Source: Proteobacteria bacterium UBA1844 (lineage in GTDB: Bacteria; Pseudomonadota; Gammaproteobacteria; Steroidobacterales; Woeseiaceae). Taken from it: 64,000 bases of DNA. This document shows, one piece after another, positions 1 through 64,000 of this stretch (its first letter is position 1; each line of letters begins with the position of its first letter). The stretch covers positions 11,616 to 75,615 of the forward strand of contig DDIS01000087.1 of NCBI GenBank assembly GCA_002338615.1, written 5' to 3'. The position numbers and the translations under genes were made by a program. Below the pieces are notes generated by a model. The model was not told the origin of the DNA, did no database searches, and saw nothing but the letters and a program-made list of their open reading frames with translations.

Positions 1-55
1 CCGCCGTGTAGAGTTCAATCGGGGGCCGCAGCAAGGCTTCGATCGGGTGCGGCAT
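1..55 (-). CDS. N-terminus of a TraD-like coupling protein (partial)
   Basis: An ATG at 53-55 opens a frame that runs off the left edge, giving about 18 residues starting MPHPIEALLRPP. Its start overlaps the stop of the next ICE gene in a TGATG arrangement, as expected for a translationally coupled ICE operon. In PFGI-1/SXT-type elements the coupling ATPase TraD usually follows the PFL_4695 gene, and I recall similar HP-x-E-LLRP starts in that family. Only the N-terminus is visible, with no Walker motif, so the name rests mainly on position. Confidence 0.4.
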   Translation of the reverse strand, partial: MPHPIEALLRPPIELYTA

Positions 56-471
56 CAGGGTCCGGCGTGATCGCCCTCGAGCAACACCGGGTACACGCTT
101 AGATTGAGTGCTGCGGCAATATCCGACCCCGACGTCGGCACGATAACCAGGCCTTCACCCGCCGACAGCATGGCTCGTAGGGCGTGCACGTTATCAACGT
201 CCACAATCAAGCCGACGGCGTTCAGTGCACGAAGCCTTTTGCCGTGTTTTTTGAGCCAACGGAAAGAGCGCTGATCGCTTCCGATCAGAAACATCGCTCG
301 CGGCACTTCAGTTTTAAGAGTGATCGTCGGCGCATCGCCCGACTGCATTTCCGGCGTGCGAATCGGTAGCATCGGTGCGAAATTAACCCCCGCGAACGGG
401 TTGTCACCGGCCGAGACGCCGGTGGCGAACAAAAGTACGCACAGCAGTCCACATGGCCAACGACTTAGCAT
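55..471 (-). CDS. Integrating conjugative element protein, PFL_4695 family
   Basis: A 138-residue secreted protein of ICE transfer regions. It has a signal peptide (about residues 1-22, ending VSAG) and no recognised catalytic motif. The sequence and order fit the PFL_4695 (TIGR03765-type) family of PFGI-1-class ICEs, which lies between the transglycosylase and traD and is thought to belong to the mating apparatus; its exact role is unknown. A TTG directly precedes the ATG. The ATG at 471 is preferred because it overlaps the upstream stop in a TGATG junction. Confidence 0.85.
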   Translation of the reverse strand: MLSRWPCGLLCVLLFATGVSAGDNPFAGVNFAPMLPIRTPEMQSGDAPTITLKTEVPRAMFLIGSDQRSFRWLKKHGKRLRALNAVGLIVDVDNVHALRAMLSAGEGLVIVPTSGSDIAAALNLSVYPVLLEGDHAGP

Positions 472-968
472 CAATTGCGCTCAATCGTGCTGAGATGCCG
501 CTCCACGCGCTCACGATAGGCTGACGCGCGTGTCGGATCGTTTGGCGCGTGATAGCAACCGATGGCGAGCGACCAATTCTGGCGGTCATCAAAGCAGTCT
601 TTTAAGATCGCGGCGCCCACGGCCAGGTTCCACTGGGGATGCAGCGCTTGCCAGGGGGAATCAAGTTCGTCGGCGTGATAACGCCAGCTCACTTGCATCA
701 GTCCGACATCGACGTTGCGATGCACTGCAAGCGCCTGTTGCAAGCAAAGCCACGCGTCACGCCGACTAGTGAAGAACTGACTGTCCCCTGCGACGTTCAG
801 GCTCCACGGCCAGGGCCGAAGACCACCGACCAATGGCTGGCCACTTTCGGTCAGTGCGATTGCGTACAAGATCGGCGCCGGCACCGCGGCTGCATCCGCC
901 GCCGTACGATACGCGGACGGAATACTCATCAGCGGCAGCGTGGCCAACGTGAGCAGCATTGCGTTCAT
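471..968 (-). CDS. ICE lytic transglycosylase (SLT domain)
   Basis: A 165-residue periplasmic transglycosylase that would open peptidoglycan for the conjugation apparatus. It has a short N-terminal signal sequence, the catalytic glutamate in the LTESG motif (about residue 41), the GLMQ motif typical of SLT-fold enzymes and a C-terminal helix with AVGAAIL. The start overlaps the upstream stop in an ATGA junction. The length is normal for the small ICE-encoded versions. It sits between PFL_4693 and PFL_4695 genes as in PFGI-1-class elements. Confidence 0.88.
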   Translation of the reverse strand: MNAMLLTLATLPLMSIPSAYRTAADAAAVPAPILYAIALTESGQPLVGGLRPWPWSLNVAGDSQFFTSRRDAWLCLQQALAVHRNVDVGLMQVSWRYHADELDSPWQALHPQWNLAVGAAILKDCFDDRQNWSLAIGCYHAPNDPTRASAYRERVERHLSTIERN

Positions 969-1717
969 GGCGAGCCCAGCAGCACAATCGGTTTCAATGA
1001 AGTGCCGCGCTGGCGCAACAGATACGGTGGCTCAATCGTGTGACCGGTCAGACGCTCGAGTAAGCCCGCATCGCTGTTCAAAGTAATGGCTTTTCGTTTG
1101 ACCAAGCTTGGATCGATATGCTGTGCCTCGGCCCAGGCACGAATCGCAACCGGGTCGGTTTCATCGACGAGATAAATATCGATACCCGCGAGCTGACCGG
1201 CCTGCTTTAGAACACGCCGACCCAGTGCCACACAGGCGGCACAATCGGTGCGCGTGAAGAACAACAGCCGATCGTTGGCCTCGAGGCGCGCGCCAGTCGT
1301 TCGAGGTTGCAGCCATTGTCGGTTGATCACGGATTTGTTACCCAACAGATCGCGTACCGCGACTCGATACGCACGTTCAAACGCGAGCACCCGTTCGGCG
1401 TCCGCGATTTGCAATCGTGCCCACTGCTCAGCGTAGCGCCGTCGCTCGGCCTCGGTTCGGGCGTGAATGCCGAGCACTTCGATCGGCGATATTCGCGTGT
1501 CACTGAGCGCACCGCGAAGACCTTGCAATAAAGTCTCTGCGCGTTCCAACTCGCCTTCGCTCAACGCCCAGGGAGTTGATTGTGTTTCGGAGGTGATCTC
1601 AATGTCGCTGCTGCGTGCATCGCTGGAAACGGCTGGACTCTCGTCGGCGTAGAGCGATGAGAAAGAAATCAACAGAACGTTCGCCAATACTCCTTTGACG
1701 GCGAGGTGCAAATTCAT
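965..1717 (-). CDS. Integrating conjugative element protein, PFL_4693 family
   Basis: A 250-residue secreted ICE protein. The start is the ATG at 1715-1717, which overlaps the stop of the small lipoprotein gene; a longer frame upstream has no signal peptide. A signal peptide (about 1-24) is followed by a helical region. The C-terminal half carries FFTRTDCAAC, a CxxC motif in a thioredoxin-like setting, which suggests a role in disulfide chemistry during assembly of the mating channel. The match to the PFL_4693 (TIGR03759-type) family rests on sequence feel and position. Confidence 0.83.
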   Translation of the reverse strand: MNLHLAVKGVLANVLLISFSSLYADESPAVSSDARSSDIEITSETQSTPWALSEGELERAETLLQGLRGALSDTRISPIEVLGIHARTEAERRRYAEQWARLQIADAERVLAFERAYRVAVRDLLGNKSVINRQWLQPRTTGARLEANDRLLFFTRTDCAACVALGRRVLKQAGQLAGIDIYLVDETDPVAIRAWAEAQHIDPSLVKRKAITLNSDAGLLERLTGHTIEPPYLLRQRGTSLKPIVLLGSP

Positions 1718-1878
1718 CGTGACGTCGTTGCGCGATTTTTTGCTTCGCTGAGATCGCGTTCCATGACGGCGGGGCAAGGAGCTTGTGCTTTCTGGCAGGA
1801 TTGACCCTCGGCCGTGGGTCGGCTCGCACAGCCTCCTAAGGCAACGACCACGGCTACCATCAGCGCCCAATGCTTCAT
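1714..1878 (-). CDS. Small ICE lipoprotein
   Basis: A 54-residue protein starting MKHWALMV with a clear lipobox, VALGGC, placing the lipidated cysteine near residue 18. The mature part is short and polar with two further cysteines. Both ends overlap neighbouring ICE genes by 4 bases, so it is almost certainly translated as part of the operon. Such small lipoproteins are common between pilL and PFL_4693 in PFGI-1-class elements. No function can be assigned. Confidence 0.7.
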   Translation of the reverse strand: MKHWALMVAVVVALGGCASRPTAEGQSCQKAQAPCPAVMERDLSEAKNRATTSR

Positions 1879-2300
1879 GGCGCGACCATTGGTCGCATCG
1901 CGCCAAACGGACAAGGCTCGAGCGCAATCAGACGGTGCACGCGATCAATGACCACGGTGTTCCCGGGCCCCGCCAGCAACGTCAGGACGTCAATCAGACG
2001 CATCGCGCCAAAGTCGCGTTGATTGGCCGGCAACGGCAGCGCCGTCAGGGGGGTTCCTGCGGCCTTCGCCGCAAACATCAAACGATAACCGCTGCCTGCC
2101 AATAGCTGTTTGTAGGCGCCACCCAACGTTTCAATCGACGCGCCGAAGTCCGCCTGGACAGTAGCATTGAGCGGCTCGGCACCGCGGGGTGTCAGCTTTG
2201 TATCCATGGTCGTGTAACGGGCCACACGAAGCGATGGCACCTCGGCCATCGCACCGTGGGCCAGGCACACCAGAAGAAAAAAAAGGAACAATCGATGCAT
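1875..2300 (-). CDS. PilL-like conjugative transfer protein
   Basis: A 141-residue secreted protein with signal peptide about residues 1-19 (cleavage after GAMA). The central part, with LLAGSGYR and a later LLAGPGNTVVIDR, resembles the PilL N-terminal domain found in ICE type IV pilus or mating regions (TIGR03748-type). Full-length PilL proteins can be longer, but this short form is frequent in PFGI-1-class ICEs. It ends in an overlap with the lipoprotein gene. Probably a periplasmic or outer-membrane accessory of the transfer apparatus. Confidence 0.75.
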   Translation of the reverse strand: MHRLFLFFLLVCLAHGAMAEVPSLRVARYTTMDTKLTPRGAEPLNATVQADFGASIETLGGAYKQLLAGSGYRLMFAAKAAGTPLTALPLPANQRDFGAMRLIDVLTLLAGPGNTVVIDRVHRLIALEPCPFGAMRPMVAP

Positions 2301-2399
2301 TGCGTCGCTATCCAGTCAGGTTGCACCCAGTATCGGCACGGCGGCATGGACGCGCAGGAAAAACGGCAACCAACCTCGTCGACGTATCCAGCCAACCCG

Positions 2400-3263
2400 C
2401 TAGCCGACGTACAGACGCGTGATGCGCGGCCGGGTGTGCCCGAGTTCGGCGCTGAGGATGCGCCGGGCATGTTCATCGCGCTCACGGTCCACGAATGAAA
2501 GCGCTGCCTGCGCGGGGCCACCGGCGAGCGGTGCCGCCCAGCCGGTCAATTCCAGGTAGCGTCGTTGTGCGTAGGCATGTCGCAAGCCGTGCAACTTCGA
2601 CAATCCTGCGTTCGCCGTGTGTCGCTCGTAAATCCGAAGCTGCTCGCGGTAGCTCCGCTGTGGGGGAATCAGTGAGCCACGGCCCACCAATCGAGCGGCC
2701 GCTTTCAACACGTCTCGTTGCGCATCGTTCAACACCGGAATCACCCGGGCGCGACCACCCTTGGTCCAGGACGGCTTTAGCACCACCAGCTCACCCTGAT
2801 CGGCGATCGCGGGCGTGAACTTGATCGCCTCTTCGCGGCGCAGGCCAAAGGCCGCCTGCAAGCGCAGACTCATGCGCACGTGCTCGTCCTTGACGGACGC
2901 TAGGCGCTGTACGCTGACGCTACGTACCTTCGAGTCGTTGTTCAGATACCCGCGCTCGGGAATGCCATAATGGCTGTTGCTTTTCGCAACCACGTTTTGC
3001 TTGTTGATTTTCTCGGCCCACCAACGAAGGACCGCCATGCGGTTCTTGATCGTGGCCGGCGCCAGGCGTTCTTCCTGCCAGCGATCAATGAGCCCCTCGA
3101 TGTGCTTCGGTTTTAAGTGCGTGACCGCCACGTGCCGAAATCCGAGCTCGGGCAGCTGGTTCGCAATCAGGCTCAAAATACGCGCGCGTGCCATTTGCGT
3201 CGCATAACTGCCATCGCGATTGCGCTGACAGAGTTGCTTGAGGGCAAAGTTCAATCGTTTCAT
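2400..3263 (-). CDS. Integrase-domain (tyrosine recombinase-like) ICE protein
   Basis: A 287-residue protein with an N-terminal SAM-like DNA-binding region (about 1-100) and a C-terminal tyrosine recombinase fold. Visible active-site elements are the arginine in GLRREEA, the HGLRH box, the ELGHTR box and a tyrosine in RLYVG at the very C-terminus. Proteins of this type (Phage_int_SAM_2/Integrase_1) sit inside PFGI-1-class ICE cores and are distinct from the integrase at the element's end. The start is the ATG at 3261-3263; an upstream extension in frame has no obvious ribosome binding site. Confidence 0.85.
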   Translation of the reverse strand: MKRLNFALKQLCQRNRDGSYATQMARARILSLIANQLPELGFRHVAVTHLKPKHIEGLIDRWQEERLAPATIKNRMAVLRWWAEKINKQNVVAKSNSHYGIPERGYLNNDSKVRSVSVQRLASVKDEHVRMSLRLQAAFGLRREEAIKFTPAIADQGELVVLKPSWTKGGRARVIPVLNDAQRDVLKAAARLVGRGSLIPPQRSYREQLRIYERHTANAGLSKLHGLRHAYAQRRYLELTGWAAPLAGGPAQAALSFVDRERDEHARRILSAELGHTRPRITRLYVG

Positions 3264-3471
3264 GCGGATCAACGTCCTGCTGGGTCTTCTCGTCGTTTCA
3301 ATCGGTGCGATCACTGGATCAGTGTTTCTGACACCCTCAGAGCCGAAGCTCGGTCGGGCCGCATACTGCGGATGCGTCTCGGGACACCAATCCCGTCAAC
3401 CGATGTGTGCCCGGTTGCTGGCCACCCGGTCTGTTACGGAGAACAGGGCTCGGATGTAGGTGACGTGTGGC

Positions 3472-3498
3472 CTAAGGGCCTTGTGCGAGTTCGTACAT
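3472..3498 (-). CDS. Possible 8-residue leader peptide
   Basis: ATG at 3496-3498 follows an AAGGAGGT Shine-Dalgarno sequence (complement of 3502-3510) with about 4 bases between. The frame reads MYELAQGP and stops at a TAG. It lies about 210 bases upstream of the integrase-domain gene on the same strand. The unusually good ribosome binding site for such a short frame suggests a regulatory leader peptide. A frameshift of a longer gene is possible, since reading continues for about 12 residues in another frame. Confidence 0.4.
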   Translation of the reverse strand: MYELAQGP

Positions 3499-3522
3499 GT
3501 TGACCTCCTTCTATTGAATGAT

Positions 3523-3537
3523 CGGACACTGTGTCCG
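3523..3537. promoter_or_regulatory. 15-base palindrome, operator-like
   Basis: CGGACAC-T-GTGTCCG is a perfect palindrome about 25 bases upstream of the leader-peptide ATG on the minus strand. It looks like an operator for a dimeric regulator, or a small hairpin in the leader RNA. Confidence 0.5.
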
Positions 3538-3727
3538 GTGAGTTAAAGAGCGAATCGACGTGACGCAAATGTGTCGAGGTTGATTCGCCGTATCGCAAAA
3601 CGCGATGCTTGCCGCAAAAGCCGCTGCGGTGGGCGGATAAAATCGGTAGTAGCATGGATTCTACGAACACATCCCCCGCATGAGAGCAAAAAGCCCGCAC
3701 GGAGCCGTTGCGATTAGTCAGTTGGTA

Positions 3728-3769
3728 GCCCGCGTCCCTACCCCGCTTACGCTCAGTAGGGACGCGGGC
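3728..3769. repeat. 14-base perfect inverted repeat
   Basis: Arms 3728-3741 (GCCCGCGTCCCTAC) and 3756-3769 are exact reverse complements, separated by 14 bases. There is no T-run on either side, so a classical terminator is unlikely. Possible roles are a relaxase recognition hairpin or a regulatory RNA structure. Confidence 0.7.
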
Positions 3770-3876
3770 GATTGCGTCAATCCAATCGTCGATTCGAGCG
3801 TCGCACGCGCGCAGTAGCCGCGCGTGTTACGCTTCGGGCGTAGGGCAACATCTGATTCGCTGGTCTGCACGGAGAG

Positions 3877-3914
3877 AAAAATGCAGCCAATGTCCTTATC
3901 AGGGCATTGGCTGC
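3877..3914 (-). terminator. Rho-independent terminator of radC
   Basis: Arms 3883-3892 and 3905-3914 form a perfect 10-base stem, extendable to 13 with one G-U pair. On the minus strand it is followed at once by ATTTTT. It begins 4 bases after the radC stop. Confidence 0.85.
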
Positions 3915-3918
3915 TTGG

Positions 3919-4425
3919 CTACAAACACCCACGCGATGCGAGCGACGTGCAGCCTTCGAACGCGACCACCAGGTGGTCGATGACGCGGATATCCACCAAC
4001 GCCAATGCGCTTTTTAAGCGCTGCGTTATGCGCTCATCCGCCTGGCTCGGCTCCGCCACGCCCGAGGGGTGGTTGTGATACAGGAGCAGTGCCGCGGCAT
4101 TGAGCTCGAGTGCGCGTTGCACCACGGTGCGCGGATACACGCTGGTGCCATCCACCGTGCCGTTAAAGAGATCCTCGATCGCAATCACACGGTGCCGGTT
4201 GTCCATGAACACACAACCAAACACCTCGTTCTTACGCTCACTGAGCTTCAGCCGTAGATAGTCCTCGGCGGCTTTGGGACTCGCAATCAGCGCACCCGGT
4301 TGGTGACGCTGCTCCAGCACTTCAAGTGCCAGGGCAATCAGCGTTGTGGTCTCCTCCTCTCGGAGGGTCATGTTGCCCAGCCGGGACACCCGATTGGTGG
4401 CCTTGCGTGTCTTTGATGCTTTCAT
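3919..4425 (-). CDS. radC: RadC-family JAB-domain protein of the ICE
   Basis: A 168-residue RadC/JAB metalloprotein. The signature is HNHPSG (histidines at about 117 and 119) followed by SQAD with Asp at about 130, matching the H-x-H...D zinc site of the family. It is shorter than chromosomal RadC (about 220) because the N-terminal HhH part is missing, as is normal for element-borne copies. The start at 4425 has GAGGAG seven bases upstream; a longer frame does not. Its role in the element is unknown. A strong terminator follows directly. Confidence 0.9.
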   Translation of the reverse strand: MKASKTRKATNRVSRLGNMTLREEETTTLIALALEVLEQRHQPGALIASPKAAEDYLRLKLSERKNEVFGCVFMDNRHRVIAIEDLFNGTVDGTSVYPRTVVQRALELNAAALLLYHNHPSGVAEPSQADERITQRLKSALALVDIRVIDHLVVAFEGCTSLASRGCL

Positions 4426-4487
4426 GTCAATCTCCTCATGCTCGATGAGGCGATCGACCCACGGGGGCGAAGCCCCACGCGGGAATG

Positions 4488-4544
4488 AAAAGCACGGCAT
4501 TGGCCGTGCGGTTAAAGAAAGAACGGCACCGGAAGGTGCCGTTC
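4488..4544 (-). terminator. Tandem terminator hairpins after the DUF3577 gene
   Basis: The first hairpin is 4521-4544 (10-base stem, GGAA loop on the plus strand) and is followed on the minus strand by CTTTCTTT. The second is 4492-4509 (GCACGGC stem) followed by TTTTC. They lie 36 bases downstream of the DUF3577 stop and would separate that operon from radC. Confidence 0.8.
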
Positions 4545-4579
4545 GGGTTGCACTAACGAATGGCATTAGCAATTTCTAC

Positions 4580-4993
4580 TCAAGCGGCCTGGCGTTCGTC
4601 GTAGACGGGATTGCCATCGACTTTCGCCCATGGAATACGCACCAGTCGCGCCTTGAGGCTGATACCGGTGTCACCGGCTTTGTCCCCGTTCTTGAAGGTA
4701 AAGGCCTCCGCACGCAGATCGCTCAAAGTAAAGCCGATCAGCACGGTGCGTTGATCCTCAACAAAGGGTTTCAGCGTCGCTACAATCTGCTTCGCCTTGT
4801 CACCGGCCAGCACACAGTCAAAATGTGTGTACTGGGCCTGATCAGCACTGCCGCGCAAGGCCGCAATATTGATCGCGACAAACGGCTCGCCACTGACCGG
4901 CTGCACCTCGCGGATTCGATTCACGTAGCCAAGACCCGCGATCATCAGATCGAAGTACTTTGCTTTTCCCGTTTGGGATTCATTCTCAGACAT
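4580..4993 (-). CDS. DUF3577 / STY4534-family ICE replication protein
   Basis: A 137-residue cytoplasmic protein, starting MSENESQTGKAKYFDL with AGGAG eight bases upstream. It matches the DUF3577 (STY4534) family found in the replication and maintenance part of SPI-7 and PFGI-1-type elements. A small single-stranded-DNA-binding type fold is plausible for the family, but no motif proves it. It is followed by tandem terminators, so it probably ends the operon that starts at parB. Confidence 0.82.
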   Translation of the reverse strand: MSENESQTGKAKYFDLMIAGLGYVNRIREVQPVSGEPFVAINIAALRGSADQAQYTHFDCVLAGDKAKQIVATLKPFVEDQRTVLIGFTLSDLRAEAFTFKNGDKAGDTGISLKARLVRIPWAKVDGNPVYDERQAA

Positions 4994-5125
4994 TGGAGTT
5001 TCTCCTAGGTTGAGCCTCACGAGAAAACAGACCCACCGGGTGTGTTGTCCCGGTCAGCCGTTGAAAAGGATCGTTACCGATCCCAAGATCACAAACACGT
5101 GCACTTTCAGATCGCATGCACACCC

Positions 5126-5863
5126 TCACTGAGCCGCAGTGAGCACGGATACATTCGGTACATCGGTATCGACCGCGTCGACCGAGATTGCAACATCGAG
5201 ACCATCAGGATTCGCAAACTCATCGGGCAAATCCTGATCGGGCAATTTGCCCATGCATTCACGCGCCCGTCGTGCCGTTTCATTGTCCGTATCGATATCC
5301 TCCGGCGTGACGCCCGTGCGCTGGTAACCGACCGGGCTCAGGAATAGGCGACGCATGGCACGACCGCCGACTTCAATCAATTCTTCGCACGCCGCGTTGT
5401 CAAGCAGCCCGAGATGGTCGGCACTGAGTGCCGAGAGCACCTGCACGTCGTAATTCGCGAGGAGCCGTGCCGCCGCGTAGGCTTCTTTGCCCGCGAATTG
5501 CAACTCCACCAACATCGGCCGCTCCGAGTGCGTCTCGGCGATCGAGAAACCGCACGCAGGATCCAGTGACCCAGCGAGCTCGGCCTTGATGGCGGCCAGC
5601 TCGCTCTCGGTACAAGACATTTCGGTCCTGACTTTTGTCAGCCACCAGTCGGCGTACGGATCGTGCTCGTTGAGGCCTTCGTGAATGACGCGGATACCTC
5701 GTGCAAACCCGAACAGGCCCTGAATCGCCGCGCGGGATGGGCTCTGCCGCCGCCCGTTGATGAGCCGTGCGGCCTGCCTTGAATGCAGCGCGAGCACCGC
5801 GCCACCGCGCAAGGCGCCCGGTAAGCGGCTATCAAATTCCAAAGTGTGCTGAGGCATTCCCAT
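5126..5863 (-). CDS. Integrating conjugative element protein, PFL_4669 family
   Basis: About 245 residues, matching the PFL_4669 (TIGR03761-type, AcaB-like/DUF1845) family. The conserved N-terminal part with LRGGAVLALHSRQAARLINGR and the FGFARGIR segment are characteristic. Proteins of this group are linked to maintenance or regulation of ICEs and IncC-type elements. The start is uncertain: ATGs at 5863 and 5857 are both possible, and the frame continues to a TTG at 5905. It lies between STY4528 and DUF3577 as in related elements. Confidence 0.8.
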   Translation of the reverse strand: MGMPQHTLEFDSRLPGALRGGAVLALHSRQAARLINGRRQSPSRAAIQGLFGFARGIRVIHEGLNEHDPYADWWLTKVRTEMSCTESELAAIKAELAGSLDPACGFSIAETHSERPMLVELQFAGKEAYAAARLLANYDVQVLSALSADHLGLLDNAACEELIEVGGRAMRRLFLSPVGYQRTGVTPEDIDTDNETARRARECMGKLPDQDLPDEFANPDGLDVAISVDAVDTDVPNVSVLTAAQ

Positions 5864-5975
5864 GCCGAGAGAATCACGCGATTCGGGCTCTTTTTCGAGC
5901 AACAACGTCGACGGCCCGTGTCGGGATAAGTGATCACACTGTGATCAGTCTTATTGTGATCTTTTGTGTACCCAT

Positions 5976-7223
5976 TTAAGGCCTTTTCGGCCCCTTTTTG
6001 ACGGCCGAAATCCGGGCCGCGGCGATTTGTCGCGCGAGACGCTCGCGCGCTGCGCGTACCTCGTGCCCCAGATTAGCCTGGAAGGTGCCGAGTTGGGCGC
6101 GCTTGCAAAGCTCGGCCAGGTACTGCACGGCGTCCCACACCGGCCTTGCCCCGTAGCGTTCGGCGGCGAGGCGACCCGACAGTTCATCCAGTAGCGCCTG
6201 GCGTTGATCGGGCGCGACGGATTTGAGGTATTTGCACGCGAGCGCGCGATGAGACGCATTAAAGCGTGCGGGAAAGTGAAACGAGACGTCCGGCGCACCT
6301 TCGGCACTCATAGATACGTTCTTAATAGTAAGACCGTAGGACTTAAGTATTACGTTACAACTCGTTGTTACGAAAGGAACAGTAAGTACGAACGAGTCCG
6401 TATTCGCATCTACCTTGGGAGCACCGTTCGGAGCTAAGGGTTTTGTCTTCAAAAAACCACTACGCTCGTCCTTACCGTCCTGCCTCCGAACGTTTCTATG
6501 GTCCAAGTTCAATATTTGAACTCGGTCCGAAATGTCTTCTAAAAAACCACTGTTTTTATTGACCCGCAAGTCGTTTGGGGCTGTCAAGTTGCAAGCCGGA
6601 CGGACGGTGTGGGCCTTCGAGGCATCCATCGCCTGCATGCGCTGCTCGGCCAAGGGTGGCGCCGCCTCGGCGTGTCGAAAGCCGGCGATATCCGCCTCCA
6701 AAAAGACTTGAATCTGACGCGCCACGCACTGCACCCGGCGGTGTGAATGCGCACTCGATTTCTGCAAAAATAGCAGGTAACCAGGGTCCAACAGAAGACA
6801 GTCGGCAAGGAGGGACGGCTCATCGTGCAGCGCATACACATTGCCACGAAAACGGCCTCGCTCATCGCGTACTTTTCTACAGAGCGTGACCCACCGGGTG
6901 ATGCGCAAAATGGCGAGGGCCCGTGCCAGGGTGGCTCGTGAACGAATGTTGGCAAGACGCAAGAGCTCTTCGTACGACGGCAACGCCGCCGCACTGTCGT
7001 TGCCGGCACGCGTGCTGCTCAGCACCATCCACACCAGTTTATCGACCGGCTCAAGGATGGGATCGGAAATGAGCCGGGTCGGCACACTCTCAAGACGATT
7101 GCCGGTGAAGATGACTGATTGGCTTGGTGACTCCGAGTCCAGGATGCGGGCCACCTCCGCATCAATGCGTGCCTGCAGTCGCGGTGCGGAATTGGTTAAC
7201 GGGTTTTGTGGGTCCTTCGTCAC
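5976..7223 (-). CDS. STY4528-family island replication protein
   Basis: A 415-residue protein with a GTG start 12 bases after the DUF2857 stop. The N-terminal region (about 50-120) resembles a winged-helix segment with LPSYEELLRLANIRSRATLARAL, fitting a replication initiator or regulator. The middle (about 200-290) is low in conservation, and the C-terminal region is basic (ends KKGPKRP). The family is named from SPI-7 and occurs in PFGI-1-type elements next to DUF2857 and parB. Base composition in the middle is more A/T rich than around it. Confidence 0.78.
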   Translation of the reverse strand: MTKDPQNPLTNSAPRLQARIDAEVARILDSESPSQSVIFTGNRLESVPTRLISDPILEPVDKLVWMVLSSTRAGNDSAAALPSYEELLRLANIRSRATLARALAILRITRWVTLCRKVRDERGRFRGNVYALHDEPSLLADCLLLDPGYLLFLQKSSAHSHRRVQCVARQIQVFLEADIAGFRHAEAAPPLAEQRMQAMDASKAHTVRPACNLTAPNDLRVNKNSGFLEDISDRVQILNLDHRNVRRQDGKDERSGFLKTKPLAPNGAPKVDANTDSFVLTVPFVTTSCNVILKSYGLTIKNVSMSAEGAPDVSFHFPARFNASHRALACKYLKSVAPDQRQALLDELSGRLAAERYGARPVWDAVQYLAELCKRAQLGTFQANLGHEVRAARERLARQIAAARISAVKKGPKRP

Positions 7224-7235
7224 CGAGGGATCGAC

Positions 7236-7835
7236 TTAGCGTTCCGAATCTTCGCTCAGTGTGGTGGGAGCCGAGGATTGATCGGTCGCGCTCCAGCTTG
7301 CCAGCGCGCGCCAGACCGTCCGCACCGACGTATCGCAGGCGATCGCCACCGCGAGGTAGTCCGCTGGCTGCAGGCTGGTTGATTCGGTAGACGCCGTATG
7401 CGCCTCGCAGGCGCGCCAGATCGCATGCTCGGTGTGCTCGTCGAGTTCGGTTGGGCGGCCCGTGCTGATGGGCAGTCCCAGGATACGACGCCAACGGGCA
7501 TATTCCCGTGCGCCCAAACCAAACAGTGCCGTCATCATCTCGAACGAGGCGTCACGAGCAATCAGCTCACGTTGCACGGACTCGTGCTCTCGCAGGCGCT
7601 CAAAACCTGATAACAGGCCCCAGAACGCATCGCGATTGAGCCGAATATCGAGACAATGTGCGCCCAGCTGCTGGGCACGCGCGACATCGTCGATCTTCAA
7701 GCCGGCAATGGCGGCCGCTTCGCGGGCGCCAAAATTCATTTGCCGAAGGGCATGGCGATCGCCGTCCTGCCAGCATCGCGCCGCGTACAACAGCACCGCA
7801 ACTACAAGCTCCGATTCTTTGCTGGAGCCGATCAT
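7236..7835 (-). CDS. DUF2857-family ICE protein
   Basis: A 199-residue protein starting MIGSSKESELVVAVLLYA. The ATG at 7833-7835 overlaps the parB stop in an ATGA junction, which decides the start over a longer frame. It matches the DUF2857 (STY4526-like) family, which follows parB in SPI-7/PFGI-1 elements. A helix-turn-helix-like stretch is visible near the end (YLAVAIACDTSVRTVWRAL), so it may bind DNA. Function unknown. Confidence 0.82.
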   Translation of the reverse strand: MIGSSKESELVVAVLLYAARCWQDGDRHALRQMNFGAREAAAIAGLKIDDVARAQQLGAHCLDIRLNRDAFWGLLSGFERLREHESVQRELIARDASFEMMTALFGLGAREYARWRRILGLPISTGRPTELDEHTEHAIWRACEAHTASTESTSLQPADYLAVAIACDTSVRTVWRALASWSATDQSSAPTTLSEDSER

Positions 7836-9289
7836 GCCAGGCGACACAAGGGCGCGTCGGGCGAAAAGCAACTGCGGAGCGTCCGGTACGTCTCAATGAG
7901 ATCAACGTAGGTCGCCCACTGATCCTCATCGAGTGCGTTCCAGAACGCGTGTGCGACTTGACTCGGATCGCACTTGCCGACATTCGATCGCAATGAGTTG
8001 CCGGCGCTTCGAAGTAAACTGGCGCGAAGGCGCGACGCCCTCGGCAATCGATCTTTGATTTGAGCGGAGGACATCAGTGTCATTTCGCTGATACTCATCA
8101 AGGTCCACCAGAGATGCGCACTTGCGCTGTGACGGTCATCCGAGCGATGCGGGTCCGACTCGCGATCGGGGAAATCCGCCACCTGGAAGCCCACCCCGAA
8201 ATCCGGCGTGGCGATGATCATCGAATCCAAGCCGAACGCCGCCGCAAGAGCAAGCGCCGATCGGTGCGCGTGCGTCCTTAAGCCCTCGAGAGCAATTGAC
8301 GGCGCCGCTGTCCGACGCTCCGAGGGAATTTCGCTTGGCTGATCAGCGTCGGGTTGTCTCGACTCAACGGTCGCGTCGTCAAATCCATTCGAGTCCACCG
8401 TTGCGTCAATCTCAACCGCGCGCCTTGATTCGTCGAGGTCATGGAACGGATCGATCACCGGCGTCGGTTTCGGCGGCGGCGCGTCACCCTCGATGCAGGT
8501 ATTGACCGCCAATCGAACACACTCCAAGGAGACGTCGGTGCGTTCGGTCATCTCGTATTCAAGGTCGCGCTTGAAGGTGTCGATGTCGAAGGCACTGTCA
8601 TGCCGCGCGCACAGCGTCGTGAACGCCGTATCAAACTCGTCGGGCGTGTCGATGTCCCACGCACGCCACAAGCAGGCGGCGCTCTCATCGAGTCGCCGCA
8701 AGCGCTCAATGCCGGGTCGGCCGAGCCCGCCACGCAAGGTGTTGCCGAGCACCGGTAGCAGACGATCGACCGCGTAGTGCATGCACGGCAACAGGCTTTG
8801 CGCGATGCCAAGTCCCTCACGACACAGGCGCGCCGCAACGGCTCGTTGTCCCAAAACCGGTCTCAACTGCTCGGCCCGCGCCTGGTTCAGGCGCGCTTCG
8901 ATCTTGCACACGGCCAATGCTTTCTCGATGAACGAGAGATCACCGCGCAGCTCGTTTTCTTTGAGGTGTGCAATGAGCACGTGCTCAAACGACACCCAGG
9001 GCCGGATTACGCATTCGGCGGATGCAAATCGCGTCTCGCCCGTTTCCTCCAACAATTCCTTGAGCACCTGCAGCCGTGAGTTGCCGCCGGCCTCAACAAC
9101 GTAGGTTTTCGATCCGGGTGCCTGTGTCACGACCAGGGGTTGCATCAGCCCGCTGTCGCGAATCGATTGCTTGATGCGCTCGTATTCGGGATTTTTGACC
9201 AGTCGTGGATTGCCCTCAAAACACTCGATGCTGGCAACCGACAAGCACCGCGAAGCCATCTCAGCGTCATTTGAAACCAGCGTCAACAT
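7832..9289 (-). CDS. parB: ParB-family partition protein of the ICE
   Basis: About 485 residues. The N-terminal ParB domain (about 15-170) contains GNPRLVKN, the stretch RIKQSIRDSGLMQPLVV, the GGNSRL motif (equivalent of the G-x-R-R nucleotide-binding box) and HLKENELRGDL. A Glu/Asp-rich linker and a poorly conserved C-terminal part follow. It matches the PFGI-1-class ICE ParB family, which helps keep the excised element. The start is uncertain (ATG 9289 or GTG 9319; neither has a good ribosome binding site). A parA (soj) partner, usual upstream, is not found. Confidence 0.87.
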   Translation of the reverse strand: MLTLVSNDAEMASRCLSVASIECFEGNPRLVKNPEYERIKQSIRDSGLMQPLVVTQAPGSKTYVVEAGGNSRLQVLKELLEETGETRFASAECVIRPWVSFEHVLIAHLKENELRGDLSFIEKALAVCKIEARLNQARAEQLRPVLGQRAVAARLCREGLGIAQSLLPCMHYAVDRLLPVLGNTLRGGLGRPGIERLRRLDESAACLWRAWDIDTPDEFDTAFTTLCARHDSAFDIDTFKRDLEYEMTERTDVSLECVRLAVNTCIEGDAPPPKPTPVIDPFHDLDESRRAVEIDATVDSNGFDDATVESRQPDADQPSEIPSERRTAAPSIALEGLRTHAHRSALALAAAFGLDSMIIATPDFGVGFQVADFPDRESDPHRSDDRHSASAHLWWTLMSISEMTLMSSAQIKDRLPRASRLRASLLRSAGNSLRSNVGKCDPSQVAHAFWNALDEDQWATYVDLIETYRTLRSCFSPDAPLCRLA

Positions 9290-9956
9290 CGTTCGACGGC
9301 TTTGTGCTGCGAAGCCCACGACTGCACGTTGGCGTTCGCTGACGATCGTCCACGGACGAACAGACCAACGAAAAAGTTCTCGAAGTTTAATGAATTGGTT
9401 GAGGACGACACTGGCATATCAGGACGCTAGCAAGTTCAAATTCAACCGGCAATCGTCGAAGATCGTGATCAATCTGTTCTGGTGAGAACGGTGGACGTTG
9501 GGTTCACAACAAGGTCACAACGGGGCAAGACGGTCGCCAAAATCGGGGTCACTCAACGGACGATCGCGTGCCTCTGGTTTTGAGATCTGCGCGAATCGTT
9601 CGGGTCGCATGTGCACCGTCTCGCCCCTTCACTCCGAAATAAGATCAGGCTGTGCTCAACTTTCCCGCACGCGATGAGGTCGACCTTTTCCGAGATTCCC
9701 CTGCTATGGGGGGATAGTGTGAACGGCGATACGGAACGTGCGAATCACCCCGGAACACCGCATCGCGACGAGCTGGCTGATGCAGTGCCAATCAAGAAAG
9801 GTGCGAGATTGGCGACAAATAAGGGGTTGCCCGACGTACTTTGCTAGTCCACGGGTTATCTTTCAATTGGGCTCGGATTTGGTGCAATTTGCCCATATAT
9901 GGTATATATTGCTCTTATTCGGGGGACAAACAAGAATATGGCTACGGAGCGATACC
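9290..9956. other. 667-base stretch without a gene, likely ICE/cargo border
   Basis: Only short shadow frames are present. Where PFGI-1-class elements normally carry parA/dnaB-type genes there is nothing coding on the minus strand. The right part holds the probable promoter of the PrtN-type gene. I could not see direct repeats marking an attachment site. Confidence 0.5.
9879..9910 (+). promoter_or_regulatory. Possible promoter of the PrtN-type gene
   Basis: TTGGTG at 9879-9884 and TATATA at 9903-9908 are spaced by 18 bases, inside a locally A/T-rich stretch about 50 bases upstream of the GTG start. Confidence 0.4.
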
Positions 9957-10244
9957 GTGATAACGCCAACGTTTTTCGGCCTTTTGGCCGAATTTGGTGA
10001 AGCCGAAATCCCGCTAACTCGGGTGTGCGAAAAGTACTTCGGCCTCTCTGCCATTAAAGCCAAGCGGCGCGCCTGCTCGCAACGACTACCGATACCGGCC
10101 TATCGTGCGGGTTCGCAAAAGTCGCCCTGGCTGATCAGCGCAGCCGACCTCGCCAATCACATTGACGCTCAACGCCAAATCGCATCGGCACAATGGGGGG
10201 ATTTGCGAAAGGCGGAGCCCGACCGCCTAACAGTACAATCCTAA
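9957..10244 (+). CDS. Pyocin activator PrtN-like regulator
   Basis: A 95-residue protein starting at a GTG with GGAG seven bases upstream; the longer frame upstream does not look coding. The sequence (TPTFFGLLAEF, IPLTRVCEKYFGL, then LPIPAYR, GSQKSPWLISAADLANHIDAQR) fits the small PrtN family, activators first known from pyocin genes and now found in many mobile elements. It likely binds DNA and switches on an element operon. A perfect 7-base hairpin (9975-9992) lies just inside the reading frame. The stop overlaps that of a converging small frame. Confidence 0.75.
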   Translation: MITPTFFGLLAEFGEAEIPLTRVCEKYFGLSAIKAKRRACSQRLPIPAYRAGSQKSPWLISAADLANHIDAQRQIASAQWGDLRKAEPDRLTVQS

Positions 10245-10456
10245 GCGGGATCGAGCACAGCCAACAGGGCATCGCGGGCAAGCTCTTCCACCTTAGCGTT
10301 ATCCCCGATCGTGTCGGTATTGAGTGTCACTGTAGCCTGGAGCTGGACCAATGCCCCGACTGGTCCTCGAACGGCGCAATTCACCTCGTAGCGCAGCGTG
10401 ACTTTTCCGTTGGCTCGAAGAAGGTCGCCGTTGCGCTGGATGGACATTTTTTCCAT
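10241..10456 (-). CDS. Small hypothetical protein, 71 residues
   Basis: The frame from ATG 10456 gives a compact protein with alternating hydrophobic pattern (TLRYEVNCAVRGPVGALVQLQATV) and an acidic helical end. The much longer frame upstream is Arg-rich and overlaps the next gene, so is not believed. It converges on the PrtN-like gene with overlapping stop codons (TAA/TAG share bases). No ribosome binding site is strong; a GGAAA precedes the second Met at 10447. Not recognised. Confidence 0.4.
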   Translation of the reverse strand: MEKMSIQRNGDLLRANGKVTLRYEVNCAVRGPVGALVQLQATVTLNTDTIGDNAKVEELARDALLAVLDPA

Positions 10457-10722
10457 GGTATGAGTTTGAGAGCGGCCGATATTTTCTGCAAGGCGCATTT
10501 CTCCACGTTTTGCCCAAAAACTCGGCCAGTAACCATCCCTCGGCGAAACCGGGGGATGGTTACTCACACATTTCTCACCCAACCCGACGGCCGACTTATT
10601 CAACTCAGGGCCGAAATAGCGCCGCCTATACTTTGGCGACTCCCATTCCCTTCGAGCAATACTCTTCCGGCTAGTGGCTGAGAACACTCGAGCTCGTAAC
10701 GCTATTGGGCAGCGGCGAACCC

Positions 10723-11097
10723 ATGCGCTATAGTCCGACGATGAGAGACTGGTCCCCATACCTCGTCGCGTTCGCCGGAATTGCACTGGTTTCGTTTCAA
10801 ATGAGCGGCCTGCATATGCATGCTGGCACTCAAAGCGACGACGCCACCATACATGGCGCGCACATTCATAGTGCGGACCCTGACGGACACGATCACAGCG
10901 CGGATATCGACGTTTTCCTGCTTGATTTAGGGATCGTATGGTCCAAGTTAATGCCATTCCTCGTGGCACTCTCACCCACCGCGCTGGCCATCATTTGGAT
11001 ATTTCACTCGCTCAGGCCGACTGCGGTTAAAACATTCCCGTTGCGCCGCCGATCTCATTGGCGACCGCCGCTGCGCGCACCTCCCCTCTCTCCCTAA
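10723..11097 (+). CDS. His-rich small membrane protein upstream of czcC
   Basis: About 124 residues from ATG 10723 (or 118 from 10741). Two hydrophobic segments (about 16-30 and 75-100) flank a periplasmic-type loop rich in His and Asp (HMHAG, HGAHIHSADPDGHDHSAD). Such proteins often precede CzcCBA operons and may bind Co, Zn or Cd in the periplasm. The C-terminus is Arg/Pro-rich. It lies 96 bases before czcC on the same strand. Family not named. Confidence 0.6.
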   Translation: MRYSPTMRDWSPYLVAFAGIALVSFQMSGLHMHAGTQSDDATIHGAHIHSADPDGHDHSADIDVFLLDLGIVWSKLMPFLVALSPTALAIIWIFHSLRPTAVKTFPLRRRSHWRPPLRAPPLSP

Positions 11098-11193
11098 ACC
11101 TTCGTCATCCGACACTGGCGAGCAGCCTTGCCTGTTCCTTTGTCCTGTACTTGAGAATAACGCGTTCGACCAAACGCGAAGGGAGACATTCTT

Positions 11194-12474
11194 ATGTGGG
11201 TACGTCTCACATGCAGAGTCATACTGTTTTGCTTGTTTGTACTGCACGGCAATGCAATTTTTGCCCAGTCGAATTCGGCAAGCGACACGGTTGCGCTGAA
11301 ACTGGACACGGCCATCGCGAGAACACTTGCGGGCAATCCTCGGTTGATTGCGTATGGCTACCAAATCGACGCCCAGCGAGGCCGGCGTCAACAGGCGGAA
11401 CTCAAGCCGAACCTGCTATTGGGAATAGAGGTCGAAAACGCACTCGGCACTGGCGACTACCAGGGAATTGACAGCGCGGAGACCACACTCAGTCTTGCGT
11501 GGGCATTGGAGCGAGGCAAACGTGAGCGCCGTATGGATGCGGCAAGCGCCGGCGTGCATTTGCTCGAAGCGGAGGCAGAGATTCATCGCCTGGATGCGGC
11601 GGCTGAGACCGCGCGCGTCTATCTGGACACCCTCGCGTTTCAGGAACGGCTCATTCAAACCGATGAGGCCGTCAGGCTCGCCGAGCAAATTGCCACGGCC
11701 GTTCAGAAACAGGTCAAGGCAGGGCGCACTCCTGCGGCTGACCTCGCGCGCGCAGAAGCTGAGCTTGCAAGCATGCGCCTCGACCGGGAGGACATTGAGC
11801 ATGAACTACGGACATCACACCGTCGACTAGCGGCTCAATGGGGTGAAGTCGAACCAGATTTTACGCGGGTGATCGGTGACCTGGACAAGCTGCCGACGCC
11901 GGATTCTTATGCCACTTTGCTGGCACGGCTGGAGCAAAACCCTGACCTGTCACGTTACCTTAGCGAGAAGCGTCTACGCGAGGCGGAGCTGCGGCTGGCC
12001 GAGGCGCAGGCGAAACCCGACTGGCAGGTGTTTGCCGGTGTTCGTCGATTGGAGCGAACGGATGACGAGGCGTTTCTCGCTGGAATCACAATCCCGTTAA
12101 CAACACGCAACCGTAACCAGGGCCGAATTTCAGAGGCCCGTGCCCGACTCGCGATGACGGATGCCGATCGAGCCGCTACCCGCACGCAAATCGAAACACA
12201 ATTGTTCTCTTTATATCAGGAGCTACAACACAGCTTGCATCGAACGACAACGCTGCGCGAAGAAATTCTTCCACGCTTCGAACAGGCCCTGAAAGATACC
12301 GAGCACGCCTATGCCGCCGGACGCTACGGTTACTTTGAATTGCGGGTCGTACAAGCCGAAATTTTGGGTGCGCGCACTGCACTGGTCGAATCGAGCGTCG
12401 CTGCTCATCGCCAGGTCATTGAAATCGAACGATTGACCGGGACCACAATTGTGTCCGCGGTCTCTTATCCATGA
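11194..12474 (+). CDS. czcC: CzcC-like outer-membrane efflux factor
   Basis: A 426-residue TolC-family protein. A signal peptide (about 1-25, ending FAQS) is followed by two repeats of long helices rich in Ala, Glu and Arg, typical of the alpha-barrel of outer-membrane factors. Two outer-membrane strands are included. It would form the outer exit of a tripartite divalent-cation pump with the next two genes. GGGAGA precedes the start. The stop overlaps the first ATG of czcB in an ATGA junction. Confidence 0.9.
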   Translation: MWVRLTCRVILFCLFVLHGNAIFAQSNSASDTVALKLDTAIARTLAGNPRLIAYGYQIDAQRGRRQQAELKPNLLLGIEVENALGTGDYQGIDSAETTLSLAWALERGKRERRMDAASAGVHLLEAEAEIHRLDAAAETARVYLDTLAFQERLIQTDEAVRLAEQIATAVQKQVKAGRTPAADLARAEAELASMRLDREDIEHELRTSHRRLAAQWGEVEPDFTRVIGDLDKLPTPDSYATLLARLEQNPDLSRYLSEKRLREAELRLAEAQAKPDWQVFAGVRRLERTDDEAFLAGITIPLTTRNRNQGRISEARARLAMTDADRAATRTQIETQLFSLYQELQHSLHRTTTLREEILPRFEQALKDTEHAYAAGRYGYFELRVVQAEILGARTALVESSVAAHRQVIEIERLTGTTIVSAVSYP

Positions 12475-13733
12475 GGACTACGATGAACACACTACACGCG
12501 AAAATCGGACTCGTTGGCTTGTTGCTTGGCATGAACGCCTGTGGCGGCGTCAGCTCCGAGCCAGAACGCACTGTGCAAGACGGACATGGCGCGACGGCCG
12601 AAGCCGAACCAGCCAAGGGACCGCATAACGGTCGGCTGTTAGTTGATGGTGATTTCGTACTCGAACTCGCAATCTTCGAGAAAGGTGTACCTCCGGAGTT
12701 TCGGGTTTGGGTAAGCAATGCGGGCAAGCCGGTCGCACCGAACGACGTCACCGTGCATACGACCTTGACTCGATTGGGCGATGTGATCGATGAAATCCGC
12801 TTTGCCCCCCAGAACGATTTTCTGCGTGGCGACACTGTTATCTACGAACCGCACTCCTTTGTCGTTGCCATAACAGCCCGCTTCAACGGCGTCGATCACG
12901 ACTGGTCCTACGACAACTTCGAGGGCCGCACGCAGATTGGGGCTGAGGTTGCCGAGGCGTTTGGCCTTGAAACCGAGTTGGCCGGTGAGGCCGTGATCAG
13001 GGAAACCGTCGCCGTCTACGGTCGCATCGAGCCTAATCGTGAACAACAGCGTTCCGTCAGTGCACGCTTTGAGGGTGCCATTGAGACCGTACGTGTATCC
13101 GCTGGCGATACGGTCAGGAAAGGTCAGGCCCTCGCGACGATTGAGAGTAACGAGAGTCTCAACAGTTACACGCTAAGTGCACCGATCGATGGGATTGTGA
13201 CAAAGCGGTCCGCGAATCCGGGCGAACAAACTGCCGGTCGATCGCTGTTTACGATCATGGACTCGCGCACCGTGTGGGCCGAGCTTTCGGTATTCCCCTC
13301 GGATCGCGCTCGCGTCCGGGAAGGCGCGCGCGTGACGGTGCACAGTAGTGCCGATGACCGCGAACACGAAGGTGTCATTACACGCCTGAACGCAGTCGCC
13401 GAATCCAACCAGGCGGTGCTGGCACGCGTAGAACTCGACAACGCCGACGGGGCACTGGTACCGGGCTCATTTGTATCCGCCACGATCGAAGTGGCAGAAC
13501 ACCCGGTGCCGCTTGCTGTAAAACGCACCAGCCTGCAGAGCTTTCGCGATTTCACCGTCGTCTATGCGCAGATTGGCGATGAATACGAGGTGCGGATGCT
13601 CGAGCTTGGGCGGCAGGATGCGGAGTGGATTGAGGTGCTGGGCGGACTTGATGCCGGTACCCGTTATGTGACCACCAACAGTTATCTCGTCAAAGCCGAT
13701 ATTGAGAAATCCGGCGCTTCCCACGACCACTGA
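12471..13733 (+). CDS. czcB: CzcB-like membrane fusion protein
   Basis: A 420-residue periplasmic adaptor of an RND pump. An N-terminal hydrophobic segment ends near Cys 24 (LLLGMNACGG), possibly a lipoprotein signal. An N-terminal extra domain (about 45-145) common in heavy-metal adaptors follows, then the barrel-sandwich hybrid (RFEGAIETVRVSAGDTVRKGQ), hairpin, beta-barrel and a C-terminal domain. The start may be ATG 12471 (overlapping czcC) or 12483. It ends in SHDH. Six bases separate it from czcA. Confidence 0.9.
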   Translation: MRTTMNTLHAKIGLVGLLLGMNACGGVSSEPERTVQDGHGATAEAEPAKGPHNGRLLVDGDFVLELAIFEKGVPPEFRVWVSNAGKPVAPNDVTVHTTLTRLGDVIDEIRFAPQNDFLRGDTVIYEPHSFVVAITARFNGVDHDWSYDNFEGRTQIGAEVAEAFGLETELAGEAVIRETVAVYGRIEPNREQQRSVSARFEGAIETVRVSAGDTVRKGQALATIESNESLNSYTLSAPIDGIVTKRSANPGEQTAGRSLFTIMDSRTVWAELSVFPSDRARVREGARVTVHSSADDREHEGVITRLNAVAESNQAVLARVELDNADGALVPGSFVSATIEVAEHPVPLAVKRTSLQSFRDFTVVYAQIGDEYEVRMLELGRQDAEWIEVLGGLDAGTRYVTTNSYLVKADIEKSGASHDH

Positions 13734-17793
<4,060 letters not shown>

Positions 17794-17819
17794 CCAAATA
17801 CCGGCAGGAAGGAATTCAG

Positions 17820-18107
17820 ATGAGCATTCAAAATCGTATAGACGGCATTATTTTGCTTTTTGCGATACCCGTCACTGCATCGTGCAGCGGGATGCCTAGC
17901 TACATTCCGGACTCTGGTTTGGAGGTTGAACTCGAGCCGACCTCATTTGGCCGGGTTGCTCGGCATAGCGGGAGTTGTTATACCGGAAGCAGCATAACTC
18001 CTGCTACCCCTCATGAGTCGCCGCATTGGTTTCGGCACACGCATGCGACGAATCTGCACGACGCCGGCGTTGATCTCAGAATCATCAAAGCCTATCTAAG
18101 CAGGAAG
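17820..18107 (+). pseudogene. Lipoprotein start fused in frame to an integrase scrap
   Basis: ATG 17820 has an excellent AGGAAGGA ribosome binding site and begins a lipoprotein (signal with TASC, Cys about 22, then a short polar part). From about 18012 the same frame abruptly reads SPHWFRHTHATNLHDAG followed by VDLRIIKAYL, which is the H-x-x-R box region of a tyrosine recombinase. Neither half is complete: the lipoprotein lacks its body and the recombinase lacks its N-terminus and catalytic Tyr. It marks a recombination scar at the right end of the czc cargo. The open frame itself runs on to 18338 under hutD. Confidence 0.65.
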
Positions 18108-18129
18108 CGCAACTTTTGCAGGTTCTGGT

Positions 18130-18744
18130 TCAGTCCCCGACCTGAGCCTTTTTTGAGCGCAAACCAATTTTGGATAACTGAACCGCCACCAACGGCCCAC
18201 CCTGCAATATCCAACGCCCTCGTACCGATACACTACACTTTAATAGGTGGCCTTTATCGATGCACCTCTCCTGCATGTTCTTGCTCCGCGCTCGGACTCC
18301 ATCGCCGATTGCATATACCAGGAACAGATCGGAGTTGACGACAAGTTCATTACGACCACCTCCCTCAAGTACATCAACGTATGCCGAGTACAATCCTCGC
18401 CTGAAAATGACGTTAAAGTCTCGAATTGGCCCATCATGAAGATACGCGTGAGTAGCTTGGTCTCCGGGAAATCGTGCCAGTGCATAACCGTTCCTCAAAT
18501 TGTCTTCGATCCCACTATCGTGACGAAGCATTACGCCATTGCCTTCTAAAATCAGGAGGATCCGGTCACAGCCGTTAAAATCTGAGAATGCTCCGTCCGT
18601 GACTACGTCAGCAATGCTGATTCTCCAATCAAAGCCGGTCATATCGAGAGCTCGTTGCGATAGCAGTTCGGTCGTGTAGCCATGACCATTGAGCCATGCC
18701 ATCCGCTTGTAACTGCTCGGTGACATAACGATAGCGTCACTCAT
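18130..18744 (-). CDS. hutD: HutD/Ves-family protein
   Basis: A 204-residue cupin-like protein. Family hallmarks are YKRMAWLNGHGYTTEL near the start, WRISIADV, GCDRILLILEGNG and FPGDQATHAYL, then RDFNVIFRRG. HutD accompanies hut operons and is thought to tune histidine or urocanate catabolism, possibly by binding an intermediate; the mechanism is not settled. Here it stands alone between a recombinase scrap and a copper block, about 9 kb from hutU. No HutC-type palindrome is seen upstream. Start could also be the later Met at codon 7. Confidence 0.85.
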   Translation of the reverse strand: MSDAIVMSPSSYKRMAWLNGHGYTTELLSQRALDMTGFDWRISIADVVTDGAFSDFNGCDRILLILEGNGVMLRHDSGIEDNLRNGYALARFPGDQATHAYLHDGPIRDFNVIFRRGLYSAYVDVLEGGGRNELVVNSDLFLVYAIGDGVRARSKNMQERCIDKGHLLKCSVSVRGRWILQGGPLVAVQLSKIGLRSKKAQVGD

Positions 18745-19068
18745 TTTCGACTGTTTCTGGTACAGGGCAACTTCGGTCGACGCATGTAATCTGCCTCCGT
18801 GTGATTGTCAGTAGAAATAACATTCTTTTTGAGTATGACGCGATGTTCATAAGGGCTTTCCAGTGAATTTTGGATGTGCAGAGCGATCGAAAAACTCATG
18901 CGCGCGTCCCAGGATTATAGGGTCTCGACCGAGCTCCCTGCCCTGCCGAAGGCCAACGAGGAAGACGGCATGCCACTCATCGAGTATGTGACACCCGGCA
19001 ATCGCGTTGCGATCAGCAAATATCAGATCCGGAAGATCGTGAAGCCGCTCCTGTTGAAAGCCGCGGGC
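18745..19068. other. 324-base stretch with no convincing gene
   Basis: A plus-strand frame from 18898 encodes about 80 residues (middle MPLIEYVTPGNR) and runs into the cytochrome gene on the other strand. It has no ribosome binding site and resembles nothing I know; it may be a gene remnant at the left border of the copper block. Confidence 0.4.
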
Positions 19069-19635
19069 CTAATTATCGTCTACGTTGGTCTCTCCACGAG
19101 CAGTCAGTATCTGATATTGCTCGGGGGAAAGTGTTGGTAGCCTATCGAGGAAGGCCACCATGTTCCAGATACGTTCATCATCATGCCCTGGCCCCCAGGC
19201 GGGCATGCCGGAGGCCTTTATTCCGTGTTTAATAATCCAGAACCGGCGTACCTGACCGTTCTGTCCTTCATCATGGTCATGCTCGTCTCCGTGCAGTGCC
19301 AGGTTGGGGGGTGCAGGATAGAGACCCAATGTGAAATCGCTTTGCATTTTTCCTGGTTTCAGATGGCAGCCGGCGCACATGTCATTGTAGTCAGCACCAC
19401 CTTTTAGCAGGTGGTCAGAAGAGCCCAAATCTTCGGGCACTTCGATATCGCTTGCCGCCCGTACGATCGAACGTTCTCGCAGAGTTTCCAGCGCCCAAAT
19501 GGTCAGGGTGTTGTGCGGTACATCGGCCCCCATGGGGTAGAGCCCGGAGTAAAGGAACGCCAGGCCGCCAAGAACCGTTACACCGGCGGCTATCAGTAGG
19601 TATTTGCCAAAGGAAAAAATCTTTCTTGCGGTCAT
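19069..19635 (-). CDS. Membrane-anchored class I cytochrome c
   Basis: A 188-residue protein with an N-terminal membrane anchor (about 9-30), a single CAGCH haem-binding motif (about residue 88) and a distal Met in the KASGMPAWGP segment. It also carries the acidic/His loop GDEHDHDEG, which might bind metal. GGAGAGGTA precedes the start. It sits downstream of the Cop genes on the same strand, as in several copper-resistance clusters, so it may serve electron transfer to or from the multicopper oxidase. That link is inferred from position. Confidence 0.85.
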   Translation of the reverse strand: MTARKIFSFGKYLLIAAGVTVLGGLAFLYSGLYPMGADVPHNTLTIWALETLRERSIVRAASDIEVPEDLGSSDHLLKGGADYNDMCAGCHLKPGKMQSDFTLGLYPAPPNLALHGDEHDHDEGQNGQVRRFWIIKHGIKASGMPAWGPGHDDERIWNMVAFLDRLPTLSPEQYQILTARGETNVDDN

Positions 19636-19700
19636 TACCTCTCCTCTCTATTCGAGCTTTAGCGGAATCGCGCTACTAGCCCTGCGCAATGTTATATGTG

Positions 19701-19988
19701 TTATTCCTCAGCAGATTCTTCGCCATCGGTGTCCGCTTCATGTTCCTCATCCGCATGGCCGTCGCTTTCAGACGCTTCATCGTGTTGCATATCTTGCATG
19801 CACTGTTTCATCATGGCCTGCATCACGGGGTCGTCCATGTCCATTTTGCTGTGGTCCATATTTTTCATGGCGCTGCAGTCCGGATTTTCTGCATCTTTCA
19901 TGTGTTCCTTGGGGTCATGAGCTTGGGCTGATAGTGCGAATGCGAATGTTGAGAGTGCAATGGCGAAAGAGAGTGTTTTGGTTTTCAT
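19701..19988 (-). CDS. Periplasmic Met/His-rich copper-binding protein
   Basis: A 95-residue protein with a clear signal peptide (about 1-23, ending AQA). The mature part begins HDPKEHMKD and is dense in Met, His and Asp (MKNMDHSKMDMDD, MMKQCMQDMQHD), then ends in an acidic tail (DTDGEESAEE). The Met-x-Met and His-Met spacing suggests Cu(I)/Cu(II) binding, as a periplasmic sponge. AAGGAA precedes the start. It is encoded just after copB. No named family is certain. Confidence 0.75.
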   Translation of the reverse strand: MKTKTLSFAIALSTFAFALSAQAHDPKEHMKDAENPDCSAMKNMDHSKMDMDDPVMQAMMKQCMQDMQHDEASESDGHADEEHEADTDGEESAEE

Positions 19989-20039
19989 GGGAAAATTCCT
20001 TGTTGGTGAATTAAAAAATTTGGCCTGGAAAATCGATTG

Positions 20040-20873
20040 TTAAAACCAGAATCTCAGGCCGACGGTAAATTGTGTGTCATTGACGTCCTGTCCAGCAGCT
20101 TGTCGATAGTCAGCAGTATCGCCATAGGCGTCTGACCATTCCACGCCGAGATAGGGTGCGAACTGGCGGCTGAACTCATAGCGCATGCGAAGGCCGATCG
20201 TTATATCCGACAGGCCACTACCAAGGCCGTTGTCGGGGTCATCCTTACCGTATAACGTGAGGTCCGCGCGTGGTTGCAAGATGAGCTTTTGTGTCAGTAG
20301 CAGTTCGTATTCGGCTTCAATGGCCAGAGCGGTGCGACCGCCGTCACCGAGGTAGGCGGTGGCATCCAGCTCAAACCAATACGGGGCCAGGCCCTGGACA
20401 CCGATAGCGAGCCATTGGCGATTGCGGCCTTCATCGTACTGATCCAGCCGCACACCCAGCTGGGTATCAAAATAGGCATTGAGTGCGTGGCCCCACAGCA
20501 GGTCGGTCTGACTTTCTTCCAGTCGACCGTCGGCGATATCCCCTTCCAATTTGACGACAAAACGATCGTAGGTCGTGCCATACCAGCCTTGCAGATCAAA
20601 CACAGTGCTGTCACTGCCCTCGTTGTATTCAAGTCGATCACCCAGCACCGACCAGAAAGCGTGCTCATCGGCGAGTTTCAGTTGCCTCGGCCCGGATTGC
20701 GCATAGGGGCCTTCAGCCAGCGTGTAGCCGTCGGAATAGGCGTGAGGGTCGCGAGCGTCGTCCGGTGCACTGCCACCTTGCATTTGCATATTCCCATGAT
20801 CCATTTGCGCCCATACGGCAGGACTATGGCCGAGCGCGGCAAGGACAACCGTCAATCCAACGAACTGCGCCAT
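20040..20873 (-). CDS. copB: Copper resistance outer-membrane protein CopB
   Basis: About 277 residues. A signal sequence (about 1-23, ending VWAQ) leads to a short Met/His-rich stretch (MDHGNMQMQG) and then an outer-membrane beta-barrel ending in FTVGLRFWF with the terminal Phe signature. This is the CopB/PcoB family that works with the CopA oxidase in copper tolerance. It is shorter than plasmid CopB because the Met-rich region is brief. The start is either ATG 20873 or a TTG at 20888 overlapping the copA stop. Confidence 0.9.
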   Translation of the reverse strand: MAQFVGLTVVLAALGHSPAVWAQMDHGNMQMQGGSAPDDARDPHAYSDGYTLAEGPYAQSGPRQLKLADEHAFWSVLGDRLEYNEGSDSTVFDLQGWYGTTYDRFVVKLEGDIADGRLEESQTDLLWGHALNAYFDTQLGVRLDQYDEGRNRQWLAIGVQGLAPYWFELDATAYLGDGGRTALAIEAEYELLLTQKLILQPRADLTLYGKDDPDNGLGSGLSDITIGLRMRYEFSRQFAPYLGVEWSDAYGDTADYRQAAGQDVNDTQFTVGLRFWF

Positions 20874-20884
20874 TTGTTGAATAC

Positions 20885-22744
20885 TCAAGACACGACCACC
20901 TCGCGGAACATGCCCGCGTCCATATGGAACAAGAGATGGCAATGCCAGGCCCAGCGACCGAAATCGTGGGGTGTGGTAAGGAAGCTGATGCGCTGTGCCG
21001 GTTGTACCGGAATGGTGTGGCGTCGGACCCGCAATTCTCCCAGGTCGGTTTCCAGTTCGCTCCATGTACCGTGCAGATGCATGGGGTGGGTCATCATCGT
21101 GTCGTTTTGCAGGATGATTCTGACACGCTCGCCGTGGCGCAGGGACACGGGGGTGCTTTTTCCAAACTCCAAACCATCGAATGACCAACTGTAGCGTTCC
21201 ATATTGCCCGTCAGATGGAATTCGAGTTCTTTTGCGGGTGGACGTTGGTCGTCCAGTACGCCGTCAACGGATTTCAAATCTGCCAGGGTTAATACCCGGC
21301 GACCGTTGTTACGCAAGCCAATGCCTGGGTCGTCGAGGTTGGTGCGGGGCATATCCACCCGCATATCCACTGACGCGCCGTATTCAGTGCGTGCATGGTT
21401 GACGGTTTTTGACGGTTTGGCCAGTGGATCTTGCGTGCCGTTCTGCATACCGTGCTTGCTGTGATCCATGGTCATACCAGCGGACGGGCTTTGATCCATG
21501 CCCGAGTGGTTCATGCCGTTCATGTCACCATGATCCATCGAGCTATGATCCATGCTGCCCTGATCCATACTCCCCTGACCCATATTCCCATGGCTCATGG
21601 CGCCCATCATGTCGGCCATGGTCAACCACTCCACGGGATCGAGGACGGGCACTGGCGCAGACAAGCCCTGCTGGGTGGCCAGCGTGCCATGAGCATAACC
21701 GCTGCGGTCCATACTTTGAGCAAAAATGGTATAGGCATCGTCCTCAGGTTCGACCAAAACATCGTAGGTCTCACCGGGGCCGAAACGGAACTCATCGACA
21801 GTGACCGGTTCAACATCCTGGCCGTCGGCCTGCACTACGCTTAGTTTTAGGCCGGGAATGCGTACGTCGTAGAAGCTGTTGCTGGCGGCATTGATAAAGC
21901 GCAGGCGCACGCATTCACCGCGTTGGAATACGCCGGTCCAGTTGCCTGCCGGCGTTGTGCCGTTCATCAGGAAGGTCAGCGTGGCCGCCGACAGATCGGC
22001 CAAATCGGTTGGACTCATGCGCATCTGGTTCCACATCTGGCGTTTTTCCAGTGCCGCCTTCAAGCCCGTTTGTGAAACATCGCGGGTGAAATCGAACAGG
22101 GTGGGCTGATTAAAATTGTAGACGTCGCTCTGCATTTTCAGTTTGCTGAACGCGTGCATCGGGTCTTCGTCAGTCCAATCCGAGAGCTGCACCACGTAAT
22201 CCCGGTCAGCGCCATACCTTTCGCCTCCTTTTGGCTCGATGATCAGAGCGCCATACATACCGGTCATTTCCTGAAAGGCGGAATGGCTGTGATACCAGTA
22301 AGTGCCGCTTTGTCGGAGCGTAAAACGATAGGTGAAGGTTTCTCCCGGCGCGATGCCTTTATAGCTGATGCCCGGTACACCATCCATTTGGTAGGGCAGG
22401 ATAATGCCGTGCCAGTGAATAGAGGTGGACACCGGCAGCCGGTTGGTGACGCGAATCGTCACCTCATCGCCTTCGCGCAGACGCAGCGTGGGCGCCGGAA
22501 TGGAGCCGTTGATGGTCGTGGCCATGCGTGTCACGCCAGTAAAGTTGACCGGCGTCTCGGCAATGACAAGATCAATTTGACGGCCGCTGATTACGGGCGC
22601 CGAGCCCAGCGTTGCCAAGCCGTTGGTAGCCGCCTGCAACCACAGTGGCGTGGCGGCCAAAACACCGCCGGTCGCCAATCCCTGTACAAAGCGACGGCGA
22701 CTGACGGGCAAAGCTTGCGCTTGTCGGGGAAGCCGTTGGGTCAC
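20885..22744 (-). CDS. copA: CopA-type periplasmic multicopper oxidase
   Basis: A 619-residue oxidase that converts Cu(I) to Cu(II) in the periplasm. The GTG start at 22744 is chosen for its AGGAGA ribosome binding site and because it gives a Tat signal with SRRRFVQG near residue 15. Copper ligands are visible in IHWHG and YWYHSHS (N-terminal) and HPMHLHG and WHCHLLFHMDAGM (C-terminal). A Met/His-rich insert (about 390-440, with repeats such as GSMDHSSMDHG) is typical of CopA. It is followed by copB and faces copRS across a shared promoter region. Confidence 0.95.
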   Translation of the reverse strand: MTQRLPRQAQALPVSRRRFVQGLATGGVLAATPLWLQAATNGLATLGSAPVISGRQIDLVIAETPVNFTGVTRMATTINGSIPAPTLRLREGDEVTIRVTNRLPVSTSIHWHGIILPYQMDGVPGISYKGIAPGETFTYRFTLRQSGTYWYHSHSAFQEMTGMYGALIIEPKGGERYGADRDYVVQLSDWTDEDPMHAFSKLKMQSDVYNFNQPTLFDFTRDVSQTGLKAALEKRQMWNQMRMSPTDLADLSAATLTFLMNGTTPAGNWTGVFQRGECVRLRFINAASNSFYDVRIPGLKLSVVQADGQDVEPVTVDEFRFGPGETYDVLVEPEDDAYTIFAQSMDRSGYAHGTLATQQGLSAPVPVLDPVEWLTMADMMGAMSHGNMGQGSMDQGSMDHSSMDHGDMNGMNHSGMDQSPSAGMTMDHSKHGMQNGTQDPLAKPSKTVNHARTEYGASVDMRVDMPRTNLDDPGIGLRNNGRRVLTLADLKSVDGVLDDQRPPAKELEFHLTGNMERYSWSFDGLEFGKSTPVSLRHGERVRIILQNDTMMTHPMHLHGTWSELETDLGELRVRRHTIPVQPAQRISFLTTPHDFGRWAWHCHLLFHMDAGMFREVVVS

Positions 22745-22824
22745 GTGTACGTATCTCCTGCATGAGGTCGTCGATATTGTTTTGCATCGTAGTTGGTCGA
22801 GTCTGTCACCCGCATGACTCAAAA

Positions 22825-22851
22825 ATGACAAAGTTGTAATCTTGTTGTCAT
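22825..22851. promoter_or_regulatory. CopR/CusR-type operator between copA and copR
   Basis: ATGACAA at 22825-22831 and TTGTCAT at 22845-22851 form an inverted repeat with a 13-base centre. TGACA...TGTNAT and TGACAA/TTGTCA elements of this form are known for CopR/CusR-type regulators. It lies midway between the divergent copA and copR starts. Confidence 0.65.
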
Positions 22852-22947
22852 CTTTCTGTGGGCAAGCCTTGGTTAGCCTGTTTTGGTAAACCGGACTGAT
22901 CGTGGGATCGGACAAAGACGGCGCAGTGGGATTGGAGCGAAACAACT

Positions 22948-23640
22948 ATGCGGCTATTAGTGGTTGAAGACGAAATCAAGACCGGCGACTATTTACATCA
23001 GGGGCTCACCGAGGCCGGCTTTATGGTCACACTGGCGCGCAACGGCCTTGATGGCCATCACCTTGCGATGACCGAGACCTTTGATTTGATGCTGTTGGAC
23101 GTCATGCTGCCCGATGTGGATGGCTGGCGCATCGTTCAGTCGCTGCGCGAGGCCGGCCGGCAGACGCCGGTGCTGTTTCTCACCGCCCGCGACAGTGTGG
23201 ATGATCGCGTCAAGGGCCTGGAACTGGGTGCCGATGATTACCTGGTCAAGCCGTTCGCCTTTTCCGAACTCCTGGCGCGCGTGCGAACCCTGTTGCGCCG
23301 AAGTGTCGTACCGGTACTTACCGATCGGATCAAGGTGGCGGACCTGACCCTGGATCTGCCACGCCGCCGAGCCACGCGTGCCGGTCAAAAAATCAACCTC
23401 AGCCACAAGGAGTTTTGCCTGCTTGAGTTGTTGGTGCGCCGACAGGGGGAAGTTTTGCCACGCTCACTGATCGCATCTCAGGTATGGGACATGAACTTCG
23501 ATTCCGACACTAATGTGATAGACGTGGCGATCCGCCGCCTGCGGGCCAAAATCGACGACCATTTTCCGACCAAGCTTATCCACACCGTGCGCGGTATGGG
23601 CTACAAACTGGAAGTCGAAGACGATCATGCGGTGGAGTAG
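22948..23640 (+). CDS. copR: Copper-responsive response regulator CopR/CusR
   Basis: A 230-residue OmpR-family regulator. The receiver domain (1-120) has Glu7/Asp8, phosphoacceptor Asp51 in LLLDVMLPD, Thr79 and Lys101 in LVKPF. The C-terminal winged helix (about 130-225) contains [11 protein letters not shown] and the recognition-helix stretch [11 protein letters not shown]. The sequence is typical of the CusR/CopR subgroup. It overlaps copS by 14 bases and is divergent from copA, which it should activate when copper is high. Confidence 0.93.
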
Positions 23641-25036
23641 CCGGGACGCGCGGCGACCGCTGTCACTAAGCACCCGAGTGATGCTCTTCGTCGCCCTTGC
23701 CATCGGCCTCAGCCTGCTGATGATCGGGCATCTGGTGCAAAACGCTGTCGAGCGCCACTTCGCCGAGCAGGATGCCGGTGAGCTGGTGGTTATTACCAAA
23801 GCCGTGGAGCGTGCATTGCGCGACGCTGCTGACGACATCACACCCCTGACAGAAGCATTATCCCATGCGGTGTCCGGGCATCACGGCGTATATTTTCAGG
23901 TTTGGGATCTGGGCGGGCAACTCATTTACGGCCCTGATGAAACCGAGCTGTCGCAGCAGGTTAATAACTTCGCGCCGGTTTCCCGCATCCAGGCGGCTAA
24001 TTTGTATGCGTGGCAGGCGGGTGGCAAAACCTACCGCGGTACCGTCATGCAAATCCTTATTGGTGGCCAGGGGTACCGCATTGTCTCGGCCATCGATATG
24101 AACTTTCATATCCACTTTCTCGACAATTTCCGCCGGAGCCTCTGGCTCATTATGATCCTGGCAGGCATCGTCACTCTGCTCGCCGCTTGGTATGGAGTGC
24201 ATCAGGGTCATGCGCCTCTGCGCGGCCTGAGTGATACCATGCGTGACGTTCAGGCTGATCGCCTGCACGTGCGCCTGGACCCCGATGCCGTGCCGGGGGA
24301 GTTGCGAACGCTGGTCAACTCATTCAACCATATGATTGGCCGACTGGAAGACAGTTTTGCCCGACTCTCCCACTTTTCCGCTGATATCGCTCACGAACTC
24401 CGCACACCTCTAACCAATCTCATCACTCAAACCCAGGTGAGCCTGGGCAAGCCCCGAAGCCTGGATCAATACCGCGAACTGCTCTACTCGAATCTGGAAG
24501 AACAGGAGCGCCTGGCCAAGATGGTCAACGACATGTTGTGGCTGGCCCAAAGCGAGCACGGCTTACTCAGGCCAGTTCAGGTGCCGCTGGATCTGGGGCA
24601 GGAAGTCCGTGAGTTATTTGACTATTTCGAGGCGCTGGCGGAGGAAAGGCAGATTGAATTGGTATTGCAGGGCATTGCTCCGCGGATACACGGAGACCGC
24701 GCGATGTTGCGGCGCGCGCTATCCAATCTGCTGTCCAATGCGATACGCCATACACCTGCCCAAAAAAGCGTGCTGATCCGACTGGATGAATCGAGCGATG
24801 GCAGCACGGTTCTCAGCGTGCAGAATCCGGGATCTGAAATTCCCGCCAAACACCTCCCAAGACTCTTTGAGCGATTTTATCGCGTGGATCCATCGCGCGC
24901 GCGCCAGAGCGAAGGGGCGGGCCTTGGCCTGGCTATTGTTAAGTCCATTGTGGAGGCCCATGGCGGAAAGATTGAGGCTTCCTCTGGTAAGGGAGTGACT
25001 ACCTTTACGCTCTCGTTCAAAGATTCCCGTGTGTGA
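23627..25036 (+). CDS. copS: Copper sensor histidine kinase CopS/CusS
   Basis: A 469-residue membrane kinase. Two membrane helices (about 18-38 and 171-190) enclose a periplasmic sensor domain containing scattered His residues (HAVSGHHG). A HAMP linker follows, then the phosphoacceptor His256 in [13 protein letters not shown], and the ATPase domain with N-box [11 protein letters not shown]1 box, and [13 protein letters not shown]. Length and layout match CusS/CopS. It phosphorylates CopR in response to periplasmic copper. Confidence 0.93.
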
Positions 25037-25076
25037 GTCAGGCGGCGATTCCCCCGACTTCCAAAAAAGATCGCTG

Positions 25077-25367
25077 CTAATTTGAGACGATTGCCATGCT
25101 GCGGTAGGTGAATCCCGCCTCGTTGAAAAGCTTGCGCATATCGGGCTCGGACAGAGAAACGCCCTCGCGTACAAACACAGTTACAACGCCGTTGTCGAGG
25201 TCGATGTCGACTGAAGTCACGCCGTCGATTTGCTTGAGCTTCTTTTCCACGCCGTAGGCGCAGTACGGGCAAGCGAGCCCATCGACACGCATCAGGTAGT
25301 GCGCGTCCGCAGCAAACAGTGTGCTTGCCCAGACCAGCAGCAATGTGGCGATTACAACGCGGTTCAT
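25077..25367 (-). CDS. Secreted HMA-domain metallochaperone (MerP-like)
   Basis: A 96-residue periplasmic protein. After a signal peptide (about 1-19, ending LFAAD) comes a full heavy-metal-associated domain with metal site GLACPYCAYGV (C-x-x-C with Pro-Tyr between). The domain is complete through NEAGFTY. It resembles MerP more than cytoplasmic CopZ because of the signal. GAGAGGTAG precedes the start. It lies downstream of the outer-membrane-protein gene in a MerR-controlled set, so it probably carries mercury or another thiophilic metal. Confidence 0.85.
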   Translation of the reverse strand: MNRVVIATLLLVWASTLFAADAHYLMRVDGLACPYCAYGVEKKLKQIDGVTSVDIDLDNGVVTVFVREGVSLSEPDMRKLFNEAGFTYRSMAIVSN

Positions 25368-25412
25368 AGGACTACCTCTCTCGGGATGCCAATCATGTAT
25401 CTATCGAATTCA

Positions 25413-26222
25413 TCAAAAGTGGCCTTCAAACTCCAGCTTAAACCGGTAGTCAACCGCCTCCTGCGAACCATTCTGGTTTTTTGCAATGGGAATCTGAACT
25501 CCGGTTTTAATTGCATAGTTTCTGTAGGTCCACATCAAACCCGGGCTGGCAAACCAGAGGTCGCCGCCGGTGTCCGCAAGTTCAGCGCCATTTTGCCTGG
25601 CACGATCCATGTATTCGCCATTGAGCTCGAGCATCCAGACCCAGTCCGGTTCGAGATAGCCGGTGGGGCGGAAACGAATGCCACCGACCAGATCGATCCG
25701 GAACAGGTCGCCTTTTTTCAGTCCGGCGTCATTCTCGCCGTTTGCGCGGTAGCCGACAGATGCCCAGCGGTACCACTTGCGCCCCTCATAGCCGTAGCTT
25801 GCGCCAAGAAAGGCGTCGCTTGATCCTTTATCGGCAAACTCGTCGTCACCAGTACCGCCCGGGACAATTGCGACAGACACTGCCACGGATTCTTGCAGGC
25901 CTAGTGAATCCTTCCGCCAGACGCGGTATTTCGTGCGCAAAGCGATTTCGCCGCGACCGGTGAAACTCTGCCCCGCTTCTGTGATATCCAGAAACGGTAT
26001 CTCAATACCGACGGTCCAGTCGCTCGTAATACCGTACGTCAGCGCCAGGCCGTACTCCTGTTCGCGGCGCGTGCCGGCCTCCTGGAGCAATGTTCCAGCC
26101 TGCAATTCGACCCCGCCCCGGAACAGGGTATGGGGACCCTGGCCAAATACCGGATCGTGCGACCAGGCGAACTCACTGGCGAGCAGCATCCCGAGTATCG
26201 CGATCCGGCACCTATGCATCAT
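25413..26222 (-). CDS. Outer-membrane beta-barrel protein of a metal operon
   Basis: A 269-residue protein with signal peptide (about 1-21, ending EFAWS) and a mature part beginning HDPVFGQGPHTLFRGGVELQ. Alternating beta-strand pattern and a C-terminal Phe (KLEFEGHF) indicate an outer-membrane barrel. It resembles transporter-type barrels of the MetA-degradation/DUF-type porin group seen beside mer and cop genes. The start overlaps the stop of the truncated HMA gene (ATGA). Substrate unknown. Confidence 0.75.
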   Translation of the reverse strand: MMHRCRIAILGMLLASEFAWSHDPVFGQGPHTLFRGGVELQAGTLLQEAGTRREQEYGLALTYGITSDWTVGIEIPFLDITEAGQSFTGRGEIALRTKYRVWRKDSLGLQESVAVSVAIVPGGTGDDEFADKGSSDAFLGASYGYEGRKWYRWASVGYRANGENDAGLKKGDLFRIDLVGGIRFRPTGYLEPDWVWMLELNGEYMDRARQNGAELADTGGDLWFASPGLMWTYRNYAIKTGVQIPIAKNQNGSQEAVDYRFKLEFEGHF

Positions 26223-26407
26223 TGCGTCACAATCTCGATTGATTGCGCATCAACGCCGTCAAGTGTTTTGAGTTGTCTGGAGACGTTATAGGCACAAAAC
26301 GCGCATACCATTCCGCTGACCTCCAGTTCATATTGGAGACTGTCTGCAGTCGCGCAGTTCCCGGCCGTGGCGAACAGTGCGAAAATCGTAATCTGGATTC
26401 GATGCAT
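26219..26407 (-). CDS. Short secreted HMA-like protein, truncated
   Basis: A 62-residue protein with signal peptide (about 1-20) and the first half only of an HMA domain, including the metal motif GMVCAFCAYNV. It stops after LDGVDAQSIEIVTQ, where a full domain would need about 30 more residues. Its stop overlaps the next start in ATGA, so the short form is embedded in a coupled operon. It may be a working metal-binding peptide or a decayed copy of the HMA protein encoded at 25077-25367. Confidence 0.65.
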   Translation of the reverse strand: MHRIQITIFALFATAGNCATADSLQYELEVSGMVCAFCAYNVSRQLKTLDGVDAQSIEIVTQ

Positions 26408-26437
26408 GGACCCGGTATCCAACGTCAGTTACAAAAA

Positions 26438-26830
26438 TTACACAAACAGCGTCAATGGCAACAACAAGTAGGCAAAAAAGAAGCCGATTACCCACAGGGC
26501 GACGGCCGCCCAGTAGACGCGCCGATTCCACCGGTCCAGTTGGCCGCATAGATGCGCTTGCCGGGGATCTGCCGGACAACGGCGTCCACGACGGTACAAT
26601 GCCAATCCGGCCGCGGCCAGCAGCACCGCCGAAACTGTAAACACCCATGCCTTGTGCCCACTCAATGTTATGAGCCACGGGAACGTGGCGGTCAGCCCGA
26701 CTACAACAGCGCTAAACCCAAGCGAGACCAGCAGGATCGGCAGCGCGCAGCAGATTAGCGTTCCTGCAGACGTAAAAAGCGTCAAAAACGCAACCGCCCC
26801 CTCGTTCAGCCGACTCCCAAACTCGCGCAT
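26438..26830 (-). CDS. MerT-like membrane metal transporter
   Basis: A 130-residue inner-membrane protein with about three to four helices. The first helix contains GTLICCALPILL, a vicinal Cys pair like that of MerT. A second Cys pair (CPADPRQAHLC) lies in the loop after the third helix. AAGGAG precedes the ATG at 26830; a longer frame overlaps the operator and is not believed. It is first in the operon controlled by the MerR-type promoter at 26863-26893 and would import or move a thiophilic metal delivered by the HMA proteins. No merA is found here. Confidence 0.72.
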   Translation of the reverse strand: MREFGSRLNEGAVAFLTLFTSAGTLICCALPILLVSLGFSAVVVGLTATFPWLITLSGHKAWVFTVSAVLLAAAGLALYRRGRRCPADPRQAHLCGQLDRWNRRVYWAAVALWVIGFFFAYLLLPLTLFV

Positions 26831-26862
26831 AGACTCATTTGCTCCTTCATCCGGTTCGCACC

Positions 26863-26893
26863 AGTCTACAACCTGGAGTAAACTCCAAGTCAA
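26863..26893 (-). promoter_or_regulatory. MerR-type promoter with 19-base spacer and dyad operator
   Basis: On the minus strand a -35 TTGACT (26888-26893) and a -10 TAGACT (26863-26868) are 19 bases apart. The dyad TGGAGT-TT-ACTCCA (26874-26887) fills the spacer. This over-long spacer with a centred palindrome is the hallmark of MerR-family control. It points to the MerT-like gene 33 bases away, with the thioredoxin/merR genes divergent. Confidence 0.88.
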
Positions 26894-26910
26894 TAGACGG
26901 GAGTCACATT

Positions 26911-27204
26911 TTGCCCTCACCGATCGAAATCGATGTATATGTTTCGCCTTATTGCAATCGCTGCAAGACTTTTTTCCGGCACTTGGTGGCAATTCGCGAA
27001 CTCACTGACCAAGCCTTCGCGATACGCGAGCGAAGCGTAATCGATCATTTGGAATCGGCGGTTGCTGCTGGAGTGCGCGCAACGCCGGCGATGGTAGTAA
27101 ATGGCCGGCTTCTTCTGAGCGGCGGCACGACCCAGGCCGGGTTACACCGATTTTTGAAGAGTGCGCTTGAGACGGAGAATGTGAATGGACTTAACGATCG
27201 GTAA
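26911..27204 (+). CDS. Thioredoxin-fold protein with CNRC motif
   Basis: A 97-residue cytoplasmic protein. The TTG start at 26911 follows GGGAG by seven bases. It has a thioredoxin-like layout: strand IEIDVYVS, active site PYCNRCKTF (C-x-x-C), cis-Pro in RATPAMVVNGR and a C-terminal helix. It overlaps the following MerR gene by 20 bases and is divergent from the MerT-like gene, so it likely handles metal or disulfides for this metal set. Not a standard mer gene. Confidence 0.7.
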   Translation: MPSPIEIDVYVSPYCNRCKTFFRHLVAIRELTDQAFAIRERSVIDHLESAVAAGVRATPAMVVNGRLLLSGGTTQAGLHRFLKSALETENVNGLNDR

Positions 27205-27634
27205 GGCAGCCATTGAAAGTGGATTCACCCCCGACACACTGCGCTATTACGAGCGTATCCGGCTCATGCCGCCTCCTGGCCGTACGTCCGGTAGGCAACG
27301 GATCTACCGGGAACGCGACCTTGCCCGATTGCGATTCATACGGCGCGCGCAGGCCGTAGGATTCTCACTGGATGAGATTCGCAAACTTCTGCGCTTTCGA
27401 GAAAACCCGGCTCGATCGGGTCGTGCGGTTCGCAAGCTGGCCGCAATAAAGCACGAGCAACTCAAGGATCAACTTGAAACACTGCATGCAATCGAAGGCG
27501 AGCTTGCCTTGCTGCTTTCGCTTTGCCGAGGCTTGCCAGGCGGCTGTCCTATACTTGAGGAACTGGATACCGATGACAGCATGAGCAAAACGCGTCGAGA
27601 AATGGTACGCGGTCGCGAGGCGCGTCGCTGCTAG
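27185..27634 (+). CDS. MerR-family metal-responsive regulator
   Basis: A 149-residue regulator. The N-terminal winged helix (LTIGKAAIESGFTPDTLRYYERIRLM) and dimer helix are typical. The metal-binding end has Cys114 and Cys121 in CRGLPGGCPIL. The third cysteine used by mercuric MerR and by ZntR near residue 79-82 is absent (ENPARSGRAV instead). The sensed metal is therefore uncertain. It probably acts at the dyad 26874-26887. It is translated in overlap with the thioredoxin-fold gene. Confidence 0.88.
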   Translation: MDLTIGKAAIESGFTPDTLRYYERIRLMPPPGRTSGRQRIYRERDLARLRFIRRAQAVGFSLDEIRKLLRFRENPARSGRAVRKLAAIKHEQLKDQLETLHAIEGELALLLSLCRGLPGGCPILEELDTDDSMSKTRREMVRGREARRC

Positions 27635-27677
27635 TCGAACAATTCACCAGCACTCGAATATTTTATCCAGGCTCAGC

Positions 27678-29372
27678 TCAGATACTCGGCAAATTCAGTT
27701 TGTGCTCGGCGGCGCATTGGATGGCCGTTTCGTACCCCGCATCGGCATGTCGCATGACGCCGGACGCTGGATCATTCCACAACACTCGTTTGATCCGCTC
27801 TGCCGCTGCGTCGGTTCCGTCGCATACAATGACCACACCTGCGTGCTGTGAGTAACCCATTCCAACACCACCACCATGGTGGATCGACACCCAAGTGCCG
27901 CCGCCTGCAATATTCAGCATGGCATTGAGCAGAGGCCAATCGCTGACCGCGTCGGAGCCATCTCGCATGGCCTCGGTTTCCCGGTTAGGACTGGCAACCG
28001 ATCCGGAATCCAAGTGATCACGACCCACGACAATCGGTGCCTTGAGCTCGCCGGATTTCACCATGTCATTGAATGCAAGCCCCAATCGGTGCCGATCGCC
28101 GAGTCCGACCCAGCAAATTCGCGCGGGCAAGCCCTGAAAAGCTATACGCTCTCGTGCCATATCCAACCAGTGATGCAAGTGATTGTCATTCGGCATGAGC
28201 TCTTTCACAATTGCATCCGTCTTGTAAATATCTTCCGGATCGCCCGACAATGCGGCCCATCGAAACGGTCCGATGCCACGACAAAACAAGGGACGAATAT
28301 AGGCAGGCACAAAGCCGGGGAAATCAAAGGCGTTAGTGACGCCTAGATTCTTTGCTTCCTGCCGTATGTTATTGCCGTAGTCGACGGTGGGAATTCCGGC
28401 TGCGTGAAATTCCAGCATGGCACGGACGTGAACTGCCATGGACTCGCGCGCCGCTTTGGCAACCTTGTCCGGATTTGATTGCGCTTCACGTCGCCACTTG
28501 GCTACCGACCAGCCAATCGGCAGATAGCCATTGACCGGATCGTGCGCTGAAGTTTGGTCAGTGACAATGTCGGGCATGACCCCCTTGCTGAGTATCTCCG
28601 GAAGCACTTTGGCCGCATTCCCGACCAGGCCGACCGAGACCGCTTCCCCCATATCGGCGGCCGATTCGAGGATACTCAGGGCTTCGTCAAGGCTCGATGC
28701 TTTTCGATCGAGGTAGTGTGTACGCAATCTGAAGTCGATGCGTGACTCGTCGCATTCAATGGCTAGCATACTGAAGCCGGCCATTGTCGCCGCCAGCGGC
28801 TGCGCCCCGCCCATGCCGCCAAGACCGGCCGTTAGTATCCATTTACCCGCCGCATTGCCGCCGAAATGTTGGCGCGCCATCTCGACAAACGTTTCGTAGG
28901 TACCCTGAACAATTCCCTGGCTTCCTATGTAGATCCACGATCCGGCAGTCATCTGCCCGTACATCATCAAGCCGCGACGGTCTAACTCATTAAACGTTTC
29001 CCAATTTGCCCAATGAGGCACCAGGTTTGAATTGGCGATAAGCACGCGCGGCGCATCCGGGTGTGTCTTGAATACGCCGACAGGTTTGCCCGATTGGATT
29101 AGCAGACTTTCGTCACTTTCGAGTGCTCTTAGCGATGCACAAATGTTGTCGAAAGCCTCCCAATTGCGCGCCGCGCGCCCGATGCCACCGTAGACGATCA
29201 GCTCATCCGGCCTTTCAGCAACCTCAGGATCCAGGTTGTTGTGCAACATGCGATAGCACGCTTCAGTTTGCCAGCTCTTACAAGTCAAAACTGACCCGCG
29301 GGGCGCTCGAATGGACCGGCTTTGATCAGTGCGCAGATGCTCTTTCGATAGTGACTCAAGGATTGCAGACAC
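27678..29372 (-). CDS. hutU: Urocanate hydratase HutU
   Basis: A 564-residue enzyme of normal length that hydrates urocanate to imidazolonepropionate, the second step of histidine breakdown. The NAD-binding region [12 protein letters not shown] (about 175-190), the conserved [10 protein letters not shown] near the start and [15 protein letters not shown] near the end are clear. The GTG start has GGAG six bases upstream. It is divergent from hutF-hutH with a HutC-type palindrome between. HutI, the next enzyme, is not in the window. Confidence 0.97.
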
Positions 29373-29517
29373 TGAAATCTCCTTTATTCTTCAATCTGTA
29401 AACGGCCAATCCACCATTGTGAACGAAGCTCCCCGGTGCCGGCGGTCGCGAGCATACTGCCTGGCCACGCTCAGGGCGAGGATATTGCGCCGGTCCAATG
29501 ACCTGAATTGAACCAAA

Positions 29518-29529
29518 TTGTATATACAA
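29518..29529. promoter_or_regulatory. HutC-type operator between hutU and hutF
   Basis: TTGTATATACAA is a perfect 12-base palindrome 29 bases upstream of the hutF start and about 145 bases from hutU. TGTATATACA matches the HutC/GntR-type hut operator as I know it from pseudomonads and enterics. Confidence 0.8.
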
Positions 29530-29557
29530 GTATAGTCCATTCTCTAACCCGAGAACA

Positions 29558-30997
29558 ATGAGTCCGGACAGATTCTGCCTGCCGCCCATGACCGATACAC
29601 GGCCCGCAAAACCGACCGTTGCCAGCACCCTTGCCTGCAAGTACGCGCTCCTGCCCGAAGGATGGGCCAGCGACGTTTGTATCAGCATCGACAAGCAAGG
29701 GGATATCGTGGAGGTAGAGGCCAATTGTCGCCCGCTTCCCTCAAATGCTCTGGCCGGTTATCTCCTGCCCGGAATTCCCAACTTACATTCACATGCGCAT
29801 CAGCGTGCCATTGTTGGGCTTACCGAGAAACCTGGAACGAATGCCGACAGCTTTTGGACCTGGCGCAATTTGATGTACCGTTGCCTCGAACACTTGACAC
29901 CGGATCACATGCTTTCGATCGCATCGATGGCGTACCTGGAAATGTTGAAATCAGGCTACACCAGCGTTGCCGAGTTTCAGTACGTGCATCACGATCACCA
30001 TGGATCGGCCTATGACAATGTCGCGGAAATGTCGTTGCAAACGATACGGGCAGCCAACGATACGGGCATTGCAATCACTATTCTTCCGGTCCTCTATTGT
30101 TACAGCGGGTTCGGGGATCAACCACCACTACCCGAACAACGAAGATTTATTTGTAACATAGACCAGTTTGCGGACATTTTTCAGAATCTTTCCACGGCCA
30201 TCTGCAACGATCGAAACGCGAGCATCGGGATCGCGCCACACTCATTGCGGGCAGTCAATTTCATCGATCTCCGCAACACGCTCGTCAACTGTGCTACGAC
30301 TGCCGCGCGTCCCATACACATACACATCGCGGAGCAGTTGGCAGAAGTCAACGCGTGCATGCATCAATTTGGTTTGGCGCCAATATCCTGGCTGCGGGAA
30401 AATTTTGACCTTGATACCAACTGGTGTCTGGTGCACGCGACGCACGCATCGTTGGTTGAGATCGAATCTATCGCAAAGTGCGGCGCCGTAGTGGGACTTT
30501 GCCCAACCACAGAAGCAAATCTTGGTGATGGCATTCCGGATTTAGCATCACTCATCGAACACAATGGCCGGATCGGGATCGGGTCTGACAGTCAATGCAC
30601 GATCGATCCCGTCGAAGAAATGCGCTGGCTTGAATACGGCCAGCGCCTAAAGAGACTAACGCGCAATGTCTTTGCGACCGAACCATCAAAAAGTACCGGC
30701 CGAGAAGTTTTTGACCGCGTTACGATGGGCGGCGCACAAGCCTGTGGCCGGCAATCTGGTCGTATCGCGCAGGGATATCGTGCCGATTTTCTCGTCGTCG
30801 ATACGAATCACCCGCGCCTGTTCGGGCGCATCGCGGATGATTTTCTCGACAGCTGGATTTTTTCGACCAGCGCTAATCTGGTGCGACATGTTTTTGTCGG
30901 TGGTAAACAGATAATCCGAGATTACAGGCACCCCGGTGAAACGAAAATAAACGCCCGATTTCAAGAATCAATGCTCGATTTGATGGATCACCTATGA
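29558..30997 (+). CDS. hutF: Formimidoylglutamate deiminase HutF
   Basis: A 479-residue amidohydrolase that converts N-formimino-glutamate to N-formyl-glutamate and ammonia, the five-step hut route. The metal motif HSHAHQRA (about residue 77-84), the HIHIAEQ box, HATH and the GSDSQ...DP metal site are present. The next Met at codon 11 is possible, but the first has GAGAA upstream. The stop overlaps hutH (ATGA). Use of HutF implies a HutG deformylase elsewhere, since none is seen here. Confidence 0.95.
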   Translation: MSPDRFCLPPMTDTRPAKPTVASTLACKYALLPEGWASDVCISIDKQGDIVEVEANCRPLPSNALAGYLLPGIPNLHSHAHQRAIVGLTEKPGTNADSFWTWRNLMYRCLEHLTPDHMLSIASMAYLEMLKSGYTSVAEFQYVHHDHHGSAYDNVAEMSLQTIRAANDTGIAITILPVLYCYSGFGDQPPLPEQRRFICNIDQFADIFQNLSTAICNDRNASIGIAPHSLRAVNFIDLRNTLVNCATTAARPIHIHIAEQLAEVNACMHQFGLAPISWLRENFDLDTNWCLVHATHASLVEIESIAKCGAVVGLCPTTEANLGDGIPDLASLIEHNGRIGIGSDSQCTIDPVEEMRWLEYGQRLKRLTRNVFATEPSKSTGREVFDRVTMGGAQACGRQSGRIAQGYRADFLVVDTNHPRLFGRIADDFLDSWIFSTSANLVRHVFVGGKQIIRDYRHPGETKINARFQESMLDLMDHL

Positions 30998-32526
30998 ATA
31001 ATCCAAGATTGCAATTGCGCCCTGGACATCTGTCGCTGTCTGATCTTAGAAAAGCTAATCGAGAGCCGGTCTCTGTCAGTTTGAATCGGGAGACGTGGCA
31101 ACGAATCCGTGCATGCCGTCAGGTCGTGGACGACGTAATAGCTAATGGTGATGTAGCCTACGGAATCAACACCGGCTTCGGGCGCCTTGCACAAACCACG
31201 ATCGACATTGGCAACCTTGCCAAGCTACAGGAAAACTTGCTGCTGTCGCACGCAGCTGGGGTCGGTCAACCGATGCAAGATCGGGTGATTCGTCTGGCCA
31301 TGCTGCTCAAGTTGAATTCGCTCGCTCGCGGCTATTCCGGGGTTAGCTGTGAGGTGGTGGAATTGCTCGCCGGTATGCTGAACAACCGGATTTACCCAGT
31401 GGTACCGGGAAAAGGCTCGGTGGGTGCCTCAGGAGACCTGGCGCCTTTGGCCCACCTCAGCTTGCCGTTGATCGGACTTGGACACGTACGCGTCGATGAC
31501 CGTATTCAGGACAGCGTCACCGCCTTACAGCAGGTTGGCCTGCAGCCTATATCTTTGCGGGCCAAGGACGGGCTTTCGTTGTTGAACGGCACACAAATAT
31601 CTACAGCTCTGGCGTTGTCCGCCCTTTTCGACGCTGAGATGAATGCCGACGCGGCGTTCATTGCGGGCAGTATGACCGTTGAAGCCACTTTGGGCAGCCG
31701 GTCTCCGTTTGACGCCGGCATCAGCGAGATTCGTGGCCTGCACGGCCAAATCGAAGCGGCACGCATTTTTCGACTCATTCTCGACGTCTCGGAATTGGGA
31801 CATTCGCACCAGGCATGTGATCGGGTGCAGGATCCCTACTCGTTGCGTTGCCAGCCGCAAGTCATGGGTGCGTGCCTGGATCAACTACGACATGCGGCAG
31901 GCATTCTCGAGATTGAATCCAATGCCGTGTCCGACAATCCCCTTGTTTTTCCTGATCGCAAGGTAATTCTGTCCGGCGGCAACTTCCACGCAGAATCGGT
32001 CGCCATGGTGTCCGACAACATTGCGCTCGCGGTCGCTGAGATGGCGGCGTTGTCCGAACGCCGCCTTGCCCTGCTGATTGACTCGCACCTTAGCCAATTG
32101 CCTCCTTTTCTGGTTGCGGACGCCGGACTCAATTCCGGTTTCATGATTGCGCAAGTTACGGCGGCAGCGCTCGCCAGTGAAAACAAGTCACTCGCTCACC
32201 CCGCCTGTGTCGATAGTTTGCCGACTTCGGCAAATCAGGAGGATCACGTGAGCATGGCGACCTTCGCCGCCCGACGGCTATTTGATATGAACGAAAATTC
32301 CAGTTATATCATCGGGATTGAATTGCTGGCGGCAGCTCAAGGCCTCGATTTCAGACGCCCATTGCGCTCATCGGATACAATCGAAAGTGCCCACGCGACG
32401 ATCAGATCAGTGGTGCCAACTTGGGATCGCGATCGCTTGATGCATTCCGATATCGAGGCAGCTTTTCGACTCATCAAAGACGGAGCGTTTGACTCGTCAG
32501 TGAGTCATTATATCGATGCACGTTGA
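30994..32526 (+). CDS. hutH: Histidine ammonia-lyase HutH
   Basis: A 510-residue lyase that removes ammonia from L-histidine to give urocanate. The Ala145-Ser146-Gly147 triad that forms the MIO cofactor lies in GSVGASGDLAPLAHL, and the family segments YGINTGFG and SANQEDHVSM are intact. Normal length. Its start overlaps the hutF stop. The lipoprotein gene starts about 25 bases after its stop, so the three genes look like one operon under the HutC palindrome. Confidence 0.97.
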   Translation: MNNPRLQLRPGHLSLSDLRKANREPVSVSLNRETWQRIRACRQVVDDVIANGDVAYGINTGFGRLAQTTIDIGNLAKLQENLLLSHAAGVGQPMQDRVIRLAMLLKLNSLARGYSGVSCEVVELLAGMLNNRIYPVVPGKGSVGASGDLAPLAHLSLPLIGLGHVRVDDRIQDSVTALQQVGLQPISLRAKDGLSLLNGTQISTALALSALFDAEMNADAAFIAGSMTVEATLGSRSPFDAGISEIRGLHGQIEAARIFRLILDVSELGHSHQACDRVQDPYSLRCQPQVMGACLDQLRHAAGILEIESNAVSDNPLVFPDRKVILSGGNFHAESVAMVSDNIALAVAEMAALSERRLALLIDSHLSQLPPFLVADAGLNSGFMIAQVTAAALASENKSLAHPACVDSLPTSANQEDHVSMATFAARRLFDMNENSSYIIGIELLAAAQGLDFRRPLRSSDTIESAHATIRSVVPTWDRDRLMHSDIEAAFRLIKDGAFDSSVSHYIDAR

Positions 32527-32551
32527 CACGAAAGCCATTAGGAGAACACTC

Positions 32552-33796
32552 GTGAATAAATCACTATTGATTGGTGTCGTGTTGCTGGCTGTAGCCGCCT
32601 GCAACCGAGGCGATGGACCATCGGCCTCGGCGACTGTTGGTATGCAAATGCTGACATCGCCGGCAGGTAGCGGCAGCGCAGGGCTGCACTTGGCGAAGAC
32701 CATGGACGGAGACGTCGTCATGAGCTGGTTGGAACCCGAAGGCACGGGGCACGCATTGAAGTTTTCGGTTCTCGCTGAATCACATTGGCAGGTGCCACGA
32801 ACTGTCGCTCAAGGCGACACTTGGTTTGTTAATTGGGCAGATTTTCCATCGGTCGTTCCGATTTCTCATGATCTGTGGGCGGCACATTGGCTGAAAAAGC
32901 AGCCAGGTGGGCGATACGCGTACAATGTCGCCATTTCCCTATCACAAGATAGCGGTCGGACGTGGAGTGCACCTGTTACGCCACATACTGACGGTACAGC
33001 GACAGAGCACGGATTTGTAAGTCTTTACCCCGTGGCTGGCGGTGTCGGAACACTTTGGCTTGACGGTCGAAACATGATCGAGGACCAACCTCATTCCGAA
33101 CACAGCCTGGGCGACGAATTGCAAGGCATGACTTTGCGGTCCGCCACCCTCACTGCCGATCTAGGTCTCAGCGACGAACAGCAAGTTGATTCACTAACCT
33201 GCGATTGCTGCCAGACGGATGTGGGAATCGGCGCGGATGGAGCCATTGCCATCTATCGCAATCGGGATGCAGGCGAGATACGCGACATTTACGTGTCACG
33301 CTCCGTGAACGGAAAATGGCAAGAGCCATTGCGGGTATCGAATGATGGTTGGAAAATTGCCGGCTGCCCGGTGAACGGCCCGGCAATCGATGCCAATGGC
33401 AAGAACGTTAGTGTCGCTTGGTTTACGGCCGCAAACGATCAGTCTGCCGTGCTAATTGCGCGTTCCGAAAATGCTGGAATCAGTTTTTCCGATCCGATCA
33501 CCATCGATAACGAAAAACCGTTGGGACGAGTTGACGTGGTGCTCTTGAGCAACGGCGACACGGTCGTCAGCTGGTTGAGCAAAAGTGCTGGCAATGATGC
33601 GAAAATCAATGCACGACTGGTGACCCCTGAAGGAAAAGTCGGCAGCGCCGTCATCATTGCGGAAACAACGGCATCACGTACATCTGGCTTTCCGCAAATG
33701 ATATCGGTCGGTGCTGATTTGCTGTTTGCATGGGCCGAAGTATCCGACAATCAAAGCCAAGTCGTTACGGCGAGGATTCCGGTTGAAAATTTATGA
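32552..33796 (+). CDS. BNR/sialidase-fold lipoprotein with Cys cluster in the hut operon
   Basis: A 414-residue lipoprotein: GTG start with AGGAG seven bases upstream, signal peptide and lipobox VAAC (Cys about 17). The body has repeated Asp-box-like turns (SQDSGRTWS, RSENAGISFS) of a six-bladed propeller. A cluster SLTCDCCQTD (Cys about 217, 219, 220) interrupts it, with another Cys at AGCPVN; such a cluster may bind copper or another metal. It is not a known hut gene, yet follows hutH closely. No catalytic sialidase residues are evident. Confidence 0.75.
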   Translation: MNKSLLIGVVLLAVAACNRGDGPSASATVGMQMLTSPAGSGSAGLHLAKTMDGDVVMSWLEPEGTGHALKFSVLAESHWQVPRTVAQGDTWFVNWADFPSVVPISHDLWAAHWLKKQPGGRYAYNVAISLSQDSGRTWSAPVTPHTDGTATEHGFVSLYPVAGGVGTLWLDGRNMIEDQPHSEHSLGDELQGMTLRSATLTADLGLSDEQQVDSLTCDCCQTDVGIGADGAIAIYRNRDAGEIRDIYVSRSVNGKWQEPLRVSNDGWKIAGCPVNGPAIDANGKNVSVAWFTAANDQSAVLIARSENAGISFSDPITIDNEKPLGRVDVVLLSNGDTVVSWLSKSAGNDAKINARLVTPEGKVGSAVIIAETTASRTSGFPQMISVGADLLFAWAEVSDNQSQVVTARIPVENL

Positions 33797-33827
33797 TGAA
33801 CTGACAGCCACTGCGAACACTGACGGA

Positions 33828-34559
33828 TCAATCCTCCGGCATCGTACCGATCAGTTCGTAGCTTGACCCGGGATGACTTAGCTCGGAAAGACTGACCGGC
33901 CTGCCACCTGACCAGGTTCGCCGTCGAATCACCAAGCACGGTTCATTTTCCTGCATTCTGAGGAGTCGACGGACTTTTGGCGCCGGATGGTCAGCGCGAA
34001 TGACATGCTCGGAGGTATATAACGGTGCCACCTTCGTCAGGTAGACGTTCGGCGTGATTTTAGTAAAATCCATTTTCAGGTAATCGGGTGCCAATCTAGG
34101 GCACACATAGCGATCCTCCAATTGAATTGGCTGACCGCTCTCCATATGCAAGATAAGTGAGTGAAATAATTTATCACCGGGCCGAACCTCAAGCCGTTCT
34201 GCCTGCATCTGATCCGCTGTCACCTCTTTTAGAACAACGACCTTCGCCGAATGCACGTGTCCTCGCGCTCGGATTTCATCGGCAATATTGCGAACCCGCA
34301 ATACGTCCGAGTGCGGCCTTGAATCAGCGACGAAAGTACCCACACCGGCCAATCGAATGACGTAGCCGTCGTCGGTCAGTTCCCTGAGTGCCCGGTTTAC
34401 CGTCATGCGCGACACGCCGAGTGTTTCCACCAACTCATTTTCTGACGGCACCCGGTCATTCGGTTTCAATCGACCATCGCCAATACGTTCCAAAACATGC
34501 GCTTTTACCTGCTGATAGCGCGGCTCAGCTCGATTCATGGAAATGATCTTTTGACTCAT
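33828..34559 (-). CDS. hutC: Histidine utilisation repressor HutC
   Basis: A 243-residue GntR/HutC-family repressor. The N-terminal winged helix (about 14-75) has RVPSENELVETLGVSRMTVNRAL. The C-terminal UTRA ligand domain (about 95-240) has HSLILHMESGQPIQLEDRYV. Urocanate is the known inducer of HutC. It converges on the lipoprotein gene and lies at the end of the minus-strand series with the PepSY and TonB-receptor genes. It should bind the three TGTATATACA-type palindromes listed here. Confidence 0.93.
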   Translation of the reverse strand: MSQKIISMNRAEPRYQQVKAHVLERIGDGRLKPNDRVPSENELVETLGVSRMTVNRALRELTDDGYVIRLAGVGTFVADSRPHSDVLRVRNIADEIRARGHVHSAKVVVLKEVTADQMQAERLEVRPGDKLFHSLILHMESGQPIQLEDRYVCPRLAPDYLKMDFTKITPNVYLTKVAPLYTSEHVIRADHPAPKVRRLLRMQENEPCLVIRRRTWSGGRPVSLSELSHPGSSYELIGTMPED

Positions 34560-34751
34560 AGTGTATGACTTCCACAGTCTATCTTTTTGGACGTGACCAG
34601 CTGGTTATCCTTACGCCACTAACACATCATAAATTGCCGTTCGCGTCAACGTTGGATCGCGGACCGCGCGTCTAACTACGTGCTCTAAAGAACACGAGGG
34701 GTGTTGGGAATTACCACGCCTTCCGGTCGAGCAGAAATTATTTGGACAAGC

Positions 34752-36605
34752 TCAGATGCCGAAATCGTCGAAAAAGACCTGTGACTCTGGAACGTGTAGT
34801 CGTGCTAGCAACTGACGCGTTGCGGCCAACATTGGTGGTGGACCGCAGATGTAAAATTCACAGGCCCCTGGTTTTTCCATTTGTTTCAGCACCCCTTGAT
34901 CGACGGCCGCGTGCACGAACCCGATTTGCCCCGTCCAGCCGTCATCGGGCAAAGGCTCGGACAGCACCGGCTGCCAGCAAAAATTGCTAAATCGCGTCTG
35001 CAAATCGTCAAATTCGGTGGCATAAAACAAATCCGCTTTGCTACGTGCGCCATACCAAAAGTGAATCCTTCGGTCGCTTTTCTTGTAAAGCAGTTCGTCA
35101 CGTATGATGGATCGTAGCGGTGCCATTCCAGCGCCACCTCCTATCACAACCATGTCGCGATTGGTTTCCTGTGCGCGAAAATCACCGAGAGGTCCTACTA
35201 TGTTCAGGCAGTCGCCTTTTCGTAAAGACCACATAAAACTCGAACCAAAGCCCGACGGAACTCCCAGGGCTCCAGCAGGCGGTAACATGAAGCGTACATT
35301 GAGCACGATCATTCCACGGTGGTCGCTCGGCGCCGCCGCCAACGAATATGCTCGACGTAGCTCTGACTTGACGACGTGCTTCAGTGCTTGCCCGAAGTTT
35401 GGACATTCCGCACGAATTGCCTCGCTGGTCTCAATTCTCGCGCCATCCATTTCATGCGGTGGGATAACAACGTGCACGTAGGACCCCGCATGGTAGTTGA
35501 AATCCGGCTTGTCGATGCGCAAAGTAATTTCACGGATGAACGGTGTCACAAGTTGGGAGTCGACGACTTCAGCCGTGGCCGTCTCAGCCGAAAGCACTTC
35601 ATTTGAAATAGTAACGCTGAGGTCCTTTGATACCTCCGCTTGGCAGGATAATCTTATTCCCTCGCGGCGCTGGTGCGCCGGGATAAGGCGAAGGTCGGCG
35701 GCCGATTCGGGCCACGCAGGATCCAAAGCAACCACACAAAGTCCGCAGGTACCACCACCACCGCAATTCGATGGCAGCATGATGTCAGCGCGCGCCAAGG
35801 CATCGTATAGAGTGCGACCGGAAAATGAGGCGACACGAGTAACAATTTCACCGTGTGGCGCACAAACAGCAATCAGCGCGCGCTTCCGCCACCAGCGATC
35901 CGGAAAGACACCCAGGAAATCGGATTTTCGGAAACTGTCAAAGAAAAGAATAATGCCCGTAATAGAAAACCAGGCGGCGATCAGGGAGGCGAAGATCAGC
36001 AATACATTGTTGAAGTTTTCGCGGCCCTGATAATCCATGATGTGCAGCATCCAAAAGATATCAAATAGCCGCCAAGTATCATTGCGCCGCTCCAGGATGG
36101 CCCCATCGGCCCTTGACACATACAATGATGTCGCCTCAGCATCATCGAAGTCCACACGCCACGCGTCACCGCGGTGTTTCCTGATTTCCATGGACGGTGC
36201 CGATACTGCTGAAATCTGCACGATCCGGCCATTACCACTGAAATCTGCCTCGGCCACTTTACGGGCGACGTCTTCGGTAATTTCGAACGCTTCGCCAGAA
36301 CTCGCATCATACAGTTGCGGGCCGTCCTGCCTTTCTACTCGATACACCGGATGATCTAGGAGTGACGTAAGGTCGATCCCGTGTACCACCGCGTCGCCTT
36401 GCAACCGGTCAAGTACTGACGTCGGTTCAAGCAGAACTTGTATTCGCGAAAACAGTGGGGCGATATTGTGGTCCGCGCGAGTATGGTGGCCTTGCACCTG
36501 TTCGTGATCGAGCAACCCCATCATGAACCCGCTCAGCATCCATAGTATCACTTGGATGCCGATCGCAAGACCAATCCACTTATGAAATCTTCGGAACCAG
36601 ATCAT
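34752..36605 (-). CDS. PepSY membrane protein fused to an NqrF-like NADH:ferredoxin reductase
   Basis: A 617-residue fusion. The N-terminal half is a PepSY-associated membrane unit: first helix about 9-30, periplasmic PepSY domain, then helix about 198-222 after WMLHIMDY. The C-terminal half resembles subunit F of Na-translocating NADH-quinone reductase: a 2Fe-2S centre with Cys at about 281, 287, 290 and 321 (CGGGGTCGLC), the FAD box RAYSLA, the NADH box GGGAGMAPLR and CGPPPM, ending DDFGI. It should pass electrons from NADH across the membrane, as ferric or cupric reductases do. Start at 36605 (AAGG upstream) overlaps the preceding gene. Confidence 0.85.
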   Translation of the reverse strand: MIWFRRFHKWIGLAIGIQVILWMLSGFMMGLLDHEQVQGHHTRADHNIAPLFSRIQVLLEPTSVLDRLQGDAVVHGIDLTSLLDHPVYRVERQDGPQLYDASSGEAFEITEDVARKVAEADFSGNGRIVQISAVSAPSMEIRKHRGDAWRVDFDDAEATSLYVSRADGAILERRNDTWRLFDIFWMLHIMDYQGRENFNNVLLIFASLIAAWFSITGIILFFDSFRKSDFLGVFPDRWWRKRALIAVCAPHGEIVTRVASFSGRTLYDALARADIMLPSNCGGGGTCGLCVVALDPAWPESAADLRLIPAHQRREGIRLSCQAEVSKDLSVTISNEVLSAETATAEVVDSQLVTPFIREITLRIDKPDFNYHAGSYVHVVIPPHEMDGARIETSEAIRAECPNFGQALKHVVKSELRRAYSLAAAPSDHRGMIVLNVRFMLPPAGALGVPSGFGSSFMWSLRKGDCLNIVGPLGDFRAQETNRDMVVIGGGAGMAPLRSIIRDELLYKKSDRRIHFWYGARSKADLFYATEFDDLQTRFSNFCWQPVLSEPLPDDGWTGQIGFVHAAVDQGVLKQMEKPGACEFYICGPPPMLAATRQLLARLHVPESQVFFDDFGI

Positions 36606-37353
36606 GACGTACCTTGCTACCTTCATCCGCGGCATTGATGGGGCCTGCCACAGGTCGTTTACGTTTCAACGCATAGACCAGTAACCAAACTCCGGTCAGT
36701 CCAAACGAAATTCCAAAAAAAGAAGCCACACGCAACAAATTATTGTTCAAATCCGTACGACTTTCATAATCCATGATGTGAAACATCCACAGAAAATCGT
36801 AGACCCTCCAGAATGTGTGTCGCCGACTTACGAGTTCGCCCGTTGACGGGGAAATATAGAATGTGGTTTGAATGGCATCGTCAAACCGAACTTGCCAAAG
36901 CGGCAGGGGCCGAGCCTGAATCTCGCTCGGTCGGTCGCTGTCATCACGTAACAGATTAACGTCGGATAACGCGCCATCCCCTGCATAGTAGTATCTGGCA
37001 AGTTCTGCGACTAATTCGACTGGGATTGGAGATACTGGAACACCACTAGTGGCATACAACAATACGGGTTCCGCCGAATCTTCGATGACCACGTAGTACG
37101 GCACACCAATTCGGCTTACCAGATCAATTTGAGTTGCCCGCGGATACCTATTGACGATCGACTTAATCAAATACAGATCTTCCACGTTGCCAAGAAAGGG
37201 TTCGTCGATATTTTTGACCAACGGGTCGCCATGAATAAAATCAATATCCAGCACTGCCATGTAAGCACCGCTCAGCATCCAAAACGTCACCTGAATACCA
37301 ATTACCAACGCGATCCACTTATGCGTCTTCCTTGCGAGAAAGGGTGCCTTCAT
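36580..37353 (-). CDS. PepSY-domain membrane protein
   Basis: A 257-residue protein with a first membrane helix (about 12-34), a periplasmic PepSY region with WQVRFDDAIQTTFYISPSTGEL, and a last helix (about 205-230) after FHIMDYESRTDLNNNLLR. It is a paralogue of the N-terminal half of the next gene, with the same HKWI...MLSG and HIMDY segments. The conserved His residues may bind haem or metal. It overlaps the PepSY-NqrF gene by 26 bases, so the two products probably form one redox complex. Confidence 0.85.
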   Translation of the reverse strand: MKAPFLARKTHKWIALVIGIQVTFWMLSGAYMAVLDIDFIHGDPLVKNIDEPFLGNVEDLYLIKSIVNRYPRATQIDLVSRIGVPYYVVIEDSAEPVLLYATSGVPVSPIPVELVAELARYYYAGDGALSDVNLLRDDSDRPSEIQARPLPLWQVRFDDAIQTTFYISPSTGELVSRRHTFWRVYDFLWMFHIMDYESRTDLNNNLLRVASFFGISFGLTGVWLLVYALKRKRPVAGPINAADEGSKVRHDLVPKIS

Positions 37354-37418
37354 TTTCGTGTGCTCTAGGATGGCGTTTGGCGAATGCCAGGCGTTGAGAA
37401 TGCGGTCATGGCGAAATT

Positions 37419-37447
37419 AGCAGGACGGCAATATTTGCCGTCCTGCT
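37419..37447 (-). terminator. 13-base perfect hairpin after the TonB receptor
   Basis: Arms 37419-37431 and 37435-37447 (AGCAGGACGGCAA) pair perfectly around a 3-base loop, 17 bases past the receptor stop. Only AATTT follows on the minus strand, so it may be a partial terminator or an mRNA 3' stabiliser ahead of the PepSY genes. Confidence 0.65.
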
Positions 37448-37463
37448 GTCGCGATCAATGCAT

Positions 37464-40148
37464 CTATTCCCAAATATACGTAAATCTGACGTAGCCACGG
37501 CGGCCGATGAGATCGTAGGTCATAGTGTCGGTATTTCCGTCTGTCCATGACGCAACGTACGGAGCGCCTTCATCGAAGATATTGTCGATACCAACCGCAA
37601 CATTCGCACTATCCGAAATTTCATAGGAGCCTTGAATATAATGGTACATAACGGTATCGATTTCGGAACCAATGGCTGGTGGCACTGCATTGAAGTCATC
37701 ACCACTCCCAATCACTTGGATCGCATAGTTTGCCGCCCACTTCTGGCCCTGTAAATTCATTGACACATACGACTGCTGCCTCGAATATCCGCCATTTCCA
37801 CCACCTATATGCCCATCTTTCACGATTGGGTCGGCGCCATCAAAAGGCGTTATCTCGTACTCATTTAACAGCGTTGATTGCCAGTCGAACGTCGTGGCGA
37901 TGCCTTTGATGTCGACGTTATACCGCAGGCCGAAATCGACGCCATTGATCGTTTCCTTGCCGGTATTGACCGGTTGGGCCGACAGGAAATTGACATCACC
38001 GCTGAGAGCACTTCGAGTGAAGTGATCGTCGTTGCAAAACTGATGATCCAAATTGGGCGTGTTGTAGCATACGTTGAGCTTAGTTGAGCCCGGGATCTGA
38101 GTTATCGCGTTCTGAATTTCAACATCGTAATAATCCAGGGTAACCGACAGCCCATCGACAAATGACGGCTGGAATACAAGTCCCAGAGTAAACGTATCCG
38201 CAGTCTCCGGATTCAAGGCCGTATTACCACCCACGGTGGTAAGAATGGTATTGCCGAGCTGGGTGAAACCCGGGGGCACGCCATCGGCTTGACAGTTTAT
38301 GTACACAACACTGGTTGGCGGCAAAGCAGACCATCCGGAACAAGGATCTGTCGTCGTCAGGTTGCCTTCCGCAACGCCTCCGAAAAGCTCGTTCACATTT
38401 GGCACTCGAAATGACGTTGCATAGTTCGCCCGCAGTTTAAATGAAGGCACTACCTGCCAGTTCAGTCCGATCTTGTAATTGTCAGTGCTACCGAAAGTCT
38501 CGTAGTCGGAATAGCGAAACGCAAGATCAAGGTCAAGGGCTTCTGTAAACCGCATACCGGATAGCAATGGCAGTCCGAGTTCAATGTAAATCTCGTCGGT
38601 CTTTACCGTACCTGATATTGGATCCGCTGCATTCGTGTTAGCGGAGCCAATCACCACCAGCGAGTCTGGATCTCGCCACCCCTTGTCCTGCCGCGACTCG
38701 ACGCCAGCGGCCATCATGACCGGACCCGCCGGTATATCGAACAGCTGGCCCGAAATATTTGCCGACAGGCTTTCCTGTTCGTTGCCACCGGTACCGTTCA
38801 TAGTAAAAAGAATATAGTCGAAAACCTCTGGGGTAATGTCGCCATACCCAAGAATGTCTGCGCAGGGAATCCCACCGCTTCCACAGACTGCGGTATCCAA
38901 CGTCTCGTTGAGTCGCACTAAATTGACAATATTAGTCGAGCCGTCGGTGCCCGTATTGCGACCCAAATTGTAAGTAACATCCCAACTCCAGGCATCGTTG
39001 ATCTCACTTTGAATCCCGACAACGATGCGATAGGTATTTGTTTCCTGGAAAAAATTACGATCGCCGCTCTCCGCCATGCGGCGGCGCTCAACAAATAGAT
39101 CCTGACCTGTCGGATTCGTCGGATGGCTCGCGGGAATAGGAATGTTGTTGACCGTCGTCGGAGAAGCCGGCTGACCTGTTTGACGGTTGGTAAACATGAG
39201 TTCGCCAATAATCTCGACTCTGTCGGTCAGCTCATAGTTACCGAACGCTGAAAATGACAATCGCTCCAGCGGATTTACTGCATTGAACGATTGGTTGTAA
39301 TCAAAGTTGTCGATCAGAGGGTCATACAGATGCCAGGCATCTCCGTCTCCATTCGGGTCTTGGTTAAAGTTTATTCGTGTTCCATCGGGCAACAGTGCGC
39401 GTCCGCCGATGGTGCTACTGCTGCCAACGCAAACCAGCGCCCCATTTACTTCGGACTTCGGACAATCGACGCGGTCCGGCATGAAAACTTCGCCGGTATC
39501 CTGATAACTCACGCTGGCCATCAAGCTGCCGCGATCGTTGGTGACGCCCCAGGTCAGATCAAGCTGTACTTCCTCGCCGTCACCATCAAATGCGGCGCCC
39601 ACTTTCGCTGTGGTCTCGACACCTTCAAATCGCTGTTTGGTGATGATATTGACGACACCTGCAACCGCATCTGCGCCGTATACGGCTGACGCGCCATCTT
39701 TCAGCACCTCAATTCGCTCGATAATCGATACAGGAATCATACTGAGATCGACCGCGGTATTGGCGCCAGTACCGCCGTTGACCAATCGTCGGCCGTTTAG
39801 CAAGACCAGCGTTCGATTGATCCCCATGCCACGCAAGTTGATTTGTGGCGTGCCCCATCCGTTAGACACCCAATACGCGGACGTTTGATTGCCTCCCGAG
39901 CCAGCCGATGACGGCATGCGTTGCAGTAGCACTTCAAGTGACGAAATGCCGGTCGCAGCAATCTCCGGCGCAGTGAGGATTGTCACCGGCCCGACGCTAT
40001 TGAGATCTTTACGAACGATTCGACTTCCCGTGACAACAACCTCCTCCACGGTGTCGGAATCTTTCTCCTGTGCTCCTGAAATAGTTGGAACGGCAAGAAC
40101 CAGCAGACTGCCGCAGGCCAACATCCAAGAAGTTGAATAATGTTTCAT
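37464..40148 (-). CDS. TonB-dependent receptor linked to the hut/PepSY cluster
   Basis: An 894-residue outer-membrane receptor. Signal peptide (about 1-26), a TonB-box-like VEEVVVTGSRI, plug domain (about 40-160) with RTLVLLNGRR and YGADAVAGVVNIITK, then a 22-strand barrel ending in VRFTYIWE. It belongs to the large family of uncharacterised TonB receptors common in marine gammaproteobacteria and sphingomonads. A HutC-type palindrome lies about 90 bases upstream. Substrate unknown; a histidine-containing peptide or metal complex is the guess from context. Confidence 0.92.
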   Translation of the reverse strand: MKHYSTSWMLACGSLLVLAVPTISGAQEKDSDTVEEVVVTGSRIVRKDLNSVGPVTILTAPEIAATGISSLEVLLQRMPSSAGSGGNQTSAYWVSNGWGTPQINLRGMGINRTLVLLNGRRLVNGGTGANTAVDLSMIPVSIIERIEVLKDGASAVYGADAVAGVVNIITKQRFEGVETTAKVGAAFDGDGEEVQLDLTWGVTNDRGSLMASVSYQDTGEVFMPDRVDCPKSEVNGALVCVGSSSTIGGRALLPDGTRINFNQDPNGDGDAWHLYDPLIDNFDYNQSFNAVNPLERLSFSAFGNYELTDRVEIIGELMFTNRQTGQPASPTTVNNIPIPASHPTNPTGQDLFVERRRMAESGDRNFFQETNTYRIVVGIQSEINDAWSWDVTYNLGRNTGTDGSTNIVNLVRLNETLDTAVCGSGGIPCADILGYGDITPEVFDYILFTMNGTGGNEQESLSANISGQLFDIPAGPVMMAAGVESRQDKGWRDPDSLVVIGSANTNAADPISGTVKTDEIYIELGLPLLSGMRFTEALDLDLAFRYSDYETFGSTDNYKIGLNWQVVPSFKLRANYATSFRVPNVNELFGGVAEGNLTTTDPCSGWSALPPTSVVYINCQADGVPPGFTQLGNTILTTVGGNTALNPETADTFTLGLVFQPSFVDGLSVTLDYYDVEIQNAITQIPGSTKLNVCYNTPNLDHQFCNDDHFTRSALSGDVNFLSAQPVNTGKETINGVDFGLRYNVDIKGIATTFDWQSTLLNEYEITPFDGADPIVKDGHIGGGNGGYSRQQSYVSMNLQGQKWAANYAIQVIGSGDDFNAVPPAIGSEIDTVMYHYIQGSYEISDSANVAVGIDNIFDEGAPYVASWTDGNTDTMTYDLIGRRGYVRFTYIWE

Positions 40149-40707
40149 TTTTCTTTACCCCCCGACTGGCTATTGCCAGTACCAATTTGAGAGTGCCGCC
40201 TGGGCACCGTTCGATCAAACTGTTGCCACCTATATGGACTTGTCTATACAGGTCCATACCTCCGGAATATACCGGGCACTTGCTCAATTTGCAATATCGA
40301 CAAATTCCAAGCGCCGAAAATGACAGTTTTGCGAAAAAATGTTATCTATCTAACTGATTATAATGCGCTTTCTTAAACTATTGGGCCATCCCTTGCTGGT
40401 CTCCGAGCTGACAAGCCTTGATGAACTGTGGGAATTTACGAACTCCCAAACGACGTCGAATCTCCGTACAAGGAAAGTCCCGTAGCCGGATTTGTAAATT
40501 TTCCACTGATCGCCCGTCATCGTAGCGACAACTTCAACCAATGCCGTTTGATTACCGTGATAGGGATTGACGATTGGTACAATCGAAAGAGCAATGCTAA
40601 TGAACGAAAACCGCGTAAGGCTCATTAGAGTTTCGTTTGCTCAATTTCAAAGCACGCGATCCCTATCGAAAAAGGGAGTATCACCGACCATAGACTCTCA
40701 TCCTGAG
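40149..40707. other. 559-base stretch without a gene, holding the receptor promoter
   Basis: A 91-codon minus frame (40350-40625) has no ribosome binding site and a composition unlike a real protein. The part next to the receptor holds the HutC-type site. It separates the metallopeptidase gene from the receptor, so the receptor probably has its own promoter. Confidence 0.5.
40236..40255. promoter_or_regulatory. HutC-type operator upstream of the TonB receptor
   Basis: Core TGTCTATACA (40241-40250) differs by one base from the hut palindrome. Flanks extend the dyad to GGAC-n-TGT-n4-ACA-n-GTCC over 20 bases. It lies about 90 bases before the receptor ATG. Confidence 0.65.
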
Positions 40708-41676
40708 CTATTCCGCGTTCGTAGCTCTTGCAGCTTCAAATCTGACGATTTTGTCGCCGTAAAGGGGATCGTAATAATGTCCGCCCTCCAGGTAGTCCTG
40801 GTTCCAGATGCGTTGCCCGGTCGATGTCACTCGGTACAAATAAGGGGACAGGTGAAGCCTCTCTTTGTGCCATCGGCCCTCTTCACCCGACGCGATATCA
40901 GTGCCGCTGCCATACAGCATCAAACCGCCTTCTGCGCGCACTTCGTGCTGCGGATCAATTTCTCTGTATTCGTGGCTGACATTGATGAGCTTGTGTCCCA
41001 ACTCATGTGCGAGCACTCCCCGGTTCGGGTCGCTCCTTGTCACGGTGATTACGCCGCGAAGCCGTCTGGGCATGTCCCGATAGCTGTAGCCGGGAAATGA
41101 CAGACCACCGGTCGTTATCGTGCGCAGGGCCCAGGTTCGCTCGTCCAGCTTCTCATAGAAAGACATAAACACGCCCTGCAGAACCACCAGGTACACCGTA
41201 CGCGCGTTGTTCTTTTGTACCTCTACAATGGATTCAAATGCCAATAAAGCTTCTTTTGACAGGCCAGATCGCTGGCGCAGACTGTCCTCGTACATATTGA
41301 CGTACTGCCCGCCAGGTGTCGTACTTTCGATATCGTTGGCCCGAATCTCTAAAAACGATGGATCGATATTGCCCGACTTGATCCAAAGCAACTTAAGCTG
41401 CACATCGGCAAAGGCAAAGATCGCTTTCGCTCTCCGAAACTCGTCAAGCAGACCGGCCAACGAAAACCGGTCTGTGAATGCTTTATCAAGATTCGACGGA
41501 AAATAAATGCCGATGTCTGCCGTTGCTATGTCCGGCCGGAGGTCGCTGTTCAGTTGTTGAACAGCATCGGTGTCGACTAATGTCCAATCCACGGGCTCTG
41601 CCGCTGCCATCGGTCCGCTCAATATCGTCGAGAACAATGTGCACAGCAAAATACGCTCAAATTCTAGCATTCGCAT
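40708..41676 (-). CDS. Secreted zinc metallopeptidase-like protein
   Basis: A 322-residue exported protein (signal about 1-25, ending AAAEP). A zinc motif HELGHKLINVSHE gives His224, Glu225, His228 and a further His235, near the metzincin pattern but with one extra residue before the third His. GGLMLYGSG downstream could be the Met-turn. The rest is not recognised. The start may be ATG 41676 or 41670. It is last in the minus-strand set starting with the S9 peptidase, so it probably works outside the inner membrane on peptides. Confidence 0.65.
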   Translation of the reverse strand: MRMLEFERILLCTLFSTILSGPMAAAEPVDWTLVDTDAVQQLNSDLRPDIATADIGIYFPSNLDKAFTDRFSLAGLLDEFRRAKAIFAFADVQLKLLWIKSGNIDPSFLEIRANDIESTTPGGQYVNMYEDSLRQRSGLSKEALLAFESIVEVQKNNARTVYLVVLQGVFMSFYEKLDERTWALRTITTGGLSFPGYSYRDMPRRLRGVITVTRSDPNRGVLAHELGHKLINVSHEYREIDPQHEVRAEGGLMLYGSGTDIASGEEGRWHKERLHLSPYLYRVTSTGQRIWNQDYLEGGHYYDPLYGDKIVRFEAARATNAE

Positions 41677-41784
41677 CCGAGTAGGTTTCCAAGCATTGAA
41701 ATCTTTTCCAGACAATCGACACGTCCGCGATCGGCATAGTCTGTCATTCGTCTTCGAATCTGGCTATCGGCGTGCCAGCCCACA

Positions 41785-42615
41785 TCATTTTACTTCAAAT
41801 GTGACAGTCGCCCAGTTCGAAACATAATCGGCATCTGGATCGTCAACCTTTTGCATGTGAACCAATGCAATATACCAGACCGCCTTATTGCTGAGCAGGA
41901 ATCGCGCACGACCGTCGTTATCTGTACGTAAATTGTAAGAATTCATATGATTGCCGGCGTCGTCATGACCATGGAAGCCCTCGTAGCTTGCCCGAACAAT
42001 TTGGTTCGCGATCGGTTTGCCTTCGTACAAAACCCTAAAGCTCAATTCACTGCCAAACTTCAAGTCGTACGGGTTCTGATCCAGAATAATTTCGACCGGA
42101 TAGCCAAGCAATTTCGAATAGTCGTCTGACCTCTTTCCTCCAACCTGAACAATTGTTCGAACATGTTTCGAGTATCGTTCACGCACTTCGGTCAACGTGT
42201 TTTCTTTTTCAAATACACGCAAGGTATCCAGGATTCCCTCATGCTCCAGGTACTTGACGAAGTCTTCTGGCGTCATGGTAATTATACTGGCTCGTGTCGA
42301 TACACCTATGACATAAGTGCCAGGATCGCCCGCGCGGTATTTGAGATATGAAGAATTTTCATCGTCGTACCAATTGTCGTCCGTCGGGTGCGTAATTCGC
42401 CCGTCAGCCGCAATACTGACATCCGCCATCCTATCTCGGCTGATACTGTTTTCGCTCTTGTCGAACGTTCCGTTAATGAGACGAACCACCTGATCCGAAT
42501 TTGCAGTCACGAAGTACTTCGGCGCTTTTAGAAACATCTCGTGCGCTGTCGCACTTGTCGTCAATAACGCGGCCATTAGACACGTGAAACTACCGGCTTT
42601 TACTCGAGATCCCAT
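41785..42615 (-). CDS. DUF4198 periplasmic protein, copy 1
   Basis: A 276-residue exported protein: signal about 1-24, mature start HEMFLKAPKYFV, with the His at the very N-terminus as in metal-binding DUF4198 proteins. The C-terminal Ig-like part contains LRTDNDGRARFLL and ends WATVTFEVK. The family lies next to Ni/Co permeases in many genomes and is regarded as a metal-handling periplasmic partner. AGGAG precedes the start. About 45 bases separate it from its paralogue, the DUF4198 gene upstream on this strand. Confidence 0.82.
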   Translation of the reverse strand: MGSRVKAGSFTCLMAALLTTSATAHEMFLKAPKYFVTANSDQVVRLINGTFDKSENSISRDRMADVSIAADGRITHPTDDNWYDDENSSYLKYRAGDPGTYVIGVSTRASIITMTPEDFVKYLEHEGILDTLRVFEKENTLTEVRERYSKHVRTIVQVGGKRSDDYSKLLGYPVEIILDQNPYDLKFGSELSFRVLYEGKPIANQIVRASYEGFHGHDDAGNHMNSYNLRTDNDGRARFLLSNKAVWYIALVHMQKVDDPDADYVSNWATVTFEVK

Positions 42616-42660
42616 AATTTTTACTCCTGGACGTTTTGCTATTTGAATATTTGACTCAAT

Positions 42661-43527
42661 CTATCTAATTTCGAAGGTGATCGTTGACCAGTTCGACTCA
42701 TAGTCCGCGTCGTCATCGACTATTTTTTCCATGTGAATCATCTGAATGTACCATTTGTCTTTCTTCGTAATCTTGAAAGACGCGCGGCCATTCTCATCAG
42801 TTCGCAATGAGTACTCGCTTAGATCAGGGATACTGGCGTGCTCTGGCTCTGCCCTGGACGCGTAGCTCACGAACACATTCTGATCCTTGAGAGGCTTGCC
42901 ATCGAACAGAACAACGAAAGACATTTCGTCACCAACAGCAACTGAGCCCGGATTCTGCTCGACGAATATTTCGGCCTTGTATCCGAGGGGTTGCTTGAAG
43001 TCGTCGGTCAACGGCTTGCCGACCTGGAATATCCCTTTTGCGTGCTTCGTATAGCGCTCGCGTATTGTTTGCAACTCATTGCTTGCCCGGTACGCTGCCA
43101 GTGCGTCCGTCATGCCTTCGTGTTCCAGATATTCCTCAAACATCTCGGCAGGCAGTGCAATGTAGTCGGGATTCGCAGCGACCCCGCCGAGCCCCGTTCC
43201 TTCCTTATCTGCGAATACCTTGATGTATGTGTTTTTGTATTTCGGGTTCGAGTCGACGTCAGACACTTCGTCATTTGGCGGCGTTTTGCGCGTGCCGTCC
43301 ATGACGAGACTGATATCTCGACACATTTTTCGAGTGATTGAGTAGCCACTCTCGTGATATGTCCCGTTTCTCAATATCAGGAAGTTGTCCGTTCCAGGAC
43401 GCATTTCGTATAGATCCGCGATCAGATACGTTTGATGAGCTTGGGCACTTGCGGCTACCAATAGCGCTAGAAATCCAACCAGAGCGGTACCAGTGCTGAT
43501 AGACGATCGTACGAACTTGCATTTCAT
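42661..43527 (-). CDS. DUF4198 periplasmic protein, copy 2
   Basis: A 288-residue paralogue of the preceding entry: signal about 1-30, mature start HQTYLIADLYEMRPG, shared middle FEEYLEHEGM and RERYTKHAKG, shared end NWSTITFEIR. ATG 43527 has GGAG eight bases upstream; a GTG three codons earlier is possible. Both copies end in the same Ig-like module (LRTDENGRASF). The N-terminal His after signal cleavage could act as a metal brace, which is inference. Confidence 0.82.
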   Translation of the reverse strand: MKCKFVRSSISTGTALVGFLALLVAASAQAHQTYLIADLYEMRPGTDNFLILRNGTYHESGYSITRKMCRDISLVMDGTRKTPPNDEVSDVDSNPKYKNTYIKVFADKEGTGLGGVAANPDYIALPAEMFEEYLEHEGMTDALAAYRASNELQTIRERYTKHAKGIFQVGKPLTDDFKQPLGYKAEIFVEQNPGSVAVGDEMSFVVLFDGKPLKDQNVFVSYASRAEPEHASIPDLSEYSLRTDENGRASFKITKKDKWYIQMIHMEKIVDDDADYESNWSTITFEIR

Positions 43528-43541
43528 TTGTTTCACTCCAA

Positions 43542-44444
43542 TTAGTAATGAGGTGGCAGGGACGGCTCCGAACTATTGGGCGGTTCGTGAGAATGATCAC
43601 TTCCAGGGCCATGGGTGTGACCATTTTCCTCACCGCTCGTGCTTCCCACGTGAGATCCGTCGGGATTATGGCTGTGCCCCTGATCCAGCATATCCAGATG
43701 CGCGTGTGAGTGATCGTCGCGACTGATTGGAAAGCTATCCGCGTGCGCCGTGTGGCCGTAGCCATGTAATTGCATTGCCAGCAACGCCACTCCTGCCACA
43801 ATCAGACCCGCGTTGGCGACTTTACTGAAGACTAAAAACTGCCCACGGCGTTGCCAGATGCGCAATAAGCCCCACATTATAACAAGCGCAATAATCTGTC
43901 CGACTTCGACGCCCAGATTGAATGAGAGAATGTGCCATAACATCGCGCCGTCCTCGGCTACCGGCAGCTGCTGCAGTCTTGTCGACAGCCCGAAGCCGTG
44001 AACAAGCCCAAACAACAAAACCATCAGCAGCAAATTGGGCGACGCTGTATTGAGATACTTTCGGAATCCATCAAGATTCTCGAACCCTTTGTATACTACC
44101 GTCAATGCGATAAACGCATCGACCAGGTAAAAATTGGCTGTTATTTGCAGATAGGTTGCACCGACCAATGTAATTGTATGGCCGATCGTGAACGCACTGA
44201 CATACTTGACGATATCAATAAATCGTGTAAGGAAGAACATGACCCCGAATAGAAACAGGAGATGGTCAACGCCGGTTATCATGTGTTCTGCACCGAGACG
44301 GAAATATTCGAGATTTCCCCCATCAATCATGCGTTGCCGGGATTCTTCGGAAATTCCGTGCGCAAAAAGCGCTCCGCTCGTAAGCAGACCCACGACAAAT
44401 ATCCAAGCGCGACTAGAAAACGTTGACCTGCATCCAACTCTCAT
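43542..44444 (-). CDS. HupE/UreJ-type permease with His-rich tail
   Basis: A 300-residue protein: exported N-terminus (mature start HGISEESRQ), then about six helices with the HupE/UreJ_2 motifs HMITGVDHLLFLFG, FTIGHTITL, and GLVHGFGLS and FNLGVEVGQ. The C-terminal 70 residues are rich in His (HSHAHLD, GHSHNPDGSH, HTHGPGSDHSHEPP). Relatives move Ni or Co. The start at 44444 has AAGGGA upstream. It lies 19 bases after the S9 peptidase gene and 14 before DUF4198, so the set is one operon. Confidence 0.88.
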   Translation of the reverse strand: MRVGCRSTFSSRAWIFVVGLLTSGALFAHGISEESRQRMIDGGNLEYFRLGAEHMITGVDHLLFLFGVMFFLTRFIDIVKYVSAFTIGHTITLVGATYLQITANFYLVDAFIALTVVYKGFENLDGFRKYLNTASPNLLLMVLLFGLVHGFGLSTRLQQLPVAEDGAMLWHILSFNLGVEVGQIIALVIMWGLLRIWQRRGQFLVFSKVANAGLIVAGVALLAMQLHGYGHTAHADSFPISRDDHSHAHLDMLDQGHSHNPDGSHVGSTSGEENGHTHGPGSDHSHEPPNSSEPSLPPHY

Positions 44445-44463
44445 ATCATATCCCTTACAATCA

Positions 44464-46473
44464 TTAGTTGGCATAGCCCGTTTCTCGCGACGAAAGGTAA
44501 CGCTGAAACCAGCTAAGCATGCGGAGCATTGAGTCCGTTTGTTGGGTCGCAGACCACATTGAACGGGAATGGCCCACCCCGCTGTAGATTATGAACTCCG
44601 ACTCGACGTTGTATTGTTTCAAGCCACGATAGAACTCCCAGCATTGCCCAATCGGATCTATGTCGTCGTTTTCGGCACAAATAAGCTGTGTGGGAGTCGT
44701 AATATTTCGCACGTGCGTGACCGGCGATACGTTAGTGAAATAACTCACGTTGTCGTACAAATTCCCAAGCAGTGCCCGGTCATAGCGATTCACACTTGGC
44801 GACTCCGTGCCGTATTCGCTGACCCAATTAGTGACAGGGGCGCCGGATACTGCCACTTTGAATCGGTCAGTCTGTGTTACCGCCCAGGCCGCCATGTACC
44901 CACCATAGGACCATCCACCGATTCCCAGCCGATGGGGATCAGCTATTCCCTCGGCAACAAGGTGGTCCACGCCGAAGATGACATCTTTAAAATCACCTCC
45001 GCCCAGGTCATTTCGGTTCATAACAAGAAAATCATAATCACGGCCGGTAGAACCACGGATATTGGGTTCGAGTACCGCATATCCCCTGCTTACCAGAAGT
45101 GCAGCCCACGAGGGCCGAAACCCGTTCGCCCAGCGCGCACTAGGACCACCATGAACGTGCACGATCAATGGAAACGGTGTGCTGTTGTCACCTTTGCTGG
45201 GAAGGTATAGCGCGGCTTCGATATTGAGTCCGTCAAAGCTTTCGTACTGAATGATTTTGGGTACGGGCCAAACAACCTCGTCAGCCAAGTCAGTATTAAT
45301 TTTTGTCGCTTGTCGGTACGGACTGTCCGAATCAGAAATCCAGATTTCATGCGGCATGTTGTACGTTCCACCAACCAGCCCAAGAAAATTCTCGCCAACC
45401 ACGATGTCGGTACCCGGCGAAACTGGCGGATCGATACGGCGCTTAATGAATCCGTCCAGATCGATATCGTAAAGCAGCGATTCGAATCCTTCGGCAACTA
45501 CCGCAATCACTGACCTGTTATCACGCCATTTATAACTCTGTATCTTTCGATCTATAGTCGATTCGGTCAGATTAAGCAGTTGACTATCGCGCATCCTGAC
45601 AACCACCAGATCAAAGGGCTCCGGGCCACTTTCGCGCGCCGCGATAGCTGACACGAATTCTCCATTCGGTGATACTTCGACGTTCGAGATTTCACGATCG
45701 GGGCGCCAAAGTTCGTGAAACTCGCCATCAGCGATGTCGAACAGGAACAGACGATCATGATCCAGTTCGCTGTATAGATCGCGCGATGCGGACAATACAA
45801 TTGATTCTCCGTTCGGGGCCCAACGAATGGACGACATGCGCCAGTCACCTTCGGATAATTGTCTCGCTTTACCGGTGGTAACATCAAACACAGATAATTG
45901 CTGATATTTCCCGTTGACGATTGTCAGATTTTCACTGACTTCGGATTCCCGAATCCCATCCCCTGCTACAGCCGGATCGACGTTTTCAACGCTGGCATCA
46001 GCGATATAAGCGAGCAGGTTTTTTCCTGGTGACCATTCATACGCCAAAATGTCGGTAGCGCTGGCGAACATTTTTTCGGCTTCGCCGCCGATCATCGACA
46101 ATCTGAATATTTCCGTTTTTCCATCTCTGTCGGAAATGAACGAAAGACATTTAGTGTCTGCGCACCATCGCGGCTGCGCGTTGATCTTGCCCGTCGTCGA
46201 AAGCCGCCTACTGCTACCGCTCGTCCGGTCGAGGGTCCAAATACTCTGCGTTCCGCCGGAGAGATTTGCAGATTCAGACACGACGAACGCAATTTCGTTG
46301 CGCGCAATCGAATACTGTAAATCCGAGGGGACTCGCAATTCGGAAAAAATCCTCGGGTCGAGTATTTTGGACACCTGCGCATTGGCGGCGTACGGCATAG
46401 TACAAACAGCTAGAAGAATGCACAGGCGCGACGGTGCCCTACTTTTTGCATCACAAATGCGAAATTCGCGCAT
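44464..46473 (-). CDS. Secreted S9 prolyl-oligopeptidase-family peptidase
   Basis: A 669-residue exported serine peptidase (signal about 1-32, ending ANAQ). The N-terminal two-thirds is a beta-propeller with repeated SPNGE/WAPNGE turns. The C-terminal hydrolase has nucleophile Ser522 in GWSYGG, an Asp near 604 (AENDD) and His635 in SGVGHS. Dipeptidyl- or acylaminoacyl-peptidase activity is likely. GAGGGGG precedes the start. It is first in its operon, with a HutC-type palindrome about 65 bases upstream. Confidence 0.92.
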   Translation of the reverse strand: MREFRICDAKSRAPSRLCILLAVCTMPYAANAQVSKILDPRIFSELRVPSDLQYSIARNEIAFVVSESANLSGGTQSIWTLDRTSGSSRRLSTTGKINAQPRWCADTKCLSFISDRDGKTEIFRLSMIGGEAEKMFASATDILAYEWSPGKNLLAYIADASVENVDPAVAGDGIRESEVSENLTIVNGKYQQLSVFDVTTGKARQLSEGDWRMSSIRWAPNGESIVLSASRDLYSELDHDRLFLFDIADGEFHELWRPDREISNVEVSPNGEFVSAIAARESGPEPFDLVVVRMRDSQLLNLTESTIDRKIQSYKWRDNRSVIAVVAEGFESLLYDIDLDGFIKRRIDPPVSPGTDIVVGENFLGLVGGTYNMPHEIWISDSDSPYRQATKINTDLADEVVWPVPKIIQYESFDGLNIEAALYLPSKGDNSTPFPLIVHVHGGPSARWANGFRPSWAALLVSRGYAVLEPNIRGSTGRDYDFLVMNRNDLGGGDFKDVIFGVDHLVAEGIADPHRLGIGGWSYGGYMAAWAVTQTDRFKVAVSGAPVTNWVSEYGTESPSVNRYDRALLGNLYDNVSYFTNVSPVTHVRNITTPTQLICAENDDIDPIGQCWEFYRGLKQYNVESEFIIYSGVGHSRSMWSATQQTDSMLRMLSWFQRYLSSRETGYAN

Positions 46474-46538
46474 AGAGCTGCCCCCTCGATCCGTACGTCG
46501 ACAACATTGCCGTGGACGGCGAACTTATCTGTACAAAC

Positions 46539-46550
46539 CTGTATATACAA
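46539..46550. promoter_or_regulatory. HutC-type operator upstream of the S9 peptidase
   Basis: CTGTATATACAA holds the same perfect TGTATATACA core (46540-46549) as the hutF site. It is 66 bases upstream of the peptidase ATG. A partial TGTACA lies next to it at 46530-46535. Confidence 0.75.
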
Positions 46551-46757
46551 CAGATTTTACTTGGCTGCAACTCGGTGAATTGTCGCTTCTATCTGGGAAC
46601 TTCAGCCACGCTGCAATAGACCTGCGTGATCAACAAGCATCGAACCGATTTTTCTGCGACACTCTGTTAGCCTGTCTCCTAATGTCGATTTGTCAACTCG
46701 ATTGTCGCGCCAAACTTTTTTTGTCCGCAGCTAATTGGAGAGCGATCCAAACTGGGG

Positions 46758-47108
46758 TTACGCCGCGGCACAGATTTGATGTTCGTTAGCCGCCGCGCAC
46801 CTCTGAGCCGATCCGTCGAAGTAGCCTCGTAGCTCGCCGTTCAACATGGCCGTCCGCACCTTCAGGAGCTCGCGCTCCTCTATCACGCTCCGGAGCTTTG
46901 CTCGAAGCTTCAGATTCTCGCGTTTCGCCTCGATCGGTGCCTCGTCCTTGATCGAATCGGTATTCGGTTGCACGGCCTTAACCCACTAATAAGGACTGTT
47001 GGGCGAGACGCCCAAATGCGCGGCGACGTCACTGGTAGAATGACCGCCTTCCAATATCTGGCGAACCGCTTCATCCCGAAATTCGGGCGAATATCTTTCA
47101 TTACTCAC
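46758..47108 (-). pseudogene. IS3-family orfA transposase remnant
   Basis: From GTG 47108 (AAGGAG upstream) the frame reads NERYSPEFRDEAVRQILEGG, then TSDVAAHLGVS, the HTH of IS3 OrfA. An in-frame TAG follows at NSPY (where the family has a residue before WVKAV). The frame then resumes WVKAVQPNTD and the leucine-zipper helix KRENLKLRAKLRSVIEERELLK, then loses similarity. No orfB remains. The remnant sits where the aldo/keto reductase gene breaks off. Confidence 0.8.
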
Positions 47109-47129
47109 ACACTCCTTCTGGGGCTGATT

Positions 47130-49492
<2,363 letters not shown>

Positions 49493-49500
<8 letters not shown>

Positions 49501-50167
49501 ACTTGAGCCCCAGGCCGGCCAATTTCTCGCGCATCTTGTACATATCGAGACCGAGTTCCCCTGCTGCGAGGCGTGCACGTTTTGCCTCTTCATTCGCCTC
49601 ACGCGCTTGCGCAGCGATCAGTACGTCGGCGGCATTTTGCCGCGGGACCACACAGACGCCGTCGTCATCGGCAACGATGATATCGCCGGCGTTGATCGGT
49701 GCACCGGCGCAAACAACCGGCACGTTGACCGATCCCAACGAGGCTTTGATCGTGCCCTGTGCGAAGACGGCCTTCGACCAGACGGGAAAGCCCATCTGAG
49801 TCAGATCACGAACGTCACGAATGCCGGCGTCGATGACGAGGCCGCGACAGCCTCGCGCTTGTGCCGAGGTCGCCAGCAGGTCACCGAAATAGCCATCTTC
49901 GCAAGGCGACGTTGGCGCGATCACGAGAATATCCCCAATCTGCAACTGCTCTATGGCGACATGCACCATCCAATTGTCGCCAGGCGGCGCCGAAATGGTG
50001 ACTGCTGATCCGGCAACTCGCGCGCCGGCATAAATCGGGCGCATATAACTGGCTAAAAGACCTGTCCGTCCCTGCGCTTCATGCACCGTCGCGACACCAC
50101 AAGCAGCCAGACCATCAATGACCTCAGCGCTCTCTCTTTCCACGTCCTGAACCACGACACCAACCAT
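49493..50167 (-). CDS. ligK: 4-Carboxy-4-hydroxy-2-oxoadipate aldolase LigK/GalC
   Basis: A 224-residue RraA-fold aldolase that splits 4-carboxy-4-hydroxy-2-oxoadipate to pyruvate and oxaloacetate, the last step. Conserved [21 protein letters not shown], then IRDV, and [10 protein letters not shown] are present, with the metal Asp in IDAGIRD. ATG 50167 is preferred to a longer start. It is first in the minus-strand lig operon, divergent from the LysR gene. Confidence 0.92.
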
Positions 50168-50275
50168 GAGGCGTACCTCCATGCTGCTTCTAGTTGTCCA
50201 AGTTCACCATGACGCCGCCCGGAATGAAATTCAGAACTGTACATTGCCTATAAGAACATGCTAATTCTTTGACTT

Positions 50276-51448
50276 ATGGACTCGTCGAACCTCAACTTGC
50301 GCCACCTGCGTGCAATGGCTGCAATTGAACGCCTTGGCAGTGCAACGGCCGCAGCGCAGGCCATTAGTATTACCCAACCCGCCATAACCCAGGCGTTGGC
50401 AAAGCTTGAGTCTCAGCTGGATCATCAACTGTTCGAGCGACGACCCGATGGCATGACCAAGCTGCCAGCAGCCACGATCTTTGTGCCGCGTGTCGAGGCC
50501 GCTCTGGAGCACATCGGATCACGCCACGTCACGACAGCATGCATGCACGCAATGATCGCGTTAGCCGATGCCGGAAGCTATGCGGAAGCCAGTGCCGTCA
50601 CCGGGCTCGCGCAGTCTACGTTGCATCGTGCGGTGAGAGACCTGTCGCTGGTACTCAAACGGTCGCTGGTCGAGCGGCGCGGCAAGGGTATTGCGCTCAC
50701 AGAGCAGGGTCGTCGAACCGCGCGTTCCTTTCGCCTGGCGCGCGCCGAGCTGGAAGCTGGCCTGAGCGAATTGGCCACATTGGGTGGCCGCGAAACCGGG
50801 CGGATTACGATCGGTGCCATGCCGCTCTGTCGAGCACGCCTGTTACCGGCAGCCGCAGCGGCATTTCATGAAAAACACCCGGAATCAGAAGTCGTAATCG
50901 TTGAGGGATCGTTCCGCGAATTGATCGAACCGCTGCGCGATGGTGTCATCGACGTGATGATCGGTGCATTGCGCCCGGCCGCGCCAGCTGACGACCTCAT
51001 CCAGAACGAATTACTTGTAGACCGACTCGTCGTGCTGGGCCGCAAAGGACACCCACTCGCAAAACTGGCAGGCAACGTCGCTACCAAAGACCTTGCCGAT
51101 TATCCGTGGGCAATTTCCGCGCGCGGCACACCGCTCAGAATTCAATGGGACCGTATGTTTGCGCGTGCCGGCATCGCGCCACCCAAAATTCCGGTCGAGA
51201 GCGGGTCTGTAATCGCCAATCGCGAAATTTTGCGAAAGAGCGATTTCCTGACACTGTTTTCGCCGGACCAGGTTGCCGTTGAACTCGAAGCCGGCTGGCT
51301 TGCCAGGATATGTGAGGCACCAGGACATCTTGAGCGCACGATCGGATCAACAACGCGTGCCGGTTGGCGACCAACAGACATGCAATCCAGCTTTCTTCAG
51401 ATTTTGCAGGATACGGCCCAGGAAATAACACTTAGCAAGAACTTATAA
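50276..51448 (+). CDS. LysR regulator with two HTH domains (lig control)
   Basis: A 390-residue regulator, about 90 longer than a normal LysR protein because it carries two winged-helix units in tandem: residues about 6-62 (TAAAQAISITQPAITQAL) and about 90-147 (AEASAVTGLAQSTLHRAV). The effector domain follows (about 155-385). It sits between the divergent halves of the lig pathway, 108 bases from ligK and 53 before ligJ, and most likely controls both. The inducer is probably a pathway intermediate, as for LigR; that is inference. Confidence 0.88.
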   Translation: MDSSNLNLRHLRAMAAIERLGSATAAAQAISITQPAITQALAKLESQLDHQLFERRPDGMTKLPAATIFVPRVEAALEHIGSRHVTTACMHAMIALADAGSYAEASAVTGLAQSTLHRAVRDLSLVLKRSLVERRGKGIALTEQGRRTARSFRLARAELEAGLSELATLGGRETGRITIGAMPLCRARLLPAAAAAFHEKHPESEVVIVEGSFRELIEPLRDGVIDVMIGALRPAAPADDLIQNELLVDRLVVLGRKGHPLAKLAGNVATKDLADYPWAISARGTPLRIQWDRMFARAGIAPPKIPVESGSVIANREILRKSDFLTLFSPDQVAVELEAGWLARICEAPGHLERTIGSTTRAGWRPTDMQSSFLQILQDTAQEITLSKNL

Positions 51449-51501
51449 GCTGTTTGGTCTTTCAATTAGCGCCTTGGGCCACCATTCTCTAGCCTGTAAA
51501 C

Positions 51502-52520
51502 ATGACTCTAGTAATCGACTGCCACGGCCATTACACCACTGCGCCAAAGGCGCACAGCGAATGGCGCGAGGCACAAAAGTCCGCTTTTGAATCTGCCGTC
51601 GCCGCGGGTCCTTACCCCGTGATCTCGGACGACGAAATCCGTGCAACGCTGGAAGAAAACCAGCTTCGATTGCTCCATGAACGCGGTGCAGACATGACAA
51701 TTTTTTCACCGCGTGCGTCCACAATGGCTCCGCACATCGGTGATGAAAGCGTCGCAATAGCGTGGTCGCGGGCCAACAATAATCTTATTGCTCGTTGCGC
51801 CGAACTTTACCCCGATGAGTTTGTTCCCGTCTGCATGTTGCCGCAGTCACCGGCTGCGGACATGCAGGCTTCAATTGATGAGCTACAGCGCTGTGTCGAC
51901 ATGGGATTTGTCGGCTGCAACCTGAATCCGGACCCCGGTGGCGGTCATTTTAGTCACCCGCCGCTCACGGATCACTTTTGGTACCCGTTCTACGAAAAGA
52001 TGGTGGACCTGGACGTGCCGGCGATGGTCCATGTATCCGGTAGCTGCAATCCGGGTTTGCACGCAACGGGCAGCTATTACATCGCCGCCGATACGATCGC
52101 GTTCATGCAATTGATTCAGGGCGACCTGTTCCGTGACTTCCCGAGCCTGCGTCTTATTATCCCGCACGGCGGCGGTGCGGTACCCTACCACTGGGGACGC
52201 TATCGCGGTCTTGCCGACATGTTGCAGCAGCCGGATCTCGCTAGCCACGTGATGAACAACGTATTTTTCGATACCTGCGTATATCACCAGCCGGGAATCA
52301 ATTTGCTGGCCGACGTCATCGACAACAAAAACATCCTGTTCGGCTCCGAAATGGTCGGCGCCGTGCGCGGCATCGACCCGACTACCGGTCACTATTTCGA
52401 TGACACCAAACGTTATGTCGATGCTCTCGACATTTCGGACGAAGAACGTCACGCAATATTCGAAAAAAACGCACGGCGCGTTTTCCCTCGCCTGGATGCG
52501 CGGCTTAAAGAACGCGGACT

Positions 52521-52524
<4 letters not shown>
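51502..52524 (+). CDS. ligJ: 4-Oxalomesaconate hydratase LigJ
   Basis: A 340-residue zinc hydratase of the amidohydrolase superfamily, adding water to the tautomerised 4-oxalomesaconate. The metal motif DCHGHYT, then the VHVSGSC, IIPHGGGAVPYHWGR and GSEMVGAV segments are typical of LigJ. The stop overlaps the ligA start (ATGA), so ligJABC is one transcription unit. Normal length. Confidence 0.94.
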
Positions 52525-54707
<2,183 letters not shown>

Positions 54708-55023
54708 AGGCGCAATTTTCAATGGCGTCTGTTCCTCACGGCAAGCTCCAGCATTTCTTCAATTGCTTTGCGCAATACGGTCTCTAGACCTGGAAGAAGA
54801 AACGTGACATAGAGTATGAACACATGCTTGATCGCGCAGCTGACGTGAGACTCGCGACGCTCGAGCACTTGTGTACTGACGCTGTGGACGCATTCCCTGC
54901 GACGGGTGAGACGTCGCAGCAAAACGAGCCGAAAATCGTCCGCGAACGATCCAATCGAGGTTTATAGACGGTGATCATCCGATGATGGGCGAAACATCGT
55001 GCGGCCATCACTTCGTCCACTAG
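54708..55023. other. 316-base stretch without a recognised gene
   Basis: A plus frame of 47 codons (54824-54967) starting MLDRAADVRLATLEHLC has coding-like composition but no ribosome binding site. A minus frame also spans the area. Nothing is recognised; it could be the remnant of a lost gene after ligC. No terminator hairpin with a T-run is obvious. Confidence 0.4.
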
Positions 55024-55440
55024 TCACGGAATTTCGAATTGCTCGCGCGCATGGACTTCGAAACTGGATTCCAAACGTTGCTCGCCTTCGCGGTCCGGCA
55101 TTGAATACGTTAGCGTGGCTTTAACGATACCTGGAAGAGTGAAAATATGATTTGACTGATAGATTCCAGGTTCGGTGGGTGACGGTCGAACCTCAAACGG
55201 CCCAAACGTTTTGCCCGAAAAAGAAATGCTTACGAACATGTTACTTAGTCCGACTACAGGCTTGTTTGAAGTTGCGTCGGTAAAACGCCATCGCAGATAT
55301 TCTCTTTCGCCTGCAAGCATCGGTTCCGGCTCGCCACCAAATAGGATACGTATGCCATTTGCTTCACTCCGTTCGTGCGACATGGCGACCACTGCGTAGC
55401 ATAGAAACGCGACAGCAATAAGCTTGATAGTTATTTTCAT
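55024..55440 (-). CDS. Secreted Ig-like protein, possibly YtkA-type
   Basis: A 138-residue exported protein (signal about 1-20, ending VVAM, or later). The mature part (GGEPEPMLAGEREYLRWRF, then VVGLSNMFVSISFSG, GIYQSNHIFTLPGI) has the strand pattern of small Ig-like periplasmic domains such as YtkA or FixH-type modules. No cysteine cluster. It lies between ligC and the transporter, on the minus strand downstream of the MFS gene. Role unknown. Confidence 0.65.
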   Translation of the reverse strand: MKITIKLIAVAFLCYAVVAMSHERSEANGIRILFGGEPEPMLAGEREYLRWRFTDATSNKPVVGLSNMFVSISFSGKTFGPFEVRPSPTEPGIYQSNHIFTLPGIVKATLTYSMPDREGEQRLESSFEVHAREQFEIP

Positions 55441-55470
55441 GAATTGTTCATCTCCTCAACATTTACAGGT

Positions 55471-56808
55471 CTAGCCTATCTTCAGTCGGTAAGCCAATAA
55501 TGCGCCCAGAGCTGTTGGCACCGCGAAAACGAGGTAACTCGCAGACATGCCCAAGCCTGCAGCAATCAGATAGCCTGCAAGCGCCGGCCCCACTACCGCT
55601 CCGGAGCGGCCCAAACCCATTGCCCAGCCAATGCCGGTGCTGCGCAACGCGGTTGGATAGGCTTTTGCCGCTACCGCATATAGCCCGCTGAATCCGCCCT
55701 GCAAAAACACACCGGTCGCAAAAGTGATAATGAGCATAAGTCCAAGCTCATGCGGCACGATGGCGAACGCGAACATGCAGGCCGCCGCCGCCATCAATAG
55801 CAGGAAGATAAGTGTCGTCAGATGCCATTTTGTCGCCAGAATACCAATCAGGAAAATACCCAGGAACCCACCAAAATTGAAAACCAGGAAAGCCGTTCTG
55901 CCCACGGCGATTTCAAAGCCCGCATCGATCATGAGTTTTGGAATCCAGCTCATCAAAAAATACAAGGTAGCGAAGCACAGGAAAAAAACAGTCCAAAGCG
56001 TCACGGTGACGGATTTCAAGTCATTGCGCATCAGTACACTCATGCCGTTGCCACTAGCCGAGCCGGGCTCTTGGGGCCGCTTCTCTACAGGTGGTAAGGC
56101 AGACAGAATCGTCCTCCCCATCCGATTCAAAATTCTGTTCACAGTCGTTAATGCGGTCCCGGGTTGCCGTTCGAGCAGAAACTTCAGCGACTCGGGAAGC
56201 GCGAACCACGCAATTACTGCCATCAGCAGGGTCGCAATGCCGCCGAACCAGAACATGCCTCGCCAGCCAAACGTCGGCATTAGTTGCGCGGCGACTACGG
56301 AAGTCAGCATGGCGCCGAGAGGGTAGCCCGACATGACAGCCGTAACGGCCAAAGTTCTGAGCCGGGTTGTGCTGAATTCGGCAGCAAGCGCAACCTGGCA
56401 CGCGATAACCGCACCCGCACCGGCGCCACTGACAAAACGCAGTGCGGCGATCGAAACGACACCCGCCGCATAGGAAGTCACGGCCATAGAAACGGCGACC
56501 AGAGTCAGACTCGCAACAATTAGTTTGCGGCGACCGTAGCGGTCTGCAAATGGCGCAATAAACATAGCGCCAAACATCATGCCGGCGAGAGCGGAACTGA
56601 ATACCCAACCTAATTGGGCAGGCGTCAGTTGAAATTCTCTGGATACCGCTTCCGCAACTACAGCCATCGCGGCGATATCGAAGCCGTCCAGCATGTTGAA
56701 TACGACACACAGTGCAACAACGAAAATTTGGTAGGCGCTGATATTGCCATTGTCCACGATATCGGAGATCAGTGACGCCGCGCTTTTAGTGCTTTGATCC
56801 TTGGACAT
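55471..56808 (-). CDS. MFS aromatic acid:H+ symporter (PcaK-like)
   Basis: About 445 residues with 12 membrane helices. The AAHS signature is clear: NMLDGFDIAAMAVVA in TM1 (Asp-Gly-x-Asp) and GMMFGAMFIAPFADRYGRRK between TM2 and TM3. Such carriers take up protocatechuate, 4-hydroxybenzoate, vanillate or related acids. The start may be 56808 (MSKDQS) or 56853; neither ribosome binding site is strong. It is on the same strand as the neighbouring LysR gene and probably supplies substrate for the lig pathway. Confidence 0.88.
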   Translation of the reverse strand: MSKDQSTKSAASLISDIVDNGNISAYQIFVVALCVVFNMLDGFDIAAMAVVAEAVSREFQLTPAQLGWVFSSALAGMMFGAMFIAPFADRYGRRKLIVASLTLVAVSMAVTSYAAGVVSIAALRFVSGAGAGAVIACQVALAAEFSTTRLRTLAVTAVMSGYPLGAMLTSVVAAQLMPTFGWRGMFWFGGIATLLMAVIAWFALPESLKFLLERQPGTALTTVNRILNRMGRTILSALPPVEKRPQEPGSASGNGMSVLMRNDLKSVTVTLWTVFFLCFATLYFLMSWIPKLMIDAGFEIAVGRTAFLVFNFGGFLGIFLIGILATKWHLTTLIFLLLMAAAACMFAFAIVPHELGLMLIITFATGVFLQGGFSGLYAVAAKAYPTALRSTGIGWAMGLGRSGAVVGPALAGYLIAAGLGMSASYLVFAVPTALGALLAYRLKIG

Positions 56809-56910
56809 TCCGGTAATCCCGTTTAACAAACAATACTTCAATTTATCAGCCATTGGATGCGAATAATCAGCTAAAAGGGATTCGCAGCCATGAATTTATC
56901 TTGTTGTTGT

Positions 56911-58149
56911 CTATTGTGCTTGGTCGGAGTCGTGGACTGCGTCCCGAATCGTCGCAATCAATAGCTCAGCTGCCGGTGGCAGGCTCGTGTGAGCACGGCG
57001 TGTTATGCCGATCGGTCGGGGCGCTTGGGGTAAATCGAAATCCAGAGTCGTCAATATTCCATACTTTTCTTCGTAGTAAATTTCGGAACGCGAAAATATG
57101 GATACAAAGTCATCTTCGACAAGCAGGCCTCGCAACAGAATCGTTGAACTTGTTTCGACAACGTGTTCCGGCCGAGTGAGTTCGTATTGCACGAGCATGT
57201 CATCAAACAGGATACGACTTGCGGTCTTCGGACGCGGAAGAATCCATTTGTAGCGAATCAGGTCACTCCATGTTATGGCATGTTGCACCTGCAGTGGATG
57301 GCCGGTCCTGACAATTATGGAAATTCGCTCATCAAGTAAACGCTCTTCTACCAGATCATAGTCATCGGGAACGTTGCGCAAAGCGCCCACCATAAAATCG
57401 ATGTCGCCACACCGGAGCGCGGCAACGAGCTCGCTGTACGCTCCCTCATAGGTGGAAAAGCGCATATACGGATGAGTAATGCGGAGCATCGCGATTGCGT
57501 GAGGAACGATTCGAGTCCTCATGAACGGCAGGCTGCCGAACCTCACTTCACCAGTCGTGACGCCCCGCATACTGAGCACGCCCTCACTGGCATGGCGGAG
57601 ATAGCTTTTTGCGAGTTTCACATGCCGGATTAGGGCCCTCGAAAAAGAGGTCGGCAGCATTGCGGTAGGGTTTCGCTCGAACAGCGTCCGGTCAAGCGAT
57701 TCCTCAAGCTTTCGAACATTGGCAGAGATCGCAGTGGTTGTCACCGCCAGATCCTGGGCGGCGCCTGACAGGCTCTGTTGTTCCGCGGTGGCGAGGAATG
57801 AGTCAAGCCATTTGTCCGACACATCCATCCTGAAAAACCGCGCAATGCTCGGTGACCCGGCGACTTCGGCAGGAGGCAATAATTGTGCGGCTGCCTGGAA
57901 TTCCCGCTCCGCTCCCAGTGCGCCGATTTCAAAAGCCTTGCCGAATGCCGTTGGAGTTACGCCCTTCGAAGATCGATCAAAGAGCGACGCGGATAACTGC
58001 AGTTCAAGCTCCTGAAGTACTTTGGTGACCGAGGTTTGCGATCGACTTATGGATTTCGCGGCGGCCGTGATACTGCCATTGCGCGCCACAGCGAGGAACG
58101 TGCGGGCCTGACGGATTGTTACATGAGTCACCGAAGACGGATCGCTCAT
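56911..58149 (-). CDS. Second LysR regulator with two HTH domains
   Basis: A 412-residue LysR-type protein with two tandem winged helices: about residues 9-66 (TAAAKSISRSQTSVTKVL) and about 107-165 (SGAAQDLAVTTTAISANVRKL), then the effector domain (VRFGSLPFMRTRIVPHAI onward). The extra module accounts for the length over the usual 300. It is the same unusual layout as the lig regulator. It lies between the MFS transporter and the aldehyde dehydrogenase and probably controls one or both. Confidence 0.87.
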   Translation of the reverse strand: MSDPSSVTHVTIRQARTFLAVARNGSITAAAKSISRSQTSVTKVLQELELQLSASLFDRSSKGVTPTAFGKAFEIGALGAEREFQAAAQLLPPAEVAGSPSIARFFRMDVSDKWLDSFLATAEQQSLSGAAQDLAVTTTAISANVRKLEESLDRTLFERNPTAMLPTSFSRALIRHVKLAKSYLRHASEGVLSMRGVTTGEVRFGSLPFMRTRIVPHAIAMLRITHPYMRFSTYEGAYSELVAALRCGDIDFMVGALRNVPDDYDLVEERLLDERISIIVRTGHPLQVQHAITWSDLIRYKWILPRPKTASRILFDDMLVQYELTRPEHVVETSSTILLRGLLVEDDFVSIFSRSEIYYEEKYGILTTLDFDLPQAPRPIGITRRAHTSLPPAAELLIATIRDAVHDSDQAQ

Positions 58150-58273
58150 TGTGTGGTCATTCGTATCACGGCTGCCGGGTGCGGAGGATGCTTGGGTTCA
58201 CCCGCAATAATGCCAGTTGAATCGTCAGTCAGTATCTTGCCTCAACAGCAACGCAATTGAAACGTTCCGCCGG

Positions 58274-59719
58274 TCACGAACCTCTGGATGGAAGATATAT
58301 GTGTTTTGTTTCCAGGAAGTCGTCAAGTCCGCCAACACCGTGAAGTCGACCGATGCCACTTTCGCGATAGCCGCCGGTTTCAGCCTCAGCAAAAAGTTTG
58401 TTGTGAGTATTGATCCAGACGGTTCCGGCCTTGATTTCCTGAGCCAAGTGCAGCGCGTGTCCCGTGTCGCGGGTGTAAAGACTCGCTGCCAGCCCGAAGC
58501 GCGTTGCATTTGCCTTTGCAATGGCCTGTTCCTCGCTGCTAAACGATTCGAGCGCAAGAATCGGCGCAAATAACTCTCTCTGGACCAGTTCGCATTCAGT
58601 CGAATTCGTAGCGATCAGACTGGGCGTTACAAAAGCGCCATCGGCATGTGGGGCTTCAAGCACGGTTCCTTTAAGTAAGATCTCGCCCTGACTGTGGACC
58701 GTGTCGAGGAAGTTCAGCGCGCGTTGCTGGCTCCCCCGGTTAATCAGCGGACCCATCTGTGATGCCGGATCGTCACCCGGGCCAACCCGTACCGCCTTTA
58801 GTCGCTCGAGCAGCAGGGACCGCATTTCGTCCAGTACGTCGACATGCACCAGGGCGCGCGAGATCGCGGTACACATCTGGCCTGCCAGTACGATGGCGCA
58901 GCGAGTGATTGTGTTTGCCGCGTCGGCGAGGTCTGCGTCCGGAAAGACAATAGCAGGCGCCTTGCCACCCAATTCGAGTGAAAGCCGAGTCAGGGTGTCG
59001 GCACCACTCTTCATAATTTGTTTTCCAACGGCGGTTGAGCCCGTAAAGCTGACCACGTCCACATCCGGAGCCGCGACGAGAAACTGTCCAACGATACTAT
59101 CGGGCTCGACCAGAGATTGAATGATGCCGTTTGGAAGCTCATCAATTTCGACCAGGCATTGAATAATCAGGTCATTACTTGCCGCAGTCTGACCTGCAGC
59201 TTTCACGATACAAGAGCAACCGGCCGCCATCGCAGGTGCGAGGGAACGAACCAGTAAGGTTACTGGAGCATTCCATGGGACCACGATCAAAGCAACGCCA
59301 ACAGGCTCGCGGGTCAAAAATGAAGTGCCGTTCGGATCGAGTCGCCCAACACGGCCAAACAGGTTTCGTGCCAGTCCTGCATAGTATTCGGCCTCCGAAA
59401 TGGCGGCGCCAATTTCGAATCTGGCTTCATGCGCCAGCTTCCCACTCTCCTGCACAACCCGGGTGCACAACTCATCCCGGACCGCACGTAATCTTTCCGC
59501 AAATCTGAGCAAAACCTGTGCGCGCAAACGTGCATCATTCCGCCACGCGCTGTGCTTGAAACTATTACCGGCCGAGTACAACGCCGCCCGAGCGTCCTCG
59601 ATGCTGGCCGCCGCATAGTGGGAAACAGGGCAGGAGTTGGCAGGGTTGAGATTGTCCACCAGTTCACGACTTTCAGGTGCAAGCCAGTGTCCGTCGACAA
59701 AATTTCGACCTTGGTACAT
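58274..59719 (-). CDS. NAD(P)-dependent aldehyde dehydrogenase
   Basis: A 481-residue ALDH of normal length. Catalytic residues are Asn150 in VPWNAP, Glu249 in LELGGK and Cys283 in AGQMCTA (family usually has GQ-x-C). The cofactor loop FTGSTAVGK is intact. The active-site stretch reads GQMCTAISR, where many relatives have GQRC. The substrate cannot be read from sequence; a vanillin- or hydroxybenzaldehyde-type aldehyde would fit the aromatic context. It is about 57 bases upstream-strand from the DUF1080-like gene. Confidence 0.9.
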   Translation of the reverse strand: MYQGRNFVDGHWLAPESRELVDNLNPANSCPVSHYAAASIEDARAALYSAGNSFKHSAWRNDARLRAQVLLRFAERLRAVRDELCTRVVQESGKLAHEARFEIGAAISEAEYYAGLARNLFGRVGRLDPNGTSFLTREPVGVALIVVPWNAPVTLLVRSLAPAMAAGCSCIVKAAGQTAASNDLIIQCLVEIDELPNGIIQSLVEPDSIVGQFLVAAPDVDVVSFTGSTAVGKQIMKSGADTLTRLSLELGGKAPAIVFPDADLADAANTITRCAIVLAGQMCTAISRALVHVDVLDEMRSLLLERLKAVRVGPGDDPASQMGPLINRGSQQRALNFLDTVHSQGEILLKGTVLEAPHADGAFVTPSLIATNSTECELVQRELFAPILALESFSSEEQAIAKANATRFGLAASLYTRDTGHALHLAQEIKAGTVWINTHNKLFAEAETGGYRESGIGRLHGVGGLDDFLETKHIYLPSRGS

Positions 59720-59775
59720 TTAGGAAACTCCAGGCGCGCAAAAGCCTCGGCGCGCTACCCAATTCAGAATCAGCA

Positions 59776-60468
59776 CTATTCTTTGTCGCGGACCCAGTCG
59801 GACTTCACTTCAAAATGCGTAATCGTCGCGCCAGCATCGACGATCCGCAGTTGCAATTCGGAACCCTGGTAGCCGGGCTTCCGGTACGTGATGATTAGGC
59901 GACCATTGTCATAAATACTGTAGTCATCACCATGTTTGGCAAAAATCAGGTGCTTGAGCACCCCATCCTTAATAACCAGCTCGCCTTCTGTCCTGACAAC
60001 CCAATTGCCGCGTTCAACCGTTTTGATGTACGCCGCCTCGACATTCATGTGCTGTGTAGGGTCGGGCTCGAGGACCGGGTGTCCGGTTGCCATCCAGATT
60101 CCGGTTTGGATAGCCTGGTCGTAATCCATGTAGATCGCAAGATATCGGCCGTGTGAAAAAGTGACGTCAATGTGCACTTCGATGATGTCGCCGCCAAAAA
60201 CCTGCTTGCTCAGCAGCCAGGCACTCGACTCAGGTGCCTTCCGTGGCGCGCCAAATTCCGGTGAGCGCCCCGAAATCGAGTTCTTCTTAAAGCTCCAAAG
60301 TTTCGGGTCCGGAGAGCGCCAGGCGTCAGCTCCTGCAGCGACCAAATCGGTGGTCCGCTGTTGCTCAACATCAGCAGAGCCGGCACTTGCAAGTACCAGC
60401 ATAGTTAACGCCAGAACAATTGCCGATATCGACTTAACCCGGAACTTCTTAATAATTAATATCTGCAC
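59776..60468 (-). CDS. Secreted DUF1080/LamG-like protein
   Basis: About 230 residues from a GTG at 60468 with AGGA ten bases upstream; the longer frame overlaps the receptor gene and is not believed. Signal peptide about 1-32 (LTMLVLASAGSA). The mature part alternates strands like a concanavalin-type sandwich (GRYLAIYMDYDQAIQTGIW, GNWVVRTEGELVIKDGVL, YSIYDNGRLIITY) as in DUF1080 proteins. Some of these process sugar conjugates. Lies between the aldehyde dehydrogenase and the TonB receptor on the same strand. Confidence 0.65.
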   Translation of the reverse strand: MQILIIKKFRVKSISAIVLALTMLVLASAGSADVEQQRTTDLVAAGADAWRSPDPKLWSFKKNSISGRSPEFGAPRKAPESSAWLLSKQVFGGDIIEVHIDVTFSHGRYLAIYMDYDQAIQTGIWMATGHPVLEPDPTQHMNVEAAYIKTVERGNWVVRTEGELVIKDGVLKHLIFAKHGDDYSIYDNGRLIITYRKPGYQGSELQLRIVDAGATITHFEVKSDWVRDKE

Positions 60469-60577
60469 AAAATCATGGTCCTGACGAATCTTTCCTAAAT
60501 CGTTTGCGAGCCAAATATAGCACCTAGTCAGCGCTGCAAGCTTGTGAATCTTAAAGCCCGGCACTCTTTCCGTACTG

Positions 60578-62752
60578 TTAAAAGTTGCGGCGTACCTGAA
60601 GGTTAATGGTTCTAAGTGGCAGCATCGAACCAACAAATACACTTCGCGATCCACCGCCTGGGCCCACCGTGCCTGGAAAGGCAAACCCCAAGATTTCTTC
60701 GTTGGTGATGTTCTTGCCGGAAAGGCGAATTTCCCAAAGCCCGTCATAGCTCGAGGCAAAAAATAGCAAGTCGAAAGTGTGGTCGCTGCCAGTCGTCACA
60801 GGCTGTCGTGCCGGCTGGTTTGGCGGATCCTGGTACAATTCGGTATTGCCGGAGTAGACCACTGTTCCGCCAATTTGCCAATTCGAAATCAAGCTATCAG
60901 TCTCGTATGTAAGTGACGCATTGCCATCCCAAGTCGGCGCGCGTTCAAGCTGATCCCAGCCATATGAAAACAAACCCTCTGCATTCGCGTAGGTAACTCC
61001 GCCGGAAAAGTTAAAGTGGTCTGTGATTTGCCAGCGCCAGTCGGAATCAAATCCTCGAGTTTTGGCATCGATATTTGTTGCAACGAATCCACCCGCCGAA
61101 GGAGTAAATTGCGTAAATTGATAATCAGGTATATCCATGTAGAAACCACCGATGTTGAACACGAGCCGGTTGTCCAGCAACTCCATTTTTAGGCCCGCTT
61201 CGACACTGTTGGCAACCTCAGCTTCAATAATTGCATTATCAGGCGCGATGTTGTCTGCCGCGACGCCGCCACTCTTCGTGCCTTTCGACAATGAGAAATA
61301 GGCCATTACACTGTCGGAAACATCAAACTCCAGACCTATCGCACCATCGAGAGCGGGTTCGGACGTTCGCAGGTCAGCGGTCGGATAGCTTTCAGTGCCA
61401 TTCTCAATCTGACTCTTGGTGACATTCTTCTTTTCACTTGTGTATCGAATACCGATATTGCCGCGAAAGCGATCGGTAAACCCATAGTCCGTGACAAAAA
61501 ATCCTTGGTAGGAGGTTGTGTTCTGGAGGAAGCCTGTGTATCGAGTGTTACTAAACGGACCTTGCCGGTCGGTTGTTCTGTTGTATTCGCTGGCCAATGC
61601 AAATATGCCACCCATCCAGATCAGCCGCCGTTCTTCGGGCGATCTGACTCGCAGCTCCTGAGTAAACTGTGTGTATTCTTCGTTAGAACCATTTGTTGTT
61701 CCCTGTTGCGTGGTTTGTGCGGTGCTACCGTCGTCGTTCAGATCCGACGAGTCAAAGTACGAGCCACTTGTAACTGAGCTGATTGTATAGCCGTTGACAT
61801 CGACATCCATATTCAAGGTGGCGCGATGGACGTCCTGCTCATCAAAGCCATCGACATCTGATGCGAAGTCCCTGCCAAGATTCCCCTGGAAGTTGGCGAG
61901 GTCAGTGCCGGTAGGCGGAACGCAGGAAGTACCGATCGGACCTGGGGATTCCTCAAGGCTAATAGAAGGGTCACCACAATAGTAGATTGCCACCGCGCGG
62001 CCGTCCTGGTCTCGATCGCTGAACTGGTACATTGCCTCAGCGCGGAAGTAGTCAGTAGGTTCAAACGTAAATTTAACACGCGCACTGAGCTCATCGATTA
62101 CAGGAATATCACTACTTGTCGCAAGGTTCTCCATGTAACCACCGACGTGATTACCGCGGACAACGAATCGCGACTTTATTGTTTCTGAAAAAGGAATATT
62201 GAGAACGCCTGTCGCATTCCACCCGCCATCAACAACTTCATAGCCGCCAGTTGCGTATCCACCGAAATCGTCGGTCGGGTCATTGGTCTCCACAAGTATT
62301 GCGCCAACGCTAGTGTTCTTGCCTAGATAGGCAACCTGTGCTCCCTTGATCACTTCAACACGGCTTACGTCGTACATTGCGGCGCGGTACTCAGCCGATC
62401 GGGAGGCGTAGGCTCCGTCAACGAATAGACTAACAGATTGGTCGAAAGACAATGAGCCGGCGGACGTTCCGACGCCGCGCAGGGAGACTTCAAAACCACC
62501 AGGCGCCCTGGAAATCAAGAGACCAGGCACATAGCTGTCCAGATATTGAAGTTCCGTGATTTGGAACTCGTCTACGTAAGCGCCGGAAACCACACTGATT
62601 ACAGCAGCGATCTCCTGCGTGGATTGCTCGCGTTTGTGTGCGGTCACGATTACTTCTTCCAACGCGTCTTGCGCGATTACGGGTTGCGATATGACAATTG
62701 CGGCAAGGCCGGCAGCGCCTATAAAAGCTCTGCTTATACTGTTCCTAAGCAT
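60578..62752 (-). CDS. TonB-dependent receptor of the aromatic cluster
   Basis: A 724-residue outer-membrane receptor. The start at 62752 has AGGGGA upstream and gives a signal peptide (about 1-28, ending VIAQ). A TonB-box-like LEEVIVTAHKR is followed by the plug (about 35-160; VSLRGVGTSAG, VEVIKGAQVAYLGKN) and a barrel ending in LQVRRNF. Its layout is that of sphingomonad-type receptors, some of which import lignin-derived aromatics. It is divergent from the FAD monooxygenase gene. Confidence 0.92.
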   Translation of the reverse strand: MLRNSISRAFIGAAGLAAIVISQPVIAQDALEEVIVTAHKREQSTQEIAAVISVVSGAYVDEFQITELQYLDSYVPGLLISRAPGGFEVSLRGVGTSAGSLSFDQSVSLFVDGAYASRSAEYRAAMYDVSRVEVIKGAQVAYLGKNTSVGAILVETNDPTDDFGGYATGGYEVVDGGWNATGVLNIPFSETIKSRFVVRGNHVGGYMENLATSSDIPVIDELSARVKFTFEPTDYFRAEAMYQFSDRDQDGRAVAIYYCGDPSISLEESPGPIGTSCVPPTGTDLANFQGNLGRDFASDVDGFDEQDVHRATLNMDVDVNGYTISSVTSGSYFDSSDLNDDGSTAQTTQQGTTNGSNEEYTQFTQELRVRSPEERRLIWMGGIFALASEYNRTTDRQGPFSNTRYTGFLQNTTSYQGFFVTDYGFTDRFRGNIGIRYTSEKKNVTKSQIENGTESYPTADLRTSEPALDGAIGLEFDVSDSVMAYFSLSKGTKSGGVAADNIAPDNAIIEAEVANSVEAGLKMELLDNRLVFNIGGFYMDIPDYQFTQFTPSAGGFVATNIDAKTRGFDSDWRWQITDHFNFSGGVTYANAEGLFSYGWDQLERAPTWDGNASLTYETDSLISNWQIGGTVVYSGNTELYQDPPNQPARQPVTTGSDHTFDLLFFASSYDGLWEIRLSGKNITNEEILGFAFPGTVGPGGGSRSVFVGSMLPLRTINLQVRRNF

Positions 62753-63181
62753 TGTTTCATCCCCTCGATTCAAATCTTTGAATGGTAATATCAATTTTAT
62801 TCCGCTGAGACCCAGTACAACGCAAAGCCAGGTCCACCAAAAAATACAGGCTGTCGCGATATGAACGATGTTCAAAAGACAAAATCCACCTGACCAGCAA
62901 ACCGCCCTATCGCTTGCAGGTATCCTGTTATCTGCAATGTGTATGAGAATAACAAACCGCAAAGCGGCCGGAACAGAATCACCATGAAAATTGATCCTTA
63001 GTTCATTCATTCTATTTTTGTCGCGTGCACGCCGTAACGAGATACGGACTGGATTAGACGGCTATTCATAGTTCGATGCAAACCATTTTCGTTACTTGAC
63101 CATGACTATTTCTTACGCCGGCGCTCGAACGACTGAAAAGTTGGTAAATTTGGGCAGAATATTTCACGCGATGAATTGGGA
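62753..63181. other. 429-base divergent promoter region
   Basis: No gene is supported here. It separates the TonB receptor (minus) from the FAD monooxygenase (plus) and must hold both promoters. A weak GTTAT...ATAAC inverted repeat lies near 62935-62955. No known operator was recognised. Confidence 0.5.
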
Positions 63182-64000
63182 ATGAAAAGTAGGCACAAGA
63201 GGCAGGTTGTGATATCCGGCGGCGGTCCGGTTGGAATGGGTTTGGCACTGGAGCTCGGCCGCTATGGCATCCAGTGCACTGTGATCGAGAAAACGCCAGT
63301 AATTCATCGAATCCCGAAAGGCCAGAACCTGACGCAGCGGACTTTGGAACACTTTCGGCGCTGGGGTATCGAAAAGGAGATACGCCGGGCTAGAGTACTA
63401 CCGGACACCTTCGGTATTGTCGGCGTGACGACGTTCGGATCTCTGACGAGCGGCTACGCGTACCGGTGGCATCAACGCGAACTCGTGCGGCCGTATTATT
63501 CGACCGACAACGAGCGCTTGCCGCAATACGAAACCGAACGTGTTTTGCGATCAAAGATCGCGACGATAAAGTCCCTGGACTACCGTTTTGGATGTGAGGT
63601 TGAGTCAGTCGATCAGGACTACTCCGGAGTCGTTGTCAAAGTTCGTCACGGTAATGAAGGCCGAGTTGAACAGCTCACATCGGACTATCTGATAGGCTGC
63701 GACGGCACTCATTCCCGTGTTCGCGAGCAGGCTGGCATTGAACTGGTTGAACACGACCATGAAAAGCGGATGGTTTTGCTGTTGTTCAAATCGCCAAAAT
63801 TAACCAAGGTTCTAGAGCACTATTCAGGCGCCAGCTACTTCAACGTGCTCTCTGCCGAACAGGATGGCTATTGGCAGTTTTTTGGGCGAATTGACCTTAA
63901 TCATACTTACTTTTTTCATATGCCAGTGCCATCGAGAGCGAAACTCAGTGACGCTGAGCTGAAGGCCATCGTTGCTCAGGCAGCTGGGACCGACGTTGAC
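63182..64000 (+). CDS. FAD-dependent aromatic monooxygenase (partial)
   Basis: The frame from ATG 63182 stays open to the right edge (273 codons). The N-terminal dinucleotide motif ISGGGPVGMGLALELG and the later GCDGTHSRVR (the DG motif that also binds NAD(P)H) identify the PF01494 flavin monooxygenase family, with a typical TQRTLEHFRRWG between. Relatives such as MhpA and phenol hydroxylases attack aromatic rings. The C-terminus is outside the window. Its pairing with a TonB receptor, an aldehyde dehydrogenase and the lig pathway suggests a feeder step to protocatechuate, which is inference. Confidence 0.88.
   Translation, partial: MKSRHKRQVVISGGGPVGMGLALELGRYGIQCTVIEKTPVIHRIPKGQNLTQRTLEHFRRWGIEKEIRRARVLPDTFGIVGVTTFGSLTSGYAYRWHQRELVRPYYSTDNERLPQYETERVLRSKIATIKSLDYRFGCEVESVDQDYSGVVVKVRHGNEGRVEQLTSDYLIGCDGTHSRVREQAGIELVEHDHEKRMVLLLFKSPKLTKVLEHYSGASYFNVLSAEQDGYWQFFGRIDLNHTYFFHMPVPSRAKLSDAELKAIVAQAAGTDVD

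Follow-up and report, generated by a model that had tools for sequence, protein, structure and literature searches.

A second set of hut genes interleaved with import genes beside a copper island

We analysed a 64-kb window, meaning the whole stretch of DNA presented here, and found its gene content as first described. Genes for histidine utilization (hut) are prominent in it. hutU (27678-29372, minus strand) encodes urocanate hydratase and is divergent from hutF (29558-30997, plus strand), which encodes formimidoylglutamate deiminase; both were identified by profile matches. They are joined by hutH (30994-32526, plus strand), whose product is a histidine ammonia-lyase with the ASG motif, and by hutC (33828-34559, minus strand), encoding the histidine-utilization repressor (TIGR02018, 294 bits versus a cut-off of 220). 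All four proteins pass the NCBIfam equivalog cut-off, the hutU product with a score of 961 versus 375. A thiourocanate/ergothioneine pathway was considered and rejected, the same product scoring 695 bits versus the thiourocanate-hydratase cut-off of 930. The end of hutH overlaps a gene for a BNR_2 lipoprotein with a CDCC motif (CDCCQT; 32516-33796, plus strand). As a marker this lipoprotein was discarded as too common, since 7995 of 8000 scored candidates matched; in one relative (L062) its gene is divergent from the receptor gene described below, with the operator between them.

hutU, hutF and hutH are second genome copies. The genome has another hut locus, which makes the set in the window, hutHUFC together with a hutD, paralogous. 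A hutU paralogue with 66-79% identity is found in two pieces on contig C117, and hutI is located on contig C31. The window HutC is 51% identical to the other HutC of the same genome, also on C31, and 62-71% identical to the cassette-adjacent HutC of four relatives. As in the canonical proteobacterial hut locus, hutH, hutU, hutF and hutC occur together with operators of the TGTATATACA type. Unlike in that locus, however, neither hutI nor hutG adjoins the window set, and import genes are interleaved with it.

Judged by sequence, the core of the import genes is a three-gene cassette on the minus strand, consisting of a TonB-dependent receptor (37464-40148), a PepSY-like membrane protein (36580-37353) and a PepSY_TM protein fused to an NqrF-like NADH/FAD/2Fe-2S reductase (34752-36635), termed PepSY-NqrF. 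By sequence, the latter combines a PepSY_TM domain and invariant membrane histidines with the NADH/FAD/2Fe-2S module. Its match to PF03929 is barely above the cut-off (28.9 versus 28.8), and residues H18, H198, C291, C297, C300 and C331 are invariant. With 20.2 versus 28.8, the small PepSY protein misses the Pfam cut-off, but it aligns with 78 relatives, and H11, H41, H179 and H192 are invariant. In a structure search for the PepSY fold, the NqrF part alone appears among the matches listed. Likewise, a PepSY membrane domain is combined with an NADH-binding domain in the PepSY-like transmembrane reductases described by Meheust et al. (2021) and in reductases of the FoxB type, the latter as cited in the available part of PMC12914433. 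Known PepSY reductases are linked to ApbE flavinylation and iron, whereas the present cassette is linked to HutC and copper genes.

The AlphaFold2 model of the receptor (pLDDT 80.5) was uninformative as to the ligand: receptors for enterobactin, B12, haem and others were matched with query TM-scores of about 0.46-0.57, and the modelled likeness to siderophore and B12 receptors holds only at fold level. The receptor has 17 sequence matches in the PDB at an E-value of 1e-5, none of them a CrtA chain, in a PDB copy that may omit CrtA. In a search of the whole class, 23 of 370 genomes pass 1e-100, and besides the window only one of them (G391) scores like a family member; the cassette is thus uncommon.

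Upstream of the cassette, a further run on the minus strand encodes an exported S9 prolyl-oligopeptidase-type hydrolase (44464-46473), a HupE/UreJ_2 permease with a His-rich tail (43542-44474), two DUF4198 proteins (42661-43536 and 41785-42615) and an exported protein with a HELGH motif (40708-41715). A DUF4198 neighbourhood is a known association of PepSY-like reductases and is found here too. The preliminary description had counted two exported peptidases. The S9 enzyme bears this out, but the case for the HELGH protein is weak: it has no Pfam match, and its weak M6 resemblance is below threshold (20.8 versus 110.8 bits).

HutC-type palindromes had been noted before three transcription units, and all three were recovered. 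An exact TGTATATACA (29519-29528), extended to TTGTATATACAAGTATAGTC, lies between the divergent hutU and hutF; TGTCTATACA, with one mismatch (40241-40250), precedes the start of the receptor gene by about 93 bp; and a second exact TGTATATACA (46540-46549) is found upstream of the S9-HupE-DUF4198-HELGH run. These are the only matches with at most one mismatch in the window, and all are upstream of gene starts. Shuffling the window gave a mean of 0.58 matches, and three were reached in 2 of 100 shuffles. The whole genome contains five exact TGTATATACA sites. Apart from the window's pair, one is at the divergent hutI/hutF starts of the second hut locus, one is intergenic on C134 with no hut link and one is within a gene on C150. 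TGTCTATACA sites on C105 and C212 are within reading frames; TGTTTATACA and TGTGTATACA sites are also present in the genome.

On its other side, the hut set adjoins a copper island. It includes a HutD-family protein (18130-18744, minus strand; PF05962, 138.4 bits, cut-off 25), CopB (20040-21188, minus strand), a PcoA/CopA-type multicopper oxidase (20885-22945, minus strand; TIGR01480, 923 bits) and a heavy-metal (Cus-type) two-component system of response regulator and sensor kinase (22948-25036, plus strand). An RND-type efflux run of outer-membrane efflux protein, CusB/HlyD-type adaptor and RND pump (11194-16877, plus strand) was not assigned to any one metal.

Hut and copper genes flank the cassette in relatives

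The preliminary description had made its case depend on conservation of the linkage between hut and import genes, and this linkage recurs. At a setting of 35% identity, hut genes flank the cassette in 32 of the best 80 relatives, copper genes in 49 and either of the two in 64; the loci are not phylogenetically independent. They also shift with the threshold, to 28 (hut) and 47 (copper) with greedy frames and to 34 and 53 at 28% identity. The remaining 16 loci, some of them on short contigs, have neither. Control NqrF loci, all from one order, have no hut or copper neighbours (0/20); one of them (L155) matches in part as CusA-like, at 29% and with 0.35 of the query, which is under the thresholds.

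That a mobile copper island landed by chance beside stray hut paralogues would fit the window hut set being a second copy and the 4.4% contamination of the draft genome, and shared mobility of metal islands could account for the copper neighbours of the cassette. We nevertheless consider chance neighbourhood very improbable. It is already disfavoured by conservation, the cassette is accompanied by hutC in G151, G160 and G192, and by both hutC and hutU in L062 and L063, and the three operators of the window stand before gene starts.

The preliminary description had pointed to nickel or cobalt through HupE. A system for Ni/Co- or Fe-histidine with HupE as its inner-membrane permease would account for the exact HutC-type site ahead of the window genes for HupE and the two DUF4198 proteins. 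Moreover, HupE relatives adjoin the cassette in L073 and L124, a relative of one DUF4198 protein (42661-43536) does so in L073, and PepSY clusters elsewhere are tied to iron and DUF4198, according to the available part of PMC8238504. Yet HupE or DUF4198 relatives are found at only 4 of the 80 cassette loci, versus 49 with copper genes, which makes this explanation quite improbable. The suggested release of peptides by the exported enzymes is also weak: relatives of the HELGH protein adjoin the cassette in 2 of the 80 loci (L082 and L124), and the S9 peptidase does so in none at the thresholds used. In L058 there is one weak partial S9 match (29% over 79 residues).

HutC sites and leader peptides upstream of the receptor

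Scanning the G-genome loci with TGTATATACA at no more than one mismatch gave no match. G151 and G160 carry TGTCTAGACA, and the site pattern was therefore widened to TGT[AC]TA[TG]ACA. This pattern was defined on the window and on two relatives that recur among the 80, of which L072 is counted and L064 is not assessable for a receptor site. With 18 of the 80 loci excluded for want of an assessable upstream region, 40 of the remaining 62 have a HutC site ahead of the receptor, and 15 of these 40 have no flanking hut genes; the strict site is absent from the other 22. HutC presence was checked for 50 of the 80 loci. Genomes without HutC have no site at any of 6 assessable loci, whereas those with HutC have one at 27 of 40, leaving 13 without. 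In nine loci (Lysobacter, Pseudoxanthomonas, Luteimonas and Rhodanobacter) the receptor site adjoins a divergent hutC, which it may serve rather than the receptor.

hutC also adjoins the cassette in six loci from Caulobacter, Sphingomonadaceae and the like (L098, L111, L122, L131, L135 and L136). Their receptors presumably are those of Leyn et al. (2016), who for Caulobacterales and Sphingomonadales predicted that HutC controls a TonB-dependent transporter (available part of PMC5343134); the claim that the genes mixed with hut had never been counted as hut genes is thus not wholly accurate for the receptor. In that part of the paper, neither PepSY, copper genes and a leader peptide nor a HutC-regulon TonB transporter beyond these two orders is mentioned. 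An outer-membrane importer of histidine or His-rich peptides, as suggested there for these orders, would explain the HutC sites and the hut linkage, and the S9 and HELGH proteins of the window, both exported, speak for it too; the copper neighbours would be incidental. It does not account for a PepSY chain supplied by NADH, for copper genes at 49 of 80 loci or for the CruR-like leaders described below, and peptidases rarely adjoin the cassette. Free histidine, moreover, is small enough to pass porins, which counts against the need for such an importer. We therefore regard it as improbable.

The closest parallel in a copper setting is the CruR-CrtA(BfrG)-PepSY_TM operon of Bordetella pertussis, where a PepSY_TM gene likewise lies downstream of a TonB receptor gene. 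According to the available part of its description (PMC12914433), CrtA is an importer of copper in small-molecule chelates, PepSY_TM genes follow it in more than 75% of loci, and copper uptake across the Gram-negative outer membrane is poorly characterised; no hut link is mentioned there. Many cassette relatives have, like CruR, an upstream exported leader with a Cys motif and an R-P-P end (RAPP in CruR). A first expression (C..C plus terminal RPP) found such leaders in 13 of 61 upstream regions (67 frames considered) and in 15 of 2643 frames elsewhere. Widened after CxC leaders had been seen, the expression found an exported Cys-cluster/RPP leader before the receptor in 28 of 61 loci, 19 of the 80 being excluded, and in 13 of 3609 frames elsewhere. 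The leaders end in FRPP, LRPP, ERPP or DRPP. Unlike CruR, none of the nine leaders tested matches the Pfam family DUF2946, nor does a tenth peptide (L064), so that copper sensing is suggested by analogy. In the window, the 93 bp that separate operator and receptor encode no leader of this kind. Further differences from CruR-CrtA are the HutC-type operators and the PepSY part, which is made up of two proteins, one of them fused to NqrF.

We then considered 26 fresh loci, kept from a sample of 42 after removal of 15 already seen and one partial locus. A site or a leader is present in 16 of the 26, a rate lower than in the first sample; 10 have a HutC site and 4 have no PepSY signature downstream.

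A general importer of chelated copper resembling CrtA, for which HutC would provide a nutritional cue and histidine would not be carried, has in its favour this precedent, the leaders in 28 of 61 loci and the copper neighbours of 49 among the 80 cassettes. We consider it unlikely, since it leaves unexplained why hut genes accompany the cassette in 32 of 80 loci and why the operator is absent where HutC is absent (0/6).

A possible route for copper-histidine

The inducer of HutC is urocanate, a product of histidine. The comparisons above lend good support to a conserved predicted HutC regulon in which histidine breakdown goes together with a TonB receptor and a PepSY-NqrF redox chain, and in this respect the preliminary reading stands; its Ni/Co and peptide-release steps are weak. 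Copper is the likely metal, favoured by genome context, and we infer copper-histidine as the ligand. That the importer of relatives is often preceded by a HutC site, by a leader that may sense copper or by the two together suggests uptake of copper-histidine. Weighing all this, we give an even chance to import and reduction, under HutC control, of a metal complexed by histidine, with copper(II)-histidine as the most likely complex. The component parts are already known, and we found no publication that joins them.

In such a system, urocanate would release HutC when histidine is present, and the receptor would bring the copper-histidine complex into the periplasm. PepSY-NqrF and the small PepSY protein would then pass electrons from NADH via FAD and 2Fe-2S to haem and reduce Cu(II) to Cu(I), which would free histidine from the complex. 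The freed histidine would be burned by the Hut enzymes and the copper buffered by copper-handling proteins. In loci with a leader, too much copper would silence the operon, whose expression would then be confined to conditions of high histidine without high copper. The window lacks the leader, and its copper side may be handled by the copper island nearby.

A more far-reaching reading is a two-input importer: at the promoter HutC would respond to histidine, and within the same transcript a leader that stalls ribosomes would respond to copper, so that receptor and NADH-driven cupric reductase would be made only with histidine plentiful and copper scarce. We put this forward tentatively, at somewhat less than an even chance. 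If true, bacteria would have an uptake route devoted to Cu(His)2, with the ligand burned as food. HutC control of a receptor-reductase cassette would also link the breakdown of an amino acid with the acquisition of a metal, carry the hut regulon out to the cell surface in several groups of proteobacteria and provide an easy readout in the laboratory of copper sensing by leader peptides that do not belong to DUF2946. The ligands of outer-membrane copper receptors are mostly unknown, and HutC control of a cassette in copper clusters would name a testable one.

The HupE/DUF4198 arm of the window, which has the same type of operator, may handle a further metal. Finally, in L052 and L055 an ECF sigma factor and FecR are encoded beside the receptor, hinting at another inducer.

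Gene content of the cluster and its copper island

The preliminary description had listed a set of hut, receptor and metal-related genes, and all of them were found in the window where it placed them; the window hut proteins score above the NCBIfam equivalog cut-offs. Its claim of two exported peptidases was retained only in part, as the product of 40708-41715 shows no more than a HELGH motif and an M6 match below threshold. HutC-type palindromes, i.e. putative operators, had been reported ahead of three units, and all three do precede gene starts: one between hutU and hutF, one 93 bp before the TonB receptor and one ahead of the S9-HupE-DUF4198 run (46473 down to 40708, minus strand). Allowing up to one mismatch, the 64 kb contain no further match. 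The receptor forms a cassette with a PepSY and a PepSY-NqrF gene (40148 down to 34752, minus strand).

To the left of hutU lies a copper island. It comprises RND efflux genes (11194-16877), CopB, a PcoA-type multicopper oxidase and a Cus-type two-component system, together with a cation-efflux protein and a cytochrome c. Inside it, between the efflux and CopAB genes, lies a HutD-family gene (18130-18744, minus strand). By eye, positions 965-9319 contain tyrosine recombinase-like (2400-3314), RadC-like (3919-4572) and ParB-like (7832-9319) genes, which suggests that a mobile element has integrated beside the copper island, and insertion-sequence transposase remnants (46800-47110) are seen at the cluster's right-hand end. 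Finally, the BNR_2 lipoprotein (32516-33796) comes after hutH in the window; in two loci of relatives (L061, L062) it and the receptor are divergent, with a HutC-type site between them. Its CDCCQT motif is identical in all three aligned proteins.

The cassette is flanked by hut or copper genes in many relatives

In a search of 196 genomes of the window's order, matches to PepSY-NqrF reached its PepSY part in six, namely the window's own, G117, G192, G169, G151 and G160, with two of these matches cut by contig ends; the remaining matches listed cover the NqrF part only. G169 and G151 (same contigs as loci L060 and L064) are Woeseiaceae drafts of the window's genus, among the nearer relatives. 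In G151, G160 and G192 a hutC comes after the cassette; its product is 63-68% identical to the window HutC, compared with 51% for the HutC paralogue elsewhere in the window's genome. The G151 cassette is adjoined by a heavy-metal P-type ATPase, a multicopper oxidase, an outer-membrane efflux protein and a MerR regulator, G117 and G169 having an ECF sigma factor and FecR instead. An ECF sigma factor and FecR stand beside the receptor in place of HutC in L052 and L055, a change of regulator.

A wider scan of named genomes used the PepSY alignment, and the best 80 of at least 578 confirmed loci were kept. Receptor, PepSY and PepSY-NqrF lie on one strand in 66 of these 80. With flanking genes counted from 35% identity upwards, 32 of the best 80 loci have hut neighbours, 49 copper genes, 64 either kind and 17 both; neither kind was found at any of 20 control NqrF loci, all from the window's order. 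NCBIfam backs the representatives of the CusA/CzcA pump, PcoA oxidase, copper ATPase, CueR and N-formylglutamate deformylase. Five further copper names are our own reading: the CopC and CopD representatives fall under their cut-offs (69 vs 95 and 92 vs 195), those of CopB and DUF411 have no NCBIfam match, and CusB is likewise named by reading. Confirmed copper families alone flank 47 of the 80 loci; excluding CusA/CzcA as well, whose substrate is not necessarily copper, gives 36. In L114 and L139 a second TonB receptor, then a DUF4198 protein, is found near the cassette.

HutC-type sites or leader peptides often precede the receptor

The site pattern TGT[AC]TA[TG]ACA, searched between -800 and +200 bp relative to the receptor frame start, is present in 40 of 62 assessable loci, compared with six occurrences elsewhere in those loci (1.09 Mb). 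Fifteen of the 40 site-bearing loci have no hut gene in the examined flanks. In nine loci (Lysobacter, Pseudoxanthomonas, Luteimonas and Rhodanobacter), a divergent hutC stands near the site, and the site could serve that gene. HutC scores over the cut-off in 43 of 50 genomes queried, and the site occurs in 27 of 40 assessable loci with HutC but in none of six without (p 0.003, uncorrected for kinship, five of the six being Lysobacter or Luteimonas).

Many loci also have a leader before the receptor, a small frame of exported appearance whose peptide has a Cys cluster and, 35-40 residues on, a terminal RPP. The final search expression, widened after a first look at the sequences, finds it in 28 of 61 receptor upstreams vs 13 of 3609 other small frames; by eye, most of these 13 are peptides of this type located elsewhere in the loci. 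The narrower first expression gave 13 of 61 vs 15 of 2643. Site or leader precedes the receptor in 54 of 61 cases (site 40, leader 28, both 14). The window receptor upstream has no such leader. The leaders resemble Bordetella CruR in having a Cys motif and a later R-P-P end before a receptor. The CXXC of CruR senses copper, its RAPP is taken to stall the ribosome, and it precedes a receptor and a PepSY_TM gene (PMC9426467). By analogy, the leaders may sense copper; it is an analogy because Pfam DUF2946 matches none of nine leaders tested. Similar peptides elsewhere in L080, L087, L100, L103, L108, L117, L118, L120, L130 and L137 possibly represent a broader class of metal-sensing leaders.

A fresh sample, drawn from searches of a Lysobacter genome's family and a Caulobacter genome's order, yielded 42 loci, of which 26 were new and complete. 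It reproduces the finding at a lower rate: site in 10, leader in 12 and either in 16 of the 26, or 9, 12 and 15 of the 22 with a downstream PepSY signature. The 12 leaders all come from the Lysobacter side (site in 6 of 14); the Caulobacter side has the site in 4 of 12 and leaders in 0 of 12.

A candidate copper-histidine import system

The case for a HutC regulon is strong, and the metal is likely copper. We infer copper-histidine as the best candidate ligand: the receptor would import copper(II) bound to histidine, and the NADH-fed membrane reductase would reduce the imported copper in the periplasm. Such import and reduction would account most simply for four features together: the copper setting, the histidine repressor, the receptor at the cell surface and the membrane reductase fed by NADH. 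We consider the whole reading, HutC-controlled import and reduction of copper(II)-histidine, about evenly balanced. A two-input importer, in which HutC senses histidine and the leader copper so that expression occurs at high histidine and scarce copper, is a more tentative proposal. Confidence in both is slightly tempered, since the leader expression was widened post hoc and five copper names are by reading.

Each half, histidine-repressor control and copper import with PepSY_TM, has published precedent. A HutC-controlled TonB transporter has been predicted (Leyn et al., 2016, PMC5343134), HutC sites precede fpvA and fpvB, two siderophore receptor genes of Pseudomonas aeruginosa (PMC12977541), and CrtA is reported to import chelated copper, with PepSY_TM genes downstream of it in over 75% of loci (Hachmi et al., 2026, PMC12914433). 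No publication joining HutC control with copper-receptor-PepSY import was found in our searches of the open-licence PubMed Central literature.

A second hut locus in the genome

The window's genome is a 4.23 Mb draft (93.8% complete, 4.4% contamination) in which the window hut genes, with neither hutI nor hutG beside them, are a second set. The other locus is spread over two contigs, C31 (hutI, hutF, hutC) and C117 (hutU, hutH). The C117 hutU (G000:C117:3-1374; L023, L024) was matched as two fragments from different stretches, and its start coincides with a contig edge, so this copy may be incomplete in the draft. On C31, a TGTATATACA site lies at the divergent starts of hutI and hutF. An exact TGTATATACA is also found at G000:C134:15915 (L002), between divergent genes without evident histidine link.
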